A stretch of DNA of 64,000 nt from Petropleomorpha daqingensis (GTDB lineage Bacteria; Actinomycetota; Actinomycetes; Mycobacteriales; Geodermatophilaceae), in assembly GCF_013408985.1 (NCBI RefSeq), contig NZ_JACBZT010000001.1, forward strand, positions 5,101,197 through 5,165,196, given 5' to 3'. Shown in pieces: positions 1-64,000 of the stretch. A program made the translations under genes and the position numbers. The notes below the pieces were generated by a model, which did no database searches, was not told where the DNA came from, and was given only the letters and a program-made list of their open reading frames with translations. Each line of letters starts with the position of its first letter. Within the stretch, counting starts at the first letter, position 1.

Positions 1-1
1 G

Positions 2-1090
2 CTCGCCGGGGTGCTGCGCGACCTGGTCGCGCGCAACGACCTCGACCCCGCGGTGATCGACGACGTCATCACCGGCTGCGTCGGCCAGGCCGGCGAGCAG
101 GCGGTCAACATCGGCCGCAGCGCCGTCCTGTCCGCCGGGTTCCCCGAGTCGGTGCCGGCGACCACCATCGACCGGCAGTGCGGCTCGAGCCAGCAGGCGG
201 CCCACTTCGCCGCGCAGGGCGTGCTCGCCGGCGTCTACGACGTCGTCGTCGCCTGCGGCGTGGAGTCGATGAGCAGGGTGCCGATGGGCACCTCGACCGG
301 CGGCAAGGACCCCTTCGGCCCGGGCATGGCCGCCCGCTACCCCGACGGCCTGGTCAACCAGGGCGTCTCCGCCGAGCTGATCGCCGCGCGCTGGAAGCTC
401 GACCGGGAGCAGCTCGACGAGTACTCGGCGCGCTCGCACCAGCGGGCCGCGGCCACCGCCGCGGCCGGCGGCTTCGACAACGAGATCCTGGCGGTGTCGC
501 TGCCCGACGGCGGCGCGCACACCACCGACGAGACCGTCCGGGCGGCCACCACCGCCGAGGGGCTGGCCGGGCTCAAGGCCTCGTTCCGCACCGACGCGAT
601 GGCCGAGCGGTTCCCGGAGATCGGCTGGTCGATCACGCCGGGCAACTCCTCGCCGCTGACCGACGGCGCCTCGGCGACGCTGATCATGAGCGAGGCGGCG
701 GTGCAGCGGTTCGGGCTGCGCCCGCGGGCGCGGTTCCACTCCTTCGCCGTCGTCGGTGACGACCCCCTGCTCATGCTCACCGGCCCGATCCCCGCGACGA
801 AGAAGGTGCTCGCCACGGCCGGGCTGTCCATCGACGACATCGACGCCTACGAGGTCAACGAGGCGTTCGCGCCGGTGCCGCTGGCCTGGGCGCAGGAGCT
901 CAACGCCGACCCGGAGAAGCTCAACCCGCGGGGCGGGGCCATCGCCCTGGGGCACGCCCTGGGCGCCAGCGGCACCCGGCTGCTGACCACGCTGGTCAAC
1001 CACCTGGAGCAGACCGGAGGGCGGTACGGGCTGCAGACGATGTGCGAGGGTGGCGGCCTGGCCAACGCGACGATCGTCGAGCGGCTGTAG
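2..1090 (+). CDS. Acetyl-CoA acyltransferase (thiolase), 5'-truncated
   Basis: Thiolase, which cleaves or forms the C-C bond of 3-oxoacyl-CoA using CoA. The frame is open through the left window edge, so the N-terminus (about 25-30 residues) lies outside; 362 residues are visible. The nucleophile is in DRQCGSSQQA (Cys codon 179-181). NEAFAPVPLAW, the GHALGASGTR glycine loop and the C-terminal CEGGG active-site Cys follow, so all thiolase signatures are present. An acyl-CoA dehydrogenase starts 28 bases downstream and a phosphotransferase follows, which suggests a fatty or branched acyl-CoA degradation operon. Exact substrate is unknown; degradative (FadA-like) is more likely than biosynthetic from this context. 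Confidence 0.93.
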   Translation, partial: LAGVLRDLVARNDLDPAVIDDVITGCVGQAGEQAVNIGRSAVLSAGFPESVPATTIDRQCGSSQQAAHFAAQGVLAGVYDVVVACGVESMSRVPMGTSTGGKDPFGPGMAARYPDGLVNQGVSAELIAARWKLDREQLDEYSARSHQRAAATAAAGGFDNEILAVSLPDGGAHTTDETVRAATTAEGLAGLKASFRTDAMAERFPEIGWSITPGNSSPLTDGASATLIMSEAAVQRFGLRPRARFHSFAVVGDDPLLMLTGPIPATKKVLATAGLSIDDIDAYEVNEAFAPVPLAWAQELNADPEKLNPRGGAIALGHALGASGTRLLTTLVNHLEQTGGRYGLQTMCEGGGLANATIVERL

Positions 1091-1118
1091 GCCCCCTCTC
1101 GGACACCGTGGAGTCAGC

Positions 1119-2375
1119 GTGGACTTCTCCCTGCCCCCGGCCCTGACCACCCTGCTCGGCGAGCTCGACGCGTTCATCGACGCGGAGATCGCGCCGCTGC
1201 AGGAGCAGGACGACAACCAGCGGTTCTTCGACCACCGCCGGGAGTTCGCGCGCACGGACGTCGAGGGCGGCGGCGTGCCGCGGCGGGAGTGGGAGGAGCT
1301 CCTCGCCGAGGTCCGCCGCCGCGCCGACGCCGCCGGGTTCCTCCGCTACAGCCTCCCGGCGGAGCTCGGCGGCCGCGACGGCTCGAACCTGGACATGGCG
1401 GTCATCCGCGAGCACCTGGCGCACCGTGGTCTGGGCCTGCACAACGACCTGCAGAACGAGCACAGCGTCGTCGGCAACCTGGTGTTCCCGCACCTGCTGC
1501 ACCTGTTCGGCACGCCCGAGCAGAAGGAGGAGCTGCTCGAACCGTCGCTGCGCGGCGAGCGCGGGCTGGCCTTCGGTCTCACCGAGCCCGACCACGGCAG
1601 CGATGCCACCTGGATGGAGACGACCGCGGTCCGCCGGGACGGCGACTGGGTGATCAACGGCGGCAAGCGGTGGAACACCGGGGTGCACTCGGCCACGCAC
1701 GACCTCGTGTTCGCCCGCACCTCCGGCGAGCCGGGGCACGCCCGCGGGATCACCGCGTTCCTCGTGCCCACCGACTCCCCCGGGTTCGAGGTGCCGTTCT
1801 TCTGGTGGACGTTCAACATGCCCAGCGACCACGGCGAGGTGACGCTCACCGACGTCCGGGTGCCCCACTCGGCGATCCTCGGCGCGGAGGGCGAGGGCCT
1901 GGCGGTCGCGCAGACGTTCCTGCACGAGAACCGGATCCGCCAGGCCGCCTCGGGCGTCGGCGCGGCCCAGTACTGCATCGACGAGTCGGTGGCCTACGCC
2001 AAGCGGCGGGTGACGTTCGGCAAGCCGCTGGCCGAGCGGCAGGCGATCCAGTTCCCGCTGGTGGAGCTGGCCACCGAGGCCGAGCTGGTGCGCACGCTGA
2101 TCCGCAAGACGGCGGTGGAGCTCGACGAGCTGACCGCCCGCGGGGAGCCGGCGGTGTCGATCGGGCACCGGGTGTCGATGTGCAACTACCGCGGCAACCG
2201 GCTGGTCTGCGAGGCGGCGGACCGCGCCATGCAGGTGCACGGCGGCATGGGCTACAGCCGGCACCTGCCGTTCGAGCACATCTACCGGCACCACCGGCGG
2301 TACCGGATCACCGAGGGGTCCGAGGAGATCCAGATGCGGCGGGTGGCCGGGGCCCTCTTCGGCTACCTGAAGTGA
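1119..2375 (+). CDS. Acyl-CoA dehydrogenase family protein
   Basis: FAD-dependent acyl-CoA dehydrogenase, 418 aa, introducing the alpha-beta double bond of an acyl-CoA. Seen: an N-terminal helical domain, GLTEPDHGSDATWMET in the middle beta domain, QVHGGMGYSRHLPFEH, and ITEGSEEIQ near the C-terminus where these enzymes carry the catalytic Glu. The frame is open further upstream, but GTG at 1119 is preferred: it follows the thiolase stop and the protein then begins at the usual position (VDFSLPPALT). The next gene starts inside its stop codon (GTGA overlap), so the two are translationally coupled. The N-terminus is slightly longer than in short-chain members, resembling the bacterial group paired with aminoglycoside-phosphotransferase-like kinases. 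Confidence 0.93.
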   Translation: MDFSLPPALTTLLGELDAFIDAEIAPLQEQDDNQRFFDHRREFARTDVEGGGVPRREWEELLAEVRRRADAAGFLRYSLPAELGGRDGSNLDMAVIREHLAHRGLGLHNDLQNEHSVVGNLVFPHLLHLFGTPEQKEELLEPSLRGERGLAFGLTEPDHGSDATWMETTAVRRDGDWVINGGKRWNTGVHSATHDLVFARTSGEPGHARGITAFLVPTDSPGFEVPFFWWTFNMPSDHGEVTLTDVRVPHSAILGAEGEGLAVAQTFLHENRIRQAASGVGAAQYCIDESVAYAKRRVTFGKPLAERQAIQFPLVELATEAELVRTLIRKTAVELDELTARGEPAVSIGHRVSMCNYRGNRLVCEAADRAMQVHGGMGYSRHLPFEHIYRHHRRYRITEGSEEIQMRRVAGALFGYLK

Positions 2376-3667
2376 TCGAGGCCCTGACCGCGCGGCTCGG
2401 TGTCCCGGTCGAGGACCTCACCCGGCTCTCCGGCGGCGCCAACCGGGAGACCTGGGCGTTGCGCGCAGGGGACCGGGAGCTGGTGCTGCGCGGTGGGGCG
2501 GGCACCGGCAGCGTCGGCCTGGCCGTCGAGGCGGAGGCGATGACCGCGGCGGGGCGGGCCGGCGTGCCGGTCCCCGAGGTGGTCGGGACCGGGGAGCTCG
2601 ACGGCCGCCCCTACCTGCTCATGGGCCGGGTGGACGGCGAGACGATTCCCCGCCGCATCCTCCGGGATCCCGCGCTGGCCGCCCCCGGCCGGGCGCGCGA
2701 GCTGGGCGCGCTGCTGGCGCGGCTGCACACCGTGCCGCTCGGCGAGGTGCCCTCCGTCGTCCCGGTCGGGGATCCGCTGGCCGGGTTGCACGCGGACTAC
2801 CTCGCCGGGGGGCGCGTGCCGCCGCCCGGGCTGGCCCTGGGGCTGCGCGAGCTGGCCCGCACGCAGCCCGAGCGCTCCGGCGAGTGCCTGGTGCACGGTG
2901 ACTTCCGGATGGGCAACCTGATGCTCGGCACCGACGGCGTCCGGGCGGTGCTGGACTGGGAGCTCGTGCACACCGGCGACCCGGTGGAGGACCTCGGCTG
3001 GCTGTGCGCCAAGGTCTGGCGGTTCGGCTCGCCGCACCCGGCCGGCGGCCTGGGTTCCCGCGACGAGCTGCTCGACGGCTACGCGGCGGTCGCCGGGTGG
3101 CGGCCGTCGGCGGCGCAACTGCACTGGTGGGAGCTCTACGCCACCGTCCGGTGGGGACTCATGACCGGCCTGATGGCCGAGCGGCACCTGTCGGGGGCCG
3201 AGCCGTCGGTCGAGCTGGCCGCGATCGGCCGGCGCGCGTGCGAGCAGGAGTTCGACGTGCTGCTCGCCCTCGACCTGGCCGCGCCGGAGAGCTCCGTCCC
3301 GCCCGAGCCCGCGGACGACGGCGTCGACCTCTACGGCCGGCCGACGGCGACCGAGCTGCTCGAGGCGGTCGCCGCGTTCCTCGCCGCCGACGTGCAGCCC
3401 GGCGGGAACCGGGTGGGCTTCCACGCGCGGGTCGCCGGCAACGTGCTGGCCACGGTGCGCCGGGAGCTGGTGCTCGGGCCGGCTGCCCGCGAGCGGAACC
3501 GGACGCGCCTGGACCGGCTGGGCTGCGCCGACGACGTCGCGCTCGCCCGGGCGATCGCCGACGGCAGCCTCGACGACCGGTGGGACGACGTCGTCGACGC
3601 GGTGCGGGAGGGCGTGCGCGACCGGGTGCTGGTGGCCAACCCGCGTCACCTCACCGCGCCGGCCTGA
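2372..3667 (+). CDS. Phosphotransferase family protein with C-terminal DUF6285-like domain
   Basis: Aminoglycoside-phosphotransferase-fold kinase (431 aa) like the kinase half of animal ACAD10/11. Seen: nucleotide loop SGGANRETW, catalytic VHGDFRMGN and metal-binding LDWELVHTGDP, all in order over residues about 15-220. The last 120 residues (from YGRPTATELLEAV through FHARVAGNVL) look like the DUF6285 domain often fused to this kinase in actinobacteria. The GTG start at 2372 overlaps the preceding acyl-CoA dehydrogenase stop. Known ACAD11-type partners phosphorylate 4-hydroxyacyl-CoAs before elimination; a similar role in hydroxyacyl-CoA breakdown is plausible here but inferred. Its end overlaps the convergent FRG gene by 17 bases. 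Confidence 0.88.
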   Translation: MIEALTARLGVPVEDLTRLSGGANRETWALRAGDRELVLRGGAGTGSVGLAVEAEAMTAAGRAGVPVPEVVGTGELDGRPYLLMGRVDGETIPRRILRDPALAAPGRARELGALLARLHTVPLGEVPSVVPVGDPLAGLHADYLAGGRVPPPGLALGLRELARTQPERSGECLVHGDFRMGNLMLGTDGVRAVLDWELVHTGDPVEDLGWLCAKVWRFGSPHPAGGLGSRDELLDGYAAVAGWRPSAAQLHWWELYATVRWGLMTGLMAERHLSGAEPSVELAAIGRRACEQEFDVLLALDLAAPESSVPPEPADDGVDLYGRPTATELLEAVAAFLAADVQPGGNRVGFHARVAGNVLATVRRELVLGPAARERNRTRLDRLGCADDVALARAIADGSLDDRWDDVVDAVREGVRDRVLVANPRHLTAPA

Positions 3668-4535
3668 GGTCGCCGACCGCGTCCACGTCGTCGTAGGCCG
3701 AGACCGCCTCGGGCAGCGGGTGCAGCGCGACCTCGCCGTCGCGGAGGGCGTCGCGGAACCCGGCGGCGTCGGGGTAGACGGTGCTGCGGCGACGGTGCAG
3801 CGCGACCAGGTGGTCCCGCAGCTTCTTCTTCATCCGGCCCGGGATCACGATCGCGCAGAACGGCAACCGGGTGGGGCGGCCGGCCGCGCGCTCGGCCGGG
3901 GAGAACAGGTTCGCCAGCCGCTCCTTGCCCGGTGGATCGGAGAACGGCAGCGGCAGTCCGTCGGCACCGGCCGGTGCCGCCCCGACCGGGACGGCGCCGG
4001 AGAGGAACAGCCCCTCCTGCGCCTGCATCCGCTCGCTGCGCCGCGCCGGGCGCACCAGGAACGGGGCACCGGTCTTCGCCGAGACCGCCAGCGCGTGGCG
4101 CAGCGACCACTCGGGCGCGGCAGACGGTTCGGCCGTGCCGTAGGTCGGGGACTCGGTGACGTCGAAGGCGAACAGGACGCCGGCCTCGTCGTCCCGCTCG
4201 CAGGCGAACCACAACGCCGTCACCGGGTTGTCCGTGACGTCGAGCAGGCGGGTCGGCACGCCGGACTGGTGCAGCTCGGCGAGCAGGGCGAGGTCGGAGG
4301 CGCCGACCCCGAGACCCCATTCCCGGGCCTCGCGCAGGATCGCCGTCTCGTGCCGCCGCAGCTCCAGCTCGGTCGGCAGCGGTTCGGCCTCGTCGATGAT
4401 CAGGTCGCGCAGGAGCGAGGAGCGGATCCGGGTCGCACTGTCACCGCACCCGTGCCACACGTACCGCCGGCCGGCGGCCAGGGTCACGATCCTGGTGATC
4501 GCGCGGAACGCCTGGTCCTGGGACGTGACGCTCAT
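3651..4535 (-). CDS. FRG domain-containing protein
   Basis: 294 aa. Residues 25-45 (YVWHGCGDSATRIRSSLLR) and 75-105 (LLAELHQSGVPTRLLDVTDN then ALWFACE) match the FRG domain, named for its conserved Phe-Arg-Gly region. In this protein that tripeptide position reads WHG. The rest is a mixed alpha/beta region ending in a Pro/Leu-rich tail. The ATG at 4535 is chosen over an upstream start at 4589 because the domain begins directly after it. Function is unknown; FRG proteins are sometimes found near defence or toxin-like genes, but no partner is visible here. It stands alone between an acyl-CoA operon and yceI. Confidence 0.82.
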   Translation of the reverse strand: MSVTSQDQAFRAITRIVTLAAGRRYVWHGCGDSATRIRSSLLRDLIIDEAEPLPTELELRRHETAILREAREWGLGVGASDLALLAELHQSGVPTRLLDVTDNPVTALWFACERDDEAGVLFAFDVTESPTYGTAEPSAAPEWSLRHALAVSAKTGAPFLVRPARRSERMQAQEGLFLSGAVPVGAAPAGADGLPLPFSDPPGKERLANLFSPAERAAGRPTRLPFCAIVIPGRMKKKLRDHLVALHRRRSTVYPDAAGFRDALRDGEVALHPLPEAVSAYDDVDAVGDLRPAR

Positions 4536-4620
4536 GCCCCAGCCGCTGCGGGTCCACCGTGGGTCGGGCTGTGCTGACACGGCCCGCACTCTGCCCGCGG
4601 GGTGCGACAGTTCCCGGCGC

Positions 4621-5238
4621 TCAGCCCTGGCCGGCCGCCGGGTCGACGCGGATCGCGGAGACGTCGAACTCGATCTGGATGCGGTCGCTGACCAGCACGC
4701 CGCCGGTGTCGAGCGGGGTGTTCCAGGTCAGCCCCCACTCGCTGCGCTTGATCGCCAGCGCGCCCTCGAAGCCGACCCGCAGGTTGCCCCACGGGTCACG
4801 GGCCGAGCCGGTCAGCGCGAAGTCGACCGAGACGGGGCGGCTGACGTCCTTGATCGTCAGGTCGCCGGTCACCCGGTACAGCGCGTCGTCGATCTCCTCG
4901 ACCCGCGTCGACCCGAAGGTCAGCTCGGGGTAGCGCTCGACGTCGAGGAAATCGGGCGAGCGCAGGTGCACGTCGCGGTCCGGCGTGCCGGTGTCGATGC
5001 TCGCCGTCCGGATCCGCAGCGCGACCGAGCTCGCCGCCGGGTTCGCGGTGTCGAGGTGCGCCGCGCCCTCGAAATCGGAGAAGGAGCCCCTGACCGTGGT
5101 CACCATCGCATGCCGCGCACGGATCCCGATCCGCGTGTGCGCGACGTCGACGGCGTAGTCGCCGGTGACATCGGCGACCGCGCTGGTCGCGGCCTCGAAC
5201 TCCGTGGTCTCGCCCTCCGGCGCCCGGTGCTTGCCCAC
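4621..5238 (-). CDS. YceI family protein
   Basis: 205 aa, lipocalin-like beta barrel of the YceI family, which binds isoprenoid or other hydrophobic ligands. Seen: GDYAVDVAHTRIGIRARHAM at the start of the barrel, the SPDFLDVERYPELTF block, GDLTIKDVSRPVSVDF and a C-terminal WGLTWNTPLDTGG segment, all standard positions. No signal peptide is visible: the first 25 residues are polar (GKHRAPEGETTEFEAATS), so it is probably cytoplasmic, as for many actinobacterial members. GTG start at 5238 with a purine-rich GGGGAGG 10-12 bases upstream. Confidence 0.93.
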   Translation of the reverse strand: MGKHRAPEGETTEFEAATSAVADVTGDYAVDVAHTRIGIRARHAMVTTVRGSFSDFEGAAHLDTANPAASSVALRIRTASIDTGTPDRDVHLRSPDFLDVERYPELTFGSTRVEEIDDALYRVTGDLTIKDVSRPVSVDFALTGSARDPWGNLRVGFEGALAIKRSEWGLTWNTPLDTGGVLVSDRIQIEFDVSAIRVDPAAGQG

Positions 5239-5390
5239 GCCTGGCAGCCTCCCCCTGGTCGTCCCCCCGCCGCCCCATCGTCCCCGACGGGTCGCGACCG
5301 GCGCGCGGGGGCTCCGAGAGGCGCGATCCCGACGGGTGCCGCACCATCGAGACCGGCACGCGGGGGCCCCGAGCCGGAGACCCTCACCCG

Positions 5391-5687
5391 ATGACCAGCA
5401 CCACGCGCCTCGTGCTCCTCGTCGTCCTCTTCCTCGTCACGCTGTGGTGCCTGTACTGGCAGGGCCGCGAGCTGTCGGGGCTCAAGCGTCAGGTCGCGGG
5501 CCTGCTCGACGACCTCGTCGAGCTGCGCCGCCGGCTCCGGGACGCCGACCCGCTCCCGGCCCCCGAGCCCGCAGTGCTCGAACCGGAACCGGTCGAGGGC
5601 CCGCCGACCCGGCCGACCGGCGTGGCCATCGACACGTGGCAGCGCTCGCTGTCCCGCCGCCTGTACCACGGCGGCCACCGGGCCTGA
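5391..5687 (+). CDS. Small single-pass membrane protein, unknown function
   Basis: 98 aa, not assigned to a family. An N-terminal hydrophobic helix (residues 5-23, LVLLVVLFLVTLWCLYW) is followed by a Leu/Arg-rich amphipathic segment that may form a short coiled coil (LSGLKRQVAGLLDDLVELRR). A Pro/Glu-rich tail follows, and the protein ends in a basic patch. ATG start. It sits alone between divergent yceI and convergent dioxygenase genes. Topology with a short outside N-terminus and cytoplasmic tail is an inference from the positive charges after the helix. Confidence 0.72.
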   Translation: MTSTTRLVLLVVLFLVTLWCLYWQGRELSGLKRQVAGLLDDLVELRRRLRDADPLPAPEPAVLEPEPVEGPPTRPTGVAIDTWQRSLSRRLYHGGHRA

Positions 5688-5708
5688 GCCCGGCGACCGC
5701 CACGGGGC

Positions 5709-6569
5709 TCAGCGCGGCTGGAGCACGAAGTCGTACCGCGCCTCGAACCACGGCTGGTCGATGGTGCCGCCGTCCGGCGTCTCACCGGGCTCGCGCCGCT
5801 CGTAGTGCACGACCAGTTCCTCCTTGACGCCGAAGACGACGTCGCTGTCGAGGTAGTCGGCGCCCTCCTGGAACAGGTGGGTGATCAGCGGCTCGTAGCC
5901 CGGCACGTTGAGCAGGAAGTGCACGTGCGCCGGCCGGAAGTGGCTGATGTCAGTCTTCGTGATGAGCTCGCCGACCGGGCCGTCGACGGGGATCGTGTAG
6001 CCCAGCGGCGCGACCGTGCGCACGCAGTAGCTGCCGTCCTCGCGGGTCGTGTACTTGCCGCGCAGCCGCGCCTCGTCGACGTCGGCGTGCTGCGACTCGT
6101 AGAGGCCCTCGTTGTCGGCCTGCCAGATGTCGAGGACGGCGTCGGGCACCGGGTTGCCGTCGAGGTCCTTGACCACGCCGTGCAGGTACAGCGGCTCGCC
6201 GGGCAGGCCCTGGGACATGTCGTCGCCGTACTTCAGCTCCGGCGAGCCCTCGATGTGGAACGGGCCCAGGACGGTGGCAGGGGTCGCCCGCGGGTCGAGC
6301 TGGTGGTTCATCTGGACGACGAGCATCGACAGGCCGAGCACGTCGGAGGTGAGGATGAACTCCTCCCGCTTCTCGTTGCTGATCTGCCCGGTGCGGTTGA
6401 GCCACTGGATCGCGGCCATCCACTCGGCCTCGGTGAGCCGCACCTCGCGCGCGAAGGCGTGCAGGTGCCGCACGAGCGCGGTCATGAGCTCCGCGGTCCG
6501 CGGGTCGTGCGCGGTCGCCCAGCGCTCGACGGCCAGGTCGGTGATGTTCTCCTCGGTCACGAGCTGCAC
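5709..6569 (-). CDS. Intradiol ring-cleavage dioxygenase (hydroxyquinol/catechol 1,2-dioxygenase type)
   Basis: 286 aa Fe(III) dioxygenase that opens the aromatic ring of a diol between the hydroxyls. All four iron ligands are visible: Tyr157 (GLYESQ), Tyr191 (GYTIPVDG), His215 and His217 (RPAHVHF). The N-terminal helical domain (ITDLAVERWATAHDPRTAEL) and the length match hydroxyquinol 1,2-dioxygenases, which yield maleylacetate, better than catechol enzymes; this is a family impression, not proof. GTG start with AGGAGG about 5 bases upstream. It is last in a four-gene leftward operon with a QOR-like oxidoreductase, a citryl-CoA-lyase-like protein and a CoA-transferase. Confidence 0.92.
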   Translation of the reverse strand: MQLVTEENITDLAVERWATAHDPRTAELMTALVRHLHAFAREVRLTEAEWMAAIQWLNRTGQISNEKREEFILTSDVLGLSMLVVQMNHQLDPRATPATVLGPFHIEGSPELKYGDDMSQGLPGEPLYLHGVVKDLDGNPVPDAVLDIWQADNEGLYESQHADVDEARLRGKYTTREDGSYCVRTVAPLGYTIPVDGPVGELITKTDISHFRPAHVHFLLNVPGYEPLITHLFQEGADYLDSDVVFGVKEELVVHYERREPGETPDGGTIDQPWFEARYDFVLQPR

Positions 6570-6578
6570 GGGAACCTC

Positions 6579-7550
6579 CTAGGGGATCAACACGAAACGG
6601 ACGCCGGCGTCGCCGGTGGCCTGGCGTCGCCAGGCCTCGCCGACGTCGGTGAGCGGGAGCGTCTCGGCGGCGACGGTGAGCCGGCCGGCCGCGGCGTGGG
6701 TGGTGACGGCGGTCAGCGCCTCGCGGCGCTGCTCGATGGTGATGCCGTTGTTGGTGTAGCCGAGGATGCTGGCCGTCTTCGCGCGCAGCACTGCCGAGGA
6801 GAACCCGGCGTCGTCGCGCATCGCGCCGCCGATGTTGACCAGCCGGCCGCACGGGGCGAGCACCCGGACGGCGGCGGTGGCGGCCGGCCCGAAGACCGGG
6901 TCGACGACGACGTCCACGCTGCCGTCGAACGCCTTGGTGATCCGCTGGGCGAGCTCGTCGACGTCGGCGGTCAGCCGCACGACCTCGTCGGCACCGGCGG
7001 CGGTGGCCCGCTGCTCCGCGGCGGCGTTGCGGCACACGGCGACCACCCGGCAGGCGCCGAGCGCCTTCGCCGCACCGATCGCGGCCTGCCCGACCCCTCC
7101 GCCCCCGCCCAGCACGAGCACCCGCTCGCCCGGCTCGAGCTGCGCCCGCCAGGTCAGCGCCATCCAGGCGGCGACGCCGGAGAGGCCGACCGCGGCGGCG
7201 ATCTCGTCGGGGACGTCCGGTGGCAGCGGGATGACGTCGGCGTCGCGGACCAGGCAGCGCTCGGCCATGCTGCCGTCGCCCGGCGCCATGCCGGCCTGCG
7301 TCGCGACGAACACCCGCGTCCCCACCGCGTGCACCGCGGACTGCTCGACCCGCCCGACGCCCTGGACGCCGGGGACGTAGGGCACCGGCGGCCGCCCGAA
7401 GTAGGAGGTGCCGCTCGCGCAGAGCAGGTCCAGCGGCACGACCGGGGCGGCGGTCACGGTGACGACCGCCTGCCCCTGGGCGGGGGTGGGGTCGGGGTGC
7501 TCACCGGGCTCGGGCGGCTGCCCGAGGGTGCGGACGACGGCCGCGCGCAT
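6579..7550 (-). CDS. Zinc-free MDR-family oxidoreductase (quinone oxidoreductase-like)
   Basis: 323 aa medium-chain dehydrogenase/reductase. The GroES-like N-terminal domain carries PYVPGVQGVGRVE in place of the zinc-binding GHE motif, and the Rossmann domain has VLVLGGGGGVGQAAIG for NADP(H). No catalytic or structural Cys cluster is seen, so it is of the quinone-oxidoreductase/enoyl-reductase type. It lies 9 bases upstream of the dioxygenase gene and 2 bases after the citryl-CoA-lyase-like gene. In an aromatic pathway it could reduce a ring-cleavage product such as maleylacetate, although the classical maleylacetate reductase is an iron-type enzyme, so this is only a hypothesis. Confidence 0.88.
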   Translation of the reverse strand: MRAAVVRTLGQPPEPGEHPDPTPAQGQAVVTVTAAPVVPLDLLCASGTSYFGRPPVPYVPGVQGVGRVEQSAVHAVGTRVFVATQAGMAPGDGSMAERCLVRDADVIPLPPDVPDEIAAAVGLSGVAAWMALTWRAQLEPGERVLVLGGGGGVGQAAIGAAKALGACRVVAVCRNAAAEQRATAAGADEVVRLTADVDELAQRITKAFDGSVDVVVDPVFGPAATAAVRVLAPCGRLVNIGGAMRDDAGFSSAVLRAKTASILGYTNNGITIEQRREALTAVTTHAAAGRLTVAAETLPLTDVGEAWRRQATGDAGVRFVLIP

Positions 7551-7552
7551 CG

Positions 7553-8362
7553 CTACCCCTCTCCGCCGGGGACGTACGGGTCGGGGGGCACCGAGCGGTT
7601 GTTCAGGTCCACCGACAGGAAGATCTCGTTGGCGACCGGGTGGCGCAGCTCCTCGGCGAGCTGGCCGATCAGCCCGGCGGTGCGCGCGAGCAGGGCGAAG
7701 CCGCGCAGCAGCTCCAGCGGCAGCCCGAGGTCGGCGAGCGCGGCGCCGCAGACGCCGGCCCCGTTGAGCGGCAGGCTCCTCCCCAGCACCTGGGGGTGCA
7801 CGCGGCCGATCGCGGCGAACAGCGACAGGTGCGGGCCGTACAGCCCCTCCTCCTCCGCGATCGCGAACAGCCGCGGGGTGCGCGGGTCGCCGTCCTTGTG
7901 CACGTGGTGCCCGAGCCCGGGGACGAACCGGCGGGCCTCACGCTGGGCGCGGACGGTCTCCAGCGCCAGCGCGTCCCATGCTGGCTCGTCGGTCGGAAGC
8001 GGCCCGTCCACGTGGCTGAGGACATCGTGGATGAAGCGGCCGCAGTCCTCGGTGACGCCGAGGAAGCGCGAGCCGCCGCCGAGCAGGCCGGCGGCGAGCG
8101 CGCCCTGCACGGAGTCCGGCGCCCCCAGGTAGGTCAGCCGGGTGACGATCGCGGTCGGCGTGAAGCCGTGGTCGGCCAGCGCGGCGAGCACCGCCTCGAA
8201 GACCCGCGTCTCGCCCGGCGCGGGACGGCGCTGGGTGGCCAGCCAGAAGGCCAGCTCGCCGAAGCCGACGCTGCCCATGACGTCGTCGGCCAGGCTCTGC
8301 CCGAGCAGCGTGATGTCGTGCAGGCTCGAGGCGCCCAGCGCGGTCGGGTACTCGTCAGCCAT
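7553..8362 (-). CDS. Citrate synthase-fold protein, citryl-CoA lyase type
   Basis: 269 aa, much shorter than citrate synthase (about 370-430 aa) and the size of stand-alone citryl-CoA lyases. Seen: the catalytic block GLGHHVHKDGDPR (residues 149-161), corresponding to GxGHxVYK-DPR, and LPLNGAGVCGAALADLGLP (197-215), where synthases read LPVNxDGVxAALL. Expected chemistry is reversible Claisen cleavage of a 3-hydroxy-3-carboxyacyl-CoA to acetyl-CoA and a 2-oxo acid. The start overlaps the end of the CoA-transferase gene by 8 bases, which suggests the transferase makes its CoA-thioester substrate. The true substrate (citryl-, citramalyl- or another acyl-CoA) cannot be read from sequence. Confidence 0.85.
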   Translation of the reverse strand: MADEYPTALGASSLHDITLLGQSLADDVMGSVGFGELAFWLATQRRPAPGETRVFEAVLAALADHGFTPTAIVTRLTYLGAPDSVQGALAAGLLGGGSRFLGVTEDCGRFIHDVLSHVDGPLPTDEPAWDALALETVRAQREARRFVPGLGHHVHKDGDPRTPRLFAIAEEEGLYGPHLSLFAAIGRVHPQVLGRSLPLNGAGVCGAALADLGLPLELLRGFALLARTAGLIGQLAEELRHPVANEIFLSVDLNNRSVPPDPYVPGGEG

Positions 8363-9533
8363 CGCCGGCCAGCCACGTCCGGATCTCGTCGCCGTGCTCG
8401 TCCAGCGACGGCGGCGGCAGCCGGTAGCCCGGCGGGGTCTCGGAGAACCGGATCGGGTTGCGCACCGACGGGACGGCGGCGTCCCCCTCCCCCACGAGCA
8501 CGACCGGGTCCAAGCCCACCTCCTCGGCGAAGGCGACGCCTTGGTCGATCGTGTTGATCGGCCCGCAGGGCACGCCGGCAGCGATGATCTCCCGGAACCA
8601 GTCCATCTTGGAACGGGTCTTCAACCGCTCGACCAGCAACGGTCGCAGCTCGTCGCGGTTGGCGGTGCGGTCCTCGTTGCGGCCGAACCGTGGGTCGTCG
8701 GGCAGCTCCGGCAGGCCGAGCACCTCGCAGAGCTTGCGGAACTGCCCGTCGTTGCCGGCGGTGACGATGAGCTCGCCGTCGGCGCAGGGCAGCGGCTCGT
8801 ACGGGAACAGGCTCGGGTGGCTGTTGCCCATCCGGAACGGGACGACGCCGCCCGCCACGAACGCGCTGGTCTGGTTCACCAGCCCGGACATCGCCGAGGC
8901 GAGCAGGTTGACCTCCACGTGCTGCCCGCGGCCGGTCTCGTGCCGGCGGTTGAGCGCCGAGAGGACGCCGATGGTGGCGTGCAGGCCGGCCATCACGTCG
9001 AAGACGGCGACGCCGGCGCGGTACGGCTCGCCGTCCGGGGCGCCGGTGAGGCTCATCAGGCCGGAGATGGCCTGCACGATGAGGTCGTAGCCGGGCAGCG
9101 AGCGCCCGCCCGGGCCGCTGCCGAAACCGCTGATCGAGGCGTAGACCAGGCCGGGGTTGGTGGCCGAGACCGTCTCGTAGTCCAGGCCGAAGCGGGCCAG
9201 CCCGCCGGGCTTGAAGTTCTCGACGAGGACGTCGGCGCGGCGGGCCAGCTCCTGCGCCAGCCCGCGGTCCCCGTCGTCCTTGAGGTCGAGCGCGACCGAC
9301 CGCTTGTTGCGGTTGACGCCGAGGTAGTAGGTGGCCGTCGGCTCTCCGCCGGCGACCGACCGGACCGGCGGCTGCCAGGTGCGGGTGTCGTCACCGCCCG
9401 GACCCTCGACCTTGACCACCTCGGCCCCGAGGTCGGCCAGCAGCATCGTCGCGTACGGCCCGGCCAGGATGCGCGAGAAGTCGGCGACCAGCAGGCCGGC
9501 GAGGGGGCCGGTGCCGGGGGTCGGGTCGGTCAT
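8355..9533 (-). CDS. CaiB/BaiF (family III) CoA-transferase
   Basis: 392 aa. Family III CoA-transferases move CoA between acyl groups through an aspartyl-CoA anhydride. Seen: VADFSRILAGPYATMLLADLGAEVVK (first lines of the fold, residues 16-41), NRNKRSVALDLK (75-85), DVLVENFKPG, and PGYDLIVQA, whose Asp150 aligns with the catalytic Asp169 of formyl-CoA transferase. ATG start and first gene of the leftward operon transcribed away from the amidohydrolase gene. Probably activates the substrate of the citryl-CoA-lyase-like protein that follows; other family members act on succinyl-CoA with mesaconate, itaconate or citramalate. Confidence 0.94.
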   Translation of the reverse strand: MTDPTPGTGPLAGLLVADFSRILAGPYATMLLADLGAEVVKVEGPGGDDTRTWQPPVRSVAGGEPTATYYLGVNRNKRSVALDLKDDGDRGLAQELARRADVLVENFKPGGLARFGLDYETVSATNPGLVYASISGFGSGPGGRSLPGYDLIVQAISGLMSLTGAPDGEPYRAGVAVFDVMAGLHATIGVLSALNRRHETGRGQHVEVNLLASAMSGLVNQTSAFVAGGVVPFRMGNSHPSLFPYEPLPCADGELIVTAGNDGQFRKLCEVLGLPELPDDPRFGRNEDRTANRDELRPLLVERLKTRSKMDWFREIIAAGVPCGPINTIDQGVAFAEEVGLDPVVLVGEGDAAVPSVRNPIRFSETPPGYRLPPPSLDEHGDEIRTWLAGDG

Positions 9534-9560
9534 CGCACCCCTTCACTCGTGCCCGCTGTG

Positions 9561-9574
9561 CGGACAACTGTCCG
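9561..9574. promoter_or_regulatory. Inverted repeat, probable IclR operator copy 1
   Basis: CGGAC-AACT-GTCCG, extended to GCGGACA/TGTCCGC. It lies 28 bases upstream of the CoA-transferase start. A second copy with the same arms and the same 4-base spacer lies at 9722-9735, close to the divergent amidohydrolase gene, so each operon has its own copy. Because an IclR-family gene is linked to the amidohydrolase, this is most simply its binding site. Palindrome seen directly; regulator assignment inferred. Confidence 0.65.
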
Positions 9575-9721
9575 CGTCCGTCCGCAGTCTCGGAGCGGGG
9601 CCGCCGACGTGTCAAGCGCGTCTCGTCCGACGCTCGGTTCACCTCGCATTCTGCCCCCACCAGCCCTTGACATGTGCTCCCGCTCACAAGAGAGTGGCCG
9701 CCGAGACGACTGACCGTTCTG

Positions 9722-9735
9722 CGGACAGCCGTCCG
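9722..9735. promoter_or_regulatory. Inverted repeat, probable IclR operator copy 2
   Basis: CGGAC-AGCC-GTCCG, the same arms and spacing as the copy at 9561-9574. It lies 33 bases upstream of the amidohydrolase ATG, where bound protein would sit at or just downstream of the promoter. A TTGACA stands at 9667-9672 as a possible -35 element, but no convincing -10 follows it at the right distance. Confidence 0.65.
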
Positions 9736-9767
9736 ATTCGAGACGACGACGTCGAGGAGGCCCAGCA

Positions 9768-11255
9768 ATGAGCTCGTCCGTGAACGCGGCGCCGGAGGCC
9801 GGCCGGCCCCTGGTGTTCCGCGGCGGCACCGTCCTGACCATGGACGACGCCTGCACCGTGCTGAACGAGGCCGACGTCCTCGTCGTCGGCGACCGCATCG
9901 AGGCCGTCGGACCGAACCTCGAGGTGCCCGAGGGCACCCAGGAGATCGACGCCGCGGACGGCATCGTCATGCCGGGCATGATCGACACCCACCGGCACAT
10001 GTGGCAGACGGCGATGCGCGGCTACGGCGCCGACTGGACCCTCACCCAGTACTTCGTCTGGTACTACCTCGAGCACGGCAAGAAGTTCCGCCCGCAGGAC
10101 ATCGCTGCGGGCAACCGGCTGGCGGCCATCGAGTCGCTCGACGCCGGCGTGACGACGACGGTCGACTGGTCGCACAACCTGCAGACGATCGACCACGGCG
10201 AGGCGGCCGTCGAGGCGCTGCGCTCGGTGCCCGGTCGCTTCGTCATGGCCTACGGCAACATCCAGGCCGGCCCCTGGGAGTGGAGCGCCGACCCGGCGGT
10301 CCGCTCGCTGCTCGAGCGCCTGCGTGACGGCAAGGACGACATGATGGGCGTCCAGATGGCCTTCGACGTCACCGGCGACCCGGCGTTCCCGGAGAAGGCG
10401 GCGTTCGAGGTGGCCCGCGAGCTCGGCATCCCGGTGACCACGCACGCCGGCGTCTGGGGCGCCACCAGCGACACCGGCATCCAGCAGATGTACGACGGCG
10501 GCTTCATGACGCCGGAGACGACGTACGTGCACGCCTCGACGCTGACCCGCGACTCCTATCAGCGGATCGCGGCGACCGGCGGCTCGATCTCGGTGGCCAC
10601 CGAGTCCGAGTGCAGCGCCGGGCAGGGGCACGCCCCGACCGAGCAGGTGCTGCAGTACGGCATCCCGGTGTCGCTGTCGATGGACACCAGCGTGTGGTGG
10701 AGCGGCGACATGTTCTCCGCGATGCGGGCGACGCTGAACGCCGACCGCATGGCCGAGCACATGGACGCGCACCTCAAGGGCGAGACGATCACCCAGCTGC
10801 GGCTGCGGGCGAAGACGGTCCTCGAGTGGTGCACCCGCGGCGGCGCGCACACCATCGGCCGCGACAGCGACCTGGGCAGCCTCGAGGCCGGCAAGAAGGC
10901 CGACGTCGTCCTGATCAAGAACGACAACTCCCCCGTGTCGTTCCCGCTGCTCAACCCCCTGGGGCACGTCGTCTTCCAGGCCCAGCGCGGCGACGTGCAC
11001 ACCGTCGTCGTCAACGGCCGGGTCGTGAAGCACGACGGGAAGCTCGTCGGCATCGACCTCGCGCCGGTGCGCGCGGAGATCGAGAACACGATCGACTACA
11101 TCCGCGGCGAGTGCGGCGAGGAGGTCTGGCAGGCCGGGATGTTCCCCGAGATGCCGGCCGCCGAGCAGTCGATCCTCGAGAACCCGTACCAGTACACCGA
11201 CTTCAAGGACGAGTCGAAGCGGGCCGGCGGCGAGGACCGCGTCCTCGGACGCTGA
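9768..11255 (+). CDS. Amidohydrolase family protein (Atz/Trz/cytosine-deaminase type)
   Basis: 495 aa metal-dependent hydrolase or deaminase acting on C-N bonds of small, often heterocyclic compounds. Metal ligands visible: His75 and His77 (DTHRHMWQ), His226 (VTTHAGVW) and Asp306 (SLSMDTSVWW), with His255 (TYVHAST) near the substrate. The C-terminal GSLEAGKKADVVLI block is typical of the TrzA/AtzA/SsnA group. ATG start with GAGGAGG 7-8 bases upstream. The IclR regulator gene follows after 11 bases, and a CoA-transferase/ring-cleavage operon diverges. It probably takes a nitrogen-containing substrate into that pathway, but the substrate is unknown. Confidence 0.9.
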   Translation: MSSSVNAAPEAGRPLVFRGGTVLTMDDACTVLNEADVLVVGDRIEAVGPNLEVPEGTQEIDAADGIVMPGMIDTHRHMWQTAMRGYGADWTLTQYFVWYYLEHGKKFRPQDIAAGNRLAAIESLDAGVTTTVDWSHNLQTIDHGEAAVEALRSVPGRFVMAYGNIQAGPWEWSADPAVRSLLERLRDGKDDMMGVQMAFDVTGDPAFPEKAAFEVARELGIPVTTHAGVWGATSDTGIQQMYDGGFMTPETTYVHASTLTRDSYQRIAATGGSISVATESECSAGQGHAPTEQVLQYGIPVSLSMDTSVWWSGDMFSAMRATLNADRMAEHMDAHLKGETITQLRLRAKTVLEWCTRGGAHTIGRDSDLGSLEAGKKADVVLIKNDNSPVSFPLLNPLGHVVFQAQRGDVHTVVVNGRVVKHDGKLVGIDLAPVRAEIENTIDYIRGECGEEVWQAGMFPEMPAAEQSILENPYQYTDFKDESKRAGGEDRVLGR

Positions 11256-11266
11256 AGGAGCTCACC

Positions 11267-12088
11267 ATGGCAGGGCGCGGAGCAGGTCCGGACTTCGTGG
11301 AGGCGCTGGCGCGCGGCCTCGACGTCCTGGCCTGCTTCGACGCCGGCCACCGCACGATGTCGCTGTCGGAGGTGGCGACCGCCGCGGGGCTGGCCCGGCC
11401 GACCGCGCGGCGGTTGCTGCTCACCCTCGAGGAGCTCGGCTTCGTGCGGGCCACCGGTGCGGGGTTCGTGCTGACGCCGAAGGTGCTCTCGCTCGGCATG
11501 GCCTACGTCAGCGCGCTCGGGCTGTGGGACATCGCCCGGCCGCACATGGAGCGGCTGGTCGCCGAGACCGGCGAGTCGTCGTCGATGGCGCAGCTGGACG
11601 GGTCGGACATCGTCTACGTCGCGCGGGTGTCGGTGCCGAAGCTGATCGCGCTGCGCGTGGAGATCGGCACGCGGTTCCCGGCGCAGCAGACCTCGCAGGG
11701 CAAGGTGCTGCTCGCCGCGTTGGGCGCGGACGAGCTGGAGGCCGTGCTGGCCGAGCCCAGCCGGGCCGGGCTGCCGCCCTACATCGGCCGTTCCGGCGAG
11801 CAGCTGCAGGCCGAGCTGACCGAGGTGCGCGCCCGCGGGTGGGCGCTGGCCGACGAGGAGCTGGCTCCTGGCGTGCGCTCGGTGGCCGTGCCGGTGCGGA
11901 ACCGGGAGGGCGTCGTCCGCGCGGCGATGAACGTGACCGTGCACGCGGCCGAGACGTCGGTCGACTGCCTGCTCGCCGAGCACCTGCCGCGCCTGCTGCG
12001 CACGGCGGGCGACGTCAGCGCCGAGTGGGCGCTGTGGCAGAGCCGCCCGCACGTCGAGGTCCCGCGCCCGGGCGCCGCCACCGGCTGA
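11267..12088 (+). CDS. IclR family transcriptional regulator (PcaR/PobR-like)
   Basis: 273 aa. N-terminal winged helix (FVEALARGLDVLACF, then LSEVATAAGLARPTARRLLLTL, residues about 7-60) and C-terminal effector domain (ARPHMERLVAETGESSSMA through LADEELAPGVRSVAVPV). The pattern is that of PcaR/PcaU-type regulators of aromatic acid catabolism. The ATG at 11267 has AAGGAG 6 bases upstream. The gene lies directly downstream of the amidohydrolase gene. It probably controls both that gene and the divergent CoA-transferase operon through the paired CGGAC-N4-GTCCG repeats; activator or repressor role is not decided by sequence. Confidence 0.93.
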   Translation: MAGRGAGPDFVEALARGLDVLACFDAGHRTMSLSEVATAAGLARPTARRLLLTLEELGFVRATGAGFVLTPKVLSLGMAYVSALGLWDIARPHMERLVAETGESSSMAQLDGSDIVYVARVSVPKLIALRVEIGTRFPAQQTSQGKVLLAALGADELEAVLAEPSRAGLPPYIGRSGEQLQAELTEVRARGWALADEELAPGVRSVAVPVRNREGVVRAAMNVTVHAAETSVDCLLAEHLPRLLRTAGDVSAEWALWQSRPHVEVPRPGAATG

Positions 12089-12091
12089 CTG

Positions 12092-12502
12092 TCACGCCTC
12101 GCCGGAGGGACGGCGGTCGTTGCCGGAGTTGTCGCGGCGGACCAGCGACGCGACGCCCTCCTCCAGCCGGGCCCAGGTGGAGCTCCACTCCACGAGCGGC
12201 TCGAGGATCCGCTCGAACACGGCCAGCTGCTCGTCGAACGCCTGGAACTGCACGACCATGGCCTGCAGCGAGGCCCGCTGGGCCTTCACCGAGTCGGCGA
12301 TCGCCTTGAGCTGCGCGGCGGACATCGCCCCGGGCGGGCTCGGCAGCGAGGGCAGCGACGGGACGGCGCCGGCGGCCAGGCCGCGGGCGCGGTCGGTGAA
12401 CGAGCGCAGCTGGCTGACGAACTCCTCGATGGACCGGGTCACGAGGCCGGGATCGCGGCCCTCGGTGGCGCCGTCCCCCGCCGGGCGTTCCTGCTCGGGC
12501 AT
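12092..12502 (-). CDS. Helical protein of unknown function
   Basis: 136 aa, no recognised family. A polar N-terminus leads into TRSIEEFVSQLRSFTDRARG, a Pro/Ser linker (PSLPSLPSPP, near residue 50-60), then a long amphipathic helix with heptad-like spacing (LKAIADSVKAQRASLQAMV and FDEQLAVFERILEPL). It ends in a charged tail. This could be a small phasin-like or coiled-coil scaffold protein, but that is only a shape argument. ATG at 12502. The rhodanese gene is transcribed toward it from 23 bases upstream, so the two may form an operon. Confidence 0.75.
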   Translation of the reverse strand: MPEQERPAGDGATEGRDPGLVTRSIEEFVSQLRSFTDRARGLAAGAVPSLPSLPSPPGAMSAAQLKAIADSVKAQRASLQAMVVQFQAFDEQLAVFERILEPLVEWSSTWARLEEGVASLVRRDNSGNDRRPSGEA

Positions 12503-12525
12503 GCCGCGACGGTAACGGGTCGGGG

Positions 12526-12936
12526 TCACTCGCGGACGTCGGCCGGTCCGTCGTCGGTCGGCAGGCCGGCGGCCAGCCAGGCCTCGACGCCGCCCTCGAG
12601 ATCGGTCGCCCGCGGCAGCCCGATCGCGCGCAGCGACGCGGCCGCCAGGCTGGAGCTGTAGCCCTGGCGGCAGACGACGACCACCTCGAGGTCGTCCGCC
12701 TTCGCCTCGGGGACGTGGTGCTCGCCGAGCGGGTCCAGCCGCCACTCGAGGACGGTGCGGTCGATCACGACGACGCCGGGCAGCAGGTCGCGGGGCAGCT
12801 CGCCCTGCCGGCGACGCTGGACGTCGGTGCGGGTGTCGACGACGAGCGCGCCCCGGGCGGCGGCCTCGACCAGCTCGTGCGGTCCCAGCCGCCGGACACC
12901 GGCCCGACTCGCCGCGAGCAACTCGTCCAGCGTCAT
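12526..12936 (-). CDS. Rhodanese-like domain protein
   Basis: 136 aa single rhodanese domain. Seen: LGPHELVEAAARGALVVDTR (CH2A-like start of the domain), VVVICRQGYSSSLAAASL-type active-site loop (sequence VVVVCRQGYSSS) with the persulfide-carrying Cys, and ATDLEGGVEAWLAAGLP at the C-terminus. Sulfur-carrier or thiosulfate sulfurtransferase activity is expected; the partner is unknown. ATG at 12936. The divergent GH3 lipoprotein gene starts only 37 bases away, so both promoters must overlap. Confidence 0.92.
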   Translation of the reverse strand: MTLDELLAASRAGVRRLGPHELVEAAARGALVVDTRTDVQRRRQGELPRDLLPGVVVIDRTVLEWRLDPLGEHHVPEAKADDLEVVVVCRQGYSSSLAAASLRAIGLPRATDLEGGVEAWLAAGLPTDDGPADVRE

Positions 12937-12973
12937 GCCCCTCACCCTGACAGCAGTCCGCCAGGATGGCCGG

Positions 12974-14182
12974 GTGGGGAGCGGACGACGGACGGCGGGC
13001 GTGCTGCTCGTGGCACTGGCACTGGTGAGCTGCTCCTCCGGCAAGGACGCGGCGAGCCCGTCATCGTCGTCTCCCTCTAGCTCCTCCTCCGCGGCGCCCA
13101 CCTCGGCCGCTCCGGCGAACCCGGACGGGTTGCCGCCGGACCAGGAGCAGCAGGTCACCGCGGCGCTCGCCGCGCTCGACCGGCGCGCGCAGATCGCGCA
13201 GCTGTTCGTCGTCGGCGTCCCGCTGTCGGGGCTGTCGGCCGGTGACGCCCTGGTGGCCGACGGGGTGGGCGGGGTGTTCCTGCACGGGCGGTCCACCGCC
13301 TCCCCCGGCGACATCGCCGCCGTCACCGGCCGCTGGACCTCGGCCGCCCCCGGCGGGCTGCGCCCCTGGGTGGCGGCCGACCAGGAGGGCGGCCAGGTGC
13401 AGACGCTCCAGGGGCCGGGCTTCGGCGACCTGCCGTCGGCGCTGGTGCAGGGGCAGCTGCCGCCCGACCAGCTCGCCGCGGTCGCCGACGGCATGGGCGC
13501 CTCGCTCGGCCAGGCCGGGGTGACCCTCGACCTCGCGCCGGTCGCCGACATCGTCCCGGCCGGCACCGCGGCCTCGAACGCGCCGATCGGGGCGTTCGAC
13601 CGGCAGTACGGCAGCACCGCCGCCGAGGTCGTCTCCGCGGCCGGCGCCGTCGTCCGCGGGCTCGGCGCGCACGACGTGACCGCGGCGCTCAAGCACTTCC
13701 CGGGGCTGGGCTCGGTGCGCGGCAACACCGACACGACCGCCGACGTCGTCGATCACACCACCCCGCGCGACGGCTCGCAGGTGGCCGCGTTCGGCGTGCT
13801 CTCGCGCAACGCGGCGCACCCGTTCGTCATGGTGTCGTCGGCGACCTACCAGCTCATCGACCCGTCCTCGCCCGCCGTCTTCTCCCCTGTCGTCATCACC
13901 GACGTGCTGCGCGGGGACATCGGCTTCCGGGGTCCGGTCATCACCGACGACGTGGGGACGGCGAAGGCGGTTGCGGCCGTGCCGCCCGGTGAGCGAGCGG
14001 TGCGCTTCCTCGCCGCCGGCGGGACGCTGGTGCTGACCGTCATCGCGGCGCCGCTGCAGGAGATGGAGGACGCCGTCCTCGCCCGCGACGCCGCCGACCC
14101 TGCGTTCGCGAAGCAGGTGGACGCCGCCGTCCGGACGGCGCTGGTCGCCAAGGCCCGCGCAGGCCTGCTGCCACCCGCCTGA
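12974..14182 (+). CDS. Glycoside hydrolase family 3 lipoprotein (beta-N-acetylhexosaminidase-like)
   Basis: 402 aa secreted lipoprotein. The signal peptide VGSGRRTAGVLLVALALVSC ends in lipobox LVSC (Cys20), followed by a Ser-rich linker. The GH3 barrel shows VAADQEGGQVQTL, LDLAPVADI, KHFPGLGSVRGNTDTTADV from residue 240, and VITDDVGTAKAVA around residue 325. NagZ-type enzymes have a catalytic Asp-His dyad in KHFPGHGxTxxDSH; here neither of those His residues is present. It may be a hexosaminidase with different acid catalysis or another GH3 activity, perhaps in cell-wall turnover. GTG start with AGGA about 7 bases upstream. Confidence 0.88.
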   Translation: MGSGRRTAGVLLVALALVSCSSGKDAASPSSSSPSSSSSAAPTSAAPANPDGLPPDQEQQVTAALAALDRRAQIAQLFVVGVPLSGLSAGDALVADGVGGVFLHGRSTASPGDIAAVTGRWTSAAPGGLRPWVAADQEGGQVQTLQGPGFGDLPSALVQGQLPPDQLAAVADGMGASLGQAGVTLDLAPVADIVPAGTAASNAPIGAFDRQYGSTAAEVVSAAGAVVRGLGAHDVTAALKHFPGLGSVRGNTDTTADVVDHTTPRDGSQVAAFGVLSRNAAHPFVMVSSATYQLIDPSSPAVFSPVVITDVLRGDIGFRGPVITDDVGTAKAVAAVPPGERAVRFLAAGGTLVLTVIAAPLQEMEDAVLARDAADPAFAKQVDAAVRTALVAKARAGLLPPA

Positions 14183-14290
14183 GAGGCGTCAGGCTCGGTG
14201 TGTCCTCACCGCGCGTGTCGGATCGTGTGCAAGATTCGGCTCGTAGACGGCCGTCAGATAGACGTGCCACGCGACTCGGGGAGCTCTGGC

Positions 14291-15325
14291 ATGCCACGCG
14301 GTTTCGTCCACCGCGCCGTCACCGCGATCGGACTCGTGCTCGGCGTGTCTGCAATGACCGTCGTCCTCGCACCTGTCGCTGCGGCAAAGCTTCCCATCAC
14401 GGTGTCGAAGTCCGCAGTCTGGCCTGGCGAATCCTTCACCGTTTCGGGCACCGGATGCACCAACCCTTCCGACCCTTGGAACACTCCATTCGTCTCCGTC
14501 ATCGCGGGGAAGATCTCCGTCGGCAGCGGATGGGGAGTCCTGGGAGATACATACGCAAATGACGACGGCTCGTGGTCGGTGACCATGAACGCAGGGACCA
14601 TGCCGCCCGCCAGCTATGAGGTGGAGGCGACGTGCATGGCCCATGAGGGGAACTGGACGTACGCACGGGCGCCCTGGACGGTCCTCGGAACACCCGCCGC
14701 GCCGTCGACACCTTCGCCACGCGTGGTCCCGCCCGCCACGCAGTCCACCGTTCCGCCCGTCGCCCGGCCGCCGGCGTCGAACCCTGCGTCTTCGTCTTCC
14801 GTGCCCCGGACGACCGCACCTGCCCCGACGGAACCCAGCGTGCCCACCACCGCCGCCGAGCCGCCCGCTGCGCCGACGGTGTCCTTCACCCCGGCTGCCG
14901 GTTGCCGCGACTGCGCACAGCTCACCGGCCAGGAGGGTGTGGTTCCCCGACAACGCCTGGCCCTCAGCTATGCCGGCTTCCAGCCGGGCGAGGTGGTCCG
15001 GCTGGTCATGCACTCGACCCCCGTGACGCTCGGCAGCTTCACCGCTGACGCCGCTGGTGTGGTGGTCGCCGATGTCACGATTCCCGCCTCGGCCGAACAA
15101 GGCCGGCACACCCTGACGCTGTCCGGACCCCTGACCGGCGACCGGGACGTCGACTTCCTCGTCGGCGCCCCGCAGACCGATCGCGCAGCGATTCGGCCGG
15201 CCGAACGATCGGCCCTGCCCCTGCTCCCGATCCTGGGTGGGGCCGCCGCGTTGGCCGTGGCCGGCCTGGCCTTCCTGCTCCATTCGCGAGCTCGCCGAGT
15301 CGCCCAACGGCGCGCACCGGGCTGA
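14291..15325 (+). CDS. Secreted, membrane-anchored surface protein with Ig-like repeats
   Basis: 344 aa. Signal peptide (HRAVTAIGLVLGVSAMTVV, cut after APVAAA), then an Ig/IPT-like domain (LPITVSKSAVWPGESFTVSG), about 70 residues of Pro/Ser/Thr linker, a second similar domain (PRQRLALSYAGFQPGEVVRL), a C-terminal transmembrane helix (LLPILGGAAALAVAGLAFLL) and a basic cytoplasmic end. This is an anchored cell-wall or surface protein; ligand unknown. ATG at 14291 with GGGAG 8-10 bases upstream. The first third uses more AT-rich codons than its neighbours (for example around 14540-14560), a possible sign of later acquisition. A perfect stem-loop follows its stop. Confidence 0.78.
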   Translation: MPRGFVHRAVTAIGLVLGVSAMTVVLAPVAAAKLPITVSKSAVWPGESFTVSGTGCTNPSDPWNTPFVSVIAGKISVGSGWGVLGDTYANDDGSWSVTMNAGTMPPASYEVEATCMAHEGNWTYARAPWTVLGTPAAPSTPSPRVVPPATQSTVPPVARPPASNPASSSSVPRTTAPAPTEPSVPTTAAEPPAAPTVSFTPAAGCRDCAQLTGQEGVVPRQRLALSYAGFQPGEVVRLVMHSTPVTLGSFTADAAGVVVADVTIPASAEQGRHTLTLSGPLTGDRDVDFLVGAPQTDRAAIRPAERSALPLLPILGGAAALAVAGLAFLLHSRARRVAQRRAPG

Positions 15326-15410
15326 GAGTTGCTGGTCGGGTGCCAGCGCCACCACCCTCACCACCCCGACCCCGGACCCGCCACCGATCTGATCTCGGCC
15401 GTGGTCATGG

Positions 15411-15460
15411 CGACGAGGAGGCATGTCGACATGTCGCCGACTCGGCATGCCTCCTCGTCG
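15411..15460. terminator. Bidirectional stem-loop between convergent genes
   Basis: Arms 15411-15425 and 15446-15460 are perfectly complementary over 15 bases (CGACGAGGAGGCATG). They extend inward by a G-T and three Watson-Crick pairs around a 12-base loop. No U-run follows on either strand, as is common for actinobacterial intrinsic terminators. It lies 85 bases after the surface-protein stop and 7 bases after the amphi-Trp protein stop on the other strand, so it probably ends both transcripts. Confidence 0.75.
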
Positions 15461-15467
15461 ACGCCGG

Positions 15468-15815
15468 TCACTTCTGGGCGGGACGGCGCTCCTGCGGACT
15501 GCGGCGGTTCTGCGGGGGCACCCGCTGGGCGGCGTCGGCGGACTCCTCCCCCGAGGCCTCGTCCTCGTCCTTCTGATCGGAGGCGCCGTCGGACGACGAC
15601 CACTTCAGCTCGAGCTCCAGCTCGAACTTCTCGCCGTCGGCCTCGACCTCCAGCTCGCAGCGGACCTGCGACCCGACCGTGAGCTCCACCGTGCCGCCGC
15701 CCAGCTTCAGCGTGACCTCGCCGTCCCCTTTCAGCCCCTCGGCGAGGTCCGCCACGAGCTTCGCCGCCTCCGCCCGGCTGAGCGACTGCTTCTGCTCCAC
15801 CTTCAGACCCGACAT
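15468..15815 (-). CDS. amphi-Trp domain-containing protein
   Basis: 115 aa. The first 75 residues match the amphi-Trp domain: KVEQKQSLSRAEAAKLVADL, GLKGDGEVTLKLGGGTVEL, LEVEADGEKFELELELKW. The conserved Trp is near residue 78. The tail is acidic then basic and probably disordered. The domain is common in actinobacteria and archaea but has no established function. ATG at 15815; the divergent SRPBCC gene starts 57 bases away. Confidence 0.87.
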   Translation of the reverse strand: MSGLKVEQKQSLSRAEAAKLVADLAEGLKGDGEVTLKLGGGTVELTVGSQVRCELEVEADGEKFELELELKWSSSDGASDQKDEDEASGEESADAAQRVPPQNRRSPQERRPAQK

Positions 15816-15872
15816 GAGACCAGCGTGGCGGGAACGTCCGGAACGGACACCCTGCAGGGAGGATGACCTGCC

Positions 15873-16331
15873 ATGGCGACGACGAGACACACGCGGCACC
15901 TCACCGCGCCCCGGTCCGACGTGTACCGGGCGCTGCTCGACCCGGTCGCGGTCGTCTACTGGAAGGTGCCGCCCGGCATGACCAGCGAGGTGCACGAGTG
16001 GGACGCCCGCGAGGGCGGCCGGCTGCGCGTCTCCCTCACCTACTCCGGGGAAGGCGTCGGCAAGTCCACCGCGCACACCGACACCTACTCCGGCTACTTC
16101 GCCGAGCTGGTGCCGGACCAGAAGGTCGTCGAGGTCGACGAGTTCGAGACCGACGACCCGGCGCTGACCGGCCCCATGACCATCACCGTCACGCTCTCCG
16201 ACGCCGCCGACGGCGGCACCGAGCTCGTCGCGGTGCACGACGGTCTGCCCGACGGCGTCCGGGCGGAGGACAACGAGCTCGGCTGGAGCGAGTCGCTCGC
16301 CCGCCTCGCCGCCCTCGTCGAGAGGGTCTAG
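15873..16331 (+). CDS. SRPBCC / AHSA1-like (START-type) domain protein
   Basis: 152 aa single-domain protein. RHLTAPRSDVYRALLDP at the N-terminus, the WDAREGGRLRVSLTY strand pair, the GYFAELVPDQKVVEVDEFE block and a C-terminal helix (LGWSESLARLAALVE) form the Activator-of-Hsp90-ATPase-1-like fold. It has a hydrophobic ligand cavity; ligand unknown. ATG start. Its stop overlaps the convergent AlkZ-like gene by 4 bases. Confidence 0.9.
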   Translation: MATTRHTRHLTAPRSDVYRALLDPVAVVYWKVPPGMTSEVHEWDAREGGRLRVSLTYSGEGVGKSTAHTDTYSGYFAELVPDQKVVEVDEFETDDPALTGPMTITVTLSDAADGGTELVAVHDGLPDGVRAEDNELGWSESLARLAALVERV

Positions 16332-17452
16332 AGCACCCGCACCTCGGCGGCGGGCGGCAGGGTCTGCCACCAGTGCGCGTACCGGCGGTACACCGCCGGG
16401 TCGCGGTCGGCGAGCAGCGATGCCAGCGCGGCGGCCTCGGCGGCGAGCCCGTCCCACGCCTGCTCGGACAGCGGGGAGAACGCGGTCGCCTCGATCCCGC
16501 CGTCCACCGGCCGCCAGACACCGGCGACGTACCCGTCGACCAGCAGCGTCGGCAGGACGTCGCCGTTGCTGCGCATCACCAGCGTGCGGAACTCCGGCGG
16601 GATCACCCGGCTGCGATCCACCCAGCCCAGCAGCACGTTGTCCCACATGCCGAGCAGCCGCGGCGGCGCCGACACGTCCTCGTCCGCCAGCGGCGCGTCC
16701 GGCAGGTCCAGCAGCGGCCGGCCGTCGGGGCCTTCGACCTCGACCAGCTCGCCGGCCAGCTTGCCGAAGGCCTCCGCCGTCTTCGCCCGCGGCAGGATCG
16801 TGAACCGGGTGAAGTCCGCTGCCGACGCCGGCCCGAACGCGGCCAGGTAGCGCCGGATCAACGTCATCAGCGACTCCAGCGGGTCCTCGTCGTAGGGCTC
16901 CGCGGCCCGGTACAGCGGTCGCTGCCCGAACGCCCACGGTTCCCCCGCCGGGTGGTGCCACAGCGGCGAGAAGGTCCGCAGCGCCCACCACACCCCTCGG
17001 GACGGCGCCCCGTCGATCCGCGCCGCCAGGTGCTCCTCCATCTCGGCCGCCGTCCGCGGCGAGGACGCGAACTCCATTAGCCCCGGCACCAGCGCGTCGG
17101 CGTCGGCGATCGTCAGACCGGTCGAGGTGAACCGCCGGTCCCCCAGCCGGGCCGCCCGCAGGGGATACCGCATCGCGGTGTGGAACGCCGGCCAGTCCTG
17201 CGCGGCCACGACGTGCAGCGTGACCCGCAGCAGCTGCCCCCTGGCCACCCGGCCGTCGGCGAACGCGGCGTCCAGGTCGGCCGGGGAGAACCCGCGCACC
17301 CGGTTCCACAGCGCCAGGTACGGCGACGCGGGCTCCTGCGCCTGCAGCGCGACCACCCGGCGGACGGCGTCCACGACCCCGAGCTGCTCGCGGTCCAGCA
17401 GCAGCTGCCGCTGCAGCGTCGTCCGGTTCAGCTGCCGGTGCGTCAGGGCCAC
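16328..17452 (-). CDS. AlkZ-type winged-helix DNA glycosylase family protein
   Basis: 374 aa, HTH_42/AlkZ family of three tandem winged helices. The family's catalytic QxQ motif is present at Gln37 and Gln39 (VVALQAQEP), the same positions reported for AlkZ of Streptomyces sahachiroi, which unhooks azinomycin crosslinks. Further landmarks: FGPASAADF in the third winged helix and LLVDGYVAGVWR near the C-terminus. A role in repair of bulky or crosslinked alkyl DNA adducts is probable; no biosynthetic cluster for a genotoxin is visible nearby, so this is more likely a general housekeeping (YcaQ/AlkX-like) member. GTG start. Confidence 0.88.
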   Translation of the reverse strand: MALTHRQLNRTTLQRQLLLDREQLGVVDAVRRVVALQAQEPASPYLALWNRVRGFSPADLDAAFADGRVARGQLLRVTLHVVAAQDWPAFHTAMRYPLRAARLGDRRFTSTGLTIADADALVPGLMEFASSPRTAAEMEEHLAARIDGAPSRGVWWALRTFSPLWHHPAGEPWAFGQRPLYRAAEPYDEDPLESLMTLIRRYLAAFGPASAADFTRFTILPRAKTAEAFGKLAGELVEVEGPDGRPLLDLPDAPLADEDVSAPPRLLGMWDNVLLGWVDRSRVIPPEFRTLVMRSNGDVLPTLLVDGYVAGVWRPVDGGIEATAFSPLSEQAWDGLAAEAAALASLLADRDPAVYRRYAHWWQTLPPAAEVRVL

Positions 17453-17465
17453 GCGACGCAGCGTG

Positions 17466-18194
17466 TCACGAGGTCGCGAAGGACCGCAGCGTCTCCGCGT
17501 TGCGGACCGCGTGCCCGAACCCGTCGTTGTTGAAGTACACGAACACGTCGCGCCCCTGCCCCGCCCACTCCCGCACCCGAGCAGCCCACCAGCGCAGGTC
17601 GTCGTCGGGGTACGAACCGGCGTACAGGTGCTCGGCGTCCGGCCCGTGCATCCGCACGTACACGAACGGCGCGGTCGCCCGCAGCACGCAGGGCAGCTTG
17701 GCCCCGCTCATCACCACGTAGGCGGCGCCGTGCCGCTCCAGCAGCGCGTACACGCCCTCGTCGTGCCATGAGGGGTGCCGGAACTCGACGGCGACCCGCA
17801 TCCAGTCCGGCAGCGCGGCGAGGAAGTAGTCGAGCCGGGCGTCGTCGCGCTCGTGCGCCGGGTGCAGCTGCACGAGGAACACCGCCCGCTTGTCGCCCAG
17901 CTCGTGCCAGCACTCGCGGAACCGCGGGACCCACGGCTCCGGCGCGTACAGCCGCTTCGCGTGGGTCAGCCCGCGCGGCGCCTTCACCGACAGCTGGAAG
18001 CCAGGTGGCAGCCGGCGGCGCCACGAGGCGAACGTCGCCGTCCTCGGCCACCGGTAGAACGAGGCGTTGAGCTCGACGGTGTCGAACCGCCGCACGTAGT
18101 GCGCCAGCCGCTCGCGCGGCGGCGTCCCCGGCGGGTAGAGCACGCCGTCCCAGTGGTCGTAGCTCCAGCCCGACGTCCCGATCCAGATGCCCAT
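17466..18194 (-). CDS. DUF72 domain-containing protein
   Basis: 242 aa TIM-barrel-like protein of the DUF72 (YecE) family. Seen: WIGTSGWSYDHWDGVLYPPG at the start, FDTVELNASFYRWP, LPPGFQLSVKAPRGLTH, VAVEFRHPSWHDEGV, and VFVYFNNDGFGHAVRNA at the end, all signature blocks. Function is unknown in the family. ATG at 18194. Only 21 bases separate it from the divergent acyl-CoA dehydrogenase gene. Its end is 13 bases from the AlkZ-like gene start, so both may be cotranscribed. Confidence 0.93.
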   Translation of the reverse strand: MGIWIGTSGWSYDHWDGVLYPPGTPPRERLAHYVRRFDTVELNASFYRWPRTATFASWRRRLPPGFQLSVKAPRGLTHAKRLYAPEPWVPRFRECWHELGDKRAVFLVQLHPAHERDDARLDYFLAALPDWMRVAVEFRHPSWHDEGVYALLERHGAAYVVMSGAKLPCVLRATAPFVYVRMHGPDAEHLYAGSYPDDDLRWWAARVREWAGQGRDVFVYFNNDGFGHAVRNAETLRSFATS

Positions 18195-18215
18195 GCCGTA
18201 CGGCAGTCTGACCCC

Positions 18216-19370
18216 ATGCCGACGCTCTCGCCCGAAGAAGAGCTGGTCCTGTCCACCGTGCGCCGCTTCGTGGACGACGAGGTGCGCCCGGTCGCCCGCG
18301 AGCTGGAGCACGCGAACGAATACCCGGAGCGGCTCATCGACCGGATGAAGGAACTCGGCGTCTTCGGCCTGGCCATCCCCGAGCCGTGGGGCGAGGCGCC
18401 GGTGTCGATGCCCTGCTACGCCCTGGTCACCGCCGAGCTCGCGCGCGGGTGGATGTCGCTGGCCGGCGCGATGGGCGGGCACACCGTCGTCGCCAAGTTG
18501 CTGCTGGCCTTCGGCACCGACGAGCAGAAGGACCGCTACCTGCCCCGGATGGCCACCGGCGAGGTGCGGGCGACGATGGCGCTCACCGAGCCCGGCGGCG
18601 GCTCCGACCTGCAGGCGATGACGACCGTCGCCCGGCGACAGGACGGCGGCTACGTCGTCGACGGCGCGAAGACCTGGATCACCAACTCCCGCCGCTCGCA
18701 GCTGATCGCGCTGCTGTGCAAGACCGACCCGGCCGCCGATCCGCCGCACACCGGGATCAGCATCCTGCTGGTCGAGCACGGCCCCGGGCTGACCGTCTCC
18801 CGCGACCTGCCCAAGCTCGGCTACAAGGGGGTGGAGAGCTGCGAGCTGGCCTTCGACGGCTACCGGGCACCGGCCGACGCGCTGCTCGGCGGGGTGGAAG
18901 GCAAGGGCTTCGCGCAGATGATGAAGGGCCTGGAGACCGGCCGGCTGCAGGTCGCCGCCCGCGCCGTCGGCGTCGGCCAGGCCGCCTTCGACGACGCGTT
19001 CCGCTACGCCCAGGAGCGGGAGAGCTTCGGCAAGCCGATCTGGCAGCACCAGGCGATCGGCACCTACCTCGCCGACATGGCCACCCGGCTGACGGCGGCC
19101 AAGCAGCTCGTGCTGCACGCGGCGGAGACCCTCGAGAGCGGCCGGCGCAGCGACCTCGAGGCCGGCATGGCCAAGCTGTTCGCCTCCGAGACGGCGATGT
19201 CGATCGCGCTGGACGCCGTCCGCATCCACGGTGGCTACGGGTACTCCACCGAGTTCGACGTCGAGCGCTACTTCCGCGACGCCCCGCTGATGATCGTCGG
19301 CGAGGGCACCAACGAGATCCAGCGCGACGTCATCACCCGGCAGCTGATCCAGCGCGGGGGCCTGCGGTGA
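18216..19370 (+). CDS. Acyl-CoA dehydrogenase
   Basis: 384 aa, standard size. Seen: the helical N-domain (LVLSTVRRFVDDEVRPVA), MALTEPGGGSDLQAM and WITNSRRSQL in the beta domain, RESFGKPIWQHQAI, VRIHGGYGYSTEFDVERYFRD and IVGEGTNEIQ, whose Glu is the usual catalytic base. Start ATG at 18216 fits the family start and lies 21 bases from the divergent DUF72 gene. No Shine-Dalgarno of note is seen, so the mRNA may be leaderless. The next gene overlaps by 4 bases, giving a dehydrogenase-hydratase pair for two successive steps of an acyl-CoA pathway. Confidence 0.95.
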   Translation: MPTLSPEEELVLSTVRRFVDDEVRPVARELEHANEYPERLIDRMKELGVFGLAIPEPWGEAPVSMPCYALVTAELARGWMSLAGAMGGHTVVAKLLLAFGTDEQKDRYLPRMATGEVRATMALTEPGGGSDLQAMTTVARRQDGGYVVDGAKTWITNSRRSQLIALLCKTDPAADPPHTGISILLVEHGPGLTVSRDLPKLGYKGVESCELAFDGYRAPADALLGGVEGKGFAQMMKGLETGRLQVAARAVGVGQAAFDDAFRYAQERESFGKPIWQHQAIGTYLADMATRLTAAKQLVLHAAETLESGRRSDLEAGMAKLFASETAMSIALDAVRIHGGYGYSTEFDVERYFRDAPLMIVGEGTNEIQRDVITRQLIQRGGLR

Positions 19371-20221
19371 CCCTCGCGGACGCGGTCGCCGACTGGCACC
19401 CGGCGCCGGTCGAGCGCACCGACCGGATCGCCCCTTGGCCGGTCGCCGCCTTCGCCGCCCTGCTCGACTCCCCCGCGCCCGAGGAGCTGCCGCCGCTGTG
19501 GCACTGGTTCTCCTTCCTCGAGGCGCCGGCCCAGTCGGCGCTCGCCGAGGACGGGCACCCGGCCGACGGGCACTTCCTGCCGCCGATCCCCGACCGGCGC
19601 CGCATGATCGCCGGCGGCCGGGCCCAGTTCTCCGCCCCGCTGCGGATCGGCTCCGACGTCGTCCGGCGCTCCCGGGTGGCCGCCGTCCGGCCGACCAGCG
19701 GGCGCTCCGGCGAGATGGTGTTCGTGACCGTGCGGCACCGGTTCGAGTGCGACGGCGAGCTCGCCGTCGTCGAGGAGCAGGACGTCGTCTACCGCAGCCA
19801 GCCCGCCGGCTCCCCGAGGACGACGACAGCGGAAGCCGCGGACCAGCCCGAAACGGGAGGCGACTGGCGGCTGCAGCTGGACCCCGACGCCCGCATGCTG
19901 TTCCGGTTCAGCGCGCTGACCTACAACACCCACCGGATCCACTACGACCAGCAGTACGTCACGGCCGTCGAGGGCTACCCCGGCCTGGTCGTGCACGGCC
20001 CGCTGCTCGCGCTGCTGCTGCTCGAGCTGCCCCGCCGGTCCGCCCCCGATCGCGCCGTCGCCGGCTTCGAGTACCGGCTGCGGCGGCCCTGCTTCGCCGG
20101 CCGGCCGGTGGTCGCCGACGGCGTCCCGGACGACGACGGCGCGCGCCTGTCTGCCGGCAACCCGGGCGCGCCCGCGGCGGTCACCGGCCGGATCCGCTGG
20201 GGCCCGAACGCCAACTCATAG
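19367..20221 (+). CDS. HTD2-like / mesaconyl-C4-CoA hydratase-like hot-dog dehydratase
   Basis: 284 aa double hot-dog protein. The N-terminal half resembles the FAS1-like dehydratase domain (LWHWFSFLE, HFLPPIPDRRRMIAGGRAQF). The C-terminal half has the MaoC-type hydratase signature YNTHRIHYDQQYVT followed by YPGLVVHGPLLALLLLEL. Expected reaction is hydration of an enoyl-CoA (or the reverse); family members include mesaconyl-C4-CoA hydratase and mitochondrial HTD2. The GTG at 19367 overlaps the acyl-CoA dehydrogenase stop (GTGA), so it very probably hydrates that enzyme's product. Confidence 0.87.
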   Translation: MTLADAVADWHPAPVERTDRIAPWPVAAFAALLDSPAPEELPPLWHWFSFLEAPAQSALAEDGHPADGHFLPPIPDRRRMIAGGRAQFSAPLRIGSDVVRRSRVAAVRPTSGRSGEMVFVTVRHRFECDGELAVVEEQDVVYRSQPAGSPRTTTAEAADQPETGGDWRLQLDPDARMLFRFSALTYNTHRIHYDQQYVTAVEGYPGLVVHGPLLALLLLELPRRSAPDRAVAGFEYRLRRPCFAGRPVVADGVPDDDGARLSAGNPGAPAAVTGRIRWGPNANS

Positions 20222-20286
20222 CCCTCGCACATCAGCCCGGCGCACGCTGGGACCACCGTCAGGTCCCAGCGAAGGGAGTCGCCGCG

Positions 20287-20736
20287 ATGACCGCACCGAC
20301 CGAGCCCGAGGCGCCGCCGGCCGACGCACCCCGCCGGCTACGCGCCTCCGACGCCCAGCGCGAGGCGGTCGTGCACCAGCTGCACGGGGCCGTCGGTCTC
20401 GGGCTGCTCACCGTCGAGGAGGGCCACGAGCGGACCGCCACCGCCTACGCCGCCCGGTACGTCGACGAGCTCCACCCGCTCACCCACGACCTGCCCGACC
20501 CGGCCCCGGAGGCACCCGGCTGGCGGGCGGTGGCCTCCAGCGCGTCGCTGCAGGCGCGCACCTCGCTCCTGGGCGCACCGTCGTGGTCGGCCGCCCGCCG
20601 CCGGCGCCGCCGCGTGGTGCTGGTCGTCGGCGTCCTGGTCGCCCTGCTGCTGGTGGCCGCGGTCGTCGCCGCCGCGATCGCCGGCAGCGGGGACTACGGC
20701 TACGGCCCTGGCTACTACCACCACTGGCACGACTGA
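20287..20736 (+). CDS. DUF1707 domain membrane protein
   Basis: 149 aa. The N-terminal DUF1707 domain reads LRASDAQREAVVHQLHGAVG, then LLTVEEGHERTATAYAAR, the usual short helical module of actinobacterial membrane or DNA-associated proteins. It is followed by a basic patch (AARRRRRRVV), one transmembrane helix (VLVVGVLVALLLVAAVVAAA) and a Gly/Tyr/His tail (YGYGPGYYHHWHD). ATG with GAAGGGA 10-16 bases upstream. Ends 4 bases from the convergent phosphoesterase stop. Confidence 0.9.
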   Translation: MTAPTEPEAPPADAPRRLRASDAQREAVVHQLHGAVGLGLLTVEEGHERTATAYAARYVDELHPLTHDLPDPAPEAPGWRAVASSASLQARTSLLGAPSWSAARRRRRRVVLVVGVLVALLLVAAVVAAAIAGSGDYGYGPGYYHHWHD

Positions 20737-20740
20737 CCGG

Positions 20741-21610
20741 TCAGCCCGCCGTCCAGATCCCGCTGATCGGCTGCCGCGACGCCGCCTCGCCGAGGGGCGG
20801 CAGGCCGTACATGTCCTCGAGGGTGCGCAGCACCGAGTAGTGGTCGATCCGTTGCGGAGTCGACCCCGGCTTCACCATCGGTCCGACCATGAACGTCGGG
20901 ATCAGGTTGTCCCGTGACCCCTCGTCCTCGTCGAAGGTCACGACCAGCAGGCTGTCGTGCGTCCGGGCCCAGCCGACGTAGGCCGGCAGGTGCGCCTTCG
21001 CCCAGGCGTCCCCTGCCGGCACGCCGCAGTCGTGCATGTCGTTGCACAGGTTCGGCACGAGGAAGGCGACGGTGGGCAGGTCGGCGAAGTCTGCGGGCAG
21101 TGCGCCGGCGGGCTGGTTGACCTCGGGGGGCAGCGCCGGGAAGTCGACCCACGGGTTGTGCTTGCGCGCGTAGCGGCCGGCCCGGCAGGAGGTGTCCCCG
21201 GCAGCGGGTAGGTCCTCGGAGTAGCCGACGAAGGTCCGCCCCGCGGCGAGCAGCTGACCGGCCAGGTTGGAGGCTTCGAACGAGTGCGGGCAGGAGTCGT
21301 CGACGACCCCCAGGGGGGAGCCCGCGAACAGCGCCACGTAGTTCGGCTGGCTCGGGTGGGTGACGCCGTGCGCGTCGGTGAACGTGGCGCCCGCCGCGGC
21401 CAGCGAGGTCAGGTACGGCGCCTCCGGCGCGCCGACGACCGAGGCGGCGTCCTTGTTCTCGAACACGACGACGAGGACGTGGTCGGGCGTGGGCACCTCG
21501 CCGGGCGCCGTCGTCGACCCGGACGACGCCGCGGAGCCGGAGTGCGTCGTCGGCGCGCACGCGGCGGCCAGCAGCAGCGCGGCCGCCGCGACGACCCGTC
21601 CGCGGATCAC
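20741..21610 (-). CDS. Phosphoesterase-family lipoprotein (acid phosphatase/phospholipase C-like)
   Basis: 289 aa. Signal peptide with lipobox LAAAC (MIRGRVVAAAALLLAAAC), a Ser/Thr linker, then the alkaline-phosphatase-like fold: HVLVVVFENKDAASVVG (metal-binding Glu-Asn), ATFTDAHGVTHPSQPNYVAL, LPTVAFLVPNLCNDMHDC and LLVVTFDEDEGSRDN. These are the blocks of the secreted phosphoesterase family (PF04185 type). It probably releases phosphate from an extracellular ester; the substrate is unknown. The GTG start overlaps the alpha-glucosidase stop by 4 bases, making it the last gene of a three-gene leftward operon. Confidence 0.88.
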   Translation of the reverse strand: MIRGRVVAAAALLLAAACAPTTHSGSAASSGSTTAPGEVPTPDHVLVVVFENKDAASVVGAPEAPYLTSLAAAGATFTDAHGVTHPSQPNYVALFAGSPLGVVDDSCPHSFEASNLAGQLLAAGRTFVGYSEDLPAAGDTSCRAGRYARKHNPWVDFPALPPEVNQPAGALPADFADLPTVAFLVPNLCNDMHDCGVPAGDAWAKAHLPAYVGWARTHDSLLVVTFDEDEGSRDNLIPTFMVGPMVKPGSTPQRIDHYSVLRTLEDMYGLPPLGEAASRQPISGIWTAG

Positions 21611-23286
21611 AGCCGCAGGACCCGCGCCTCCCACGGCGCGAGGACGGTGGGGTCCTCCACCTTCAGGTTGCCCAGCAGGAGCTCCGCGCCGACCGCGTCG
21701 GGCAGCAGCTCGCCGACGGCGCACGGGCGGCTGCTGACGTTGCAGACGACGAGCAGCGTCTCGCCGTCCAGCGAGCGGGTGAACGCGTAGACGTCGTCGA
21801 CCTCGGGCAGCAGCATCGTGAAGTCGCCGAGCGCCACGACCGGCAGCTGGTGGCGCAGGGCGATCAGCCGCCGGTAGTGCGCCAGCACGGAGGTGTCGTC
21901 GTCCCGCTGCCGGGCGGCGTTCCACTCGACGTGGTCGGGGTTGACCGGCAGCCACGGCGTCCCGGTGGTGAAGCCGGCGGTCGGCGAGCCGTCCCACTGC
22001 ACCGGCGTGCGCGCGTTGTCCCGGCTCATCTTCCTCAGGCCACGGAGCACGACTCCTGGATCCGCTCCCCCGGCCACCGCCGCCGCGTACTGGTTCAGCG
22101 ACTCGACGTCCTGGAAGTCCTCGATCCCGGCGAACGGGTAGTTCGCCATCCCGAGCTCCTCGCCCTGGTAGACGTAGGGCGTCCCGCGGTGCAGGTGCAG
22201 CAGCGTGGCCAGGCAGGTCGCCGACGCGCGGCGGTGCTCCGGTGAGTCGTCGCCGTAGCGCGAGACCGCGCGCGGCTGGTCGTGGTTGTCCCAGTAGAGG
22301 GAGTTCCAGCCGACCTTCGCCAGGCCTGCCTGCCAGCGCCCGAACGACGCCTTGAGGTCCCGCCAGCGCAGCGGCCGCAGGTCCCACTTGGTGGCGCCGT
22401 GGTCGAGGCCGACGTGCTCGAACTGGAACACCATGTCGACCTCGCCGCGCGCCGGGTCGGTGAACAGCTGGGCCTCCTCCAGCGTCACCCCCGGCATCTC
22501 CCCCACCGTGAGCAGCGCGGCGTCGCGGCCGGCGAAGACCTCGCGGTGCATCTCCTGCAGGAACTCGTGGATGCGCGGCCCGCACAGGTAGGACGCCGAC
22601 CCGTCCCCCAGCAGCGTGCCGGGGATCGGCGGCCCGTCGTGCAGCGCGCCGTCGGGACCGACGTCCTTGGAGATCATGTTGATGACGTCCATGCGGAAGC
22701 CGTCGACCCCGCGGTCGAGCCACCACCGCATCATCGCGTAGACGGCCTGGCGGACCTGCGGGTTCTCCCAGTTGAGGTCGGGCTGCTTCTTCTCGAACAG
22801 GTGCAGGTAGTACTCGCCGCTGGCCTCGTCGAGCTCCCAGACCGGGCCGGAGAAGAACGACGCCCAGTTGGTCGGCGCCCCGCCGTCGCGCGGCGGGCGC
22901 CACCAGTACCAGTCGCGCTTCGCCGACGACGGCGACGATCGCGACTCGACGAACCACGGGTGCTCGTCGCTGGTGTGGTTGACCACCAGGTCGAGGACCA
23001 GCTTCATCCCGCGGGAGTGCAGGGCGGCGATCAGCTCGTCGAGCTGCTCCAGCGTGCCGAACAGCGGGTCGACGTCCTGGTAGTCGGAGATGTCGTAGCC
23101 GTTGTCGGCCTGCGGTGACGGGTAGACCGGCGACAGCCAGACGACGTCGACGCCGAGGTCGCTCAGGTGGTCAAGCCGTTGGAGGATCCCGCCGAGGTCC
23201 CCGACGCCGTCGCCGTCGGAGTCCTGGAACGAGCGGGGGTAGATCTGGTAGACGACGGCGCTGGTCCACCACGGTGCCGGGGTCAC
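21607..23286 (-). CDS. GH13 alpha-glucosidase (oligo-1,6-glucosidase type)
   Basis: 559 aa, intracellular (no signal peptide). GH13 landmarks in order: VVYQIYPRSFQDSDGDGVGD, LVLDLVVNHTSDEHPWF, nucleophile Asp200 in GFRMDVINM, acid/base Glu263 in LLTVGEMPGV, and Asp336 in WDNHDQPRAVSR. The length and the GFRMDVIN/NHDQ regions are those of oligo-1,6-glucosidases and alpha-glucosidases; trehalose-6-phosphate hydrolase cannot be excluded. GTG start overlaps the DedA gene stop by 4 bases. Co-transcription with a membrane protein and a secreted phosphoesterase is unusual for a sugar gene. Confidence 0.93.
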   Translation of the reverse strand: MTPAPWWTSAVVYQIYPRSFQDSDGDGVGDLGGILQRLDHLSDLGVDVVWLSPVYPSPQADNGYDISDYQDVDPLFGTLEQLDELIAALHSRGMKLVLDLVVNHTSDEHPWFVESRSSPSSAKRDWYWWRPPRDGGAPTNWASFFSGPVWELDEASGEYYLHLFEKKQPDLNWENPQVRQAVYAMMRWWLDRGVDGFRMDVINMISKDVGPDGALHDGPPIPGTLLGDGSASYLCGPRIHEFLQEMHREVFAGRDAALLTVGEMPGVTLEEAQLFTDPARGEVDMVFQFEHVGLDHGATKWDLRPLRWRDLKASFGRWQAGLAKVGWNSLYWDNHDQPRAVSRYGDDSPEHRRASATCLATLLHLHRGTPYVYQGEELGMANYPFAGIEDFQDVESLNQYAAAVAGGADPGVVLRGLRKMSRDNARTPVQWDGSPTAGFTTGTPWLPVNPDHVEWNAARQRDDDTSVLAHYRRLIALRHQLPVVALGDFTMLLPEVDDVYAFTRSLDGETLLVVCNVSSRPCAVGELLPDAVGAELLLGNLKVEDPTVLAPWEARVLRL

Positions 23287-23894
23287 TCCCCCAGCCTCGC
23301 CCGGTGCCTGCGCACCCGCCAGACGACGACGCCGATCACCACGACGGCCACCGCGGCGATCGCGGCGCCACGGCCGAAGGACTTCTCCACCCGCGCGTAC
23401 GAGGCGCCGGCCGCGTAGCCGACCAGCACCACGGTGGCGCCCCAGGCCAGGCCGCCGAGCGCGTTCCAGGCCAGGAACTTCGGATACCGCATGCGGGAGG
23501 TGCCGGCCAGGAACGGCATGACCGCGCGGAAGAAGGCGATCCAGCGGCCGAGGAAGACGGCGCTGCCGCCGCGACGGGCGAGGAAGTCGCGGGCAGCGTC
23601 CAGCCGCTCCCGGCGCCGGTCGAGGAACCGCACCCGCAGCACCCGCGTCCCGAGGTGCCGGCCCACCTCGTAGCCGATGGTGTCACCGACGACCGCCGCG
23701 ACGACCACGACGACGAGCACCCCGGCCAGCGAGGCGTGCCCGACCTTCGCGGCGGCGCCGGCGAGCAGCGCCACCGTCTCCCCGGGGAGCACGAAGCCGA
23801 CGAACAGCGCGTCCTCGGCCAGCACGACCAGCCCGGCGACCACCAGCACCAGCCAGCCGGGCAGGCCCAGGATCCGGTCGACGAGGTGCGTCAC
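23283..23894 (-). CDS. DedA family integral membrane protein
   Basis: 203 aa. Several membrane helices and the DedA/SNARE-associated pattern: GFVLPGETVALLAGAAA near the N-terminus, VVGDTIGYEVGRHLG, FLARRGGSAVFLGRWIAFFRAVMPFLAG with the conserved GR-x3-R region, and MRYPKFLAWNALGGLAWG. DedA proteins are linked to undecaprenyl-phosphate or phospholipid flipping and membrane homeostasis. GTG start. First gene of the operon with the alpha-glucosidase and lipoprotein phosphoesterase. Confidence 0.92.
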   Translation of the reverse strand: MTHLVDRILGLPGWLVLVVAGLVVLAEDALFVGFVLPGETVALLAGAAAKVGHASLAGVLVVVVVAAVVGDTIGYEVGRHLGTRVLRVRFLDRRRERLDAARDFLARRGGSAVFLGRWIAFFRAVMPFLAGTSRMRYPKFLAWNALGGLAWGATVVLVGYAAGASYARVEKSFGRGAAIAAVAVVVIGVVVWRVRRHRARLGE

Positions 23895-23914
23895 CGCGTC
23901 GTCCCGAACCCGCT

Positions 23915-23954
23915 CAGCCGGCCGCGCACGACCTCATTGTCGGTGCGTCGGCTG
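23915..23954 (-). terminator. Possible terminator hairpin after the lytic transglycosylase gene
   Basis: Outer arms CAGCCG (23915-23920) and CGGCTG (23949-23954) and inner arms CGCAC (23925-23929) and GTGCG (23943-23947) can pair as a bulged stem. It starts 13 bases after the stop of the leftward lytic transglycosylase gene. No U-run is visible, so the call is tentative. Confidence 0.35.
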
Positions 23955-23966
23955 TGAACTACCGGC

Positions 23967-24698
23967 TCAGTACCAACCCGTGGACTTCGAGTGGCTCCAG
24001 GCGCCGCACGGCGAGCCGTAGCGGTTGTCGATGTAGATCAGCCCGGCGTCGATCTGGCGGTAGCCGTCGGAGGTCTTGGCGATCCCGGTGCTCGCCCAGG
24101 TCGAGTTGAGCAGCTGCGGGATGCCGTAGGCCGTGCTCGACGGGTTCTGCGCGTTGGGGTTCCACCCGCTCTCCTTGCCCCACAGGCTCTCGAGGCAGGA
24201 GAACTGGGACTGGTCGCCGCCCAGCTTCTTCAGCGCGTAGTCCTGGAAGGAACCCGAGGGCGCCGCGGCCGCGGCGGCCTGCTGCGCAGCCGCCTGCTGG
24301 GCAGCAGCCTGCGCGGCGGCGGCCTGGGCGGCCGCCTCGGCCTCGGCCTTCTGCCGGTCCAGCTCGGCCTGGACGGCGGCCTGCTGCTGCTGCTGGGCGG
24401 CGGCCTGCTGCTGGTCGCGGGTGCTCCGGCTTGCGGAGAGCTCCTCGAGCGGCCGGAGGTCGGAGGTGGCCGGCGCCGAGCGGGCGGTCAGACCCAGCTG
24501 GTGCGCGACGCTGACCGACTGCGGGGTACCGCTGTCGGCCTGCGCGGCCGGGTCGGCACCGACGAGGACGTTGACGGCGAGCGCGCCGGCGGCGGCCACG
24601 CCCAGGAAGAGCGCGGGACGACGGCTGGGCAGGGCCGGGCGGCGGCGGGCGTGGGAGCCACGGAGACGGCGGCCGGAGAAGGTCGTGCGGAGGTTCAT
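23967..24698 (-). CDS. Secreted lytic transglycosylase / Rpf-like cell-wall protein
   Basis: 243 aa. Basic N-terminus, one signal/anchor helix (ALFLGVAAAGALAVNVLVG), a Gln/Ala-rich coiled coil (residues about 100-150; runs such as AAAQAAAQQAAAQQAAAAAA), and a C-terminal lysozyme-fold domain. In that domain LESLWGKESGWNPNAQNPSS holds the catalytic Glu of lytic transglycosylases and AYGIPQLLNSTWA the conserved AYGIPQ. It resembles actinobacterial transglycosylase-like/Apf-type proteins that remodel peptidoglycan. ATG at 24698; a GGAG lies 11 bases upstream. A c-di-AMP riboswitch in its leader (24961-25135) is the arrangement known for rpfA and related cell-wall hydrolase genes. Confidence 0.9.
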   Translation of the reverse strand: MNLRTTFSGRRLRGSHARRRPALPSRRPALFLGVAAAGALAVNVLVGADPAAQADSGTPQSVSVAHQLGLTARSAPATSDLRPLEELSASRSTRDQQQAAAQQQQQAAVQAELDRQKAEAEAAAQAAAAQAAAQQAAAQQAAAAAAPSGSFQDYALKKLGGDQSQFSCLESLWGKESGWNPNAQNPSSTAYGIPQLLNSTWASTGIAKTSDGYRQIDAGLIYIDNRYGSPCGAWSHSKSTGWY

Positions 24699-24960
24699 GG
24701 AAGGAGGTGCTCCGAGAGGTCTGGGCGCGAGCGGGCACAGGCGTGCCGAGGGCACACGGCAGCGGCCGGCCGCGGGTTGGTGCGGGCAGCGGGGAACGGG
24801 CAGTCCGGGACGGCGCCGGAAGGAGTCGCGGACGCGCAGGAACGGCGGGTGGTCAGCCGGTCACGACGTCCGGGAAGCGGACTGCCGCGCAGCTAGATGC
24901 GGGGGTGCACCCAGCGGCGGGTGTGTGAGGCGCTGCGAGGTGGGGCAGAGGTAGCAGGGC
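24699..24960 (-). other. Long 5' leader between riboswitch and lytic transglycosylase start
   Basis: About 260 bases with no convincing gene on either strand. On the coding (minus) strand it contains a small CACCC/GGGTG hairpin near 24905-24925 and, just before the ATG, CACCTCCTT, which resembles an anti-Shine-Dalgarno sequence. It is best read as an untranslated leader. The remaining gap upstream of the promoter (25207-25311) holds nothing I can identify. Confidence 0.5.
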
Positions 24961-25135
24961 ACGCCGACAAGGCGGCACTCCGTTTCTTCCGTCGGCCGCC
25001 TACCGAGTTAGCTGACGGATTCGGGCGGGAAGAGTGCCCTACCCGCGCCGGACTGGTGTCCGGAGCAGGATTCACCCCAGTACTGCGGTGGGTCCCCGGC
25101 TCGCCCGGATGGGCGACTCGGCGGCGTCCGCGCGG
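24961..25135 (-). ncRNA. Cyclic di-AMP riboswitch (ydaO-yuaA class)
   Basis: Read on the minus strand, the conserved ydaO blocks appear in order: GGGGACCCAC, TGGGGTGAATCC (25068-25079 region), GGGTAGGGC, then CCGAATCCGTCAGCTAACTC (complement of 25005-25024), and a purine-rich GGAAGAAACGGAG. The closing stem P1 is GCCGCC (25120-25125) with GGCGGC (24995-25000). The same GGCGGC can pair instead with a second GCCGCC at 24971-24976, giving an obvious expression switch. In this class ligand binding usually turns off expression of cell-wall or osmolyte genes. It precedes a peptidoglycan lytic enzyme gene, as known in other actinobacteria. Confidence 0.92.
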
Positions 25136-25176
25136 ACTCCCCGGTTGGGGACGTTGCGACCGAACGGACGGGGCCC

Positions 25177-25206
25177 AAGGTAACCGCCGTTATGCAGTCG
25201 TGACAA
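25177..25206 (-). promoter_or_regulatory. Candidate promoter of the riboswitch-lytic transglycosylase transcript
   Basis: On the minus strand TTGTCA (25201-25206) and TACCTT (25177-25182) are separated by 18 bases, a fair sigma-70-type pair. They are placed about 40 bases upstream of the first riboswitch stem. No transcription start data are available. Confidence 0.5.
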
Positions 25207-25311
25207 ACCGAAGCCGACGATTTATCGGGTGATGTGCATCGCGGGCCATCCGCTCGACGGCGCCGGGGGAACTGTGCAACAGATTCCGACTCGATCCGGC
25301 CCGGAAACCTG

Positions 25312-25953
25312 TCACCTCAGGCGCCACACGGTCGAGCGGCGCAGCCCCGGCCCCTCGGTCTCCGGGACGTCGTGCGCCGCGACCGCCGTCAGCCGGTCGA
25401 CCGGCAGGTACATCCGTCCGGGGTCGCCGACGAGCACGTCGGTCCCGGCGGCGCGGGCCCGGTCGAGGAAGGGCAGGACCCGCTCGGTCATCTCGCGGTC
25501 GTAGCAGATGTCGCCGGCCAGGACGACGTCGACGGACGGTGGCGGTCCGGCCAGCAGGTCGCCGACCACCCGGATCCCCTCGGCGCCGTTGAGCGCGGCG
25601 TTGAGCGGGATCGCCGTCGTCCCGAACTCGTCGATCTCGCTGGCCACCACCTCGGCCGCGCCGGCCATGGCCGCGGCGATGGCGACCAGCCCGCTGCCGG
25701 ACCCGAGGTCGAGCACTCGCCGGCCGGCCACCGCGGCCGGGGTGTCGAGGACGTACCGGGCCAGCACCTGCCCGCCCGGCCAGGCGGCCGCCCAGAACGG
25801 CGGCGCATCCGCTTGCCGTCCCCGCTCCTCCTCCATCGCCTCCCACAGGGCCACGACGTCGTCCGCGACCAGCAGGGTCACCTCGGGCACCAGCGAGGGG
25901 TGCGCCGGCCGGGTGTGAGCGCGGACGAAGGAGGCCGGAACGGGGCTGGTCAC
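25312..25953 (-). CDS. Class I SAM-dependent methyltransferase (protein-lysine/PrmA-like)
   Basis: 213 aa. Rossmann methyltransferase with SAM motif I VLDLGSGSGLVAIAAAMAGA, the acidic ASEID after strand 2, and VDVVLAGDICYD as motif IV. The N-terminal EVTLLVADDVVALWEAMEE and FWAAAWPGGQVLARYVLD segments resemble the nicotinamide-N-methyltransferase/ETFB-lysine-methyltransferase-like group often annotated as '50S ribosomal L11 methyltransferase-like'. GTG at 25953 is taken as start because the preceding frame is low-complexity and unlike the family. Target unknown. Confidence 0.85.
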   Translation of the reverse strand: MTSPVPASFVRAHTRPAHPSLVPEVTLLVADDVVALWEAMEEERGRQADAPPFWAAAWPGGQVLARYVLDTPAAVAGRRVLDLGSGSGLVAIAAAMAGAAEVVASEIDEFGTTAIPLNAALNGAEGIRVVGDLLAGPPPSVDVVLAGDICYDREMTERVLPFLDRARAAGTDVLVGDPGRMYLPVDRLTAVAAHDVPETEGPGLRRSTVWRLR

Positions 25954-26029
25954 CCCTCGAGTCTGCCTGCACGACGCCTGTGACGACGCTGTGTGCGCGA
26001 AACACCCCATCGCGTGACTCGACAGGACG

Positions 26030-26059
26030 TTGACTCGGCTGACACCGCGTCGATAATCT
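26030..26059 (+). promoter_or_regulatory. Promoter of the MFS transporter gene
   Basis: TTGACT (26030-26035), 18 bases, then TAATCT (26054-26059), a strong sigma-70-type promoter for GC-rich DNA. It ends 109 bases before the MFS start and 8 bases before a perfect palindrome that would lie at the transcription start. Confidence 0.65.
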
Positions 26060-26067
26060 GCGGCGCT

Positions 26068-26085
26068 GTGTGGTCTGGACCACAC
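26068..26085. promoter_or_regulatory. Perfect palindromic operator GTGTGGTC-TG-GACCACAC
   Basis: Eight-base perfect arms with a 2-base centre, located just after the -10 element of the MFS promoter. The core TGGTC-TG-GACCA resembles FadR/PdhR-type GntR operators (TGGTxxxACCA), so a GntR-family repressor is the leading guess. No GntR gene lies in the window, so the regulator must be encoded elsewhere. Confidence 0.6.
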
Positions 26086-26168
26086 CGTCCGGGCGCCTGC
26101 GGAAAACCGCCGTGCGACCGGGCGCGCACCCACCGGGTCCCGGCACCGTCGCCGGGGAAGGGAACACC

Positions 26169-28304
26169 GTGACCACGACCTCCGACGCGCCGCGCACCGC
26201 GGACGCGCCACAGAGCGGCGCTGCCAGCCGGCTCTGGAACCGGCAGCTGCCGCACTACCCGAACACGGGCCCCCGGTCGGTGTTCTTGGGCATCACCGTC
26301 CTGGCGACCATCGTCCTGTACTACGAGCTGTACATCGCCGGTGCGGTCGCCACCCAGATCATCGCCGAGTTCAACATGTCCTTCACCTTCTTCGTGATGG
26401 TGTCGGTCATCGGCAACCTGGTCGGCGCGTTCGCCTCGCTGTTCGCCGGTCTCGCCGACCGGTGGGGTCGCGCCAACCTGGTGGTCTACGGCCTGCTGCT
26501 CACCGGGCTGATCATCGCCTTCGGCCTGCCGAACGCCCCGAACAAGACCGTCTACACGGTCCTGTTCGCGATCCTGAGCTTCGTCGAAGGCATCGTCCTG
26601 GTCGCCACCCCGGCGCTCATCCGCGACTTCTCCCCGCAGGTGGGCCGCGGCGCGGCGATGGGCTTCTGGACGCTCGGTCCGGTGCTCGGCAGCCTCGTCG
26701 TCACCACGGTGTCCAGCAACACCCTCGACAGCCACCCCGACTGGCGCTTCCAGTTCTACGTCTGCGGCATCGCCGGCCTCGTCGTCTTCGTCGTCGCGTG
26801 CTTCGGCCTGCGGGAGCTCTCGCCGGCCCTGCGCGACCAGCTGATGGTGAGCATGCGCGACCGCGCGCTGATCGAGGCCCGGGCCAAGGGCCTCGACCCG
26901 GAGCGGGCGCTCAAGGGCCACTGGCGGCAGATGCTGCGCTTCGACATCATCGGCTCGGCGTTCGCGATCAGCGTCTTCCTGCTCCTGTACTACGCGCTCG
27001 TCGGGTTCATCGTCGTCTTCTTCGCGACCACCCACGGCTACTCCGAGCAGAAGGCCAACGGCCTGGCCAACTGGTACTGGGGTTTCAACGCGCTCGGCCT
27101 GGTCGTGTTCGGTCTGCTGTCGGACAAGCTGCGCGTGCGCAAGCCGTTCATGATCCTCGGGACGCTGATCAGCCTGGTCGGCGGCATCCTGTTCGCGACC
27201 GCGTCGACCGACACGAGCTACTACAGCTTCGCGCTGTACTTCGTGCTCAGCTCCGTCGGCGGCGGCATGGCCTACGTCGCGTGGATGGCCTCCTTCACCG
27301 AGACCGTCGAGAAGCACAACCCGGCGGCGACCGCGACCGGCCTGGCCATCTGGGGCTGGCTGCTGCGCCTGGTCGTCTGCGTCTCGCTGATCGTGCTGAC
27401 CTTCGTGGTGCCGGCGACCTCGATCCTGGTCGACCAGGGTCCGAAGGTGGCGACCCTCGCGGAGCAGTACAAGTCCGAGCTGGCGACGCTGGCCAAGCTC
27501 GACCCGGCCACGCAGAAGGCCCTCGCCGCCAACCCGGACGACCCGGCGACCCAGGCCCAGGCGCTCAGCGACATCTCCGGCGTGCCGGTGGCCGACGTCG
27601 CGTCGATCGCCAAGATCTCCCCTGCGACGCAGGCTGCACTGGCCGCCAACCCGGCCGACCAGCAGGCGCAGGCGCAGGCGGTCAGCGAGGTCGCCGGCGT
27701 CCCGGTCACGGACGTGGTCAAGGCCGCGACGCTGAGCCAGCAGTACGCCGAGCAGCTCAAGACCGCAGCGGCGATCGACCAGGCCACCCTGCTGGCCCTG
27801 GCCGCCAACCCGGCCGACACCGCGGCCGCCACCAAGGCGGTCGGTGAGATCTCCCAGGCCCTGGGGGTCGACCCGGCCACCGCGCAGCAGCGGCTGCTGG
27901 CCCTGGCCGCCGTCCCGCAGGCGGACGTCACGTTCCTCCTGACGACCGGTCAGCAGGTCCAGGCCGCGGCGGACACGCTGACCACCAACGGGCCGAAGGT
28001 CGCCGCCGCCGGTGCCGAGCTGATCGCCGTCGGCAAGGTGCCGGCCGAGGACCTGCAGTTCCTCTCCGACAACGGGGCGAAGGTCCAGCAGGCGCAGAAG
28101 GACAACCCGGGCCAGTGGCAGACGTGGTGGTGGGTCTGCGTCGCCGGCCAGATCGTCTTCCTGCCGTTCGTGTTCGTCATGTCCGGCCGGTGGAGCCCGC
28201 GCAAGGCTCGTGAGGACGAGCGGGAGCACGAGGAGATGGTGCAGCGCGAGCTGGCCGCTCTGGGTGCAGGTGCCCGTGGGGAGGCCACCCCGAGCGAGGC
28301 GTAG
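26169..28304 (+). CDS. MFS transporter with Ala-rich repeat insert before the last helix
   Basis: 711 aa; ordinary MFS proteins are about 400-450 aa. Residues 35-420 give eleven hydrophobic segments with the MFS loop motif GLADRWGRANLVVYG (95-109). Residues about 421-650 form a hydrophilic insert containing three 38-40-residue repeats, each with ATQxALAANP-like cores (near 447-456, 486-495, 539-549) and GVPVxDV endings. The last helix (VCVAGQIVFLPFVFVM, 656-671) follows, then a charged tail. GTG start with GGGGAAGGGA upstream. Substrate unknown; the insert, probably helical and on one membrane face, is the odd feature. A palindrome covers the promoter. Confidence 0.88.
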   Translation: MTTTSDAPRTADAPQSGAASRLWNRQLPHYPNTGPRSVFLGITVLATIVLYYELYIAGAVATQIIAEFNMSFTFFVMVSVIGNLVGAFASLFAGLADRWGRANLVVYGLLLTGLIIAFGLPNAPNKTVYTVLFAILSFVEGIVLVATPALIRDFSPQVGRGAAMGFWTLGPVLGSLVVTTVSSNTLDSHPDWRFQFYVCGIAGLVVFVVACFGLRELSPALRDQLMVSMRDRALIEARAKGLDPERALKGHWRQMLRFDIIGSAFAISVFLLLYYALVGFIVVFFATTHGYSEQKANGLANWYWGFNALGLVVFGLLSDKLRVRKPFMILGTLISLVGGILFATASTDTSYYSFALYFVLSSVGGGMAYVAWMASFTETVEKHNPAATATGLAIWGWLLRLVVCVSLIVLTFVVPATSILVDQGPKVATLAEQYKSELATLAKLDPATQKALAANPDDPATQAQALSDISGVPVADVASIAKISPATQAALAANPADQQAQAQAVSEVAGVPVTDVVKAATLSQQYAEQLKTAAAIDQATLLALAANPADTAAATKAVGEISQALGVDPATAQQRLLALAAVPQADVTFLLTTGQQVQAAADTLTTNGPKVAAAGAELIAVGKVPAEDLQFLSDNGAKVQQAQKDNPGQWQTWWWVCVAGQIVFLPFVFVMSGRWSPRKAREDEREHEEMVQRELAALGAGARGEATPSEA

Positions 28305-28317
28305 CCCCGCGACCGTT

Positions 28318-28364
28318 GAACGTCAGAGGCCCGGAATCCGTCGGATTCCGGGCCTCTGACGTTC
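28318..28364. terminator. Strong bidirectional terminator, 22-bp perfect stem
   Basis: Arms 28318-28339 and 28343-28364 are perfectly complementary over 22 bases (start GAACGTCAGAGGCCCGGAAT) with a 3-base loop GTC. It lies 13 bases after the MFS stop and 30 bases after the end of the convergent SDR gene, so it serves both. It lacks a long U-run. Confidence 0.85.
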
Positions 28365-28393
28365 GATCGATCGGCGCAGAGCGGCTCACGCGC

Positions 28394-29206
28394 TCAGCGG
28401 CGGCGGGACAGGGGTTTGGAGTAGCCGCCCGGGAAGAGCCGCACGAGGATGTCGGGGATCTTCGCGCTCGCGCCGATGAGCAGCCGCGGACGACGCTTCT
28501 CGACCGCCGCGACGATCAGCGCGGCCGCCTTCTCCGGCGGGATGCGCAGCAGCTTGGCGAACTGCTCCTTGCCGCGGGCGATCTCCTCGGGGTCGACGCC
28601 GGAGCCCATCCGCGCCGACTCGGCGATCCGGGTGCGGATGCCGCCGGGGTGGACGACGGTGACCCCGACGCCGTCGGCGGCCAGTTCCGCGCGCAGCGCC
28701 TCGGAGAAGCCGCGGACGGCGAACTTGCTCGCTGCGTACGCCGCCTGCCCGGGCGGGGCGAGGATGCCGAAGATGCTCGACACGTTGACCAGGTGCGCGC
28801 CGGGGTGCGCCGTGAGCACCGGCAGCAGCGCGTGCGTCAGCCGGACGACGGCGCGGAAGTTGATCGCCAGGACCCAGTCGAACTCCTCGAGGGTCACCTG
28901 GTCGAACCGCCCGCCGAGCGCCACGCCGGCGTTGTTGACCAGCAGCGTGATCTCCGGGTGCTCGGCGGCGAGCGTCGCGCCGATCGCCTGCGCCGCCGCG
29001 TCGTCGGCGAGGTCGACGACGTAGGTCGCGACCTTCCGCCCGGAGCGGCGGACGGACTCGGCCACCGCTTCGAGCCGGACCGCGTCGCGGTCGACCAGGA
29101 CCAGGTCGCTGCCCCGCGCGGCCAGGGCGTGCGCCAGCGCCTCGCCGATGCCGCTCGCCGCGCCGGTGACCGCGGCGGTCCCGCCGGCGAAGTCGTAGGC
29201 CTCCAT
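28394..29206 (-). CDS. Short-chain dehydrogenase/reductase (SDR)
   Basis: 270 aa classical SDR. NAD(P) motif TGAASGIG (14-21), NNAG (91-94), catalytic Ser143/144 (VNVSSIFG), Tyr157 and Lys161 (YAASK). The C-terminus is longer than average with a hydrophobic amphipathic end (IPDILVRLFPGGYSK), as in membrane-associated SDRs. ATG at 29206 overlaps the stop of the upstream EthA-like gene by 4 bases, so the monooxygenase and SDR are coupled. It could supply a ketone substrate or process the ester/hydroxyketone product of the monooxygenase. Confidence 0.92.
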   Translation of the reverse strand: MEAYDFAGGTAAVTGAASGIGEALAHALAARGSDLVLVDRDAVRLEAVAESVRRSGRKVATYVVDLADDAAAQAIGATLAAEHPEITLLVNNAGVALGGRFDQVTLEEFDWVLAINFRAVVRLTHALLPVLTAHPGAHLVNVSSIFGILAPPGQAAYAASKFAVRGFSEALRAELAADGVGVTVVHPGGIRTRIAESARMGSGVDPEEIARGKEQFAKLLRIPPEKAAALIVAAVEKRRPRLLIGASAKIPDILVRLFPGGYSKPLSRRR

Positions 29207-30690
29207 CAGGCGGCGACCGGCAGCCGCTCCCCGGCCCGCTGGAACGTCATGCCCTCGTCGTCCAGCCGCCCGCGGCCCATGATCCGGCGGTCGAGGAAGT
29301 AGTTCTGGTACACCCGCCAGGGCGCCCGCGACGCCTGCTTCGGCAGCTGGGCGAGGCTGCGCTGGATGTAGCCGGAGGTCAGCGGGACGAACGGGTCGCT
29401 CGCGCCCTCGGGCGGAGCGACCGGGGTGGCCGACACGTAGCCCTCGGCCGCCATGTGGTTGAGCAGCCGGCAGACGTAGCGGTTGATCAGGTCGGCCTTG
29501 AGCGTCCAGGAGGCGTTGGTGTAGCCGAAGACCATGTCCATGTTCGGCACGCCGGAGAGCATCATCCCCTTGTAGGAGACCCGGCCGGCCAGGTCGACCT
29601 TCTCCCCGTCGACCGCGAGCGTCATGCCGCCGACGGGCTGCACCTGCAGGCCGGTGGCGGTGACGACGATGTCGGCCGGCAGCTCCTCCCCCGACTCGAG
29701 GCGGACGCCGGTCTCGGTGAAGCGGTCGATCCGCCCGGTGACGATGTCGGCCTTGTGCGAGCTCAGCGCCTTGAACAGGTCGCCGTCGGGCACCAGGCAC
29801 AGGCGCTGGTCCCACGGGTCGTAGGGCGGGGCGAAGTGCGTGTCGACGTCGAAGCCCGGCGGCAGCGCGGCGACCTGTCCCTTGCGCAGCAGCGCCTTCA
29901 TCGCCTGCGGCCGGCGCCGGCTGAACTGGTACATGAGCGTGCTGAGCACCAGGTTCTTGGCACGGACGGCGCGGTAGGTCGCCTTCGGCGAGAGCTTGCC
30001 CCGCAGCTTGTTGGCCAGCGGGTCCTCACCGGGCAGCGAGACGATGTAGCTCGGCGTCCGCTGCAGCATCGTGACGTGCTCGGCCTGGTCGGCCAGGCTG
30101 GGCACCAGGGTGACGGCGGTGGCGCCGCTGCCGATGACGACGACCCGCTTGCCGGCGTAGTCGAGGTCCTCGGGCCAGTGCTGCGGGTGGATCAGCTGCC
30201 CGCGGAAGGACTCCTCGCCCTCGAAGTGCGGCCGGAAACCTTCGTCGTAGCGGTAGTAGCCGGCGCAGACCGACAGCCACGAGCAGGTGAGCACCACGGT
30301 CTCACCGGTGTCGGTGCGCTCGGCGGTGACCGTCCAGCGCGCGTCCTCGCTGGACCACTCCGCCGCCACGACACGGTGGTGGTAGCGGATCGAGTCGGCC
30401 ACCCGGTACTCGCGGGCGGTCTCCTCGATGTAGTTCTTGATCGACCAGCCGTCGGCGATCGACTTCTTGCCCGTCCAGGGGCGGAAGCGGTAACTCAGGG
30501 TGAACATGTCCGAGTCCGAGCGGACCCCGGGATAGCGGAACAGGTCCCAGGTGCCGCCGATCGCGTCGCGGGCCTCGAGGATGGTGAAGGATCTTCCCGG
30601 CGACTCGGTGCGCAGCCGGCAGGCCGCGCCGATGCCGGACAGGCCGGCTCCCACGATCAGGACGTCCACATGCTCCGGCTGCGCTGCCAC
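29206..30690 (-). CDS. ethA: EthA-like FAD-containing Baeyer-Villiger monooxygenase
   Basis: 494 aa. FAD-binding GAGLSG (14-19), the typical GGTWDLFRYPGVRSDSDMF, the Baeyer-Villiger fingerprint F162-x-G-x3-H168-x3-W172 (FRGQLIHPQHWP), NADPH-binding GSGATA (187-192), LVPDGDLFKAL and the C-terminal LPKQASRAPWRVYQNY. These segments closely follow remembered M. tuberculosis EthA, which oxidises ketones and activates ethionamide. A divergent EthR-like gene supports the assignment. GTG at 30690 matches the EthA N-terminus; an upstream ATG at 30732 is less likely because it would fall inside the operator region. Confidence 0.92.
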   Translation of the reverse strand: MAAQPEHVDVLIVGAGLSGIGAACRLRTESPGRSFTILEARDAIGGTWDLFRYPGVRSDSDMFTLSYRFRPWTGKKSIADGWSIKNYIEETAREYRVADSIRYHHRVVAAEWSSEDARWTVTAERTDTGETVVLTCSWLSVCAGYYRYDEGFRPHFEGEESFRGQLIHPQHWPEDLDYAGKRVVVIGSGATAVTLVPSLADQAEHVTMLQRTPSYIVSLPGEDPLANKLRGKLSPKATYRAVRAKNLVLSTLMYQFSRRRPQAMKALLRKGQVAALPPGFDVDTHFAPPYDPWDQRLCLVPDGDLFKALSSHKADIVTGRIDRFTETGVRLESGEELPADIVVTATGLQVQPVGGMTLAVDGEKVDLAGRVSYKGMMLSGVPNMDMVFGYTNASWTLKADLINRYVCRLLNHMAAEGYVSATPVAPPEGASDPFVPLTSGYIQRSLAQLPKQASRAPWRVYQNYFLDRRIMGRGRLDDEGMTFQRAGERLPVAA

Positions 30691-30702
30691 CGAGGAACCG
30701 TA

Positions 30703-30737
30703 TCGACAGTCCGTCGAACGGGTCAACAGCATGTTGA
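30703..30737. promoter_or_regulatory. Probable EthR operator: two adjacent inverted repeats
   Basis: TCGAC-AGTCC-GTCGA (30703-30717) and TCAACA-GCA-TGTTGA (30723-30737) lie between divergent ethA- and ethR-like genes. The mycobacterial ethA-ethR spacer operator is likewise a long imperfect repeat rich in TCGAC/GTTGA elements and is bound by several EthR dimers. Repeats are seen directly; binding is inferred. Confidence 0.6.
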
Positions 30738-30769
30738 GGCACAGGTCACACCGCCGGTAAGGTGTGCAG

Positions 30770-31438
30770 ATGGTCGCCTTTCCCAGTACGCGCCGGGGCG
30801 CACGCAGCCGTCGTCCCCCGCGGCCGTCCGGCGACGACCGCGAACTGGCGATCCTGACCACCTGCGAGAAGCTGCTGGCCGAGCGGCCCCTGTCGGCGAT
30901 CTCGGTCGACGACCTCGCCCGTGGCGCGGGGATCTCCCGCCCGACCTTCTACTTCTACTTCCGGTCCAAGGACGCCGTCCTGCTCTCGCTGCTGGACCGG
31001 GTGATCGCCGAGGCCGACCGCGCCTCCGCCGAGGCCTTCGCCGCGCGGGTCGGCGACCGGCGGCAGGACTGGCGCAACGGCATCCGTGCCTACTTCGAGA
31101 CCTTCCGCACCCACCGCGGCGTCACCCTCGCCGCCGCCGAGGCCCGGATCACCAACGAGGAGGTCCGCGAGCTCTGGGCGGGCGGCTTCGAGCAGTGGGT
31201 CGACCACTGCGCCGAGGTGATCGCGACCGAGCGGGCCCGCGGCTTCGCTCCCCCCGGGCCTCCGGCGCGTGATCTGGCGATCGCGCTGAACTCCATGAAC
31301 GAGCGGGCGCTGCACGGCACCTTCGCCGGCGACGGCCCGGCGATCGCCGAGGAGGACGCGGTCGACGTCCTGCTCGACGTCTGGCTGACCGCGATCTACC
31401 ACACCCCGAACCCGCCGGGCAGCCGCCCGGCCGACTGA
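30770..31438 (+). CDS. ethR: EthR-like TetR family transcriptional repressor
   Basis: 222 aa. After a basic tail comes RPSGDDRELAILTTCEKLL, then ISVDDLARGAGISRPTFYFY and FRSKDAVLLSLLDRVI, almost word for word the EthR DNA-binding domain. The C-terminal ligand domain keeps ELATALNLMNER-type sequence (here DLAIALNSMNER) and a VWLTAIYHT end. EthR represses the divergent monooxygenase gene and responds to hydrophobic ligands in mycobacteria. ATG at 30770 has AAGG about 8 bases upstream; a GTG at 30764 would add two residues. Confidence 0.93.
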   Translation: MVAFPSTRRGARSRRPPRPSGDDRELAILTTCEKLLAERPLSAISVDDLARGAGISRPTFYFYFRSKDAVLLSLLDRVIAEADRASAEAFAARVGDRRQDWRNGIRAYFETFRTHRGVTLAAAEARITNEEVRELWAGGFEQWVDHCAEVIATERARGFAPPGPPARDLAIALNSMNERALHGTFAGDGPAIAEEDAVDVLLDVWLTAIYHTPNPPGSRPAD

Positions 31439-31496
31439 GCAGCCAGAGCCCCAAGACCCCTTCCGCGACGGGCCGAACAGGTGTCGACTCGCGATC

Positions 31497-33920
31497 ATGG
31501 CTGTGCTGCCGACGGCGGGGATCCGGCGTCGCGCGGCCTCCGCACCGCGTCCGGTGCACCCGGCGGACCGCCCGCAACGGCACCCGGGTGACCTGCTGCG
31601 CGTGGCCCTGGGCCTGGTGGTCCTGGGCATCGGGTTCCTGATCGCCCAGCAGGGGCAGCTGTCCCCGCTCGAGCGGGACCTGTTCCGGCTGGTCAACGAC
31701 CTGCCCGGCTTCTTCTTCCCGGTCGTCTGGGCGGTCATGCAGCTGGGCAACGTGGTCGCGGTGCCGACGCTGGCGGCCGTCGCGGCGCTCACCCGGCGCT
31801 TCCGGCTGGCCCGTGACCTGCTGCTCTCCGGGCTGCTCGCCTACTACGCCGCCGACCTGGTGAAGAGCGTCGTGGGCAGGGAGCGCCCGTCCGGGCTGCC
31901 GGTCGGCGCGGTGCTGCACGAGGGCGTGATCGGCGGGGCCGGGTTCATCAGCGGTCACGCCGCCGTCGCCGCCGCGATGGCCACCGCCGCGGCGCCCTAC
32001 CTCACCCGGCGCTGGCGGCGCGTGGTGTGGGCGCTGGCCTGGACCGTCGGCCTGGCCCGCATCTACGTGGGCGCCCACCTCCCGCTCGACGTCGTCGGCG
32101 GGCTCGCCGCGGGCTGGGCCATCGGCTCGGCCGTGCACTGGGTGCTGGGCGTGCCGAGATGGCGGCCGAGGCCGGAGCGGGTCGCCGCGCAACTGGCCCG
32201 CTACGGCCTGCCCGTGCAGGACCTGCGACCGGTCGCGGCGCACGCGCGCAGCTCGCACCCCTTCACCGCCGTCGACGGATCCGGCCGCCGGGTGTTCGTC
32301 AAGGTGCTCGACCCGCACCGGTACGAACGCGACTGGTTCTACCGGCTGGCCCGGCTCCTGGCGGTGCGCGACGTCAAGGACGCCGACGCCCTCGCCCCTC
32401 TGGGCCGCCAGGCCGAGCACGAGGCCGTGGCGGCGTTCACCGCGCGCGCCCGCGGGGTCCGCGTGCCGGAGGTGCTGCTGGCGCGCGGCAACGACCGGGG
32501 TGCGGTGGTCGCCCAGCAGTACCTGCCCGGGCGCCCGCTCGACGAGTTGCCACCCGAGGAGCTCACCCCGCCGCTGCTCGACCGCGTCTGGGAGCAGGTG
32601 GCGCTGCTGCACCGGGCCCGGATCGCGCACCGGGACCTGGTCGCCTCGAGCATCGTGGTCGACGACCGCGGCCGGCCGTGGCTGGTCGACTTCGGCAACG
32701 CCGAGACCGGCGCGGACGACAGGACGCTCGCCGGCGACGTGGCCGAGCTGATGGCGTCGCTGTCGCTGCGCACCGACGTCCGGGCCGTGGTCGCCGCCGC
32801 GATCGGCCGGCTCGGTCCCGAGGCGGTGGGCGCCGCGCTGCCGGAGCTCGCGCCGCTGGCCCTGTCGAGCGCCACCCGCGCCGCCCTGCGCAGCACCCCG
32901 GCCGGGATCACGCCGCTGCGGGTCGAGGTGCGCCGCCGGCTGGAGCTGCCCGACCCCTCCCGGCTGCAGTTCGGGCCGGCCGGTCCGCTGGCCTGGGTCA
33001 CGATCGGTGCCGCGGCGGTCGTCGTCCTGGGCGGGCTCGCCTGGCTGACCGGGCTGACCGGGCTCGCCGACACCGTCGAGTTGAACGGCTGGCGCTGGCT
33101 CGGCGGCGCGGTCGCCCTGGCCGTCCTCGCCCGCGGGGCCCTGGCCGCGGCAGCGGTGATGGCCGTCGACCGGCGGCTCGCCCTGGGCCGGGTCTTCGCC
33201 GCCACGATCGCCGTCGACGGCGCCCTGCTGCGCCGCGGGCCGGTCGACCGGCGCCGGGTGGCGGCCCGGTTCCTGGAGCGCAGCGGCGTGCTACCGGCCG
33301 CGGCCGAGCGGGCCGTCGACCGCTACGACGTCGGCACCGTCCTCGCGGGGGTCGTCGCGGCGGCGGGCGCGATCGTCCTCGCCCTGCTCGACGGGGTGCT
33401 CGTGGACTGGCGGCCACCCGAGCAGCAGCTGGGCACGGTGCTGATCGGCGCTGCCGGTTTCGTCCTCGTGGCCCTGGGCCAGGTGCTCGCCGCCCGGCAC
33501 GGCGGCCCGGCCGCGCCGAGCCCGCTGCACCGGCGGCTGCTGGGCCTGCCGGACCGGGGGTGGCGCGACGACGGCCCGGCGGACCTGCGCAGCTGGGCGG
33601 CGCAGCTCGCCTGGACGGCGCTCGGCATCCTGCTCGAGGCCTCGGCGCTGGCCGCGGCCCTGCACGGGCTGCGCGGGGACATCCCGGTGCTGACGACGGC
33701 CGCGCTGTACACCGTGCTGCGCCTGCTCTGGGCGGGGCTGCCGGTGCTGGGTGCACCCGGGCTCGCCGAGGCCGCACTGCTGCTCGCGCTCACCGCGGCG
33801 GGGGCGCCGTCGGCCGCCGCCGGCGGGGCGGTGCTCGCCGTCCGGGTGCTGACCTTCTGGCTACCGGCCGTCCTCGGCTGGGCGCTGTCCGGCCGGCTCG
33901 AGCACCGTCTGCTCCTCTGA
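31497..33920 (+). CDS. PAP2 phosphatase - protein-kinase-like - flippase-like fusion membrane protein
   Basis: 807 aa with three parts. Residues 30-215: membrane PAP2 phosphatase with KSVVGRERP (123-131), SGH (152-154) and RIYVGAHLPLDVVGG (R188, H194, D198), the three phosphatase motifs. Residues about 220-450: kinase-like domain with VFVKVL, IAHRDLVASSIVV and WLVDFGNAE, i.e. HRD and DFG equivalents. Residues about 495-807: at least seven membrane helices like the lysylphosphatidylglycerol-synthase/AglD flippase region (UPF0104). Possibly a polyprenyl-phosphate or lipid phosphatase with regulated flipping. ATG start. Its last 60 bases overlap the convergent acyltransferase gene. Substrate and kinase activity unknown. 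Confidence 0.85.
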   Translation: MAVLPTAGIRRRAASAPRPVHPADRPQRHPGDLLRVALGLVVLGIGFLIAQQGQLSPLERDLFRLVNDLPGFFFPVVWAVMQLGNVVAVPTLAAVAALTRRFRLARDLLLSGLLAYYAADLVKSVVGRERPSGLPVGAVLHEGVIGGAGFISGHAAVAAAMATAAAPYLTRRWRRVVWALAWTVGLARIYVGAHLPLDVVGGLAAGWAIGSAVHWVLGVPRWRPRPERVAAQLARYGLPVQDLRPVAAHARSSHPFTAVDGSGRRVFVKVLDPHRYERDWFYRLARLLAVRDVKDADALAPLGRQAEHEAVAAFTARARGVRVPEVLLARGNDRGAVVAQQYLPGRPLDELPPEELTPPLLDRVWEQVALLHRARIAHRDLVASSIVVDDRGRPWLVDFGNAETGADDRTLAGDVAELMASLSLRTDVRAVVAAAIGRLGPEAVGAALPELAPLALSSATRAALRSTPAGITPLRVEVRRRLELPDPSRLQFGPAGPLAWVTIGAAAVVVLGGLAWLTGLTGLADTVELNGWRWLGGAVALAVLARGALAAAAVMAVDRRLALGRVFAATIAVDGALLRRGPVDRRRVAARFLERSGVLPAAAERAVDRYDVGTVLAGVVAAAGAIVLALLDGVLVDWRPPEQQLGTVLIGAAGFVLVALGQVLAARHGGPAAPSPLHRRLLGLPDRGWRDDGPADLRSWAAQLAWTALGILLEASALAAALHGLRGDIPVLTTAALYTVLRLLWAGLPVLGAPGLAEAALLLALTAAGAPSAAAGGAVLAVRVLTFWLPAVLGWALSGRLEHRLLL

Positions 33921-35246
33921 CGCGAGGCGATGCCGGACGCCGGGTGCCGCCAGCTCGTCGAGCCCCGCCTGCAACGCCTCGACGAGCGCCGGGAGGTCGG
34001 GCACCTGCTCGGGGTCCGCCGCCGCCGTGACCGACAGCGTGCCCGCGTAGGACAGGCACGCGAACGACACGGTCACGTTCCCGGAGTCCCCGACCGCGAT
34101 CGGCACCATCCCGGTCACCAGCAGTCCGCCGAGGTGCATCGACCCGGGCGGGCCGGGCACGTTGCTCACCAGCGTGTGCAGGCGCCGCTGCGAGCGCAGC
34201 CACCGCCGGTAGAGCCCGGTCCCGGCGGCGAGCCGCACCACCAGGACCGCGAGAGCAGCCGACCTCGCGGACCCGTCGCGCTCGCGGCGGACGACGCCGG
34301 CGATCCGGCGCATCCGCTCCCCGGCCGGTCCGCCCGATGGCACCGGGACGAGCAGCGGCGAGGTGACGTTGCCCAGGTGCGCCAGGTCGGCGGAACGGCG
34401 TCCCGTGACGACGATCCCCATCTGGAACTCCGGCACCGATTCGCCGCGCGCGGCCAGCAGGTCGCGCAGCGCCGTCGACACCGCGACCAGGACGGCGTCG
34501 TTGACGGTCCCGCCGAGTTCGGCGGCCGCGGCGTGCAGCGCGGTGAGGTCGGTCCTGGCCACCCCGAACCGGCGGCCGTTCCCCGTCGGGGCGAGCAGCG
34601 AGCAGGTGGCCGCGCGCGGCGGGTGCAGCCCACCGCCGGCCCGGAAGGATCCCCGCAGCGCCCGCAGGGCTCCCGGCGCCCGGCGCAGCGCCGACCACCT
34701 CGTGCGGGCGGCATCGGCGACCAGCGCCCGGTACGACGGTCGCGGCCGGGGTGGCGGCGCGGCGGCGTCGCCGGGCGGGCCCGGGTCGGCCAGCCGGGCT
34801 AGCACGGCCAGACCGCCGATGCCGTCGGAGACCACGTGGTCGATCACGACCACGACCGCGAGACCGCCGTCGGCCAGGCCCTCCACTACGGCCGCCGACC
34901 ACCGGGGGCGCGCCCGGTCCAGCCGGGCGCAGACGAGCCCCACGGCGAGGTCCAGCAGCGCCGGCTCGTCCCCCGGGGTCGGGCAGGTGAGCCGACGGAC
35001 GTGCGCCTCGGCGTCGAAGGCGGGGTCGTCCACCCAGACCGGCCGGCCCGCCGGCGGTGGCACCCGGACCAGCCGCTGGCGCAACCGGGGCACCGTGCCG
35101 AGCCGGCCGGCGACGAGCCGGCGCAGCGCCTCGGCATCCGCCCCCGGTTCGAGCCGCAGCACCACGCCGAACTGCTGGGGCACAGCGCTGTGCGTGGACA
35201 CCGCGCCCATCGCCAGATCGGCGGAGCTGGCTCGCTCGACGGTCAC
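33861..35246 (-). CDS. Wax ester synthase / diacylglycerol acyltransferase (WS/DGAT) family protein
   Basis: 461 aa. The acyltransferase motif HHxxxDG appears as DHVVSDG (136-142): the first His is Asp, but the second, catalytic His and the Asp-Gly are kept. Other landmarks: LGTVPRLRQRLV, PVWVDDPAFDAEAHVRR, GTVNDAVLVAVSTALR and the C-terminal VSNVPGPPGSMHLGG. The enzyme esterifies acyl-CoA to diacylglycerol or fatty alcohol, making storage lipid. GTG at 35246 gives the expected N-terminus VTVERASSADLAMG. A DosR-box-like sequence lies 36 bases upstream (35282-35295), shared with the divergent 2TM gene. Confidence 0.9.
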   Translation of the reverse strand: MTVERASSADLAMGAVSTHSAVPQQFGVVLRLEPGADAEALRRLVAGRLGTVPRLRQRLVRVPPPAGRPVWVDDPAFDAEAHVRRLTCPTPGDEPALLDLAVGLVCARLDRARPRWSAAVVEGLADGGLAVVVVIDHVVSDGIGGLAVLARLADPGPPGDAAAPPPRPRPSYRALVADAARTRWSALRRAPGALRALRGSFRAGGGLHPPRAATCSLLAPTGNGRRFGVARTDLTALHAAAAELGGTVNDAVLVAVSTALRDLLAARGESVPEFQMGIVVTGRRSADLAHLGNVTSPLLVPVPSGGPAGERMRRIAGVVRRERDGSARSAALAVLVVRLAAGTGLYRRWLRSQRRLHTLVSNVPGPPGSMHLGGLLVTGMVPIAVGDSGNVTVSFACLSYAGTLSVTAAADPEQVPDLPALVEALQAGLDELAAPGVRHRLASEEQTVLEPAGQRPAEDGR

Positions 35247-35281
35247 GATCCCACCCTGCGCGCGACGGACGGGACCGACAC

Positions 35282-35295
35282 GGGCCGAAGGTCGG
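35282..35295. promoter_or_regulatory. Weak DosR-box-like site
   Basis: GGGCCGAAGGTCGG. Compared with the mycobacterial core GGGACTWWAGTCCC it matches 9 of 14 positions. The first 12 bases are identical to the site at 38466-38477. It lies between the divergent WS/DGAT and 2TM genes. Weak on its own; reported because it recurs. Confidence 0.35.
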
Positions 35296-35378
35296 CGCGA
35301 TGCGGGCCGTCCGGACGGCGTCGGCGCCCGGGAGTCCGCGACAGGCTGAGGTCGACCCTCGATGCCGAGGAGGCCCCG

Positions 35379-35681
35379 ATGCCCACCGCCGACCCGCCCG
35401 TCCCCGCCGGTGATCTCCGATCGCTCGCGATCCGCCGGCTGCACCGCAAGCGCGACTACTTCGCCCACCTGACCAGCTACCTGATCGTCAACGGCGTGCT
35501 CGTCGTCGTCTGGCTGGTCATCGGGCTCACCACCGGCGCCTGGTTCCCCTGGCCGCTGTTCCCGATCGCGGGCTGGGGCATCGGCCTGGCCTTCGACACC
35601 TGGGCCACGTTCGGCCCGCCGAGCCGGCCTATCGACGAGGCAGCGGTCGACCGCGAGATGGAGCGGCTGCAGAGCCGCTGA
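35379..35681 (+). CDS. 2TM domain-containing small membrane protein
   Basis: 100 aa. LAIRRLHRKRDYFAHLTSYL, then two membrane helices (IVNGVLVVVWLVIGLTTG and WPLFPIAGWGIGLAFDTW) and a charged C-terminus (VDREMERLQSR), the exact layout of the 2TM domain (PF13239), which in other proteins is fused to LytTR or histidine kinases. Alone here. ATG with GAGGAGG upstream. Confidence 0.9.
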   Translation: MPTADPPVPAGDLRSLAIRRLHRKRDYFAHLTSYLIVNGVLVVVWLVIGLTTGAWFPWPLFPIAGWGIGLAFDTWATFGPPSRPIDEAAVDREMERLQSR

Positions 35682-35708
35682 GCGAGGCGGTCGCCGCTCC
35701 GTGACCGC

Positions 35709-38408
35709 TCACCGCCGCCGGCGGCGGGCGCGCAGCAGCTCGTCCACGCCCCAGACCAGGACCGGGAACGGCAGCAGCACCAGCAGCACCCAACCCGGCA
35801 GCGCGGCGGTACCGAACACGTCCTGGGCGAGCGGCCAGTAGACGAGGACGCCGGTGAACAGCAGCTCACCGGCGATGCCCCAGAGCAGCAGCGGGTTGGT
35901 CGCCAGGCCGACCGCGCGCAGCGACGCCCACTCGGTCCGGGCGGCGAAGGCCGTGCCGATCTGGCAGGCCACGATCGCGGCGAACGTCGCGGTGGTGGCC
36001 TGCCGGTACACGTCGTGCAGCGCGGTGCCGGGGCCGACGGCGTCTCCCGGGCGCCACCCGGCGTGCAGCAGCACGGCGGCGAACACCCCCAGCACCAGGA
36101 CCGCCGACAGCAGGCCGAGCACGCCCCAGGCGCGCCACAGCATCCGGCCGGTGATCACGCCTTCCGACCGGGGCCGCGGCGGCCGGTGCATCAGCCCCGG
36201 CTCGGCCGGCTCGCGGCCGAGGGCCAGCGCCGGCAACGTCTCGGTGCCCAGGTCGATGGCGAGGATCTGCAGCACGGTGAGCGGCAGCGGGATCGCACCG
36301 CCGGAGAGGGCGAAGACCAGGAACGGCACGACCTCGGGCACGGCGTGGGCGAAGATGTAGAGGACGAACTTCCGCACGTTGTCGAAGACCCGCCGGCCCT
36401 CTTCGACGCCCGCGGTGAGCGTGGCGAAGTTGTCGTCGGTCAGGACGACGGTCGCCGCCTCGCGCGCGACGTCGGTGCCGCTGGCGCCCATGGCCACCCC
36501 GATGTCGGCGCGGCGCAGCGCCGGCGCGTCGTTGACCCCGTCGCCGGTCATCGCCACGACCTCGCCCGACCGGTGCAGGGCGTCCGCGATCCGCAGCTTC
36601 GTCTCCGGGGTCGCCCGTGCGAAGACCAGCTCGTCGTCGGCGGTGAGCAGCTCGCGCAGCTCCCCCTCGGACATCGCGTCGACCAGCTCGCCGTCGACGA
36701 CCCGGTCGGCGCGGATGCCGACGCGGCGGGCGATCTCGGCGGCCGTGCTGCCGTGGTCCCCGGTCACGACGTGGATCCGGATGCCGGCGGTGTGGCAGCC
36801 CGCCACGGCGCCGGCGACGCCGTCCCGCGGCGGGTCCTCCAGCCCGACGAGGCCGACCAGGCACAGGTCGCGGTCGGTGGTGTCCCGGTCCGGCGGGACC
36901 GCGGCCGGGTCGACCGGGCCGAGGTCACGCCGGGCGACGGCCAGGACGCGCAGCCCCACCCCGGCCAGCCGCTCGACGTCCCGCTCGACGGCGTCCCGCG
37001 CCGCCGCGTCGAGGGCCGTCGCCGTCCCGTCGGCCCCCAGGAGGGCGGCGCACCGCGGCAGCACCTGCTCGGGCGCACCCTTCACCGAGACGACGACACG
37101 ACCGGCGACCCGGTCCACGGTCGTCATCCGGCGGAACCTCGCCTCGAAGCGGTGCAGGACCCAGCGATCGGAGTCGCGCACGGCGGGAGCCAGCTCCACC
37201 CCGGACCCACGGGCCCACGCGAGCAGCGCCAGCTCCGTCGGGTCGCCGTCCCCGTCGGCCAGGTCCGCCGTGCTGCAGCGGACCAGCACCTGCGCGAGCG
37301 TCGCGGCCACGGGCGACCCCGGCGCGACCTCGACGCGCAGCGCCACCGCGGCGACCGTCATCCGGTTGGCGGTCAGCGTGCCGGTCTTGTCGGTGCAGAT
37401 CGTGGTCGTGGAGCCGAGGGTCTCGACGGCGGACAGCCGCTTGACCACCGCGCCCCGCGAGGCCATCTGCCGCACCCCGGCGGCCAGCGCCAGCGTGATC
37501 GTCGGCAGCAGCCCCTCGGGGACGTTGGCGACCAGCAGCCCGATGGCGAACACCGCCGCCGTGGTGAGCGTCAGGCCGGCCAGCAGCCCGATCGGCAGGA
37601 ACGCGAGGCCCGCGCCGACCGCGACGGCCGCGATCAGCCACGCCACCCGCCGGACCTGCCGCTCCAGCGGGCTGGGCTCGGCGTCCACCCGCTGCGAGAG
37701 GGCCGCGATCCGGCCCAGCTCCGTGTGCGCACCGGTGGCGAAGGCCAGGCCGGTGGCCGTGCCCGCCGTCACGGCCGATCCGCTGAACACCAGCACCGGT
37801 GAGTCGAGCAGGCGACCGGCGTCGTCGACGGCGTCGGCGCTGCGCGCCACCGGGTAGGACTCCCCTGTCAGCGCGGCGGTGTCCACCTCCAGGGCACCGC
37901 CGACCAGCCGGACGTCCGCCGGGACCCGCTGCCCCTCCTCGAGGGCGATCAGATCGCCGCGGACGAGCTCCCGGGCCGCGACCCGCACCCGCGCCCCGCC
38001 GCGCACCGCCCAGACCTCGTCGGGCAGGTAGCCCTGCAGCGCCTCCACCGCCCGTTCGGCCTGCGTCTCCTGCCAGAACGCGAAGCCGGCGTTGAGCACG
38101 ATCACGACGACGATCGCCACGGCCAGCTCGGTGGACCCCGAGACGGCGGCCAGCGCCGCCGCCACCCAGAGCAGCAGCGCCAGCGGGTGCACGACCTGGG
38201 TCAGCACGGAGCGCCACCAGGGGCGCCGCGCCGCCCGCGCCAGCTCGTTCGGGCCCAGCACCACCAGCCGGCGCGCCGCCTCGGTGGCGCTCAGCCCCTG
38301 CGCGGTGGAGCGGAGGTCCCGCAGCAGCCGGGTGACCGGCTCGCGGGGGTCGCCGACGTCGTCCGGACCGGCGACGGGAGCGGGCGCGGTCCGATGGGTG
38401 AGAGTCAT
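35709..38408 (-). CDS. Cation-translocating P-type ATPase (P2-type, CtpF-like)
   Basis: 899 aa. N-terminal cation-ATPase domain, actuator TGES (181-184), TM4 motif [12 protein letters not shown] (PEGLL 297-301), phosphorylation site [14 protein letters not shown] with Asp340, and [20 protein letters not shown] in the hinge. The PEGLL motif and length are those of P2-type calcium/sodium-like pumps; M. tuberculosis CtpF, a DosR-regulon member, is the nearest remembered match, but ion specificity is unproven. ATG at 38408; a frame upstream to 38576 lacks family sequence. A DosR-box-like site stands 58 bases upstream. Confidence 0.93.
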
Positions 38409-38465
38409 CCCGCCCAGTCCACGGTCGGCCGCCGGCAGCTGATACGTCCGTCGGTCGCCATCGGG

Positions 38466-38479
38466 GGGCCGAAGGTCCT
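38466..38479. promoter_or_regulatory. DosR-box-like site between ATPase and GerW-type genes
   Basis: GGGCCGAAGGTCCT matches 10 of 14 positions of GGGACTWWAGTCCC and keeps the half-site spacing. It lies midway (57-58 bases from each start) between the divergent P-type ATPase and GerW-type genes. Confidence 0.45.
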
Positions 38480-38535
38480 CCGCACGCGCCGGCCAGGAGC
38501 TGGGAGGCTGGATGCCCCGAGCCGAGGAGATACCC

Positions 38536-38865
38536 ATGAGCCTGTCCCAGCTGCTCGACACCGCTCGCGACTCCATGACGGTGCGGCGCGTCTTCGGCGA
38601 GCCCTACGAGCGCGACGGGGCGACGGTGATCCCCGCCGCCCGTGTGCGCGGCGCGGGCGGCGGGGGCGGTGGCAAGGACGAGCGCGGCCAGGAGGGTGAC
38701 GGCGGCGGATTCGTGCTCACCGCCCGCCCGGTGGGCGCCTACGTCGTCAAGGACGGCGCGGTGACCTGGCAGCCGGCCGTCGACGTCGAGCGGGTGGTCA
38801 CCGTAGCGGTGCTCGGCTGGGCGGTCGTGGCGTGGCTGGTCACCCGGGCGGTCCGCCGCCGCTGA
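38536..38865 (+). CDS. GerW/YtfJ family protein
   Basis: 109 aa. [39 protein letters not shown], then [21 protein letters not shown], the glycine-rich pattern of the YtfJ/GerW family, followed by one C-terminal membrane helix ([16 protein letters not shown]) and RRR. In Bacillus the family is a spore germination protein; actinobacterial versions are of unknown role. ATG at 38536 with GAGGAGA upstream. Divergent from the P-type ATPase across a DosR-box-like site. Confidence 0.85.
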
Positions 38866-38871
38866 CCCCTT

Positions 38872-39843
38872 TCAGGTCTGCGCCGTCGCCGGCGCGAGCT
38901 CCTCCTCCGCCGGTGCGGCCCGTCGCGGCGGCGGCACCACGAGCACCGGGCAGGGCGCGTGGACGACGCAGCGCAGCGCGACCGAACCGAGCAGCAGCCC
39001 GCGGATCGCCCCGTGGCCGCGGCTGCCGACGACGAGCAGCTCAGCGCCCTCCGCCGCCGTGACCAGCAGGTCCGACGGCGGGCCCTCGGCGACGTCGATG
39101 GTCAGGAGCGGCGGTCGGCTGTGGACGTCGGCGGCCTCCTGCTGCGCGTCGGCCACGGCGGACGCGACGGCGTCCTGCAACCGGGTCCGCACGGAGTTCT
39201 TCTCCGGCCCGGTGAGGGCGTACATGTCCGACCACATGTTGCCCACCTCCCAGGCAGCGACCACCCGCACCGTCGTCCCTCGTGCGACCGCCTCGCCGAT
39301 CGCGACGCGCAGCGCGCCGAACGACTCGGCCGACCCGTCGACACCGACGACGACGCCCGAGGCCCGCTGGTCCGGTGCGGCGTGCACGACCTCGACCGGG
39401 CAGCGGGCGTGCGTCACGCAGTGCAGCGCGACGGAGCCGAGCACGGCGCTGCGGACGGCACCGCGTCCCCGGCTGCCGACGACGAGCGCCGCCGCGCCCT
39501 CGGCCGCCTCGACCAGCGCCCCGGCCGGTGAGCCCGGCACGGCGCGGACCCGCACCTCCACCGCACCGGCCACCCCCTCGGAGACGACCTCGTCGACGAG
39601 GGCACGCGCGCGGATCTGCGTGTCGGCCAGCGCCTCGTCCTGCCGCTGGACGTCGGGCGCGGGACGGCTCCAGACGTGCTGCACCGGCAGGACCGAGACG
39701 ACGTCGAGCACGGCGCCGCTCCGGGCGGCCCGGAGCCAGGCCTGCTCCAGGGCTGCGCGCGAGCCGGCCGACCCGTCGAGGCCGACCACGACGCGGGCAC
39801 GGTTCTCCGCGGAGCTGCGCGGCGGGACGATCTGCTGGGACAT
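38872..39843 (-). CDS. Universal stress protein, two tandem USP domains
   Basis: 323 aa. Domain 1 starts RVVVGLDGSAGSRAALEQAW and ends with ATP loop GSRGRGAVRSAVLGSVALH. Domain 2 starts GVVVGVDGSAESFGALRVAI and ends GSRGHGAIRGLLLGSVALR; both have the G-x2-G-x9-G(S) ATP-binding pattern. This tandem form is typical of mycobacterial DosR-regulon USPs (Rv1996, Rv2005c, Rv2623). It is last in a leftward operon (DUF4389, USP, alcohol dehydrogenase, USP). ATG start, 12 bases after the dehydrogenase stop. Confidence 0.95.
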   Translation of the reverse strand: MSQQIVPPRSSAENRARVVVGLDGSAGSRAALEQAWLRAARSGAVLDVVSVLPVQHVWSRPAPDVQRQDEALADTQIRARALVDEVVSEGVAGAVEVRVRAVPGSPAGALVEAAEGAAALVVGSRGRGAVRSAVLGSVALHCVTHARCPVEVVHAAPDQRASGVVVGVDGSAESFGALRVAIGEAVARGTTVRVVAAWEVGNMWSDMYALTGPEKNSVRTRLQDAVASAVADAQQEAADVHSRPPLLTIDVAEGPPSDLLVTAAEGAELLVVGSRGHGAIRGLLLGSVALRCVVHAPCPVLVVPPPRRAAPAEEELAPATAQT

Positions 39844-39855
39844 GACGACCCCTCC

Positions 39856-40854
39856 TCAGGTGACCAGGACGGCGGCGCCGCCGAAGCGGCCGTGCGCGAG
39901 ATCGGCCAGCGCGCGCGGCGCGTCGGCCATCGGATAGGCGGTGGTGGTGGCGCGGACCCCCAGCCGCTCGGCGAGGCGGAGGAACTCCTCGCCGTCGCGC
40001 CGGGTGTTGGCGGTGACGCTGCGCAGCCGCCGCTCCTCGAACAGCTCCGCGGCGTAGTCGAGCGCGGGGATCGTCGAGAGCCAGATGCCGGCCACGGCGA
40101 GCGTGCCGCCCCGGTCGAGCGCGCGCAGGGCCACCGGCACGAGCTCCCCGGCCGGCGCGAACAGCACGGCGCCGTCCAGCGGCTCGGGCGGTGGGTCGGT
40201 CGCTGCGCCCACGGAGTCGGCGCCGAGTTCCTTCGCCAGCGCCTGGTTGTGCTCACCCCGGGTGAGGACGTGCACCCGCAGACCCTGCGCGAGGGCCACC
40301 TGCGCGGTCAGGTGGGCGCTGCCGCCGAAGCCGTAGATGCCGAGGCGCCCGCCCGGCGGGACGGCGGCGGCCCGCAGGGCGCGGTAGCCGATGATCCCGG
40401 CGCAGAGGAGCGGGGCCGCCGCCTCGTCCGCCAGGGACTCCGGCAAGCGGTAGGCGAACGCCTCGTCGACCAGGCAGGCGTCGGCGTAGCCACCGTCGAC
40501 GTCCCAGCCGGTGAACAGCGGCGCGGCGCACAGGTTCTCGTCGCCGCGGCGGCAGTAGCGGCAGCTGCCGTCGGTGTGCCCGAGCCAGGCGACGCCGATC
40601 CGCTCCCCCACCGCGAACCGCGACGCGGCCGGGCCGAGCGCGTCCACGACGCCGACCACCTCGTGCCCCGGCGTGACCCGCGGCCGGCGCGGTGGCAGGT
40701 CACCCTCCGCCAGGTGCAGATCGGTGCGGCAGACCCCGCAGCACAGGACCCGGACCCGCACCTGGCCCGGACCGGGTGAGGGCAGCTCGCGCTCGACCCG
40801 CCGCAGCGGACCGGCGTCGATCGGCGCCGGCGTCTCGACCACCCAGGCCCGCAC
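39856..40854 (-). CDS. Zinc-dependent alcohol dehydrogenase (AdhA-like)
   Basis: 332 aa MDR enzyme. Catalytic zinc ligands Cys42 (CGVCRTDLH) and His64-Glu65 (TPGHEVVG). The structural-zinc loop reads DGSC98RYC101RRGDENLC109, so Asp95 replaces the first of the usual four Cys. NAD site IYGFGGSAHLTAQVA. It resembles AdhA-type primary alcohol dehydrogenases of actinobacteria. GTG start, 7 bases after the preceding USP gene, within the dormancy operon. It could recycle NADH with aldehydes under low oxygen (inference). Confidence 0.93.
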   Translation of the reverse strand: MRAWVVETPAPIDAGPLRRVERELPSPGPGQVRVRVLCCGVCRTDLHLAEGDLPPRRPRVTPGHEVVGVVDALGPAASRFAVGERIGVAWLGHTDGSCRYCRRGDENLCAAPLFTGWDVDGGYADACLVDEAFAYRLPESLADEAAAPLLCAGIIGYRALRAAAVPPGGRLGIYGFGGSAHLTAQVALAQGLRVHVLTRGEHNQALAKELGADSVGAATDPPPEPLDGAVLFAPAGELVPVALRALDRGGTLAVAGIWLSTIPALDYAAELFEERRLRSVTANTRRDGEEFLRLAERLGVRATTTAYPMADAPRALADLAHGRFGGAAVLVT

Positions 40855-40861
40855 GGCGACC

Positions 40862-41773
40862 TCAGCCCGCGGCCGGTGCGACGGCGGCGCGAGAGGGATG
40901 GACGACGAGCACGGGGCACGGTGCGTGCATCACGGCGTGCAGGGCGACCGAACCGAGCACCACGCCCGCCAGCTGGTTGCGGCTGCGGCTGCCCAGCACG
41001 AGCAGCGAGGCGCCCTGCGCCCGGTCCATGAGCACCGGCACCGGGTGCCCCTCGACCGCGACGACGTGGACGGCGGGCGCCTCGGCCCCGAGGACCTCGC
41101 GCACGATCGCCGCACCCCGCCGCTGCGCGTGCTCGGCGGACTCCCCCGCCGGCGGGGCCACGACGGCGTAGAGGTCGCTCCAGTGGTTGGGCGGCTCGTG
41201 GGCCACCACGGCCTCGACGTCCGCCCCGAGGACGGCCGCCTCCGCGACCGCCGCGGTCAGGGCGGCGCGGGCGTGGTCGGAGCCGTCGAGCCCGACCACC
41301 ACGCGGCCCGGGCCGGACGCGGCGACGGCCGCCGGGTGCACCACCACGACCGGGCACCGGGCGTGGGCGGCGCAGTGCAGCGCCACCGAGCCGGCCGTGG
41401 AACTCCGGACGGCACCACGGCCCCGGCTGCCGACGACGAGCAGGCCGGCGCCCTCGGCGCGCTGGACCAGGTGCGCCGCCGGGGCCCCCGCGCAGACGAC
41501 CACGTCCACCGCCAGGTCCGCTGCCCCCGCGACCTGCGACCGCAGGTCGTCGACCAGCGCGCGGGCGCGGGCCTCGGTGTCCGCACGCAGCGCATCGACC
41601 TGGTCGCGGTCGACGAGGTAGGCGTCGGTCCAGTAGAAGTCGACCGGGAAGGCGGCGAGCACCTCGAGGTCCGCGTCGCGCCGCACCGCCTCGGCGAGCG
41701 CCCACGACAGCGCCAGCCGGCCCCCCGCCGAACCGTCGACCCCGACGACCACCCGTTGCTTCGTCGTCCCCAC
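40862..41773 (-). CDS. Universal stress protein, two tandem USP domains
   Basis: 303 aa. Domain 1 RVVVGVDGSAGGRLALSWAL with ATP loop GSRGRGAVRSSTAGSVALH; domain 2 RVVVGLDGSDHARAALTAAV with GSRSRNQLAGVVLGSVALH, whose loop lacks the second Gly (Asn instead), so ATP binding in domain 2 is uncertain. The GTG at 41773 follows GGAGAGGAG, a strong ribosome site. A perfect palindrome GGACCTAGGTCC lies 22 bases upstream, overlapping the stop of the DUF4389 gene, and may give this gene its own promoter inside the operon. Confidence 0.95.
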   Translation of the reverse strand: MGTTKQRVVVGVDGSAGGRLALSWALAEAVRRDADLEVLAAFPVDFYWTDAYLVDRDQVDALRADTEARARALVDDLRSQVAGAADLAVDVVVCAGAPAAHLVQRAEGAGLLVVGSRGRGAVRSSTAGSVALHCAAHARCPVVVVHPAAVAASGPGRVVVGLDGSDHARAALTAAVAEAAVLGADVEAVVAHEPPNHWSDLYAVVAPPAGESAEHAQRRGAAIVREVLGAEAPAVHVVAVEGHPVPVLMDRAQGASLLVLGSRSRNQLAGVVLGSVALHAVMHAPCPVLVVHPSRAAVAPAAG

Positions 41774-41794
41774 GGCGACTCCTCTCCCCTCGCA

Positions 41795-41806
41795 GGACCT
41801 AGGTCC
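41795..41806. promoter_or_regulatory. DosR-type palindrome GGACCTAGGTCC, copy 1
   Basis: Perfect 12-base palindrome, identical to 43378-43389. Relative to GGGACTWWAGTCCC it has the same arms and spacing, with the T/A pair flanking the centre changed to C/G. It lies 22 bases upstream of the USP start and overlaps the DUF4389 TAG stop. CTAG is rare in such DNA, which makes chance repetition unlikely. Confidence 0.7.
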
Positions 41807-43289
41807 GCGTGCCGGCCGCCTGCGGCTCGGCGGGCGCGGGCGGGCCACCGGAGGTGGGCACCTCGACGTAGAGAGGCTGCGCCGCGCGGCGCACGGCGAG
41901 CGCGACGAGCAGACCACCGATCACCAGGAGGACGACGCCGACGCCCAGGATCGTGCCGGCGATCCACGGCAGACCCGGCAGCGTGGCGCCGGCCCGCACG
42001 TCGGCGCTCACCCCGGCGGTCCCGTCGGCGCGCATCACGACGACGGTCCAGTTCCCCGCGGTCGGCCGCCAGGTCAGCACCTGCGTGCCCGGGCCGCTGG
42101 ACGAGTCGGTCCAGATCCCCGCTTCCGTCGGCGGCGTGGCCGGGGCACCGCCGGCGTGCTCGACCGTCGTCCACCTGTCGGCCGGGGTGCCGTCCCACCG
42201 CAGGTTCAGGTCCTCGAGGGAGCCCACGGCCACCCCGTCCAGGTACCGGTCGGCCGCGGCGGTGGGCGCGATGCCCACGAACAGCGGCCCGCTGCCGCCG
42301 ACGGGGCTGACCTCGATGCGCGCGCGGCCGAGGACGTTGTCCACGGCCCAGTCGAACCCGGCGCCCTCGAGCCGGAAGCCCTCGGTGGTCACGGCGTAGC
42401 CGTCCGACCGGACCAGCGCCGCGGGGGTGGAGAGGTACCCGGCCTCGCGCTGGGTGCGGTCGGCCCAGAGCAGCGTCCCCCCGCCGATCAGGGTGCCGGC
42501 GGCGGCGAACAGCAGCAGCGAACCGATCACGAGGGCGATGACCCGGCCCGCGGTCCAGCCGGGCCGGCTCGCCCCCGTCGGCAGGGGCTGCGATGGGATC
42601 GGCGTGGCCGGGACCGCGCCGGGTTCCGGACCACCCATGTCCAGCCGGAACGGCGGATAGGCATCGGTCATCAGGCCGACGTAGGCGGCCACGCGCAGCG
42701 CCCAGCGGTCCATGCCCAGGACGAAGTCGTAGAGCGCCCGCGGGTACCGGCCGGAGAACAGCAGGACGACGGCCGCGATGAACACCAGCAGCCCGACCAG
42801 GCCGCCCCAGCCCCAGCCGCTGCTCCACCCGTCGTTGCTCGCCCGGGTCGTCAGCCAGGCCCCGCCGCCGATGAAGACCACCAGCACCACGTAGTGCGGG
42901 ATGGCCAGCAACCACTTCACCAGCACGAGCCCGCGGGAGAGCCGCTCGGGGTAGGGCACCTCGTAGTGGGCCGGGTAGTCGGGGACGTCGGCGAGGCTGA
43001 ACGGCGGGTAGCGGTCCGTGCCGTTGGCGCCGTAGCCGTAGTAGTGCACGCGCCACGACCAGCGCAGCACGCCCACGTTGAACTCGAACAGCGACCGGGG
43101 GTAGCGCCCGGTGAACAGGATCGCGAAGAACGCGAGCACGCTCACCACGACGAACCCGAGCCACAGGAACGCCAGCACGATCCAGTGCGGGACCAGCAGC
43201 AGCCACTTGACCAGCCACAGCGCCCGTGACACCTGCGGATCCACCGCGGCGTCGACGCGGACGGGGTAGGTCGGCCGGCTCTCGGTCAT
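41799..43289 (-). CDS. Membrane protein with two DUF4389 domains
   Basis: 496 aa. Two DUF4389 units: RALWLVKWLLLVPHWIVLAF with FTGRYPRSLFEFNVGVLRW, and GLVLVKWLLAIPHYVVLVVF with FSGRYPRALYDFVLGMDRW. Each ends in a YPPF segment. Two further helices frame a roughly 150-residue extracytoplasmic beta-type domain (GYAVTTEGFRLEGAGFDWAV to WRPTAGNWTVVVMRADG). Function unknown; probably an envelope stress protein. ATG at 43289; a DosR-type palindrome is 89 bases upstream, shared with the divergent Acg-like gene. First gene of the leftward dormancy operon. Confidence 0.9.
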   Translation of the reverse strand: MTESRPTYPVRVDAAVDPQVSRALWLVKWLLLVPHWIVLAFLWLGFVVVSVLAFFAILFTGRYPRSLFEFNVGVLRWSWRVHYYGYGANGTDRYPPFSLADVPDYPAHYEVPYPERLSRGLVLVKWLLAIPHYVVLVVFIGGGAWLTTRASNDGWSSGWGWGGLVGLLVFIAAVVLLFSGRYPRALYDFVLGMDRWALRVAAYVGLMTDAYPPFRLDMGGPEPGAVPATPIPSQPLPTGASRPGWTAGRVIALVIGSLLLFAAAGTLIGGGTLLWADRTQREAGYLSTPAALVRSDGYAVTTEGFRLEGAGFDWAVDNVLGRARIEVSPVGGSGPLFVGIAPTAAADRYLDGVAVGSLEDLNLRWDGTPADRWTTVEHAGGAPATPPTEAGIWTDSSSGPGTQVLTWRPTAGNWTVVVMRADGTAGVSADVRAGATLPGLPWIAGTILGVGVVLLVIGGLLVALAVRRAAQPLYVEVPTSGGPPAPAEPQAAGTRT

Positions 43290-43377
43290 CTCGACCTCCT
43301 CCTCGGCGGCTCGGACGGGCGAGTGCCCGGTGCCTCCGCTGCGTCGAGGCTCCCGAGAGCCGGCGCCGGGCGGACAC

Positions 43378-43389
43378 GGACCTAGGTCC
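43378..43389. promoter_or_regulatory. DosR-type palindrome GGACCTAGGTCC, copy 2
   Basis: Perfect palindrome in the 180-base gap between divergent DUF4389 (start 43289) and Acg-like (start 43470) genes, about 80-90 bases from each, a classical position for bidirectional activation by a DevR-type regulator. Confidence 0.72.
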
Positions 43390-43469
43390 TGCGCCGAGGG
43401 ACCGCTGGCCCCGCGCGCGCGGGTGGCCCTCGGAGCGAGGGTGCGAGGAGCACCGATCGAGGAGCGCCG

Positions 43470-44471
43470 ATGTCCCGGTTCGTCCCCACCGCGTCCACGC
43501 CGACGGGCGTGGCCGCGGCGCTCGAGCGGAGCGCACGGCTCGCCGTCCTGGCGCCCTCGGTGCACAACACGCAGCCGTGGCTGTTCGGGCTGCGCGACGA
43601 CCGGCTCGTCGTCCGGGCCGACCGCTCGCGCCAGCTCACGGCCCTGGACCCGACCGGCCGGGAGCTCGTGCAGAGCGTCGGCGCGGCGTTGTTCACGATC
43701 CGCGTGGGACTGGCCGCCGAGGGCTGGGACGCCGACGTCGAGCGGCTCCCGGACCCGGCCGACCCCGACCTGCTGGCGGTGGTGCGGTGCGCGGCTGCCA
43801 CGCCCGATCCCGCGCTCGCCGCCCTCGCCCCGGCGGTCCCCCTGCGCCGCACCAACCGGCGGGCCTTCCTCCCTGGCGAGGTGCCTGAGGAGGTGCTGCG
43901 CGGCCTCGCCGCCGGGGCCGCGGCGGAGGGTGCCCTGCTCGTCCCGGTGCTGCGCGAGACGCACCGGCGGCTGCTCGCCCGGCTGACGCAGCAGGCCGAC
44001 CGCCTGCAGGCGGCCGAACCGGGCTACCGGGCCGAGCTGCGGCATTGGACGAACCGCCGGCCCGAGGACCGGGACGGCGTGCCCGCGGCCGCCGTCCCGA
44101 AGGTCGACGGCCGGCAGCACGACGACCTGCCGTTGCGGGATTTCGACACGAGCGGCGCCGGGGGGCTCCCCGCCGAGACCGCCTCGGGCGTCGACGGGAC
44201 GCTCGTCGTCCTGGCCACCCCGACCGACGACTCCCGCGCGTGGCTGGAGTGCGGCGAGGCCATGCAGCGGGTCCTGCTCGAGCTCACCGCGCTCGGCTGG
44301 GCGGCCAGCCCGTTCACGCAGCTGATCGAGGTGCCGCTGACCCGCACGCAACTGCGCTCGGCGCTGGCCTGGGACGCCCACCCGCAGCTGATCCTGCGGA
44401 TCGGGCACGCGGCCCCGACCCCGGAGACCCCGCGCCGCCTGGTCAGCGAGGTCGTCGTCCGCTCGGCGTGA
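43470..44471 (+). CDS. Acg-family FMN-binding nitroreductase-like protein
   Basis: 333 aa. Signature LAPSVHNTQPWLFGL, then VRADRSRQLTALDPTGRELV and SVGAALFTIRVGL (N-terminal half), RRTNRRAF in the middle, and CGEAMQRVLLELTALGWAASPFTQ in the second half. These are the blocks of the Acg family (M. tuberculosis Rv2032), a double nitroreductase fold with an FMN site of altered accessibility, thought to sequester flavin or act in dormancy. ATG with GGAG 7 bases upstream. A second copy lies at 61243-62361. Its end overlaps the convergent SRPBCC gene by 29 bases. Confidence 0.92.
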   Translation: MSRFVPTASTPTGVAAALERSARLAVLAPSVHNTQPWLFGLRDDRLVVRADRSRQLTALDPTGRELVQSVGAALFTIRVGLAAEGWDADVERLPDPADPDLLAVVRCAAATPDPALAALAPAVPLRRTNRRAFLPGEVPEEVLRGLAAGAAAEGALLVPVLRETHRRLLARLTQQADRLQAAEPGYRAELRHWTNRRPEDRDGVPAAAVPKVDGRQHDDLPLRDFDTSGAGGLPAETASGVDGTLVVLATPTDDSRAWLECGEAMQRVLLELTALGWAASPFTQLIEVPLTRTQLRSALAWDAHPQLILRIGHAAPTPETPRRLVSEVVVRSA

Positions 44472-45114
44472 GCGCGCGCCCCTCGGCCCGGCGCGCGAGG
44501 CCCCGGAGCATCCGCTGCTCCATCACGAAGGCGACCGGCTCCACCAGGCGCCACAGGACGGTCTGCGACGGCGGGTGGTCCAGCCGCTGGCGCACCAGGA
44601 GCCGGGTCCGCCGCCCGCCGCCCACGGACCGCAGCTGCCACTGCCACGTGATGCGCGGTCCGGCCGGCTCCCCGCCCAGGAGCACCAGAGTGGTCGGCGG
44701 GTCGATCCGCTCGACCTCGTAGGCGGGCGCGCCCTCGGTGGCGGCCAGCCGGATGCGCTCGCCCACCGCCGGCTCCTGCAGGTCCGGCCGGATCGTGTCG
44801 GCGCTGTGCAGGTCGAACCCGAACAGGTTCTCCAGGGCGTCGAAGCTGTAGAGCCCGCCGCGTCCCTGGCCGATCTGGACCAGCCACGGCCAGACCGCCT
44901 CGACCGGTGCGTCGACGGTGATCGCCCGGGTGTAGCCGAGCCGCGGGGCCGGCACCAGCTCGTCGCCCGGCAGCGCGGCCCCGACCTCGTGCGGCAGCGC
45001 GCCCCAGCGGTTGTACCGGCGCCGCAGCAGCGGCGCCGTGAGCAGCGCGGCCAGCACCTGCGCCGCGCCGACGGCGATCTCGGTCCAGCCGCGCCGGGTC
45101 GTCGGGAGGGCCAT
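44443..45114 (-). CDS. SRPBCC family protein with N-terminal membrane segment
   Basis: 223 aa. A hydrophobic segment (IAVGAAQVLAALLTAPLL) and RRRYNRWGA precede a polyketide-cyclase-like domain: TRAITVDAPVEAVWPWLVQIG, RGGLYSFDALENLFGFD, the strand ITWQWQLRSVGGGRRTRLLV and a C-terminal helix (VEPVAFVMEQRMLRGL). A member of the membrane-linked SRPBCC group common in actinobacteria; ligand unknown. ATG at 45114. It faces the Rv1733c-like gene across a 107-base gap without a clear DosR-type site. Confidence 0.87.
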   Translation of the reverse strand: MALPTTRRGWTEIAVGAAQVLAALLTAPLLRRRYNRWGALPHEVGAALPGDELVPAPRLGYTRAITVDAPVEAVWPWLVQIGQGRGGLYSFDALENLFGFDLHSADTIRPDLQEPAVGERIRLAATEGAPAYEVERIDPPTTLVLLGGEPAGPRITWQWQLRSVGGGRRTRLLVRQRLDHPPSQTVLWRLVEPVAFVMEQRMLRGLARRAEGRALTPSGRRPR

Positions 45115-45221
45115 AGCAGAACCGTGGGCGTCGCGACAGAGTCCTGGTGAGTTGCGAAGGTCTCGCCTCGCCGGGACCTCCTCCCTTTCCGCCTGCCCGT
45201 CCACGCCGACAGGCTGGCTCG

Positions 45222-45809
45222 GTGGCGAGTCGCGGAGAACCCGGGCGCACCCTGCGCCGCCGGTTCACCCTCGGCTCGGGTCCGCTGAAGCGGGCGTCGG
45301 ACCGGGCGGAGTTCGCCTCGCGCGTCGTCCTCGCCCTGGCCCTGCTGCTCGCCGTGCCGCTCGGCCTGCTGGCCGGGGCGATGGCCTCCACCGCGGTGAC
45401 CGCGGTGGAGCAGCAGCAGGCCGCGACCCGCACGATGGAGACCGCCACCCTGCTGGCCGACGCCGGCAACGGCGGCTCGGACGCCGTCACCGTGCCGACC
45501 TCGGCCCGGTGGACGGCACCGGACGGCGGCGCCCGCACCGGGGACGTCGAGGCCCGACCCGGTGCCCGCGCGGGTTCCACCGTCGACATCTGGGTCGACG
45601 CGGACGGCCGGCGCACCGAGCGGCCGCTCACCGACGGCGAGGTGGTCGGCCAGGCCGTGGTCATCGGCGTGCTCGTCGGCCTGGGCGTGGTCATCGCCGG
45701 GATGACCAGCCACCTCGTCGTCGTCTGGCTGCTGGAGCGGGGACGCGTCCGCGGCTGGGAGAAGGGCTGGGCGTCGGTCGAGCCCCTGTGGGTCAGCCGG
45801 TTCCGCTGA
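45222..45809 (+). CDS. Rv1733c-like two-helix membrane protein
   Basis: 195 aa. N-terminal basic region, first helix (VVLALALLLAVPLGLLAGAM), an extracytoplasmic domain, second helix (QAVVIGVLVGLGVVIAGMT) and a cytoplasmic end. The external block SARWTAPDGGARTGDVEARP followed by GARAGSTVDIWVDADGR parallels M. tuberculosis Rv1733c, a DosR-regulon membrane antigen of unknown function. GTG at 45222; an upstream start would add an unlikely Pro-rich tail. Its neighbours are also dormancy-type genes. Confidence 0.88.
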   Translation: MASRGEPGRTLRRRFTLGSGPLKRASDRAEFASRVVLALALLLAVPLGLLAGAMASTAVTAVEQQQAATRTMETATLLADAGNGGSDAVTVPTSARWTAPDGGARTGDVEARPGARAGSTVDIWVDADGRRTERPLTDGEVVGQAVVIGVLVGLGVVIAGMTSHLVVVWLLERGRVRGWEKGWASVEPLWVSRFR

Positions 45810-45937
45810 ACCTCCTCCCGAGCAGGGGCGGAAGTCCCGGGAGAGCCCGCCCGGAGACCCCTTGGTCCCGGACCCCCGAGGTCCCTAGCGTCGTTCCCGT
45901 GCGCGGGATCGCGCACCGAGGACGAGGGGGGCGCGCC

Positions 45938-46576
45938 GTGCGGGTACGCGACGTCATGACACGCGAGGTGGTCACGGTCGGGCCGGCCACCTCCGCCAAG
46001 TACGCGGCGGAGGTCATGGCCGAGCGGGGGTTCGCCGCGCTGCCTGTGGTGGACGACGACCGGGTCGTCGGCATCGTGGCCGAGGCCGACGTGCTGCGCG
46101 ACCGGCTGCCGCGCGACCCGCGCCTGCACGCCCGCCGGGACGAGCAGCCGGTCGCGTCGGCGCCGTCCCTGCTGGTGCAGGGGGTGATGACCAGCCCCGT
46201 GCGCACCGTCGACGCCGGCGCCGACGTCGCGGACGTGGCCCGCCTGTTCGTCGACGACCGGCTGCGCAGCGTGCCGGTGCTCGAGCACGGGCGGCTGGTC
46301 GGCATCATCAGCCGCCGCGACGTCCTGCGGACCCTGGTGCGACCGGACCCCGAGATCCGCGCCGAGCTCCTGCGGCGGGTCGAGGAGTACACCGGCGACC
46401 TCGACTCCTGGACCGTCGACGTCGCGGACGGCATGGTCACGATCCGGCGCACCCGCGGAGCACCGCAGGTGTCGCGCGACGTCGAGGAACGGGCGCTGCG
46501 GGCGCTCGCGGCGAGCGTCGCCGGCGTGGTGGACGTCCGGGTCCCGGTCCTCCCCGTCCCGGCCGGTCCGCGATGA
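45938..46576 (+). CDS. CBS-pair plus BON domain protein
   Basis: 212 aa. Two CBS motifs: VRDVMTREVVTVGPATSA to VVDDDRVVGIVAEADVLR, and VQGVMTSPVRTVDAGADV to VLEHGRLVGIISRRDVLR. A C-terminal BON domain follows (LLRRVEEYTGDLDSWTVDV to VAGVVDVRVPVLP). CBS pairs bind adenine nucleotides; the mycobacterial DosR-regulon protein Hrp1 is a CBS protein without BON. GTG with GAGGGGGG upstream. A cluster of GGTCC/GGACC half-sites at 45864-45885 stands 53-74 bases upstream. Overlaps the flavodoxin gene by 4 bases (ATGA). Confidence 0.94.
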   Translation: MRVRDVMTREVVTVGPATSAKYAAEVMAERGFAALPVVDDDRVVGIVAEADVLRDRLPRDPRLHARRDEQPVASAPSLLVQGVMTSPVRTVDAGADVADVARLFVDDRLRSVPVLEHGRLVGIISRRDVLRTLVRPDPEIRAELLRRVEEYTGDLDSWTVDVADGMVTIRRTRGAPQVSRDVEERALRALAASVAGVVDVRVPVLPVPAGPR

Positions 46577-47115
46577 CGGCGAACCCCCCGCGCCTCCTGG
46601 TCGTGGTCGCCAGCAAGCACGGGTCCACCGCGGAGATCGCCGCCGCCCTCGCGCGGGCGGCCGCCGACTGCCCGGCCGGGCGCACCGCCGGGCTGTCGGC
46701 CATCGCCGTGCCGGCCCACCAGCGGCCGACGCCGACCTCGTTCGACGGCGTCGTGCTGGGCAGCGCGGTCTACGCCGGCAGATGGCTGGAGGAGGCGCGC
46801 CAGTACGCCACTCTCTACGCCGACACCCTGCGCCACCGACCCGTGTGGCTGTTCTCCAGCGGGCCGATCGGCGAGCCGCCCTTCCCGCCCGACGAGCCGC
46901 ACGACGCCGCGCCCATGGCGGCGCTCACCGGCGCCCGGGAGCACCGGGTCTTCCCCGGACGGCTGGACAAGGACCGCCTGACGTTCGGCGAGCGCGCCAT
47001 GGTCACCGCCATGCGCGCCCCGCTCGGGGACTTCCGCGACTGGGACCGGATCGCCGCCTGGGGCCGCGACATCGCCGCGGCGGTCACCGCGGAGGTGCCG
47101 GCCGGGCAGGTCTGA
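46573..47115 (+). CDS. Flavodoxin-domain protein (HemG/protoporphyrinogen-oxidase-like)
   Basis: 180 aa. FMN phosphate loop VVASKHGSTAEIAAALA (residues 11-27), FDGVVLGSAVYAGRWLEEARQ as second flavin contact, PVWLFSSGPIGEP as third, and FGERAMVTAMRAPLGDFRDW at the end. This is the long-chain flavodoxin type related to HemG. It probably acts as a redox protein in stress or low oxygen; heme link unproven. ATG overlaps the CBS gene stop, so the two are cotranscribed. Confidence 0.92.
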   Translation: MTANPPRLLVVVASKHGSTAEIAAALARAAADCPAGRTAGLSAIAVPAHQRPTPTSFDGVVLGSAVYAGRWLEEARQYATLYADTLRHRPVWLFSSGPIGEPPFPPDEPHDAAPMAALTGAREHRVFPGRLDKDRLTFGERAMVTAMRAPLGDFRDWDRIAAWGRDIAAAVTAEVPAGQV

Positions 47116-47122
47116 GCGCGGC

Positions 47123-47620
47123 TCAGCCGCTCCGGGGATCGGCGGGCAGCGGCCGGTGCGCCCCGGTGCGGACCACGGTGACCGGGCAGGGCGCGTGGTG
47201 CACGCACTGGTCGCTGACCGACCCCAGCAGCAGGCCGGAGAAGCCGCCCCTGCCGCGGGCCCCCACGACCAGCAGGTCGGCTCCCTTCGCCGTCTCGATC
47301 AGCCCCTTGGCCGGCGGCCGGTGCAGCACGTGGCTGTGCACCCGGACGGCGGGATCGAGGCCGGCAGCGGTCACGCAGCCGTCCAGCTCGGCCTGCACGG
47401 CCTGCTCGAAGTCGGTGAGCGGCGGCACGTAACCGGGTTGCCAGGACGCCGGCCGGGGCGCGGTGGTCATCCCCCACGCCCGCACGACGTGCAGGTCCAG
47501 GCCGGCCCGCGCCGCCAGGCCGGCCGCCCAGCGCAGCGCCTGCTGCGCGCACTCCGAGCCGTCGTGCCCGACCAGCACGCCACCGGCGATCTCCACGGCC
47601 TCGCGGACCTCGGTTCCCAC
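47123..47620 (-). CDS. Universal stress protein, single domain
   Basis: 165 aa. GGVLVGHDGSECAQQALRWA at the N-terminus, a long loop PASWQPGYVPPLTDFEQAV, and the ATP loop GARGRGGFSGLLLGSVSDQC with conserved HHAPCPVTVVR at the end. The GTG at 47620 has GAGGAGG 4-6 bases upstream. A DosR-box-like site lies about 70 bases upstream (47692-47705), also upstream of the divergent PNPOx-like gene. Convergent with the flavodoxin gene (7 bases between stops). Confidence 0.95.
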   Translation of the reverse strand: MGTEVREAVEIAGGVLVGHDGSECAQQALRWAAGLAARAGLDLHVVRAWGMTTAPRPASWQPGYVPPLTDFEQAVQAELDGCVTAAGLDPAVRVHSHVLHRPPAKGLIETAKGADLLVVGARGRGGFSGLLLGSVSDQCVHHAPCPVTVVRTGAHRPLPADPRSG

Positions 47621-47691
47621 GGCTCCTCCTCGTCCTCGGGGATCCTCCGCCGCGCCGGGAGCCACCGGCAGGGGCCGACGCGGCGCAGGTC

Positions 47692-47705
47692 AGGACCTCC
47701 GTCCC
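47692..47705. promoter_or_regulatory. DosR-box-like site between USP and PNPOx-like genes
   Basis: AGGACCTCCGTCCC: arms GGAC/GTCC with the DosR spacing, 9 of 14 positions matching GGGACTWWAGTCCC. It stands about 72 bases upstream of the USP start and 100 bases upstream of the PNPOx-like start. Confidence 0.45.
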
Positions 47706-47805
47706 TGCCACAACTACCGGGGGCGACCTGAGAGTTCCGGGAGCAGGCCCGGCGACGCATCGAACCCACGGTGCCCCCGGCACCGCGACCCGGGGGTGTG
47801 GACAG

Positions 47806-49969
<2,164 letters not shown>

Positions 49970-49982
49970 CCGGGCTGCGCGC

Positions 49983-50648
49983 TCAGCGACCGCCCGCGCC
50001 GCCGCGGAGCTCGGTGGCCAGGACGGCGGCCTGCGTGCGGCGCTCCAGACCGAGCTTGGCCAGCAGGTGGGAGACGTAGTTCTTCACGGTCTTCTCCGCG
50101 AGGAACATCCGCTCGCCGATCTGCCGGTTGGTCAGCCCCTCGCCGATCAGCTCCAGGACGGTGCGCTCCTGGTCGCTGAGCTTGGCCAGGGGCCCGGCGG
50201 GCTCGGCGGCGCGGCGCATCCGCTCCAGCACGGCGGTGGTGGCCGTGGGATCGAGCAGCGAGCCGCCGGCCGCGACGGTCCGGACCGCGCTGACGAGGTC
50301 CTGGCCGAGGATCTGCTTGAGCAGGTAGCCCGAGGCGCCGGCCATGATCGCCTCGAACAGCGCCTCGTCGTCGCTGTAGCTGGTCAGCATGATGACCCGC
50401 AGGTCCGGCATCTTCGAGCGCAGCTCGCGGCAGACGGAGACGCCGTCGCCGTCCGGCAGCCGCACGTCGAGGACGGCGACGTCCGGACGCAGCGCCGGCA
50501 CCCGTGCCAGCGCCTCGGCGGCGTTCTTCGCCTCCCCCACCACCGTGAGGCCCGGGTCGCTCTCCAGCACGTCGGCGACGCCGCGCCGGACGATCTCGTG
50601 GTCGTCGAGCAGGAAGACCTTGATCGGCGCCTGTCCGTCGTCGCTCAC
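49983..50648 (-). CDS. devR: DevR/DosR-like NarL-family response regulator
   Basis: 221 aa. Receiver with Asp15-Asp16 ([11 protein letters not shown]), phospho-acceptor Asp61 ([13 protein letters not shown]), Thr89 (LTSY) and Lys111. LuxR-type helix-turn-helix [20 protein letters not shown] then [20 protein letters not shown]. The base-contacting residues of M. tuberculosis DosR (Lys179, Lys182, Asn183) are kept as Lys186, Lys189 and Asn190, so a similar DNA box is expected. GTG start. A DosR-box-like site lies 68 bases upstream, suggesting autoregulation. Confidence 0.95.
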
Positions 50649-50715
50649 CCGTGCACTCCCGTCACCGTTCCCGCCGTCCCCCGCAGGCTAGGACGACCGA
50701 CCCCGGCGGGGTGCA

Positions 50716-50729
50716 GGGCCCAACGTCCC
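50716..50729. promoter_or_regulatory. DosR-box-like site between devR and phosphoketolase
   Basis: GGGCCCAACGTCCC matches 11 of 14 positions of GGGACTWWAGTCCC, the best match to the mycobacterial form in this window. It stands 68 bases upstream of the devR start and 107 bases upstream of the phosphoketolase start. Confidence 0.55.
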
Positions 50730-50835
50730 GACGAGGGGGACGTCCGGGCACGCCTCGTCCCCTCCTCCGACCCTCACGGCGGCCGTGCCGGCTCGGCACG
50801 GTGAGCCCATCGAGACGAGGAGGTGGCCCCGCCCC

Positions 50836-53253
50836 ATGACGAGCACCGCAGCCCGGCCCGGCACCACGACGGACGGCCCGCCCGAGGACCTGGCGCTGGA
50901 CCTGCGCTTCTGGGCGGCGGCCAACTACCTCACGGCCGCGCAGATCTACCTGCTCGACAACCCGCTGCTGCGCGAGCCGCTGCGCCGCGAGCACATCAAG
51001 CCGAGGCTGCTCGGCCACTGGGGCACCAGTCCCGGCCTGACGATGATCTACACGCTGCTCAACCGGCTGATCCGCCGCACCGGCGCCGAGACGCTGCTGG
51101 TGACCGGCCCCGGCCACGGCGGCCCCGCCGTCCTGGCCGGCGCCTACCTCGACGGCACGTACAGCGAGGTGCGTCCCGAGATCGGCCGGGACCTCGCGGG
51201 GCTCACCCGCCTGGTGCGGGAGTTCTCCACCCCCGGCGGCGTGAGCAGCCACGCCGGCATCCACATCCCGGGCAGCATCCACGAGGGCGGCGAGCTCGGC
51301 TACGCGCTGGTGCACGCCGCGGGTGCGGTCTTCGACGACCCCGACCTGCTGGCCGTCTGCGTCGTCGGGGACGGCGAGGCCGAGACCGGGCCGCTGGCCG
51401 GCTCGTGGCGGCTGCCGGCCTTCCTCAACCCGCGGCGCGACGGCGCGGTGCTGCCGATCCTGCACCTCAACGGCTACAAGATCTCCGGCCCGACGATCCT
51501 CGGCCGCACCTCCGACGAGGACGTCTGCGCCTACCTGCGCAGCCAGGGCTGGGACCCGGTGGTCGTCGCCGGCGACGACCCGGAGCCGGTGTTCCGCGCT
51601 CTCGACGCGGCGCTCACCCACGCGCACGCGACCATCCGGGAGCTCCAGGCCGGGGCCCGCGACGGGGACGGTGGCCCGGCGCACGCCTGGCCGGCGATCG
51701 TGCTGCGCACCCCGAAGGGCTGGACGGGGCCCCAGGAGGTCGACGGTGTCCCGGTGGAAGGGACCTTCCGCTCGCACCAGGTCCCGCTGGCCGGGGTCCG
51801 CGACGACCCCGCCCACCTCGCCCAGCTGTCGCGGTGGCTGCTGTCCTACCGCCCGCAGGAGTGCTTCACCGACGACGGCCGGCTGGTCCCCGACCTGGCC
51901 GCGCTCGTCCCGGACGGCGACCTGCGCATCTCCGCGAGCACCCGGGCGGGCGGACCGCGGTTCCGGGTCCGCCCGCTGCCGCTGCCGCCGCTGGAGGACT
52001 ACGCGATCGACGTGCCCGGCCCGGGTGTGGTCCGGCACGAGACCACCCGGCCGCTCGGCGAGCTGCTGCGGGACGTGCTCCTGCGCACCGGCCGGCCCGA
52101 CGGCGGCGGGGACTTCCGGCTGTTCTCCCCCGACGAGACCAACAGCAACCGGCTCGGCGCCGTCTTCGAGGTGACCGACCGCTGCTGGCAGCTGCCGGTG
52201 CTGCCGGGCGACGACTCCCTCGGGCCGGACGGCCGGGTGATGGAGGTGCTCAGCGAGCACCTGTGCGAGGGCTGGCTCGAGGGCTACACGCTCACCGGCC
52301 GGCACGGCCTGTTCGCCACCTACGAGGCGTTCGCCATGGTGAGCGCGTCGATGATCGTGCAGCACGCCAAGTGGCTGCAGACCGCCCGCAACCACCCGGG
52401 CCGCACGCCGGTCCCGTCGCTCAACGTGCTGCTGACCAGCACGACCTGGCGCAACGACCACAACGGGTTCTCCCACCAGGGTCCCGGGCTGATCGACACC
52501 GTGGCGCCGCTCGCGCCGGACGTGACGCGCATCTGGTTCCCCCCGGACGCCAACAGCACGCTGGTGGTCGCCGAGCAGTGCCTGCGCAGCCGCGGGCAGC
52601 TCAACCTGATCGTCGTCGACAAGCAGCGGCACCTGCAGTACCTGGACCTCGAGGCTGCGCGGACGCTCGTCTCCGGCGGCGGCTGCGTCTGGGAGTGGGC
52701 CGGCACCGAGGACCCCGACCGCTCCCGCGCCGACCTGCCCGACGTCGTCCTCGCCGCGGCCGGCGACGTGCCGACCCTGGAGGTCCTGGCCGCCGCGCAG
52801 CTGCTGCGGCAGTACGTGCCGCACCTGCGGCTGCGGGTCGTGGACGTCGTCGACCTCATGGGCCTGCTGCCGCCCGGCGAGCACCCCGCGGCGTTCACCG
52901 AGTCGCGCTTCCACGACCTGTTCACCGACACCGCCGACGTCGTCTTCGCCTTCCACGGGCACCCGCGGGCGATCCACCCGCTGCTGCACGGCCGGCCGGA
53001 CGTCGACCGCTTCCACGTGCGCGGCTTCACCGAGCACGGGACGACGACGACGCCGTTCGACATGGTCGTGCTCAACCGGATGAGCCGCTACGACCTCGTC
53101 CTGGAGGCGCTGAGGCGCTCGCGGCGGGTCCCGGAAGGCGGCGACCGCCTCGCCCGGCTCTGCCGGGAGCAGCTGGCGCGGCACCGGGCGTACGTGGTCG
53201 AGGCGCTGGAGGACCTGCCCGACGTCCGCGACTGGACCTGGTCGGTCAGCTGA
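50836..53253 (+). CDS. xfp: Phosphoketolase (xylulose-5-phosphate/fructose-6-phosphate)
   Basis: 805 aa, full length. Thiamine-diphosphate enzyme splitting sugar phosphates with phosphate to acetyl phosphate plus a shorter aldose phosphate. Seen: RFWAAANYLTAAQIYLLDNP, HIKPRLLGHWGTSPG, GPGHGGPAVLAGAYLDG (ThDP/phosphate contacts), VVGDGEAETGPLAGSW (metal-binding GDGE), LHLNGYKISGPTIL, FSPDETNSNRL and the TTWRNDHNGFSHQGPG loop. ATG at 50836 with GAGGAGGT 13-20 bases upstream. Acetate kinase faces it tail to tail with an 8-base overlap; no phosphotransacetylase is present. The pair would give ATP from acetyl phosphate. Confidence 0.96.
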   Translation: MTSTAARPGTTTDGPPEDLALDLRFWAAANYLTAAQIYLLDNPLLREPLRREHIKPRLLGHWGTSPGLTMIYTLLNRLIRRTGAETLLVTGPGHGGPAVLAGAYLDGTYSEVRPEIGRDLAGLTRLVREFSTPGGVSSHAGIHIPGSIHEGGELGYALVHAAGAVFDDPDLLAVCVVGDGEAETGPLAGSWRLPAFLNPRRDGAVLPILHLNGYKISGPTILGRTSDEDVCAYLRSQGWDPVVVAGDDPEPVFRALDAALTHAHATIRELQAGARDGDGGPAHAWPAIVLRTPKGWTGPQEVDGVPVEGTFRSHQVPLAGVRDDPAHLAQLSRWLLSYRPQECFTDDGRLVPDLAALVPDGDLRISASTRAGGPRFRVRPLPLPPLEDYAIDVPGPGVVRHETTRPLGELLRDVLLRTGRPDGGGDFRLFSPDETNSNRLGAVFEVTDRCWQLPVLPGDDSLGPDGRVMEVLSEHLCEGWLEGYTLTGRHGLFATYEAFAMVSASMIVQHAKWLQTARNHPGRTPVPSLNVLLTSTTWRNDHNGFSHQGPGLIDTVAPLAPDVTRIWFPPDANSTLVVAEQCLRSRGQLNLIVVDKQRHLQYLDLEAARTLVSGGGCVWEWAGTEDPDRSRADLPDVVLAAAGDVPTLEVLAAAQLLRQYVPHLRLRVVDVVDLMGLLPPGEHPAAFTESRFHDLFTDTADVVFAFHGHPRAIHPLLHGRPDVDRFHVRGFTEHGTTTTPFDMVVLNRMSRYDLVLEALRRSRRVPEGGDRLARLCREQLARHRAYVVEALEDLPDVRDWTWSVS

Positions 53254-54340
53254 GCAGACCCAGCACCTGACGGCGGATCTCCAGGTCCTCCCGGGCGGTG
53301 ACGACGACCGTGCGCACGACCGCCCCGGGAGCGCTGATGTCGGCGTCCCCCGTGGTCGCCTGGTTGCGCTCGTCGTCCAGCGCCACCCCGAGGTGGGCGA
53401 GTCCGTGCGCGGCGGAGGCCCGCAGCACGGCCGCGTGCTCGCCCACGCCGCCGGTGAGCACGAGCAGGTCCAGCCCGCCGGTGGCCGCGGTCATCGCGGC
53501 GATCTCCCGCACGAGCCGGTGGACGTACACGTCGAACGCCAGCGCGCAGTCCGGGTTCCCGGCCGCCCTCCCGGCGAGCACCTCGCGCAGGTCGCCCGAC
53601 GTCCCGGAGAGCCCCTTCAGCCCGGCGCCGTGCTCGAGCACGTCGGCCAGCTCGGTGCGGGGCAGGCCGCCCTGCTCGAGCAGCCACAGCAGGAGACCGG
53701 GGTCGAGCGTGCCCGGCCGGGTGTTCATCACCAGGCCGGCCAGCGGTGTGAACCCCATGGTGGTGTCGACCGACCGGCCGTTCCGGACGGCGGCCAGCGA
53801 GGCGCCCGCGCCGAGGTGGCAGGAGACGATCCGCAGGCTCTCCGGAGGTCGGCCGACGAGCTCGGCGCCACGACGCACCGCCCAGGCGTGCGACAGCCCG
53901 TGGAAACCGAAGCGCCGCAGCCCCCACCGGGCGTTCCACTCCCGCGGCACCGCGTACGTCCGGGCTGCCGGCGGCAGCGTCGCGTGGAAGGTGGTGTCGA
54001 AGCAGCCGACCTGCGGCACGCCGGGCAGCAGGGCGCTCGTCGCCGCGATCCCGGCGAGCGCGCGCGGGTTGTGCAGCGGCGCGAGGTGGCTGATCGAGCC
54101 CAGGTAGGCGACCAGGTCCTCGTCGACGACCGCCGGGCCGTCGCACCGCGGACCTCCGTGCACCACGCGGTGCCCGACGGCGTCGACGGAGCCGCAGCCG
54201 GCGAGGAAGTCCGCCAGGGGCGCGGGCTCGTCCGCCCCCTGCCACGGCTGCAGCGTGCGCTCGGCGCCCGTTCTCCCGTCGTCCTCCAGGACCGACAGCT
54301 TGAGGCTGCTCGAGCCGGCGTTGACGACCAGCAGCCTCAC
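53246..54340 (-). CDS. ackA: Acetate kinase
   Basis: 364 aa, shorter than the usual 395-405. Seen: LLVVNAGSSSLKLSVLEDDG, GHRVVHGG, the catalytic FDTTFHATLPPAARTYAVP, RRFGFHGLSHAW, SCHLGAGASLAAVRNGRSVD, NTRPGTLDPG and LTGGVGEHA, so all active-site blocks are intact and the shortening is spread over loops. Makes ATP and acetate from acetyl phosphate. The GTG start overlaps the P-type ATPase stop by 4 bases, so ATP formation and ion pumping are expressed together. Convergent with phosphoketolase. Confidence 0.95.
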   Translation of the reverse strand: MRLLVVNAGSSSLKLSVLEDDGRTGAERTLQPWQGADEPAPLADFLAGCGSVDAVGHRVVHGGPRCDGPAVVDEDLVAYLGSISHLAPLHNPRALAGIAATSALLPGVPQVGCFDTTFHATLPPAARTYAVPREWNARWGLRRFGFHGLSHAWAVRRGAELVGRPPESLRIVSCHLGAGASLAAVRNGRSVDTTMGFTPLAGLVMNTRPGTLDPGLLLWLLEQGGLPRTELADVLEHGAGLKGLSGTSGDLREVLAGRAAGNPDCALAFDVYVHRLVREIAAMTAATGGLDLLVLTGGVGEHAAVLRASAAHGLAHLGVALDDERNQATTGDADISAPGAVVRTVVVTAREDLEIRRQVLGLLS

Positions 54341-57300
54341 GCCGGGCGTCCCGAGAGCCGGGTCGCCAGCTCGACGAGCGCCGCGGCCGGCGCCCCGACG
54401 GCGGCGGCCAGCGCGAGCACCGCGGGCGACAGACGCAGCAGGAGCACCCCCTCCGCCAGTGCCGGCACGGCCAGGACCAGGACGACGACGCCCACCATGG
54501 CGCAGATCAGGGCCGCCTTCCAGGCGGTGAGCGGCCGGGCCAGGATGCCGAGGGTCCACAAGGCGACGACGAGGACGACCAGGGTGGCCGTCGTCCGCGC
54601 ACCGCTCACGCCGGCCCCCGGGTCGGCCCAGCGCGTGACCGCGTACGCGGTGTAGGCCGCGATCCCGGTGATCAGGCCGACCGGCAGGGAGAAGCGCAGC
54701 ACCCGGGCGAGGAAGCCGGGCAGGTAGCGGCGCCGGTTCGGGCCCAGCGCCAGGACGAAGCCGGGGACGCCGATGGTGACCGCGGAGATGAGCGTCAGCT
54801 GCACCGGTGCCAGCGGATAGGCGACGGCCGTGACCACGGTGACCAGCGCCAGCACCAGCGAGTAGACGTTCTTGGTCAGGAACAGGTTGGCCGCGCGCTC
54901 GATGTTCGCGATGACCCGCCGGCCCTCGGCGACGGCGTCGGGCAGGTGGGCGAACCGCCCGTCGAGCAGCACCAGCTGGGCCACGGCGCGGGTCGCCGGC
55001 GCCCCGGTGCCCATGGCCACGCCGATGTCGGCGTCCTTGAGGGCGAGGGCGTCGTTGACGCCGTCGCCGGTCATGGCCACCACGTGCCCCGAGCGCTGCA
55101 GGGCTCGCACCATCGCGCGCTTCTGGTACGGCGTGACCCGGCCGAAGACGCTCCCCCGCTCCATCGCGGCGGCGAGCGCGCCGTCGTCCTCCGGGAGGGT
55201 CCGCGCGTCGACGGCGTCGGCGGCCCCCGACACCCCGGGGACGCCGACCGCAGCGGCGACCGCGCCCACGGTGCGGGGGTTGTCCCCGGAGAGGACCTTG
55301 AGCGCGACGCCCTGCGCGGTGAAGTACCCGAGCACCTCCCTGGCGTCCTCCCGGATCCGCTCGGCCAGCACGACGAGCGCGACCGCCGTCAGGCCGGTCG
55401 GCAGGTGCGCGTCGCCGTCGCCGGTCCCGGGCGGGTGCGGCGAGCGGGCCAGCAGGAGCACCCGGCGCCCCTCCGCGGCCAGCGCGTCCGCCCGCCCGCG
55501 GGCTGCGGCGTCGGGGAGCACCATCTCGGGAGCCCCGAGCACCCAGGTGGCGCCGTCGCCGGTCTGCACGGCCGACCACTTCCGGGCCGACGAGAACGGG
55601 ACCACCGTCCCCGGTGGCCCGGACGGCGGGGGGAACTCGCCGGCGAGGGCGGCGGCCGTCGCGTTCGCGCGGTCGGCGGCGACCAGCGCCCCGAGCGCCG
55701 CACGCGCCGCGGGCTCGCAGCGGGGGTCGAGCGGCACCCAGTCGTCGAAGCGGACGTCGCCGTGGGTGAGCGTGCCGGTCTTGTCCAGGCACACGACGTC
55801 GACCCGCGCCAGCGCTTCCACAGCCGGCAGTTCCTGGACCAGCGTCCGCCGCCGCGCCAGCGTGAGCGCGGCCACGCCGAAGGCGAGCGTGGTGAGCAGC
55901 ACCAGCCCCTCGGGGACCATGCCGACGAGCGCGGCCACGGTGCCGGTGACGGCCTCGCGCCAGCTCTCGTTCTCGGTGCTGCGGAACTGGCTCCAGAGCA
56001 CGAGCGGCCCGACGACGACCAGGACGACGGCGATCCAGCGCAGCAGCCGGTTCGTGCCGGCCACCAGCTCCGAGTAGGTCATCGTGAAGCGGCGGGCCTC
56101 GCTCGCCAGCCGGGCGGCGTACGCGTCGTCCCCGACTGCCGTGGTCTGCACGCGGCCGGCGCCGGACACGACGATCGAGCCGGACAGCACCGGATCCCCG
56201 GGGGCCTTGGCGACGGCCTCGGCCTCGCCCGTCAGCAGGGACTCGTCGACCGCGAGGCCCCCGGACGTGCGGACCGCACCGTCGGCCGGGACCTGGTCGC
56301 CCGCCCGCAGGTCGAGCAGGTCGCCGAGGACGACGTCGGCCACCGCCACCTCGGCCTCCGCGCCGTCCCGCAGGACGCGCACGCGCGGCGCGGTGAGCAC
56401 CGCCAGCCGGTCCAGGGTGCGCTTGGCCCGCAGCTCCTGGACGATCCCGATCCCGGCGTTGGCCACCACGACCCCGCCGAACAGGGCGTTCTGCCACGGG
56501 CCGGCTGCCAGCGCGACCACGCACAGCACGGCCAGCAGGCCGTTGAAGAACGTGAACACGTTGGCGCGGACGATCTGGCCGAGCGACCGGCTGGTCCGCA
56601 CGCTCGAGGCGTTCGACAGGCCTCGCGCGACGCGGTCGGCGACCTCGGCCCCGGTCAGCCCCGACGGCGGCGTCTCCCGCTCGGCGACGGCCCGGACCGG
56701 GAGCCCGGCGTCGGCCACCGGCGCGGGCCGGCCGGCCAGCACCCGCAGCAGCCCCCAGCCGGTGACCGCCGCCATGGTCAGCGCCATCAGGCACCCGGCC
56801 AGCGCGCCGATCGCCGCGATCAGCCAGGCCGCCTGACCCGGCTGCCAGAGCGGCGTGGCCACCGCCGTGAAGACGGCGAGGCCCGCGAGCCAGGCCAGCG
56901 CCGTCCAGCCGATCCAGCGCGCGGCTCCCGGGACGAGGGACCGGAGCACGGTCCACTGGGCGACGCCGATGCTGAGCAGCAGGGTCAGCCCGCCGGCCAC
57001 GGCGAGGCCCACCTGCACGGGGACCGGCCAGTCCTGCCAGCCGTCCCCGGCCGCGCTCGGCGTCATGCCGAGCACCCAGGCCAGAGCGGCGGCGAGGGCG
57101 GTGCGCGCGGTCCACGAGCGGGCCGGGAAACCCGGCAGCACGCCGCCGAGGACCCGGCTCTGGGCGATGCCGAGCACCGCCCCCTCGCCCGCACCGGCCA
57201 CGGCGAAGGCGAGCAACCGCGGCCCCTCCGGCAGCCCGTCGCCCCCGAGGACGGAGACCAGGACCGGGACCAGGAACCCCAGCGTCTCCCCCAGCGTGGC

Positions 57301-57390
57301 CGCGACCAGCCAGCGCCGCCAGAGAGGGCCGGGCGGTTCGCCGGCCCTGCGCGCCTCGACGGGCGCGGCCGGGAGCACCGCGTTGTCCAC
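54337..57390 (-). CDS. P-type ATPase (CtpE-like) with extra N-terminal membrane domain
   Basis: 1017 aa. Residues 1-225 form an additional membrane domain of about six helices (for example LLAFAVAGAGEGAVLGIAQS and IAAIGALAGCLMALTMAAV) not found in standard pumps. From about 243 (GLTGAEVADRVARGLSN) it follows CtpE: TGEA (387-390), MVPEGL (491-496), LDKTGT with Asp536, and [21 protein letters not shown]. CtpE of mycobacteria is a calcium pump of about 800 aa. GTG start. The beta-lactamase-like gene is 13 bases upstream and ackA overlaps downstream, giving a three-gene operon. Confidence 0.92.
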   Translation of the reverse strand: MDNAVLPAAPVEARRAGEPPGPLWRRWLVAATLGETLGFLVPVLVSVLGGDGLPEGPRLLAFAVAGAGEGAVLGIAQSRVLGGVLPGFPARSWTARTALAAALAWVLGMTPSAAGDGWQDWPVPVQVGLAVAGGLTLLLSIGVAQWTVLRSLVPGAARWIGWTALAWLAGLAVFTAVATPLWQPGQAAWLIAAIGALAGCLMALTMAAVTGWGLLRVLAGRPAPVADAGLPVRAVAERETPPSGLTGAEVADRVARGLSNASSVRTSRSLGQIVRANVFTFFNGLLAVLCVVALAAGPWQNALFGGVVVANAGIGIVQELRAKRTLDRLAVLTAPRVRVLRDGAEAEVAVADVVLGDLLDLRAGDQVPADGAVRTSGGLAVDESLLTGEAEAVAKAPGDPVLSGSIVVSGAGRVQTTAVGDDAYAARLASEARRFTMTYSELVAGTNRLLRWIAVVLVVVGPLVLWSQFRSTENESWREAVTGTVAALVGMVPEGLVLLTTLAFGVAALTLARRRTLVQELPAVEALARVDVVCLDKTGTLTHGDVRFDDWVPLDPRCEPAARAALGALVAADRANATAAALAGEFPPPSGPPGTVVPFSSARKWSAVQTGDGATWVLGAPEMVLPDAAARGRADALAAEGRRVLLLARSPHPPGTGDGDAHLPTGLTAVALVVLAERIREDAREVLGYFTAQGVALKVLSGDNPRTVGAVAAAVGVPGVSGAADAVDARTLPEDDGALAAAMERGSVFGRVTPYQKRAMVRALQRSGHVVAMTGDGVNDALALKDADIGVAMGTGAPATRAVAQLVLLDGRFAHLPDAVAEGRRVIANIERAANLFLTKNVYSLVLALVTVVTAVAYPLAPVQLTLISAVTIGVPGFVLALGPNRRRYLPGFLARVLRFSLPVGLITGIAAYTAYAVTRWADPGAGVSGARTTATLVVLVVALWTLGILARPLTAWKAALICAMVGVVVLVLAVPALAEGVLLLRLSPAVLALAAAVGAPAAALVELATRLSGRPA

Positions 57391-57403
57391 TCCGGCAGCC
57401 GCC

Positions 57404-58825
57404 TCAGCCGGCGGACCGCTTGACGGCCGTGATCGGCATCAGGTCCAGGTGCATCGCCGTCGTCCGGCCCAGCCCGTCCTGGCTGAAGACGACCCTCACG
57501 GTCACCAGTCCGTCCCGCATCAGGTCGACCCGGAAGGCGTACGGGTCGGCCGGGTCGTCGGGGTGCAGCGGGAGGGCGCCGACGGCTGCCCCGGCCGGGC
57601 TCAGCATCCGCAGGTGCGGCCGGCCCTTCCGGACGACGACGTCGAACCCCGCGCCGAACGCCCCCCGGATCCGCACGTCGGACAGCGGACCGGGCAGGAC
57701 GTACAGGCCACGGAGATCGGCCCAGATCTCGGGGTGGTGCGGCACGTCGCCGCGGATGCCGGCGTGCGGGACGCCGAGCAGGTCGTCGAGCAACCGCCCC
57801 GTCTCGCTCGGGAGCCAGAAGCCACCCTGCCGCGTGCCGTTGGTGAAGGCCACGATGCCCACGGCGTCGTCGGGCGCGAGGAAGACCTGCGAGTCGAACC
57901 CCGGCATCACTCCCTGGTGCTCCACGACGGGACGACCGCCGGCCTCGCCGCGGAAGAAGGCGAGGCCCATCCCCGGGATGCGCGGGTCCGGCCGGTACTG
58001 GGGGGCGAACATCTCGGCGACGCCGTCGGGCTTGAGCGCCGTGCCGTGCTCGTTGGTGCCCCCGCCGAGCAGCGCCGCGACGTACCGGGCCATGTCCCGG
58101 GGAGTGGAGTAGGCGCTCGCGGCACCGGCCGTCACGAACTCGCGCAGCGGCACCGCCCGGGCGCCGCGCCGGCCCAGCCGGTACCCGGTGGCCAGCCGCG
58201 CCCGCACCTGGGCCGGAGGGTCGAGGTCGGTGTCGGTCATCCCCAGCGGCCGGAACACCTGCTCGCGCAGGTAGCGGCCGAGCGGCTCGCGGCTCACGTC
58301 CTCGACGAGCTGGCCGAGGAGCGCGGGGCTGTGGTTGCCGTAGCGGAACCGCGTGCCCGGCTCGGCGGCCAGCCGCACCCGGCCCCGGTAGAACTCCGCG
58401 AGGGCCGGCACCGGCTGCCCGGCCGGGACGCTCTCGCCGAAGTCCCGGCGGAACATCGCCGAGCGGGTCACCTCCTCGCCGATGCCGGCGGTGTGGGTGA
58501 GCAGGTGCCGGACCGTGGCCGGCCGTCGGGCCTCCCCCTTGTGCACCAGCTGGACGGTCCGCAGGTAGGCGTTGGCCGGCTCGTCGAGGTCGACCAGGCC
58601 CTGCTCCACCAGCTGCAGGACGGCGATCGCGGTGAAGGTCTTGGTGATCGAGGCGACCCGGAAGACCGTGTCCTCCGTGACCGGCCGGCCGGTCACGTCA
58701 TCGGCGAGACCGTGGCCGACGAAGAAGTCCAGGGTGCCGCCGCGGACGACGCCCAGCGCCAGCCCCACGGCCGGGTGGCGGCCGAGGATCCCGGCGACCG
58801 CGGCGGACAGCTCACGAGCATCCAT
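57404..58825 (-). CDS. Serine beta-lactamase-family hydrolase
   Basis: 473 aa class C-like/esterase fold. Catalytic SITK (FRVASITKTFTAIAVLQL), the second motif YGNHSPALLGQLV (Tyr of YxN) and RHLLTHTAGIGEEV. The C-terminal 120 residues form a beta domain (LRGLYVLPGPLSDVRIRG) like the lipocalin-type end of related peptidases. No signal peptide is visible, which argues against an antibiotic-inactivating lactamase and for an intracellular esterase/peptidase. ATG at 58825 preferred over GTG 58834. First gene of an operon with the CtpE-like pump and acetate kinase. Confidence 0.9.
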   Translation of the reverse strand: MDARELSAAVAGILGRHPAVGLALGVVRGGTLDFFVGHGLADDVTGRPVTEDTVFRVASITKTFTAIAVLQLVEQGLVDLDEPANAYLRTVQLVHKGEARRPATVRHLLTHTAGIGEEVTRSAMFRRDFGESVPAGQPVPALAEFYRGRVRLAAEPGTRFRYGNHSPALLGQLVEDVSREPLGRYLREQVFRPLGMTDTDLDPPAQVRARLATGYRLGRRGARAVPLREFVTAGAASAYSTPRDMARYVAALLGGGTNEHGTALKPDGVAEMFAPQYRPDPRIPGMGLAFFRGEAGGRPVVEHQGVMPGFDSQVFLAPDDAVGIVAFTNGTRQGGFWLPSETGRLLDDLLGVPHAGIRGDVPHHPEIWADLRGLYVLPGPLSDVRIRGAFGAGFDVVVRKGRPHLRMLSPAGAAVGALPLHPDDPADPYAFRVDLMRDGLVTVRVVFSQDGLGRTTAMHLDLMPITAVKRSAG

Positions 58826-58940
58826 CTCGGGCACGCCCCACGGTGGCGCCGGCGCGCGGCAGGCACAGGAGGCGAGCGGCCCTCGTCACACGGGGCGTTG
58901 GGCTCTCCTCCGCCTGCCCGGTCGCGGCTGGGATCGGTGC

Positions 58941-59477
58941 GTGTTCACGGTGATCGGGCCGGTCCTGTGGTCGGCGTGCTTCCTCGTCGCGCTGGTCTCC
59001 GCCGTGCTCGCCGGCCGCAGCCGCCGGGCCATGGTCGTCGGCCGGGTCGCCGTGGGGGTGCTCATGCTCGTCGGCGGCGCCGTCTTCAACCTCGTGCAGC
59101 TGCTGCTCGGCAACGACTACAGCGGCTTCGCCGACCCGTCGCCCTTCGGCTGGGTGACCGACGCCTGGGAGGCGGTCGTCCCGGCCCACCACGTCGTCCT
59201 GATCGGGCTGCTGGTGCTGTTCGAGGCGACGGTCGGCGTGCTGGTCCTCAGCGGCGGGCGCCGCACGCAGTTCGGCTACGCCGCCGCGATCGCCTTCCAC
59301 GCGCTGCTGTGGCTGTTCGGGTGGTTCGAGGCGGTCTACGTCGTCCTCGTGCTCCCGGCGCTGGTGCTCCTGCTGCGCGCCGAACGCCGCGCCGGACGCC
59401 GCGCAGCGGCGGCCGTTCCGGACCGGCCCGAGGTCGTCCCGGCGGACGGGGGGCTCCCCCGGCCGCGAGCGGGGTGA
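58941..59477 (+). CDS. Four-helix membrane protein, unknown function
   Basis: 178 aa. Four hydrophobic segments (VIGPVLWSACFLVALVSAVL; VGVLMLVGGAVFNLVQLLLG; VVLIGLLVLFEATVGVLVL; AIAFHALLWLFGWFEAVYVV) and a charged C-terminus rich in Arg and Pro. No family recognised. GTG at 58941 with GGGA upstream. Its stop overlaps the start of the following WS/DGAT gene (GTGA), so it is probably a partner in storage-lipid synthesis or at least cotranscribed with it. Confidence 0.78.
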   Translation: MFTVIGPVLWSACFLVALVSAVLAGRSRRAMVVGRVAVGVLMLVGGAVFNLVQLLLGNDYSGFADPSPFGWVTDAWEAVVPAHHVVLIGLLVLFEATVGVLVLSGGRRTQFGYAAAIAFHALLWLFGWFEAVYVVLVLPALVLLLRAERRAGRRAAAAVPDRPEVVPADGGLPRPRAG

Positions 59478-60889
59478 GGGCGACGGATCCGGCGGTGCAG
59501 CGGCTGACGGCGGAGGACCGCCTCGTCCTGTGGCCGGACCGGGTCTGGCCGCAGGACATCGGCGCTCTCCTCGTGCTCGACGGCGCGGACCTGCTCGACG
59601 GGTCGGGGGCGGTGCGCATCGACGACCTCCGCCGGGTGATCGCCGGTCGGCTCCACCTGGTTCCCCGGTTCCGGCAGCTCCTGGTCACGCCGCGACGAGG
59701 GCTGGGGCGGCCGCTGTGGGTGGACGACCCGCGGTTCGACATCGACGCCCACGTGCGCGTCGCGCCGCTGCCGGCGCACCCGGACGAGTCCGAGCTGCTG
59801 GAGTGCGTGGCGGCCCTGCGCCGGCGGCGCCTGGACCGCGCCCGGCCGCTGTGGGAGATGTGGGTGCTCCCGGGCCTGCCGGACCGGCGCGTGGGTCTGT
59901 TCGTCCGGCTGCACCACGTCGTCGCGGACGGCATCGCGGGGGTCGCCACGATGGGCGCGCTGCTCGACGCCCCCGGCGCGCGGGAGACGATTCCGCCCTG
60001 GACACCCGCGCCGGCGCCGAGCGCACGGGAGCTGCTGATCGACGACCTGCGCTCACGGATCCGGCGGGCCGGCTCTGCGCTCGGGCACCCGCGCGCCGCC
60101 CTCGGCACCCTCGGGACCGTCCGGGGCGAGCTCCAGGAGCTGCTGGCCGACGACGGCGCGCGGACCACGACCCTGAACCGGGTGGTCGGCGCCGAACGCC
60201 GCCTGGCGCTGGCCCGGGCCGACATGCCCGAGGTCACGGCGCTCGCGGCAGCGCACGGCGCGACGGTCGACGACGTCCTCCTGACCGTCACCGCGGGCGG
60301 GCTCCGGGCACTGCTCGCCGCCCGGGGCGAGCTCTCCGACGACCTGGTCGTACGCGTCTTCGTGCCGGTCACGCTGCGGCCGCGGGGCTCGCGTGCGCGG
60401 GCGCGCGGGAACCTGATCGGCCAGATGGTCGTGCCCCTGCCGGTCGGGACGGCGGACCCTGTCGCCCGGCTCGAGGCGATCGCGGCGGAGACCACCCGTC
60501 GCAAGGCGCGCCGCCGCCCCTCGCTCGCGACGCTCTTCCACGGGCGGCTGGTCTCGCTGGTCCTGCTGAAGCTCATGGCCCGCCGGCCGGTGAACGTGGA
60601 GACCGCGGACGTACCGGGGCCGACGGAGCCCGTGTTCCTCGCCGGCGCACGGGTGCTCGAGGTGTTCCCGCTGCTCAACCTGGTCGGCACCGTGCCCGTC
60701 GGGATCGGTGCGCTGTCCTACGCGGGGCGGCTCGGGATCATGCTCACCGTCGACCGGGAGGCGGTGGCCGATCTCGACGTCCTGGCCGGGGGGCTGCGCC
60801 GGGACCTGGCGGCTCTCCTCGGCCCGGCCGCGCAAACCCCTTGGGAGGCGCACCGCGAGAGCGGGAGGATCGCGGAGAGCCACCTGTAG
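59474..60889 (+). CDS. Wax ester synthase / diacylglycerol acyltransferase (WS/DGAT)
   Basis: 471 aa with the complete motif HHVVADG (147-153). Also LTAEDRLVLWPDRVWPQDIG at the N-terminus, PLWVDDPRFDIDAHVRV, the catalytic-domain end TVDDVLLTVTAGGLRAL, and DVPGPTEPVFLAGARV with LSYAGRLGIMLTVD in the second half. Makes triacylglycerol or wax ester from acyl-CoA. GTG overlaps the preceding membrane-protein stop. It is the second WS/DGAT in the window and, unlike the copy at 33861-35246, has both His residues. Confidence 0.94.
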   Translation: MRATDPAVQRLTAEDRLVLWPDRVWPQDIGALLVLDGADLLDGSGAVRIDDLRRVIAGRLHLVPRFRQLLVTPRRGLGRPLWVDDPRFDIDAHVRVAPLPAHPDESELLECVAALRRRRLDRARPLWEMWVLPGLPDRRVGLFVRLHHVVADGIAGVATMGALLDAPGARETIPPWTPAPAPSARELLIDDLRSRIRRAGSALGHPRAALGTLGTVRGELQELLADDGARTTTLNRVVGAERRLALARADMPEVTALAAAHGATVDDVLLTVTAGGLRALLAARGELSDDLVVRVFVPVTLRPRGSRARARGNLIGQMVVPLPVGTADPVARLEAIAAETTRRKARRRPSLATLFHGRLVSLVLLKLMARRPVNVETADVPGPTEPVFLAGARVLEVFPLLNLVGTVPVGIGALSYAGRLGIMLTVDREAVADLDVLAGGLRRDLAALLGPAAQTPWEAHRESGRIAESHL

Positions 60890-60901
60890 CGGAGGTGCAC
60901 C

Positions 60902-61120
60902 GTGGACGGCGATCCCGAGAGTCTCGAGGACGGCATCCAGCTGGAGTTCGACCTGGCCCGACTGGAGCTCGCCGATGCGCGGCGGGCCTTCCTGGCCGAC
61001 GACTCCCCGGCATCCCGGCAGCGGGTGGACGAGTGCCGGGCGCGGCTCGACCGGATCCTCGACATGTGGAACGACGTCCTCGTGACCACGGCCTGGAGCG
61101 TCCACTCGCCGGCGGGGTGA
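60902..61120 (+). CDS. Small helical protein, unknown function
   Basis: 72 aa, acidic, two predicted amphipathic helices (IQLEFDLARLELADARRAFL and RQRVDECRARLDRILDMW). Single Cys and two Trp. GTG start with GCGGAGGTG 6-10 bases upstream, 12 bases after the WS/DGAT stop, so likely cotranscribed. Family not recognised. Confidence 0.65.
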   Translation: MDGDPESLEDGIQLEFDLARLELADARRAFLADDSPASRQRVDECRARLDRILDMWNDVLVTTAWSVHSPAG

Positions 61121-61242
61121 CCAACGACCCGCGGGGCACGGACGTTCGACGGGCGTTTCGGGACCTCTTCCAGCAGTCGCCCGGCAGCCGGGACGGCGAG
61201 GCTGGGTGCCCGGCGGACCGACGACCTGGAGAGGTGAGGCCG

Positions 61243-62361
61243 GTGCGCGCACCCACTCCCCACCCGCACCCCATCGGGTCTCCCGAGGCCTGGCGCGAGG
61301 CCCTCGAGGTCGCGGCCGACCACGGCCGGCTCGCCCCGTCGGTGCACAACACCCAGCCGTGGGTCTTCGCGCTCTTCCCCGACCGGCTGGAGGTGCGGGC
61401 GGACCGCTCCCGGCAGCTCGCCGTCCTGGATCCCGAGGGGCGGGAGCTGGTCATGAGCGTGGGTGCGGCCCTGTTCGGCGTCCGGGCCTCGCTGGCCGCC
61501 TCGCGGCTCGCCCCGGAGGTGCGCCGGCTCCCCGACCCGGACGACCCCGATCTGCTGGCCACCGTGGAGCAGGGCTCCGGTGCGCCTGACCCCGCGCTGG
61601 CCCCGCTGGACCGGGTGACCGCGCGGCGGCACACGAACCGGCACCCGTTCGGCCCGGAGACCGTGCCCGCCGAGGACCTCGAGGAGCTCGCCGCCGCGGT
61701 CGCGGCCGAGGACGCCGTGCTCGTACCGGTCCGCGCCGCCCAGCAGCGCGTCCTCGTCGGAGAGCTCACCCGGCTGGCCGACCTGCTGCAGAACGCCGAT
61801 CCGGACTACCGCGACGAACTGCGCCGGTGGACCGGCCAGTCCCCCGCGCAGGGCGACGGCGTGCCTGCGAGCTCGGTTCCGCGCACAGCGGGTCCGCGCA
61901 CGGACGCCGTCCCGGTGCGGGACTTCGACCTGCGGGGTACCGGGGGTCTCCCCAAGCAGACCGGGTCGGGCGTCGACCAGACGCTGCTCCTGCTCGCCAC
62001 CGCCCAGGACGACGTCCTCGCCTGGCTCCGGGCGGGCGAGGCGCTGCAGCGGTTGCTGCTGGAGCTGACCCGGCGGGACTGGGTGGCCGGCCCGCTCACC
62101 CAGTCGTTGGAGGTCCCGGAGACCCGCGCGCGGCTGGGCGAGCTGACGGATCCGTTCGTCCCGCAGATGCTGCTCCGGGTGGGCCGTGCGGCCCCGGCCG
62201 AGCCCACCGCGCGGCGGCCGCGCCGGGCCGTCGTCGAGAACAGCAGCCATCCGGACGCGCCCGCCGTCCCTCGCCAGCCGGCACCGGCACCAGCGCCGAC
62301 GCCGGCCGTCGTGCGCCCCGCCCCGGTGCCCGACGGCCGGGGTGGGACGACCTGGGGGTAG
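61243..62361 (+). CDS. Acg-family FMN-binding nitroreductase-like protein, second copy
   Basis: 372 aa. Same blocks as the copy at 43470-44471: LAPSVHNTQPWVFALF, VRADRSRQLAVLDPEGRELV, SVGAALFGVRASL, RRHTNRHPF, and AGEALQRLLLELTRRDWVAG. It differs by a Pro/Ala-rich C-terminal tail of about 40 residues (PAPAPTPAVVRPAPVPDG). GTG at 61243 chosen because GAGAGGTGAGG precedes it; GTG 61234 is the alternative. A TTCGGGACC half-site occurs about 80 bases upstream. Dormancy-linked flavin protein by family. Confidence 0.9.
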   Translation: MRAPTPHPHPIGSPEAWREALEVAADHGRLAPSVHNTQPWVFALFPDRLEVRADRSRQLAVLDPEGRELVMSVGAALFGVRASLAASRLAPEVRRLPDPDDPDLLATVEQGSGAPDPALAPLDRVTARRHTNRHPFGPETVPAEDLEELAAAVAAEDAVLVPVRAAQQRVLVGELTRLADLLQNADPDYRDELRRWTGQSPAQGDGVPASSVPRTAGPRTDAVPVRDFDLRGTGGLPKQTGSGVDQTLLLLATAQDDVLAWLRAGEALQRLLLELTRRDWVAGPLTQSLEVPETRARLGELTDPFVPQMLLRVGRAAPAEPTARRPRRAVVENSSHPDAPAVPRQPAPAPAPTPAVVRPAPVPDGRGGTTWG

Positions 62362-62365
62362 GAGG

Positions 62366-63277
62366 TCAGACCCCGGCGGGCTGCCCCGGAGCCGCGGCGG
62401 CGAGGCCGCCGACGTCGGCGACGGTCTCCAGTGCCACCCCGATCTGCTCGTTGAGCCGCAGCAGCGACTCGCACGCCCGGTCGCGGCGGCGGTGCAGGTC
62501 CTCGAGCTCCCCGCGGACCTCGGCCAGCGCGGCCTCGGCGGCAGCGGCGGTCTCCTCCTGCTCGCGGCGTGCGCCGGCCCGGGTGTCGGCCAGCCACCTC
62601 GCCAGCTCCGCCTCGGCCTTCGACCGCTTGTCGGCGGCCTCGAGGGCGAGCCGGTCGCGCTCCGCCTTGGCCTCGCGCAGGATCTGCGCCGCCTCGGCCT
62701 TGGCGCGGTCGACCTCGGCGGTGGCCTCGGCCCGCAGCAGGCGCGCCTCCTCCCGCATGCGGTCGCTGGCCTCCACGGCCATCTGCTTGATCTCGTGCGC
62801 CTTGCGCAGCCGCGCGTCGGCCTCGGTGCGGGCGTCGGCGAGGACCTGGTCGGCCTCGGCCTGCCCACCGGCGGTGAGCGCGGCCGCCTCGTCGGCGGCC
62901 ATCCGGAGCATCCGGCCCATCCGCTCGGAGATGACGGTCATCTCCTGGCCCTCGGGCGAGCGGGCCAGCAGCCGCCGGGAGATCTCCAGCTCCGCGCAGG
63001 CGCGGCCGTAGCGCTCGACCAGGTCGTCGGTCTCCCGCCGGGCCGCCCGCAGCTCCGCCTCGGCCCACGAGACGTAGTTGTCGACCTGCAGGCGGTCGTA
63101 GCCGCGCACCGCCGACCGGAACACCGGGGCGGTGGTGAGCAGGGCGTCGAGGTCGCCGGAGAGGTTGGGCATCTCCGGGTCGACGACGAAGTTCCCCGCC
63201 GCGGTGGCGCCGGCGTGCAGGGTGCTGCCCTGCTCGCGGCCGGAACCGTCGGGGGCCACCTCGGTACGTCGGAACAT
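62366..63277 (-). CDS. DivIVA-like coiled-coil protein
   Basis: 303 aa. After a polar lead (about 45 residues) comes a DivIVA-type start FRSAVRGYDRLQVDNYVSWA, then a nearly unbroken coiled coil from about 70 to 285 rich in Ala/Glu/Arg (for example AEATAEVDRAKAEAAQILRE). This is the layout of actinobacterial DivIVA/Wag31 or Scy-like cell-pole and cytoskeletal proteins. ATG at 63277 with AGGAGG 9 bases upstream. It stands alone between the Acg-like gene and a small membrane protein. Confidence 0.85.
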   Translation of the reverse strand: MFRRTEVAPDGSGREQGSTLHAGATAAGNFVVDPEMPNLSGDLDALLTTAPVFRSAVRGYDRLQVDNYVSWAEAELRAARRETDDLVERYGRACAELEISRRLLARSPEGQEMTVISERMGRMLRMAADEAAALTAGGQAEADQVLADARTEADARLRKAHEIKQMAVEASDRMREEARLLRAEATAEVDRAKAEAAQILREAKAERDRLALEAADKRSKAEAELARWLADTRAGARREQEETAAAAEAALAEVRGELEDLHRRRDRACESLLRLNEQIGVALETVADVGGLAAAAPGQPAGV

Positions 63278-63476
63278 GCGGCAACCGCCTCCTGAGGGAC
63301 CGATCCGTCTCTTCTTCCTGGACACTGGCAGACACGCCCGGACGGTCGCGCGACCGGACCGGCGCGTCGGCGGCGCCCCCGGCGTAGCTACCCGCCCGGT
63401 GCAGGGCTGATCACGGGGCGTGGTCATAGGGCGCTCACAACGTCACGAACAGGTCACGACCGGACCGGGAGGGGAC

Positions 63477-63671
63477 ATGGCATCGCCGGGACAGCGGGCC
63501 GGGGTCGTGGCGCTCGGAGCGGTGCAGGTCTCGCTCGCGGCCGCCGCCTGGACCGACCTGGCCCGGCGCCCGGCGCGGCAGGTGAACGGCCCGAAGCCGC
63601 TGTGGGCCCTGGTCATCGCGGTGAACGTCGTGGGTCCGCTGACGTACTTCCGCTTCGGCCGGCGGCACTGA
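63477..63671 (+). CDS. Small PLDc_N-like membrane protein
   Basis: 64 aa. First hydrophobic segment VVALGAVQVSLAAAAWTDLA, then RRPARQVNGPKPLWALVIAV and NVVGPLTYFRFGRR. The WALVI...GPLxYxxFGR pattern is that of the phospholipase-D-nuclease N-terminal (PLDc_N) helix pair occurring alone. ATG with GGGAGGGG 4-11 bases upstream. Function unknown. Confidence 0.82.
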   Translation: MASPGQRAGVVALGAVQVSLAAAAWTDLARRPARQVNGPKPLWALVIAVNVVGPLTYFRFGRRH

Positions 63672-63733
63672 TCCGTGGCCGCGAGGACCGCCGGGCATAC
63701 GAGCAGCGGTCGCCGCGTTGTGCCGTGCGAAGA

Positions 63734-63751
63734 TAGTTGCACTCTCAACTA
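63734..63751. promoter_or_regulatory. MarR-type operator TAGTTG-N6-CAACTA
   Basis: Perfect 6-base arms around CACTCT, 15 bases upstream of the LLM monooxygenase ATG. Arms of this kind (AGTTGC/GCAACT) are typical of MarR/OhrR-family regulators, some of which are thiol-oxidation sensors. The regulator gene is not in the window. Confidence 0.6.
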
Positions 63752-63766
63752 GCAACGGAGACGGTC

Positions 63767-64000
63767 ATGCAGTTCGGCATCTTCTCGGTCAGCGACATCA
63801 CCACTGACCCGACCACCGGTCGCACGCCCACCGAGGGCGAGCGGATCAAGGCGGTCCTCGCGATCGCCACGAAGGCCGAGGAGGTCGGGCTGGACGTCTT
63901 CGCCCTCGGCGAGCACCACAACCCGCCGTTCTTCTCGTCCTCCCCCACGACGACCCTGGCGCACATCGCCGCGCAGACGACGACGCTGCAGCTGTCGACC
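63767..64000 (+). CDS. LLM-class flavin-dependent oxidoreductase, 3'-truncated
   Basis: First 78 residues only; the gene continues past the right edge. MQFGIFSVSDITTDPTTGRT, then KAVLAIATKAEEVGLDVFAL and GEHHNPPFFSSSPTTTLAHI match the start of the luciferase-like monooxygenase family. The TIM-barrel GEHH motif near residue 46-49 is characteristic of the FMN-using group. ATG at 63767 with ACGGAGACGG 3-12 bases upstream. It stands behind a MarR-type palindrome, which suggests induction by an electrophile or oxidant. Confidence 0.9.
   Translation, partial: MQFGIFSVSDITTDPTTGRTPTEGERIKAVLAIATKAEEVGLDVFALGEHHNPPFFSSSPTTTLAHIAAQTTTLQLST

Follow-up and report, generated by a model that had tools for sequence, protein, structure and literature searches.

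Gene content and layout of the island

Twenty-four genes occupy positions 33861-62361 of the window, the 64,000-nucleotide stretch of Petropleomorpha daqingensis DNA analysed here, by our own count from codon-scoring gene calls with hand-set starts for some genes; the preliminary description had put the number at about 25. Genes were named from Pfam and NCBIfam profile searches of the window translations, and every family named in that description is present, with PDB matches for DevR and DevS:

33861..35468, minus: WS/DGAT 1, wax ester synthase/acyl-CoA:DAG acyltransferase (PF03007 4e-39, PF06974 9e-15)
35709..38408, minus: P-type ATPase 1, Cation_ATPase N/C type, presumably CtpF-like by name (PF00689, PF00122, PF00690; start ATG 38408)
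38512..38865, plus: YtfJ-like small protein (PF09579 2.8e-4, below the Pfam cut-off)
38872..39843, minus: tandem USP a (PF00582 twice, 9e-47)
39856..40854, minus: ADH, zinc alcohol dehydrogenase-like (PF08240 2e-26, PF00107)
40862..41773, minus: tandem USP b, first gene of USP-ADH-USP (PF00582 twice, 3e-42; start GTG 41773)
41799..43289, minus: DUF4389 membrane protein (PF14333 9e-19; start ATG 43289)
43470..44471, plus: Acg-family FMN nitroreductase-like protein 1, Acg1 (NF047509 307.5 bits, cut-off 199)
44443..45114, minus: SRPBCC-looking protein (sequence read by eye; no Pfam or NCBIfam match)
45222..45809, plus: Rv1733c-family membrane protein (NF050032 142.7 bits, cut-off 80)
45938..46576, plus: tandem CBS-domain protein (PF00571 twice, 5e-30)
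46573..47115, plus: flavodoxin (PF12724 1.6e-18)
47123..47665, minus: single-domain USP (PF00582 1.1e-31)
47806..48186, plus: PNPOx-like flavoprotein (PF12900 1.5e-16)
48272..49969, plus, start provisional: DevS, GAF(haem type)-GAF-HisKA_3-HATPase sensor kinase (PDB matches)
49983..50648, minus: DevR, NarL-type response regulator (PDB 3c3w 286.5 bits, 1.1e-84)
50785..53253, plus: phosphoketolase, XFP (PF09364 2e-139)
53246..54334, minus: acetate kinase, AckA (PF00871 2.8e-103)
54337..57390, minus: P-type ATPase 2, long N-terminal extension (PF00122, PF00702; TIGR01494 above cut-off)
57404..58825, minus: serine beta-lactamase-fold protein (PF00144 2e-67)
58941..59477, plus: membrane-protein-looking gene (from its translation; no Pfam match)
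59492..60889, plus: WS/DGAT 2 (PF03007 4e-44)
60902..61120, plus: small acidic protein, named from the codon-scoring gene call only
61285..62361, plus: Acg-family protein 2, Acg2 (NF047509 271.8 bits, cut-off 199; start candidates GTG 61234, 61243 or 61342)

The ADH, DUF4389, beta-lactamase-fold, YtfJ-like and SRPBCC-looking genes and the two small genes at 58941 and 60902 did not figure in the preliminary list. With 28.5 kb of a 5.38-Mb genome, the island holds 5 of the 11 USP-domain matches, 2 of 4 Acg genes, 1 of 2 Rv1733c copies and the sole phosphoketolase (1 of 1), an enrichment that is more than chance; it also contains two of the six WS/DGAT genes. The phosphoketolase shares its promoter gap with devR, and acetate kinase lies on the minus strand, convergent with it. 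Spacing suggests that the beta-lactamase-fold gene, P-type ATPase 2 and AckA likely form one operon. No nitrate reductase occurs among the window genes scanned with profiles.

Sequence comparison places the response regulator in the DevR branch: its best match is M. tuberculosis DevR (3c3w, 286 bits) as against 159 for VraR and 127 for NarL, and the recognition-helix stretch is almost identical to that of 3c3w in the alignment. The kinase is a predicted DevS/DosT-type GAF-GAF enzyme, its GAF matching 2vzw (6.5e-51), DevS 2w3d (2.6e-47) and 3zxq (3e-24). Its putative haem-pocket His139 and Tyr161, together with kinase His382, align with counterparts in relatives, and we take the first two to be the proximal His and distal Tyr equivalent to H149/Y171 of DevS. 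The best NCBIfam names, MadR/MadS, were set aside, both scores lying far below cut-off. The devS and devR genes are convergent, a layout that is no family speciality, being also found in Rhodococcus, Pseudonocardia, Actinosynnema and a Streptomyces plasmid.

Derivation and placement of a predicted DevR box

Plain consensus counts revealed no enrichment in the window or the genome: the DosR core consensus gave 3 matches vs 2.7 expected, a relaxed OsdR consensus 4 vs 2.75 and 41 vs 59, stricter forms 6 vs 7 and 19 vs 20, and a genome-wide count 89 vs 237 in reversed controls. Because such counting was uninformative, we used a comparative matrix and judged sites by position, in a gap or in a gene, and not by number. 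Expectation maximization (EM) on 28 devR upstream regions of relatives, with the window left out, returned the palindrome CMGGGACCTAGGTCCCKG. Its log-likelihood of 173, compared with 22-25 for five shuffled sets, was obtained with palindromy imposed and with the optimum hit by one of eight refined seeds (500 sampled), and the shuffled sets came from single-base shuffling and were run with a smaller number of seeds. The palindrome agrees with the published OsdR box (PMC5069765) and with the published DosR box (PMC2947987). Sites predicted with this matrix, listed without strand, are:

38464..38481: weak DevR-type box, P-type ATPase 1/YtfJ-like gap (score 7.0, below threshold)
41792..41809: predicted box upstream of USP b, overlapping the DUF4389 stop codon (10.6)
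43375..43392: predicted box, DUF4389/Acg1 gap (15.2)
45171..45188: predicted box, SRPBCC-looking gene/Rv1733c gap (8.3)
45823..45871: two predicted boxes upstream of CBS-flavodoxin (45823, 7.7; 45854, 11.6)
47690..47707: predicted box, single USP/PNPOx-DevS gap (17.3)
50714..50731: predicted box, shared devR/XFP gap (18.2)
58890..58907: predicted box between the beta-lactamase-fold and WS/DGAT 2 transcription units (9.9)
61115..61132: predicted box upstream of Acg2 (10.6)

These predicted sites put a palindromic DevR box upstream of island genes: with hand-set gene starts it falls in 8 of 10 island promoter gaps, the devR gap included and one box overlapping the neighbour's stop codon. When a single automatic gene caller was applied to island and control and the devR/XFP gap was left out, sites scoring at least 8 occurred in 5 of 10 island gaps vs 1 of 131 control gaps (Fisher 3.4e-6), those of at least 10 in 3 of 10 vs 0 of 131, and those of at least 12 in 1 of 10 vs 0 of 131 (p=0.07). 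In this test the caller ran DUF4389 and the Acg1 region together, which cost the 43375 box, and the 41792 box at a gap edge was also missed; hand-set starts recover the 43375 box. An intergenic control with a rougher caller pointed in the same direction (2 sites of at least 8 in 103 gaps, 14.1 kb). Genes themselves also contain box-like sites that score equally, at 22652 (17.3), 16144, 60444 and 55596, and across 400 kb of stretches of the same genome, some of them picked for a box, the matrix found 122 sites of at least 8. Upstream of P-type ATPase 1 there is only the weak box. WS/DGAT 1 has no DevR box upstream (best score 4.1; 0 of 5 in relatives) and is for this reason the weakest island member.

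Recurrence in relatives and a second DevRS module

Island content recurs in a part of the Geodermatophilaceae relatives, with clustering weak or missing in others; its order does not recur. At least four island families (which here and in the upstream counts below exclude flanking methyltransferase, FMO, TetR and PAP2/LPG genes) lie within 8.5 kb of DevS in 17 of 30 regions, or in 15 when only hits of at least 40% identity are counted. The remaining 13 regions have fewer than four, and five of these are from Modestobacter genomes with 1-2 families near DevS; three other genomes under the same genus label, g10 (G090, G092 and G093), have 5-7. Two regions end at a contig end (G028, four families; G002, one family). 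XFP is near DevS in 4 of 30 regions and acetate kinase in 5, one of them at 40% identity or more, and 8 of 30 have a relative of the SRPBCC-looking gene no more than 20 kb from DevS; the beta-lactamase-fold, 58941 and 60902 genes have counterparts near DevS in 0 of 30. The gene-order comparison proposed in the preliminary description shows clustering in those 17 regions and a strongly shuffled order. Predicted boxes upstream of the island devR recur in relatives, and among island-family genes other than devR a site of at least 10 lay upstream in 58 of 146, vs 1 of 146 gene interiors.

Elsewhere in the genome lies a DevS2/DevR2 module with a USP gene, a GGDEF-EAL gene and predicted boxes, as well as an Acg gene with a predicted box and a divergent PNPOx-looking gene. 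With DevRS2 and this Acg gene carrying boxes outside it, the island is not the self-contained module that had been suggested. Predicted boxes do not accompany every related gene: the nearest site to the second Rv1733c copy (9.6) is 370 bp off and within another gene, three USP genes that belong to neither the island nor DevRS2 (L002, L003 and L008) have no upstream site of at least 8 among the best three for each, and the two Hsp20 genes, both outside the island, have best upstream sites of 5.6 and 7.4 in a 1.5-kb flank, none reaching 8.

A division of labour between the two DevRS pairs, with DevR2 the main activator at the boxes and the island pair a specialized branch, we consider quite unlikely. 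DevR2 is 69% identical to the island DevR with a closely similar helix-turn-helix, 17 of 20 DevRS2 modules have a box of at least 12, and such modules also occur in genomes without a listed DevS1-type match (for example G003, G006 and G010), all of which would suit this reading; set against it are the recurring boxes upstream of the island devR and the clustering of island families around DevRS1 only, with a mean of 4.1 distinct families within 8.5 kb of DevS1 (30 regions) vs 0 around DevS2 (21 regions). The same concentration around DevS1 and not DevS2, along with boxes placed in gaps and upstream of related genes in relatives, makes it highly improbable that the genes are mere neighbours in a stress-gene hotspot without common control, a view that would fit the heavy shuffling of gene order and the chance-level raw consensus counts.

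Comparison with known regulons and proposed working

In M. tuberculosis the DosR regulon includes Acg, USP, CBS, Rv1733c, WS/DGAT and P-type ATPase genes, which are scattered, and devR-devS lie on one strand; Hsp20 (hspX) is a DosR target there. DevR, DevS and the box are common to that regulon and the island, in which the Acg, USP, CBS, Rv1733c and PNPOx targets expected of a DevR/DosR/OsdR regulon are present. Hsp20 is not in the island, unlike the M. tuberculosis regulon, which PMC4973870 puts at about 48 genes; as Hsp20 is also missing from the targets that Table 1 of PMC5069765 gives for S. coelicolor, it is not required for membership.

A clustered DevR-type island outside the mycobacteria has already been published for Streptomyces coelicolor OsdRK, around SCO0167-SCO0219 (PMC5069765), so the present locus is not new on this ground: it is a solid further example of a kind of system already known from Streptomyces, not a new kind. 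Both islands are clustered, share the palindromic box and have a DevS-like kinase and DevR-type regulator among USP, nitroreductase and PNPOx genes, and the USP-ADH-USP order is identical to SCO0200-0199-0198 (PMC5069765 Table 1). The S. coelicolor region has nitrate reductase and PPDK and keeps osdR-osdK in one operon (PMC5069765), whereas here no nar gene is found among the scanned window genes and devS converges with devR; the present island also differs in having phosphoketolase, acetate kinase, WS/DGAT and P-type ATPases. In the available text on Mycobacterium massiliense (PMC4263727), MMASJCM_2507-2524 similarly has phosphoketolase directly next to the genes for DevR and a sensor kinase, and USPs and an ADH are nearby, but USP, phosphoketolase, DevR and kinase share one strand, unlike here, and the words DosR and dormancy are absent from that paper's main text so far as available. 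For Rhodococcus equi DosR homologues, the accessible portion of PMC2947987 predicts DosR boxes (GGGHCNWWNGNCCC) and, in a separate discussion, gives the genome a phosphoketolase, with no island described. A link between XFP and the box in Rhodococcus loci was rejected, with 0 of 9 at a score of at least 8 by this matrix and consensus sites elsewhere in some loci. In open PMC full text, no paper joined 'Geodermatophil' with 'DosR', and none among the papers listed was on DevR in Geodermatophilaceae.

We conclude that the island is very probably a DevR/DevS (DosR/OsdR-type) regulon island. The preliminary description's view that sensor and regulator are physically clustered with likely targets is upheld by predicted boxes in many island gaps and by clustering in 17 of 30 relatives. 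DevS, a soluble kinase with a haem-type first GAF, would sense loss of O2, or a change in NO, CO or redox state, and phosphorylate DevR, which would bind the palindromes in island promoter gaps, its own included. DevR may then jointly switch on USPs, CBS, Acg, PNPOx, flavodoxin and Rv1733c as stress and redox proteins, a fermentative energy branch in which phosphoketolase would supply acetyl phosphate and acetate kinase ATP, and storage-lipid synthesis (WS/DGAT 2) with an ion pump. Through the boxes at DevS2/DevR2 and the distant Acg gene, the regulon would reach beyond the island.

An island under DevR control might mainly serve general redox, desiccation or developmental stress and not low-oxygen dormancy. 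In S. coelicolor, OsdR governs development, sporulation timing and broad stress genes (PMC5069765), Geodermatophilaceae members are described as withstanding desiccation, radiation and oxidants, and the scanned window genes include no nitrate reductase. We nevertheless regard this as unlikely, given that the haem-GAF residues of DevS are kept, that phosphoketolase with acetate kinase would be sensible mainly under limited respiration, and that low oxygen and NO induce the osdR region of S. coelicolor (cited in PMC5069765).

A low-oxygen regulon island would extend the DosR/OsdR dormancy switch to Geodermatophilaceae, a family known from deserts and stone, with many likely targets sitting around the switch and a box readable by comparison. 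More speculatively, and with low confidence, the family may keep two complete, old haem-kinase/DevR systems reading one shared box, one beside a stress island and the other beside a USP gene that a GGDEF-EAL (c-di-GMP) gene often accompanies; in this genome, where phosphoketolase shares its boxed divergent gap with devR, acetyl phosphate could both make ATP through acetate kinase and, by phosphorylating DevR directly, hold it in the active state, which would amount to a metabolic feed-forward latch on dormancy. The locus raises the questions of what keeps two DevRS systems in place and whether the switch is fed by phosphoketolase, and the function of the shared core of USP, Acg, CBS and Rv1733c proteins could be studied here in an environmental organism.

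Gene content and the DevS/DevR pair

The window occupies 5.10-5.17 Mb of a 5.38-Mb genome assembled as one contig. Codon scoring and profile searches delineated 24 genes in the island (33861-62361) and confirmed every gene family named for it in the preliminary description.

Island genes, left to right
Gene 1 (leftmost), minus: WS/DGAT1
Gene 2, minus: P-type ATPase 1
Gene 3, plus: YtfJ-like
Genes 4-6, minus: USP-ADH-USP
Gene 7, minus: DUF4389
Gene 8, plus: Acg1
Gene 9, minus: SRPBCC-looking protein
Gene 10, plus: Rv1733c family
Genes 11-12, plus: CBS-flavodoxin
Gene 13, minus: single universal stress protein (USP)
Genes 14-15, plus: PNPOx-DevS
Gene 16, minus: DevR
Gene 17, plus: phosphoketolase
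Genes 18-20, minus: acetate kinase, P-type ATPase 2, beta-lactamase fold
Genes 21-23, plus: WS/DGAT2 flanked by two small unknowns
Gene 24 (rightmost), plus: Acg2

Acetate kinase thus lies on the strand opposite to phosphoketolase. A DivIVA-like gene (62366-63427; weak match, below the Pfam cut-off) immediately follows the island.

Island DevR scores 286 bits against the M. tuberculosis DevR structure, ahead of VraR (second, 159) and NarL (127). The first GAF domain of DevS matches 2vzw and DevS GAFs (6.5e-51 to 2.6e-47), and its kinase end matches DosT 3zxq (3e-24). The closest named DevS comes from a Blastococcus MAG (77%), followed by other Geodermatophilaceae, Geodermatophilus and Blastococcus records, which bears out the family in the preliminary description. 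A His and a Tyr that align with the haem ligand and distal Tyr are widely conserved: His in 43/47 aligned rows of loci L119-L165 (two gaps, one D, one Q), 33/33 of L166-L198 and 21/21 rows of DevS2, a second sensor elsewhere in these genomes, and Tyr in 47/47, 33/33 and 20/21, with rows grouped by locus number so that the 33-row set includes L175, a Blastococcus.

DevR-type boxes in the island and in relatives

A palindromic model applied de novo to 250 bp upstream of devR in 28 of 29 non-window relatives' regions (one was too short) recovered CMGGGACCTAGGTCCCKG, with a log-likelihood of 173 versus 22-25 in five shuffled sets. The motif agrees with the OsdR box AGGGCCGATCGGCCCT in the accessible text of PMC5069765 and with the DosR consensus in that of PMC2947987. 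Scanning the window with the resulting matrix predicted the following boxes.

Predicted boxes in the island (position, score, location)
50714, 18.2, devR/phosphoketolase gap
47690, 17.3, gap
43375, 15.2, gap
45854 and 45823, 11.6 and 7.7, same gap
41792, 10.6, overlaps the DUF4389 stop
61115, 10.6, gap
58890, 9.9, gap
45171, 8.3, gap

Sites within genes also score highly (16144, 14.8; 60444, 13.8; 55596, 12.8), so score alone is no proof and position in gap or gene becomes the test. A further box-like site (22652-22669, 17.3) lies within a coding gene distant from the island. Using one automatic gene caller throughout and excluding the devR/phosphoketolase gap, we compared 10 island promoter gaps with 131 control gaps, 121 of them taken from 13 other genome stretches (4 selected on the basis of USP genes) and the remaining 10 within window 1-33860. 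Scores of at least 8 occurred in 5/10 versus 1/131 (p=3.4e-6), at least 10 in 3/10 versus 0/131 (p=2.6e-4) and at least 12 in 1/10 versus 0/131 (p=0.07).

In relatives, counting matches with at least 50% coverage, the 220 bp ahead of island-family genes other than devR scored at least 10 in 58/146 cases and at least 12 in 46/146, versus 1/146 windows inside the same genes at either threshold. A further 97 matches were excluded because their start was not close to residue 1 or because they extended past an end. Boxes preceded USP b (17/25), CBS (13/15), flavodoxin (11/25), PNPOx (7/15), ADH (2/14) and DevS (1/28), and none of five WS/DGAT1 genes.

Clustering in Geodermatophilaceae and a second DevRS module

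DevS at 55% identity or more occurs in 55/112 family genomes, counting our own and partial matches. We examined up to 20 kb either side of DevS in 30 of 54 relatives, picked non-randomly by score and spread, some regions ending early at contig ends. Across these regions it is gene content rather than gene order that recurs: PNPOx and ADH recur in 19 each, USP in 18, flavodoxin and Acg in 17, CBS in 15, DUF4389 in 10, SRPBCC-looking, Rv1733c, WS/DGAT and P-type ATPase 1 in 8, ATPase 2 and acetate kinase in 5, phosphoketolase in 4 and YtfJ-like in 3, and the beta-lactamase fold and two small unknowns in none at any identity. At least four distinct island families lie within 8.5 kb of DevS in 17/30 regions (15/30 at 40% identity or more). 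Five Modestobacter genomes (G101-G104, G106) have just 1-2, with Acg genes elsewhere in all five; G090, G092 and G093, of the same genus label, have 5-7.

The genome encodes a second module, DevS2/DevR2 (G000:C1, about 1416000-1421200; L099), whose DevR2 is 69% identical to DevR. The pair is convergent, like that of the island, with a USP ahead and a GGDEF-EAL gene opposite; two adjacent predicted boxes (14.1, 14.4) separate the USP-DevS2 side from the divergent GGDEF-EAL gene. Among 20 relatives chosen for a DevS2-type match, the pair is convergent in all, with a USP in 17 and adjacent GGDEF-EAL in 8; in 17, the 450 bp upstream contain a box scoring at least 12, and DevRS2 promoters were absent from the data that built the matrix. 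In a quick midpoint-rooted tree of 61 rows, DevS1 and DevS2 form separate groups (each 100% SH-aLRT; 14 rows of each kind, with sampling biased as named loci had been found with DevS1). Leaving out the module's own USP, no island family lies within 8.5 kb of DevS2 in 21/21 regions, so clustering belongs to DevS1.

Elsewhere, a predicted box at 4274735 (11.5) lies in the gap separating a third Acg gene from a divergent gene that, on our reading, is PNPOx-looking (G000:C1:4274232-4275791; L238), and a weaker one (9.0) precedes a fourth Acg gene. Because boxed DevRS2 and Acg genes lie outside the island, its description as self-contained is not right. The R. equi consensus has 19 genome matches versus 20 for a reversed control, hence no excess; they include one at devR, one at the USP-DevS2 unit and one immediately ahead of devR2 that scores only 6.2 with our matrix.

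The top box among own-genome stretches scanned (20.2; G000:C1:3853819, L100) precedes a small unknown gene by about 74 bp. Another strong box (15.8; G000:C1:3863231, L242), 4.5 kb from a second Rv1733c copy, separates a minus-strand gene from a large gene that looks like a regulator. On the 616-kb Streptomyces angustmyceticus plasmid p1, convergent DevS/DevR accompany CBS genes and a nitroreductase (L199), so such a module can be plasmid-borne.

Precedent and a possible phosphoketolase link

A clustered DosR-type island outside mycobacteria has a published precedent. In the accessible text of PMC5069765, Urem and colleagues place S. coelicolor OsdRK amid USPs, nitroreductase, PNPOx and nitrate reductase, attribute control of 20/22 genes of SCO0198-SCO0219 to eight predicted sites, and cite induction of the region by low oxygen and NO; the USP-ADH-USP order is common to both islands. 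The Geodermatophilaceae version, with its independently derived box and its complement of genes, is new, and so is the second DevRS module together with the box that recurs there; full-text searches of open PMC found no paper on either.

Phosphoketolase, single-copy in the genome, shares its boxed gap with devR. It occurs within the examined DevS flank in 19/80 named loci, from Geodermatophilaceae, a Frankiales MAG, Actinosynnema, Rhodococcus and a Mycobacterium MAG. Its upstream site scores at least 10 in six (five Geodermatophilaceae and the Frankiales MAG) and 8.1 in one; 12, including all nine Rhodococcus, have none of at least 8. M. massiliense has the order USP-phosphoketolase-DevR-kinase (accessible text of PMC4263727), and OsdR is phosphorylated in vitro by acetyl phosphate (that of PMC5069765). 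Together, the shared boxed gap, the DevS-phosphoketolase loci, the M. massiliense order and the OsdR precedent suggest that phosphoketolase could supply DevR as well as ATP synthesis.

Judged from sequence, the island is well supported as a real DevR-regulated island, ordinary in kind. Two features merit testing: the pairing of two DevRS systems with a single box, and the position of phosphoketolase at the promoter gap of devR.
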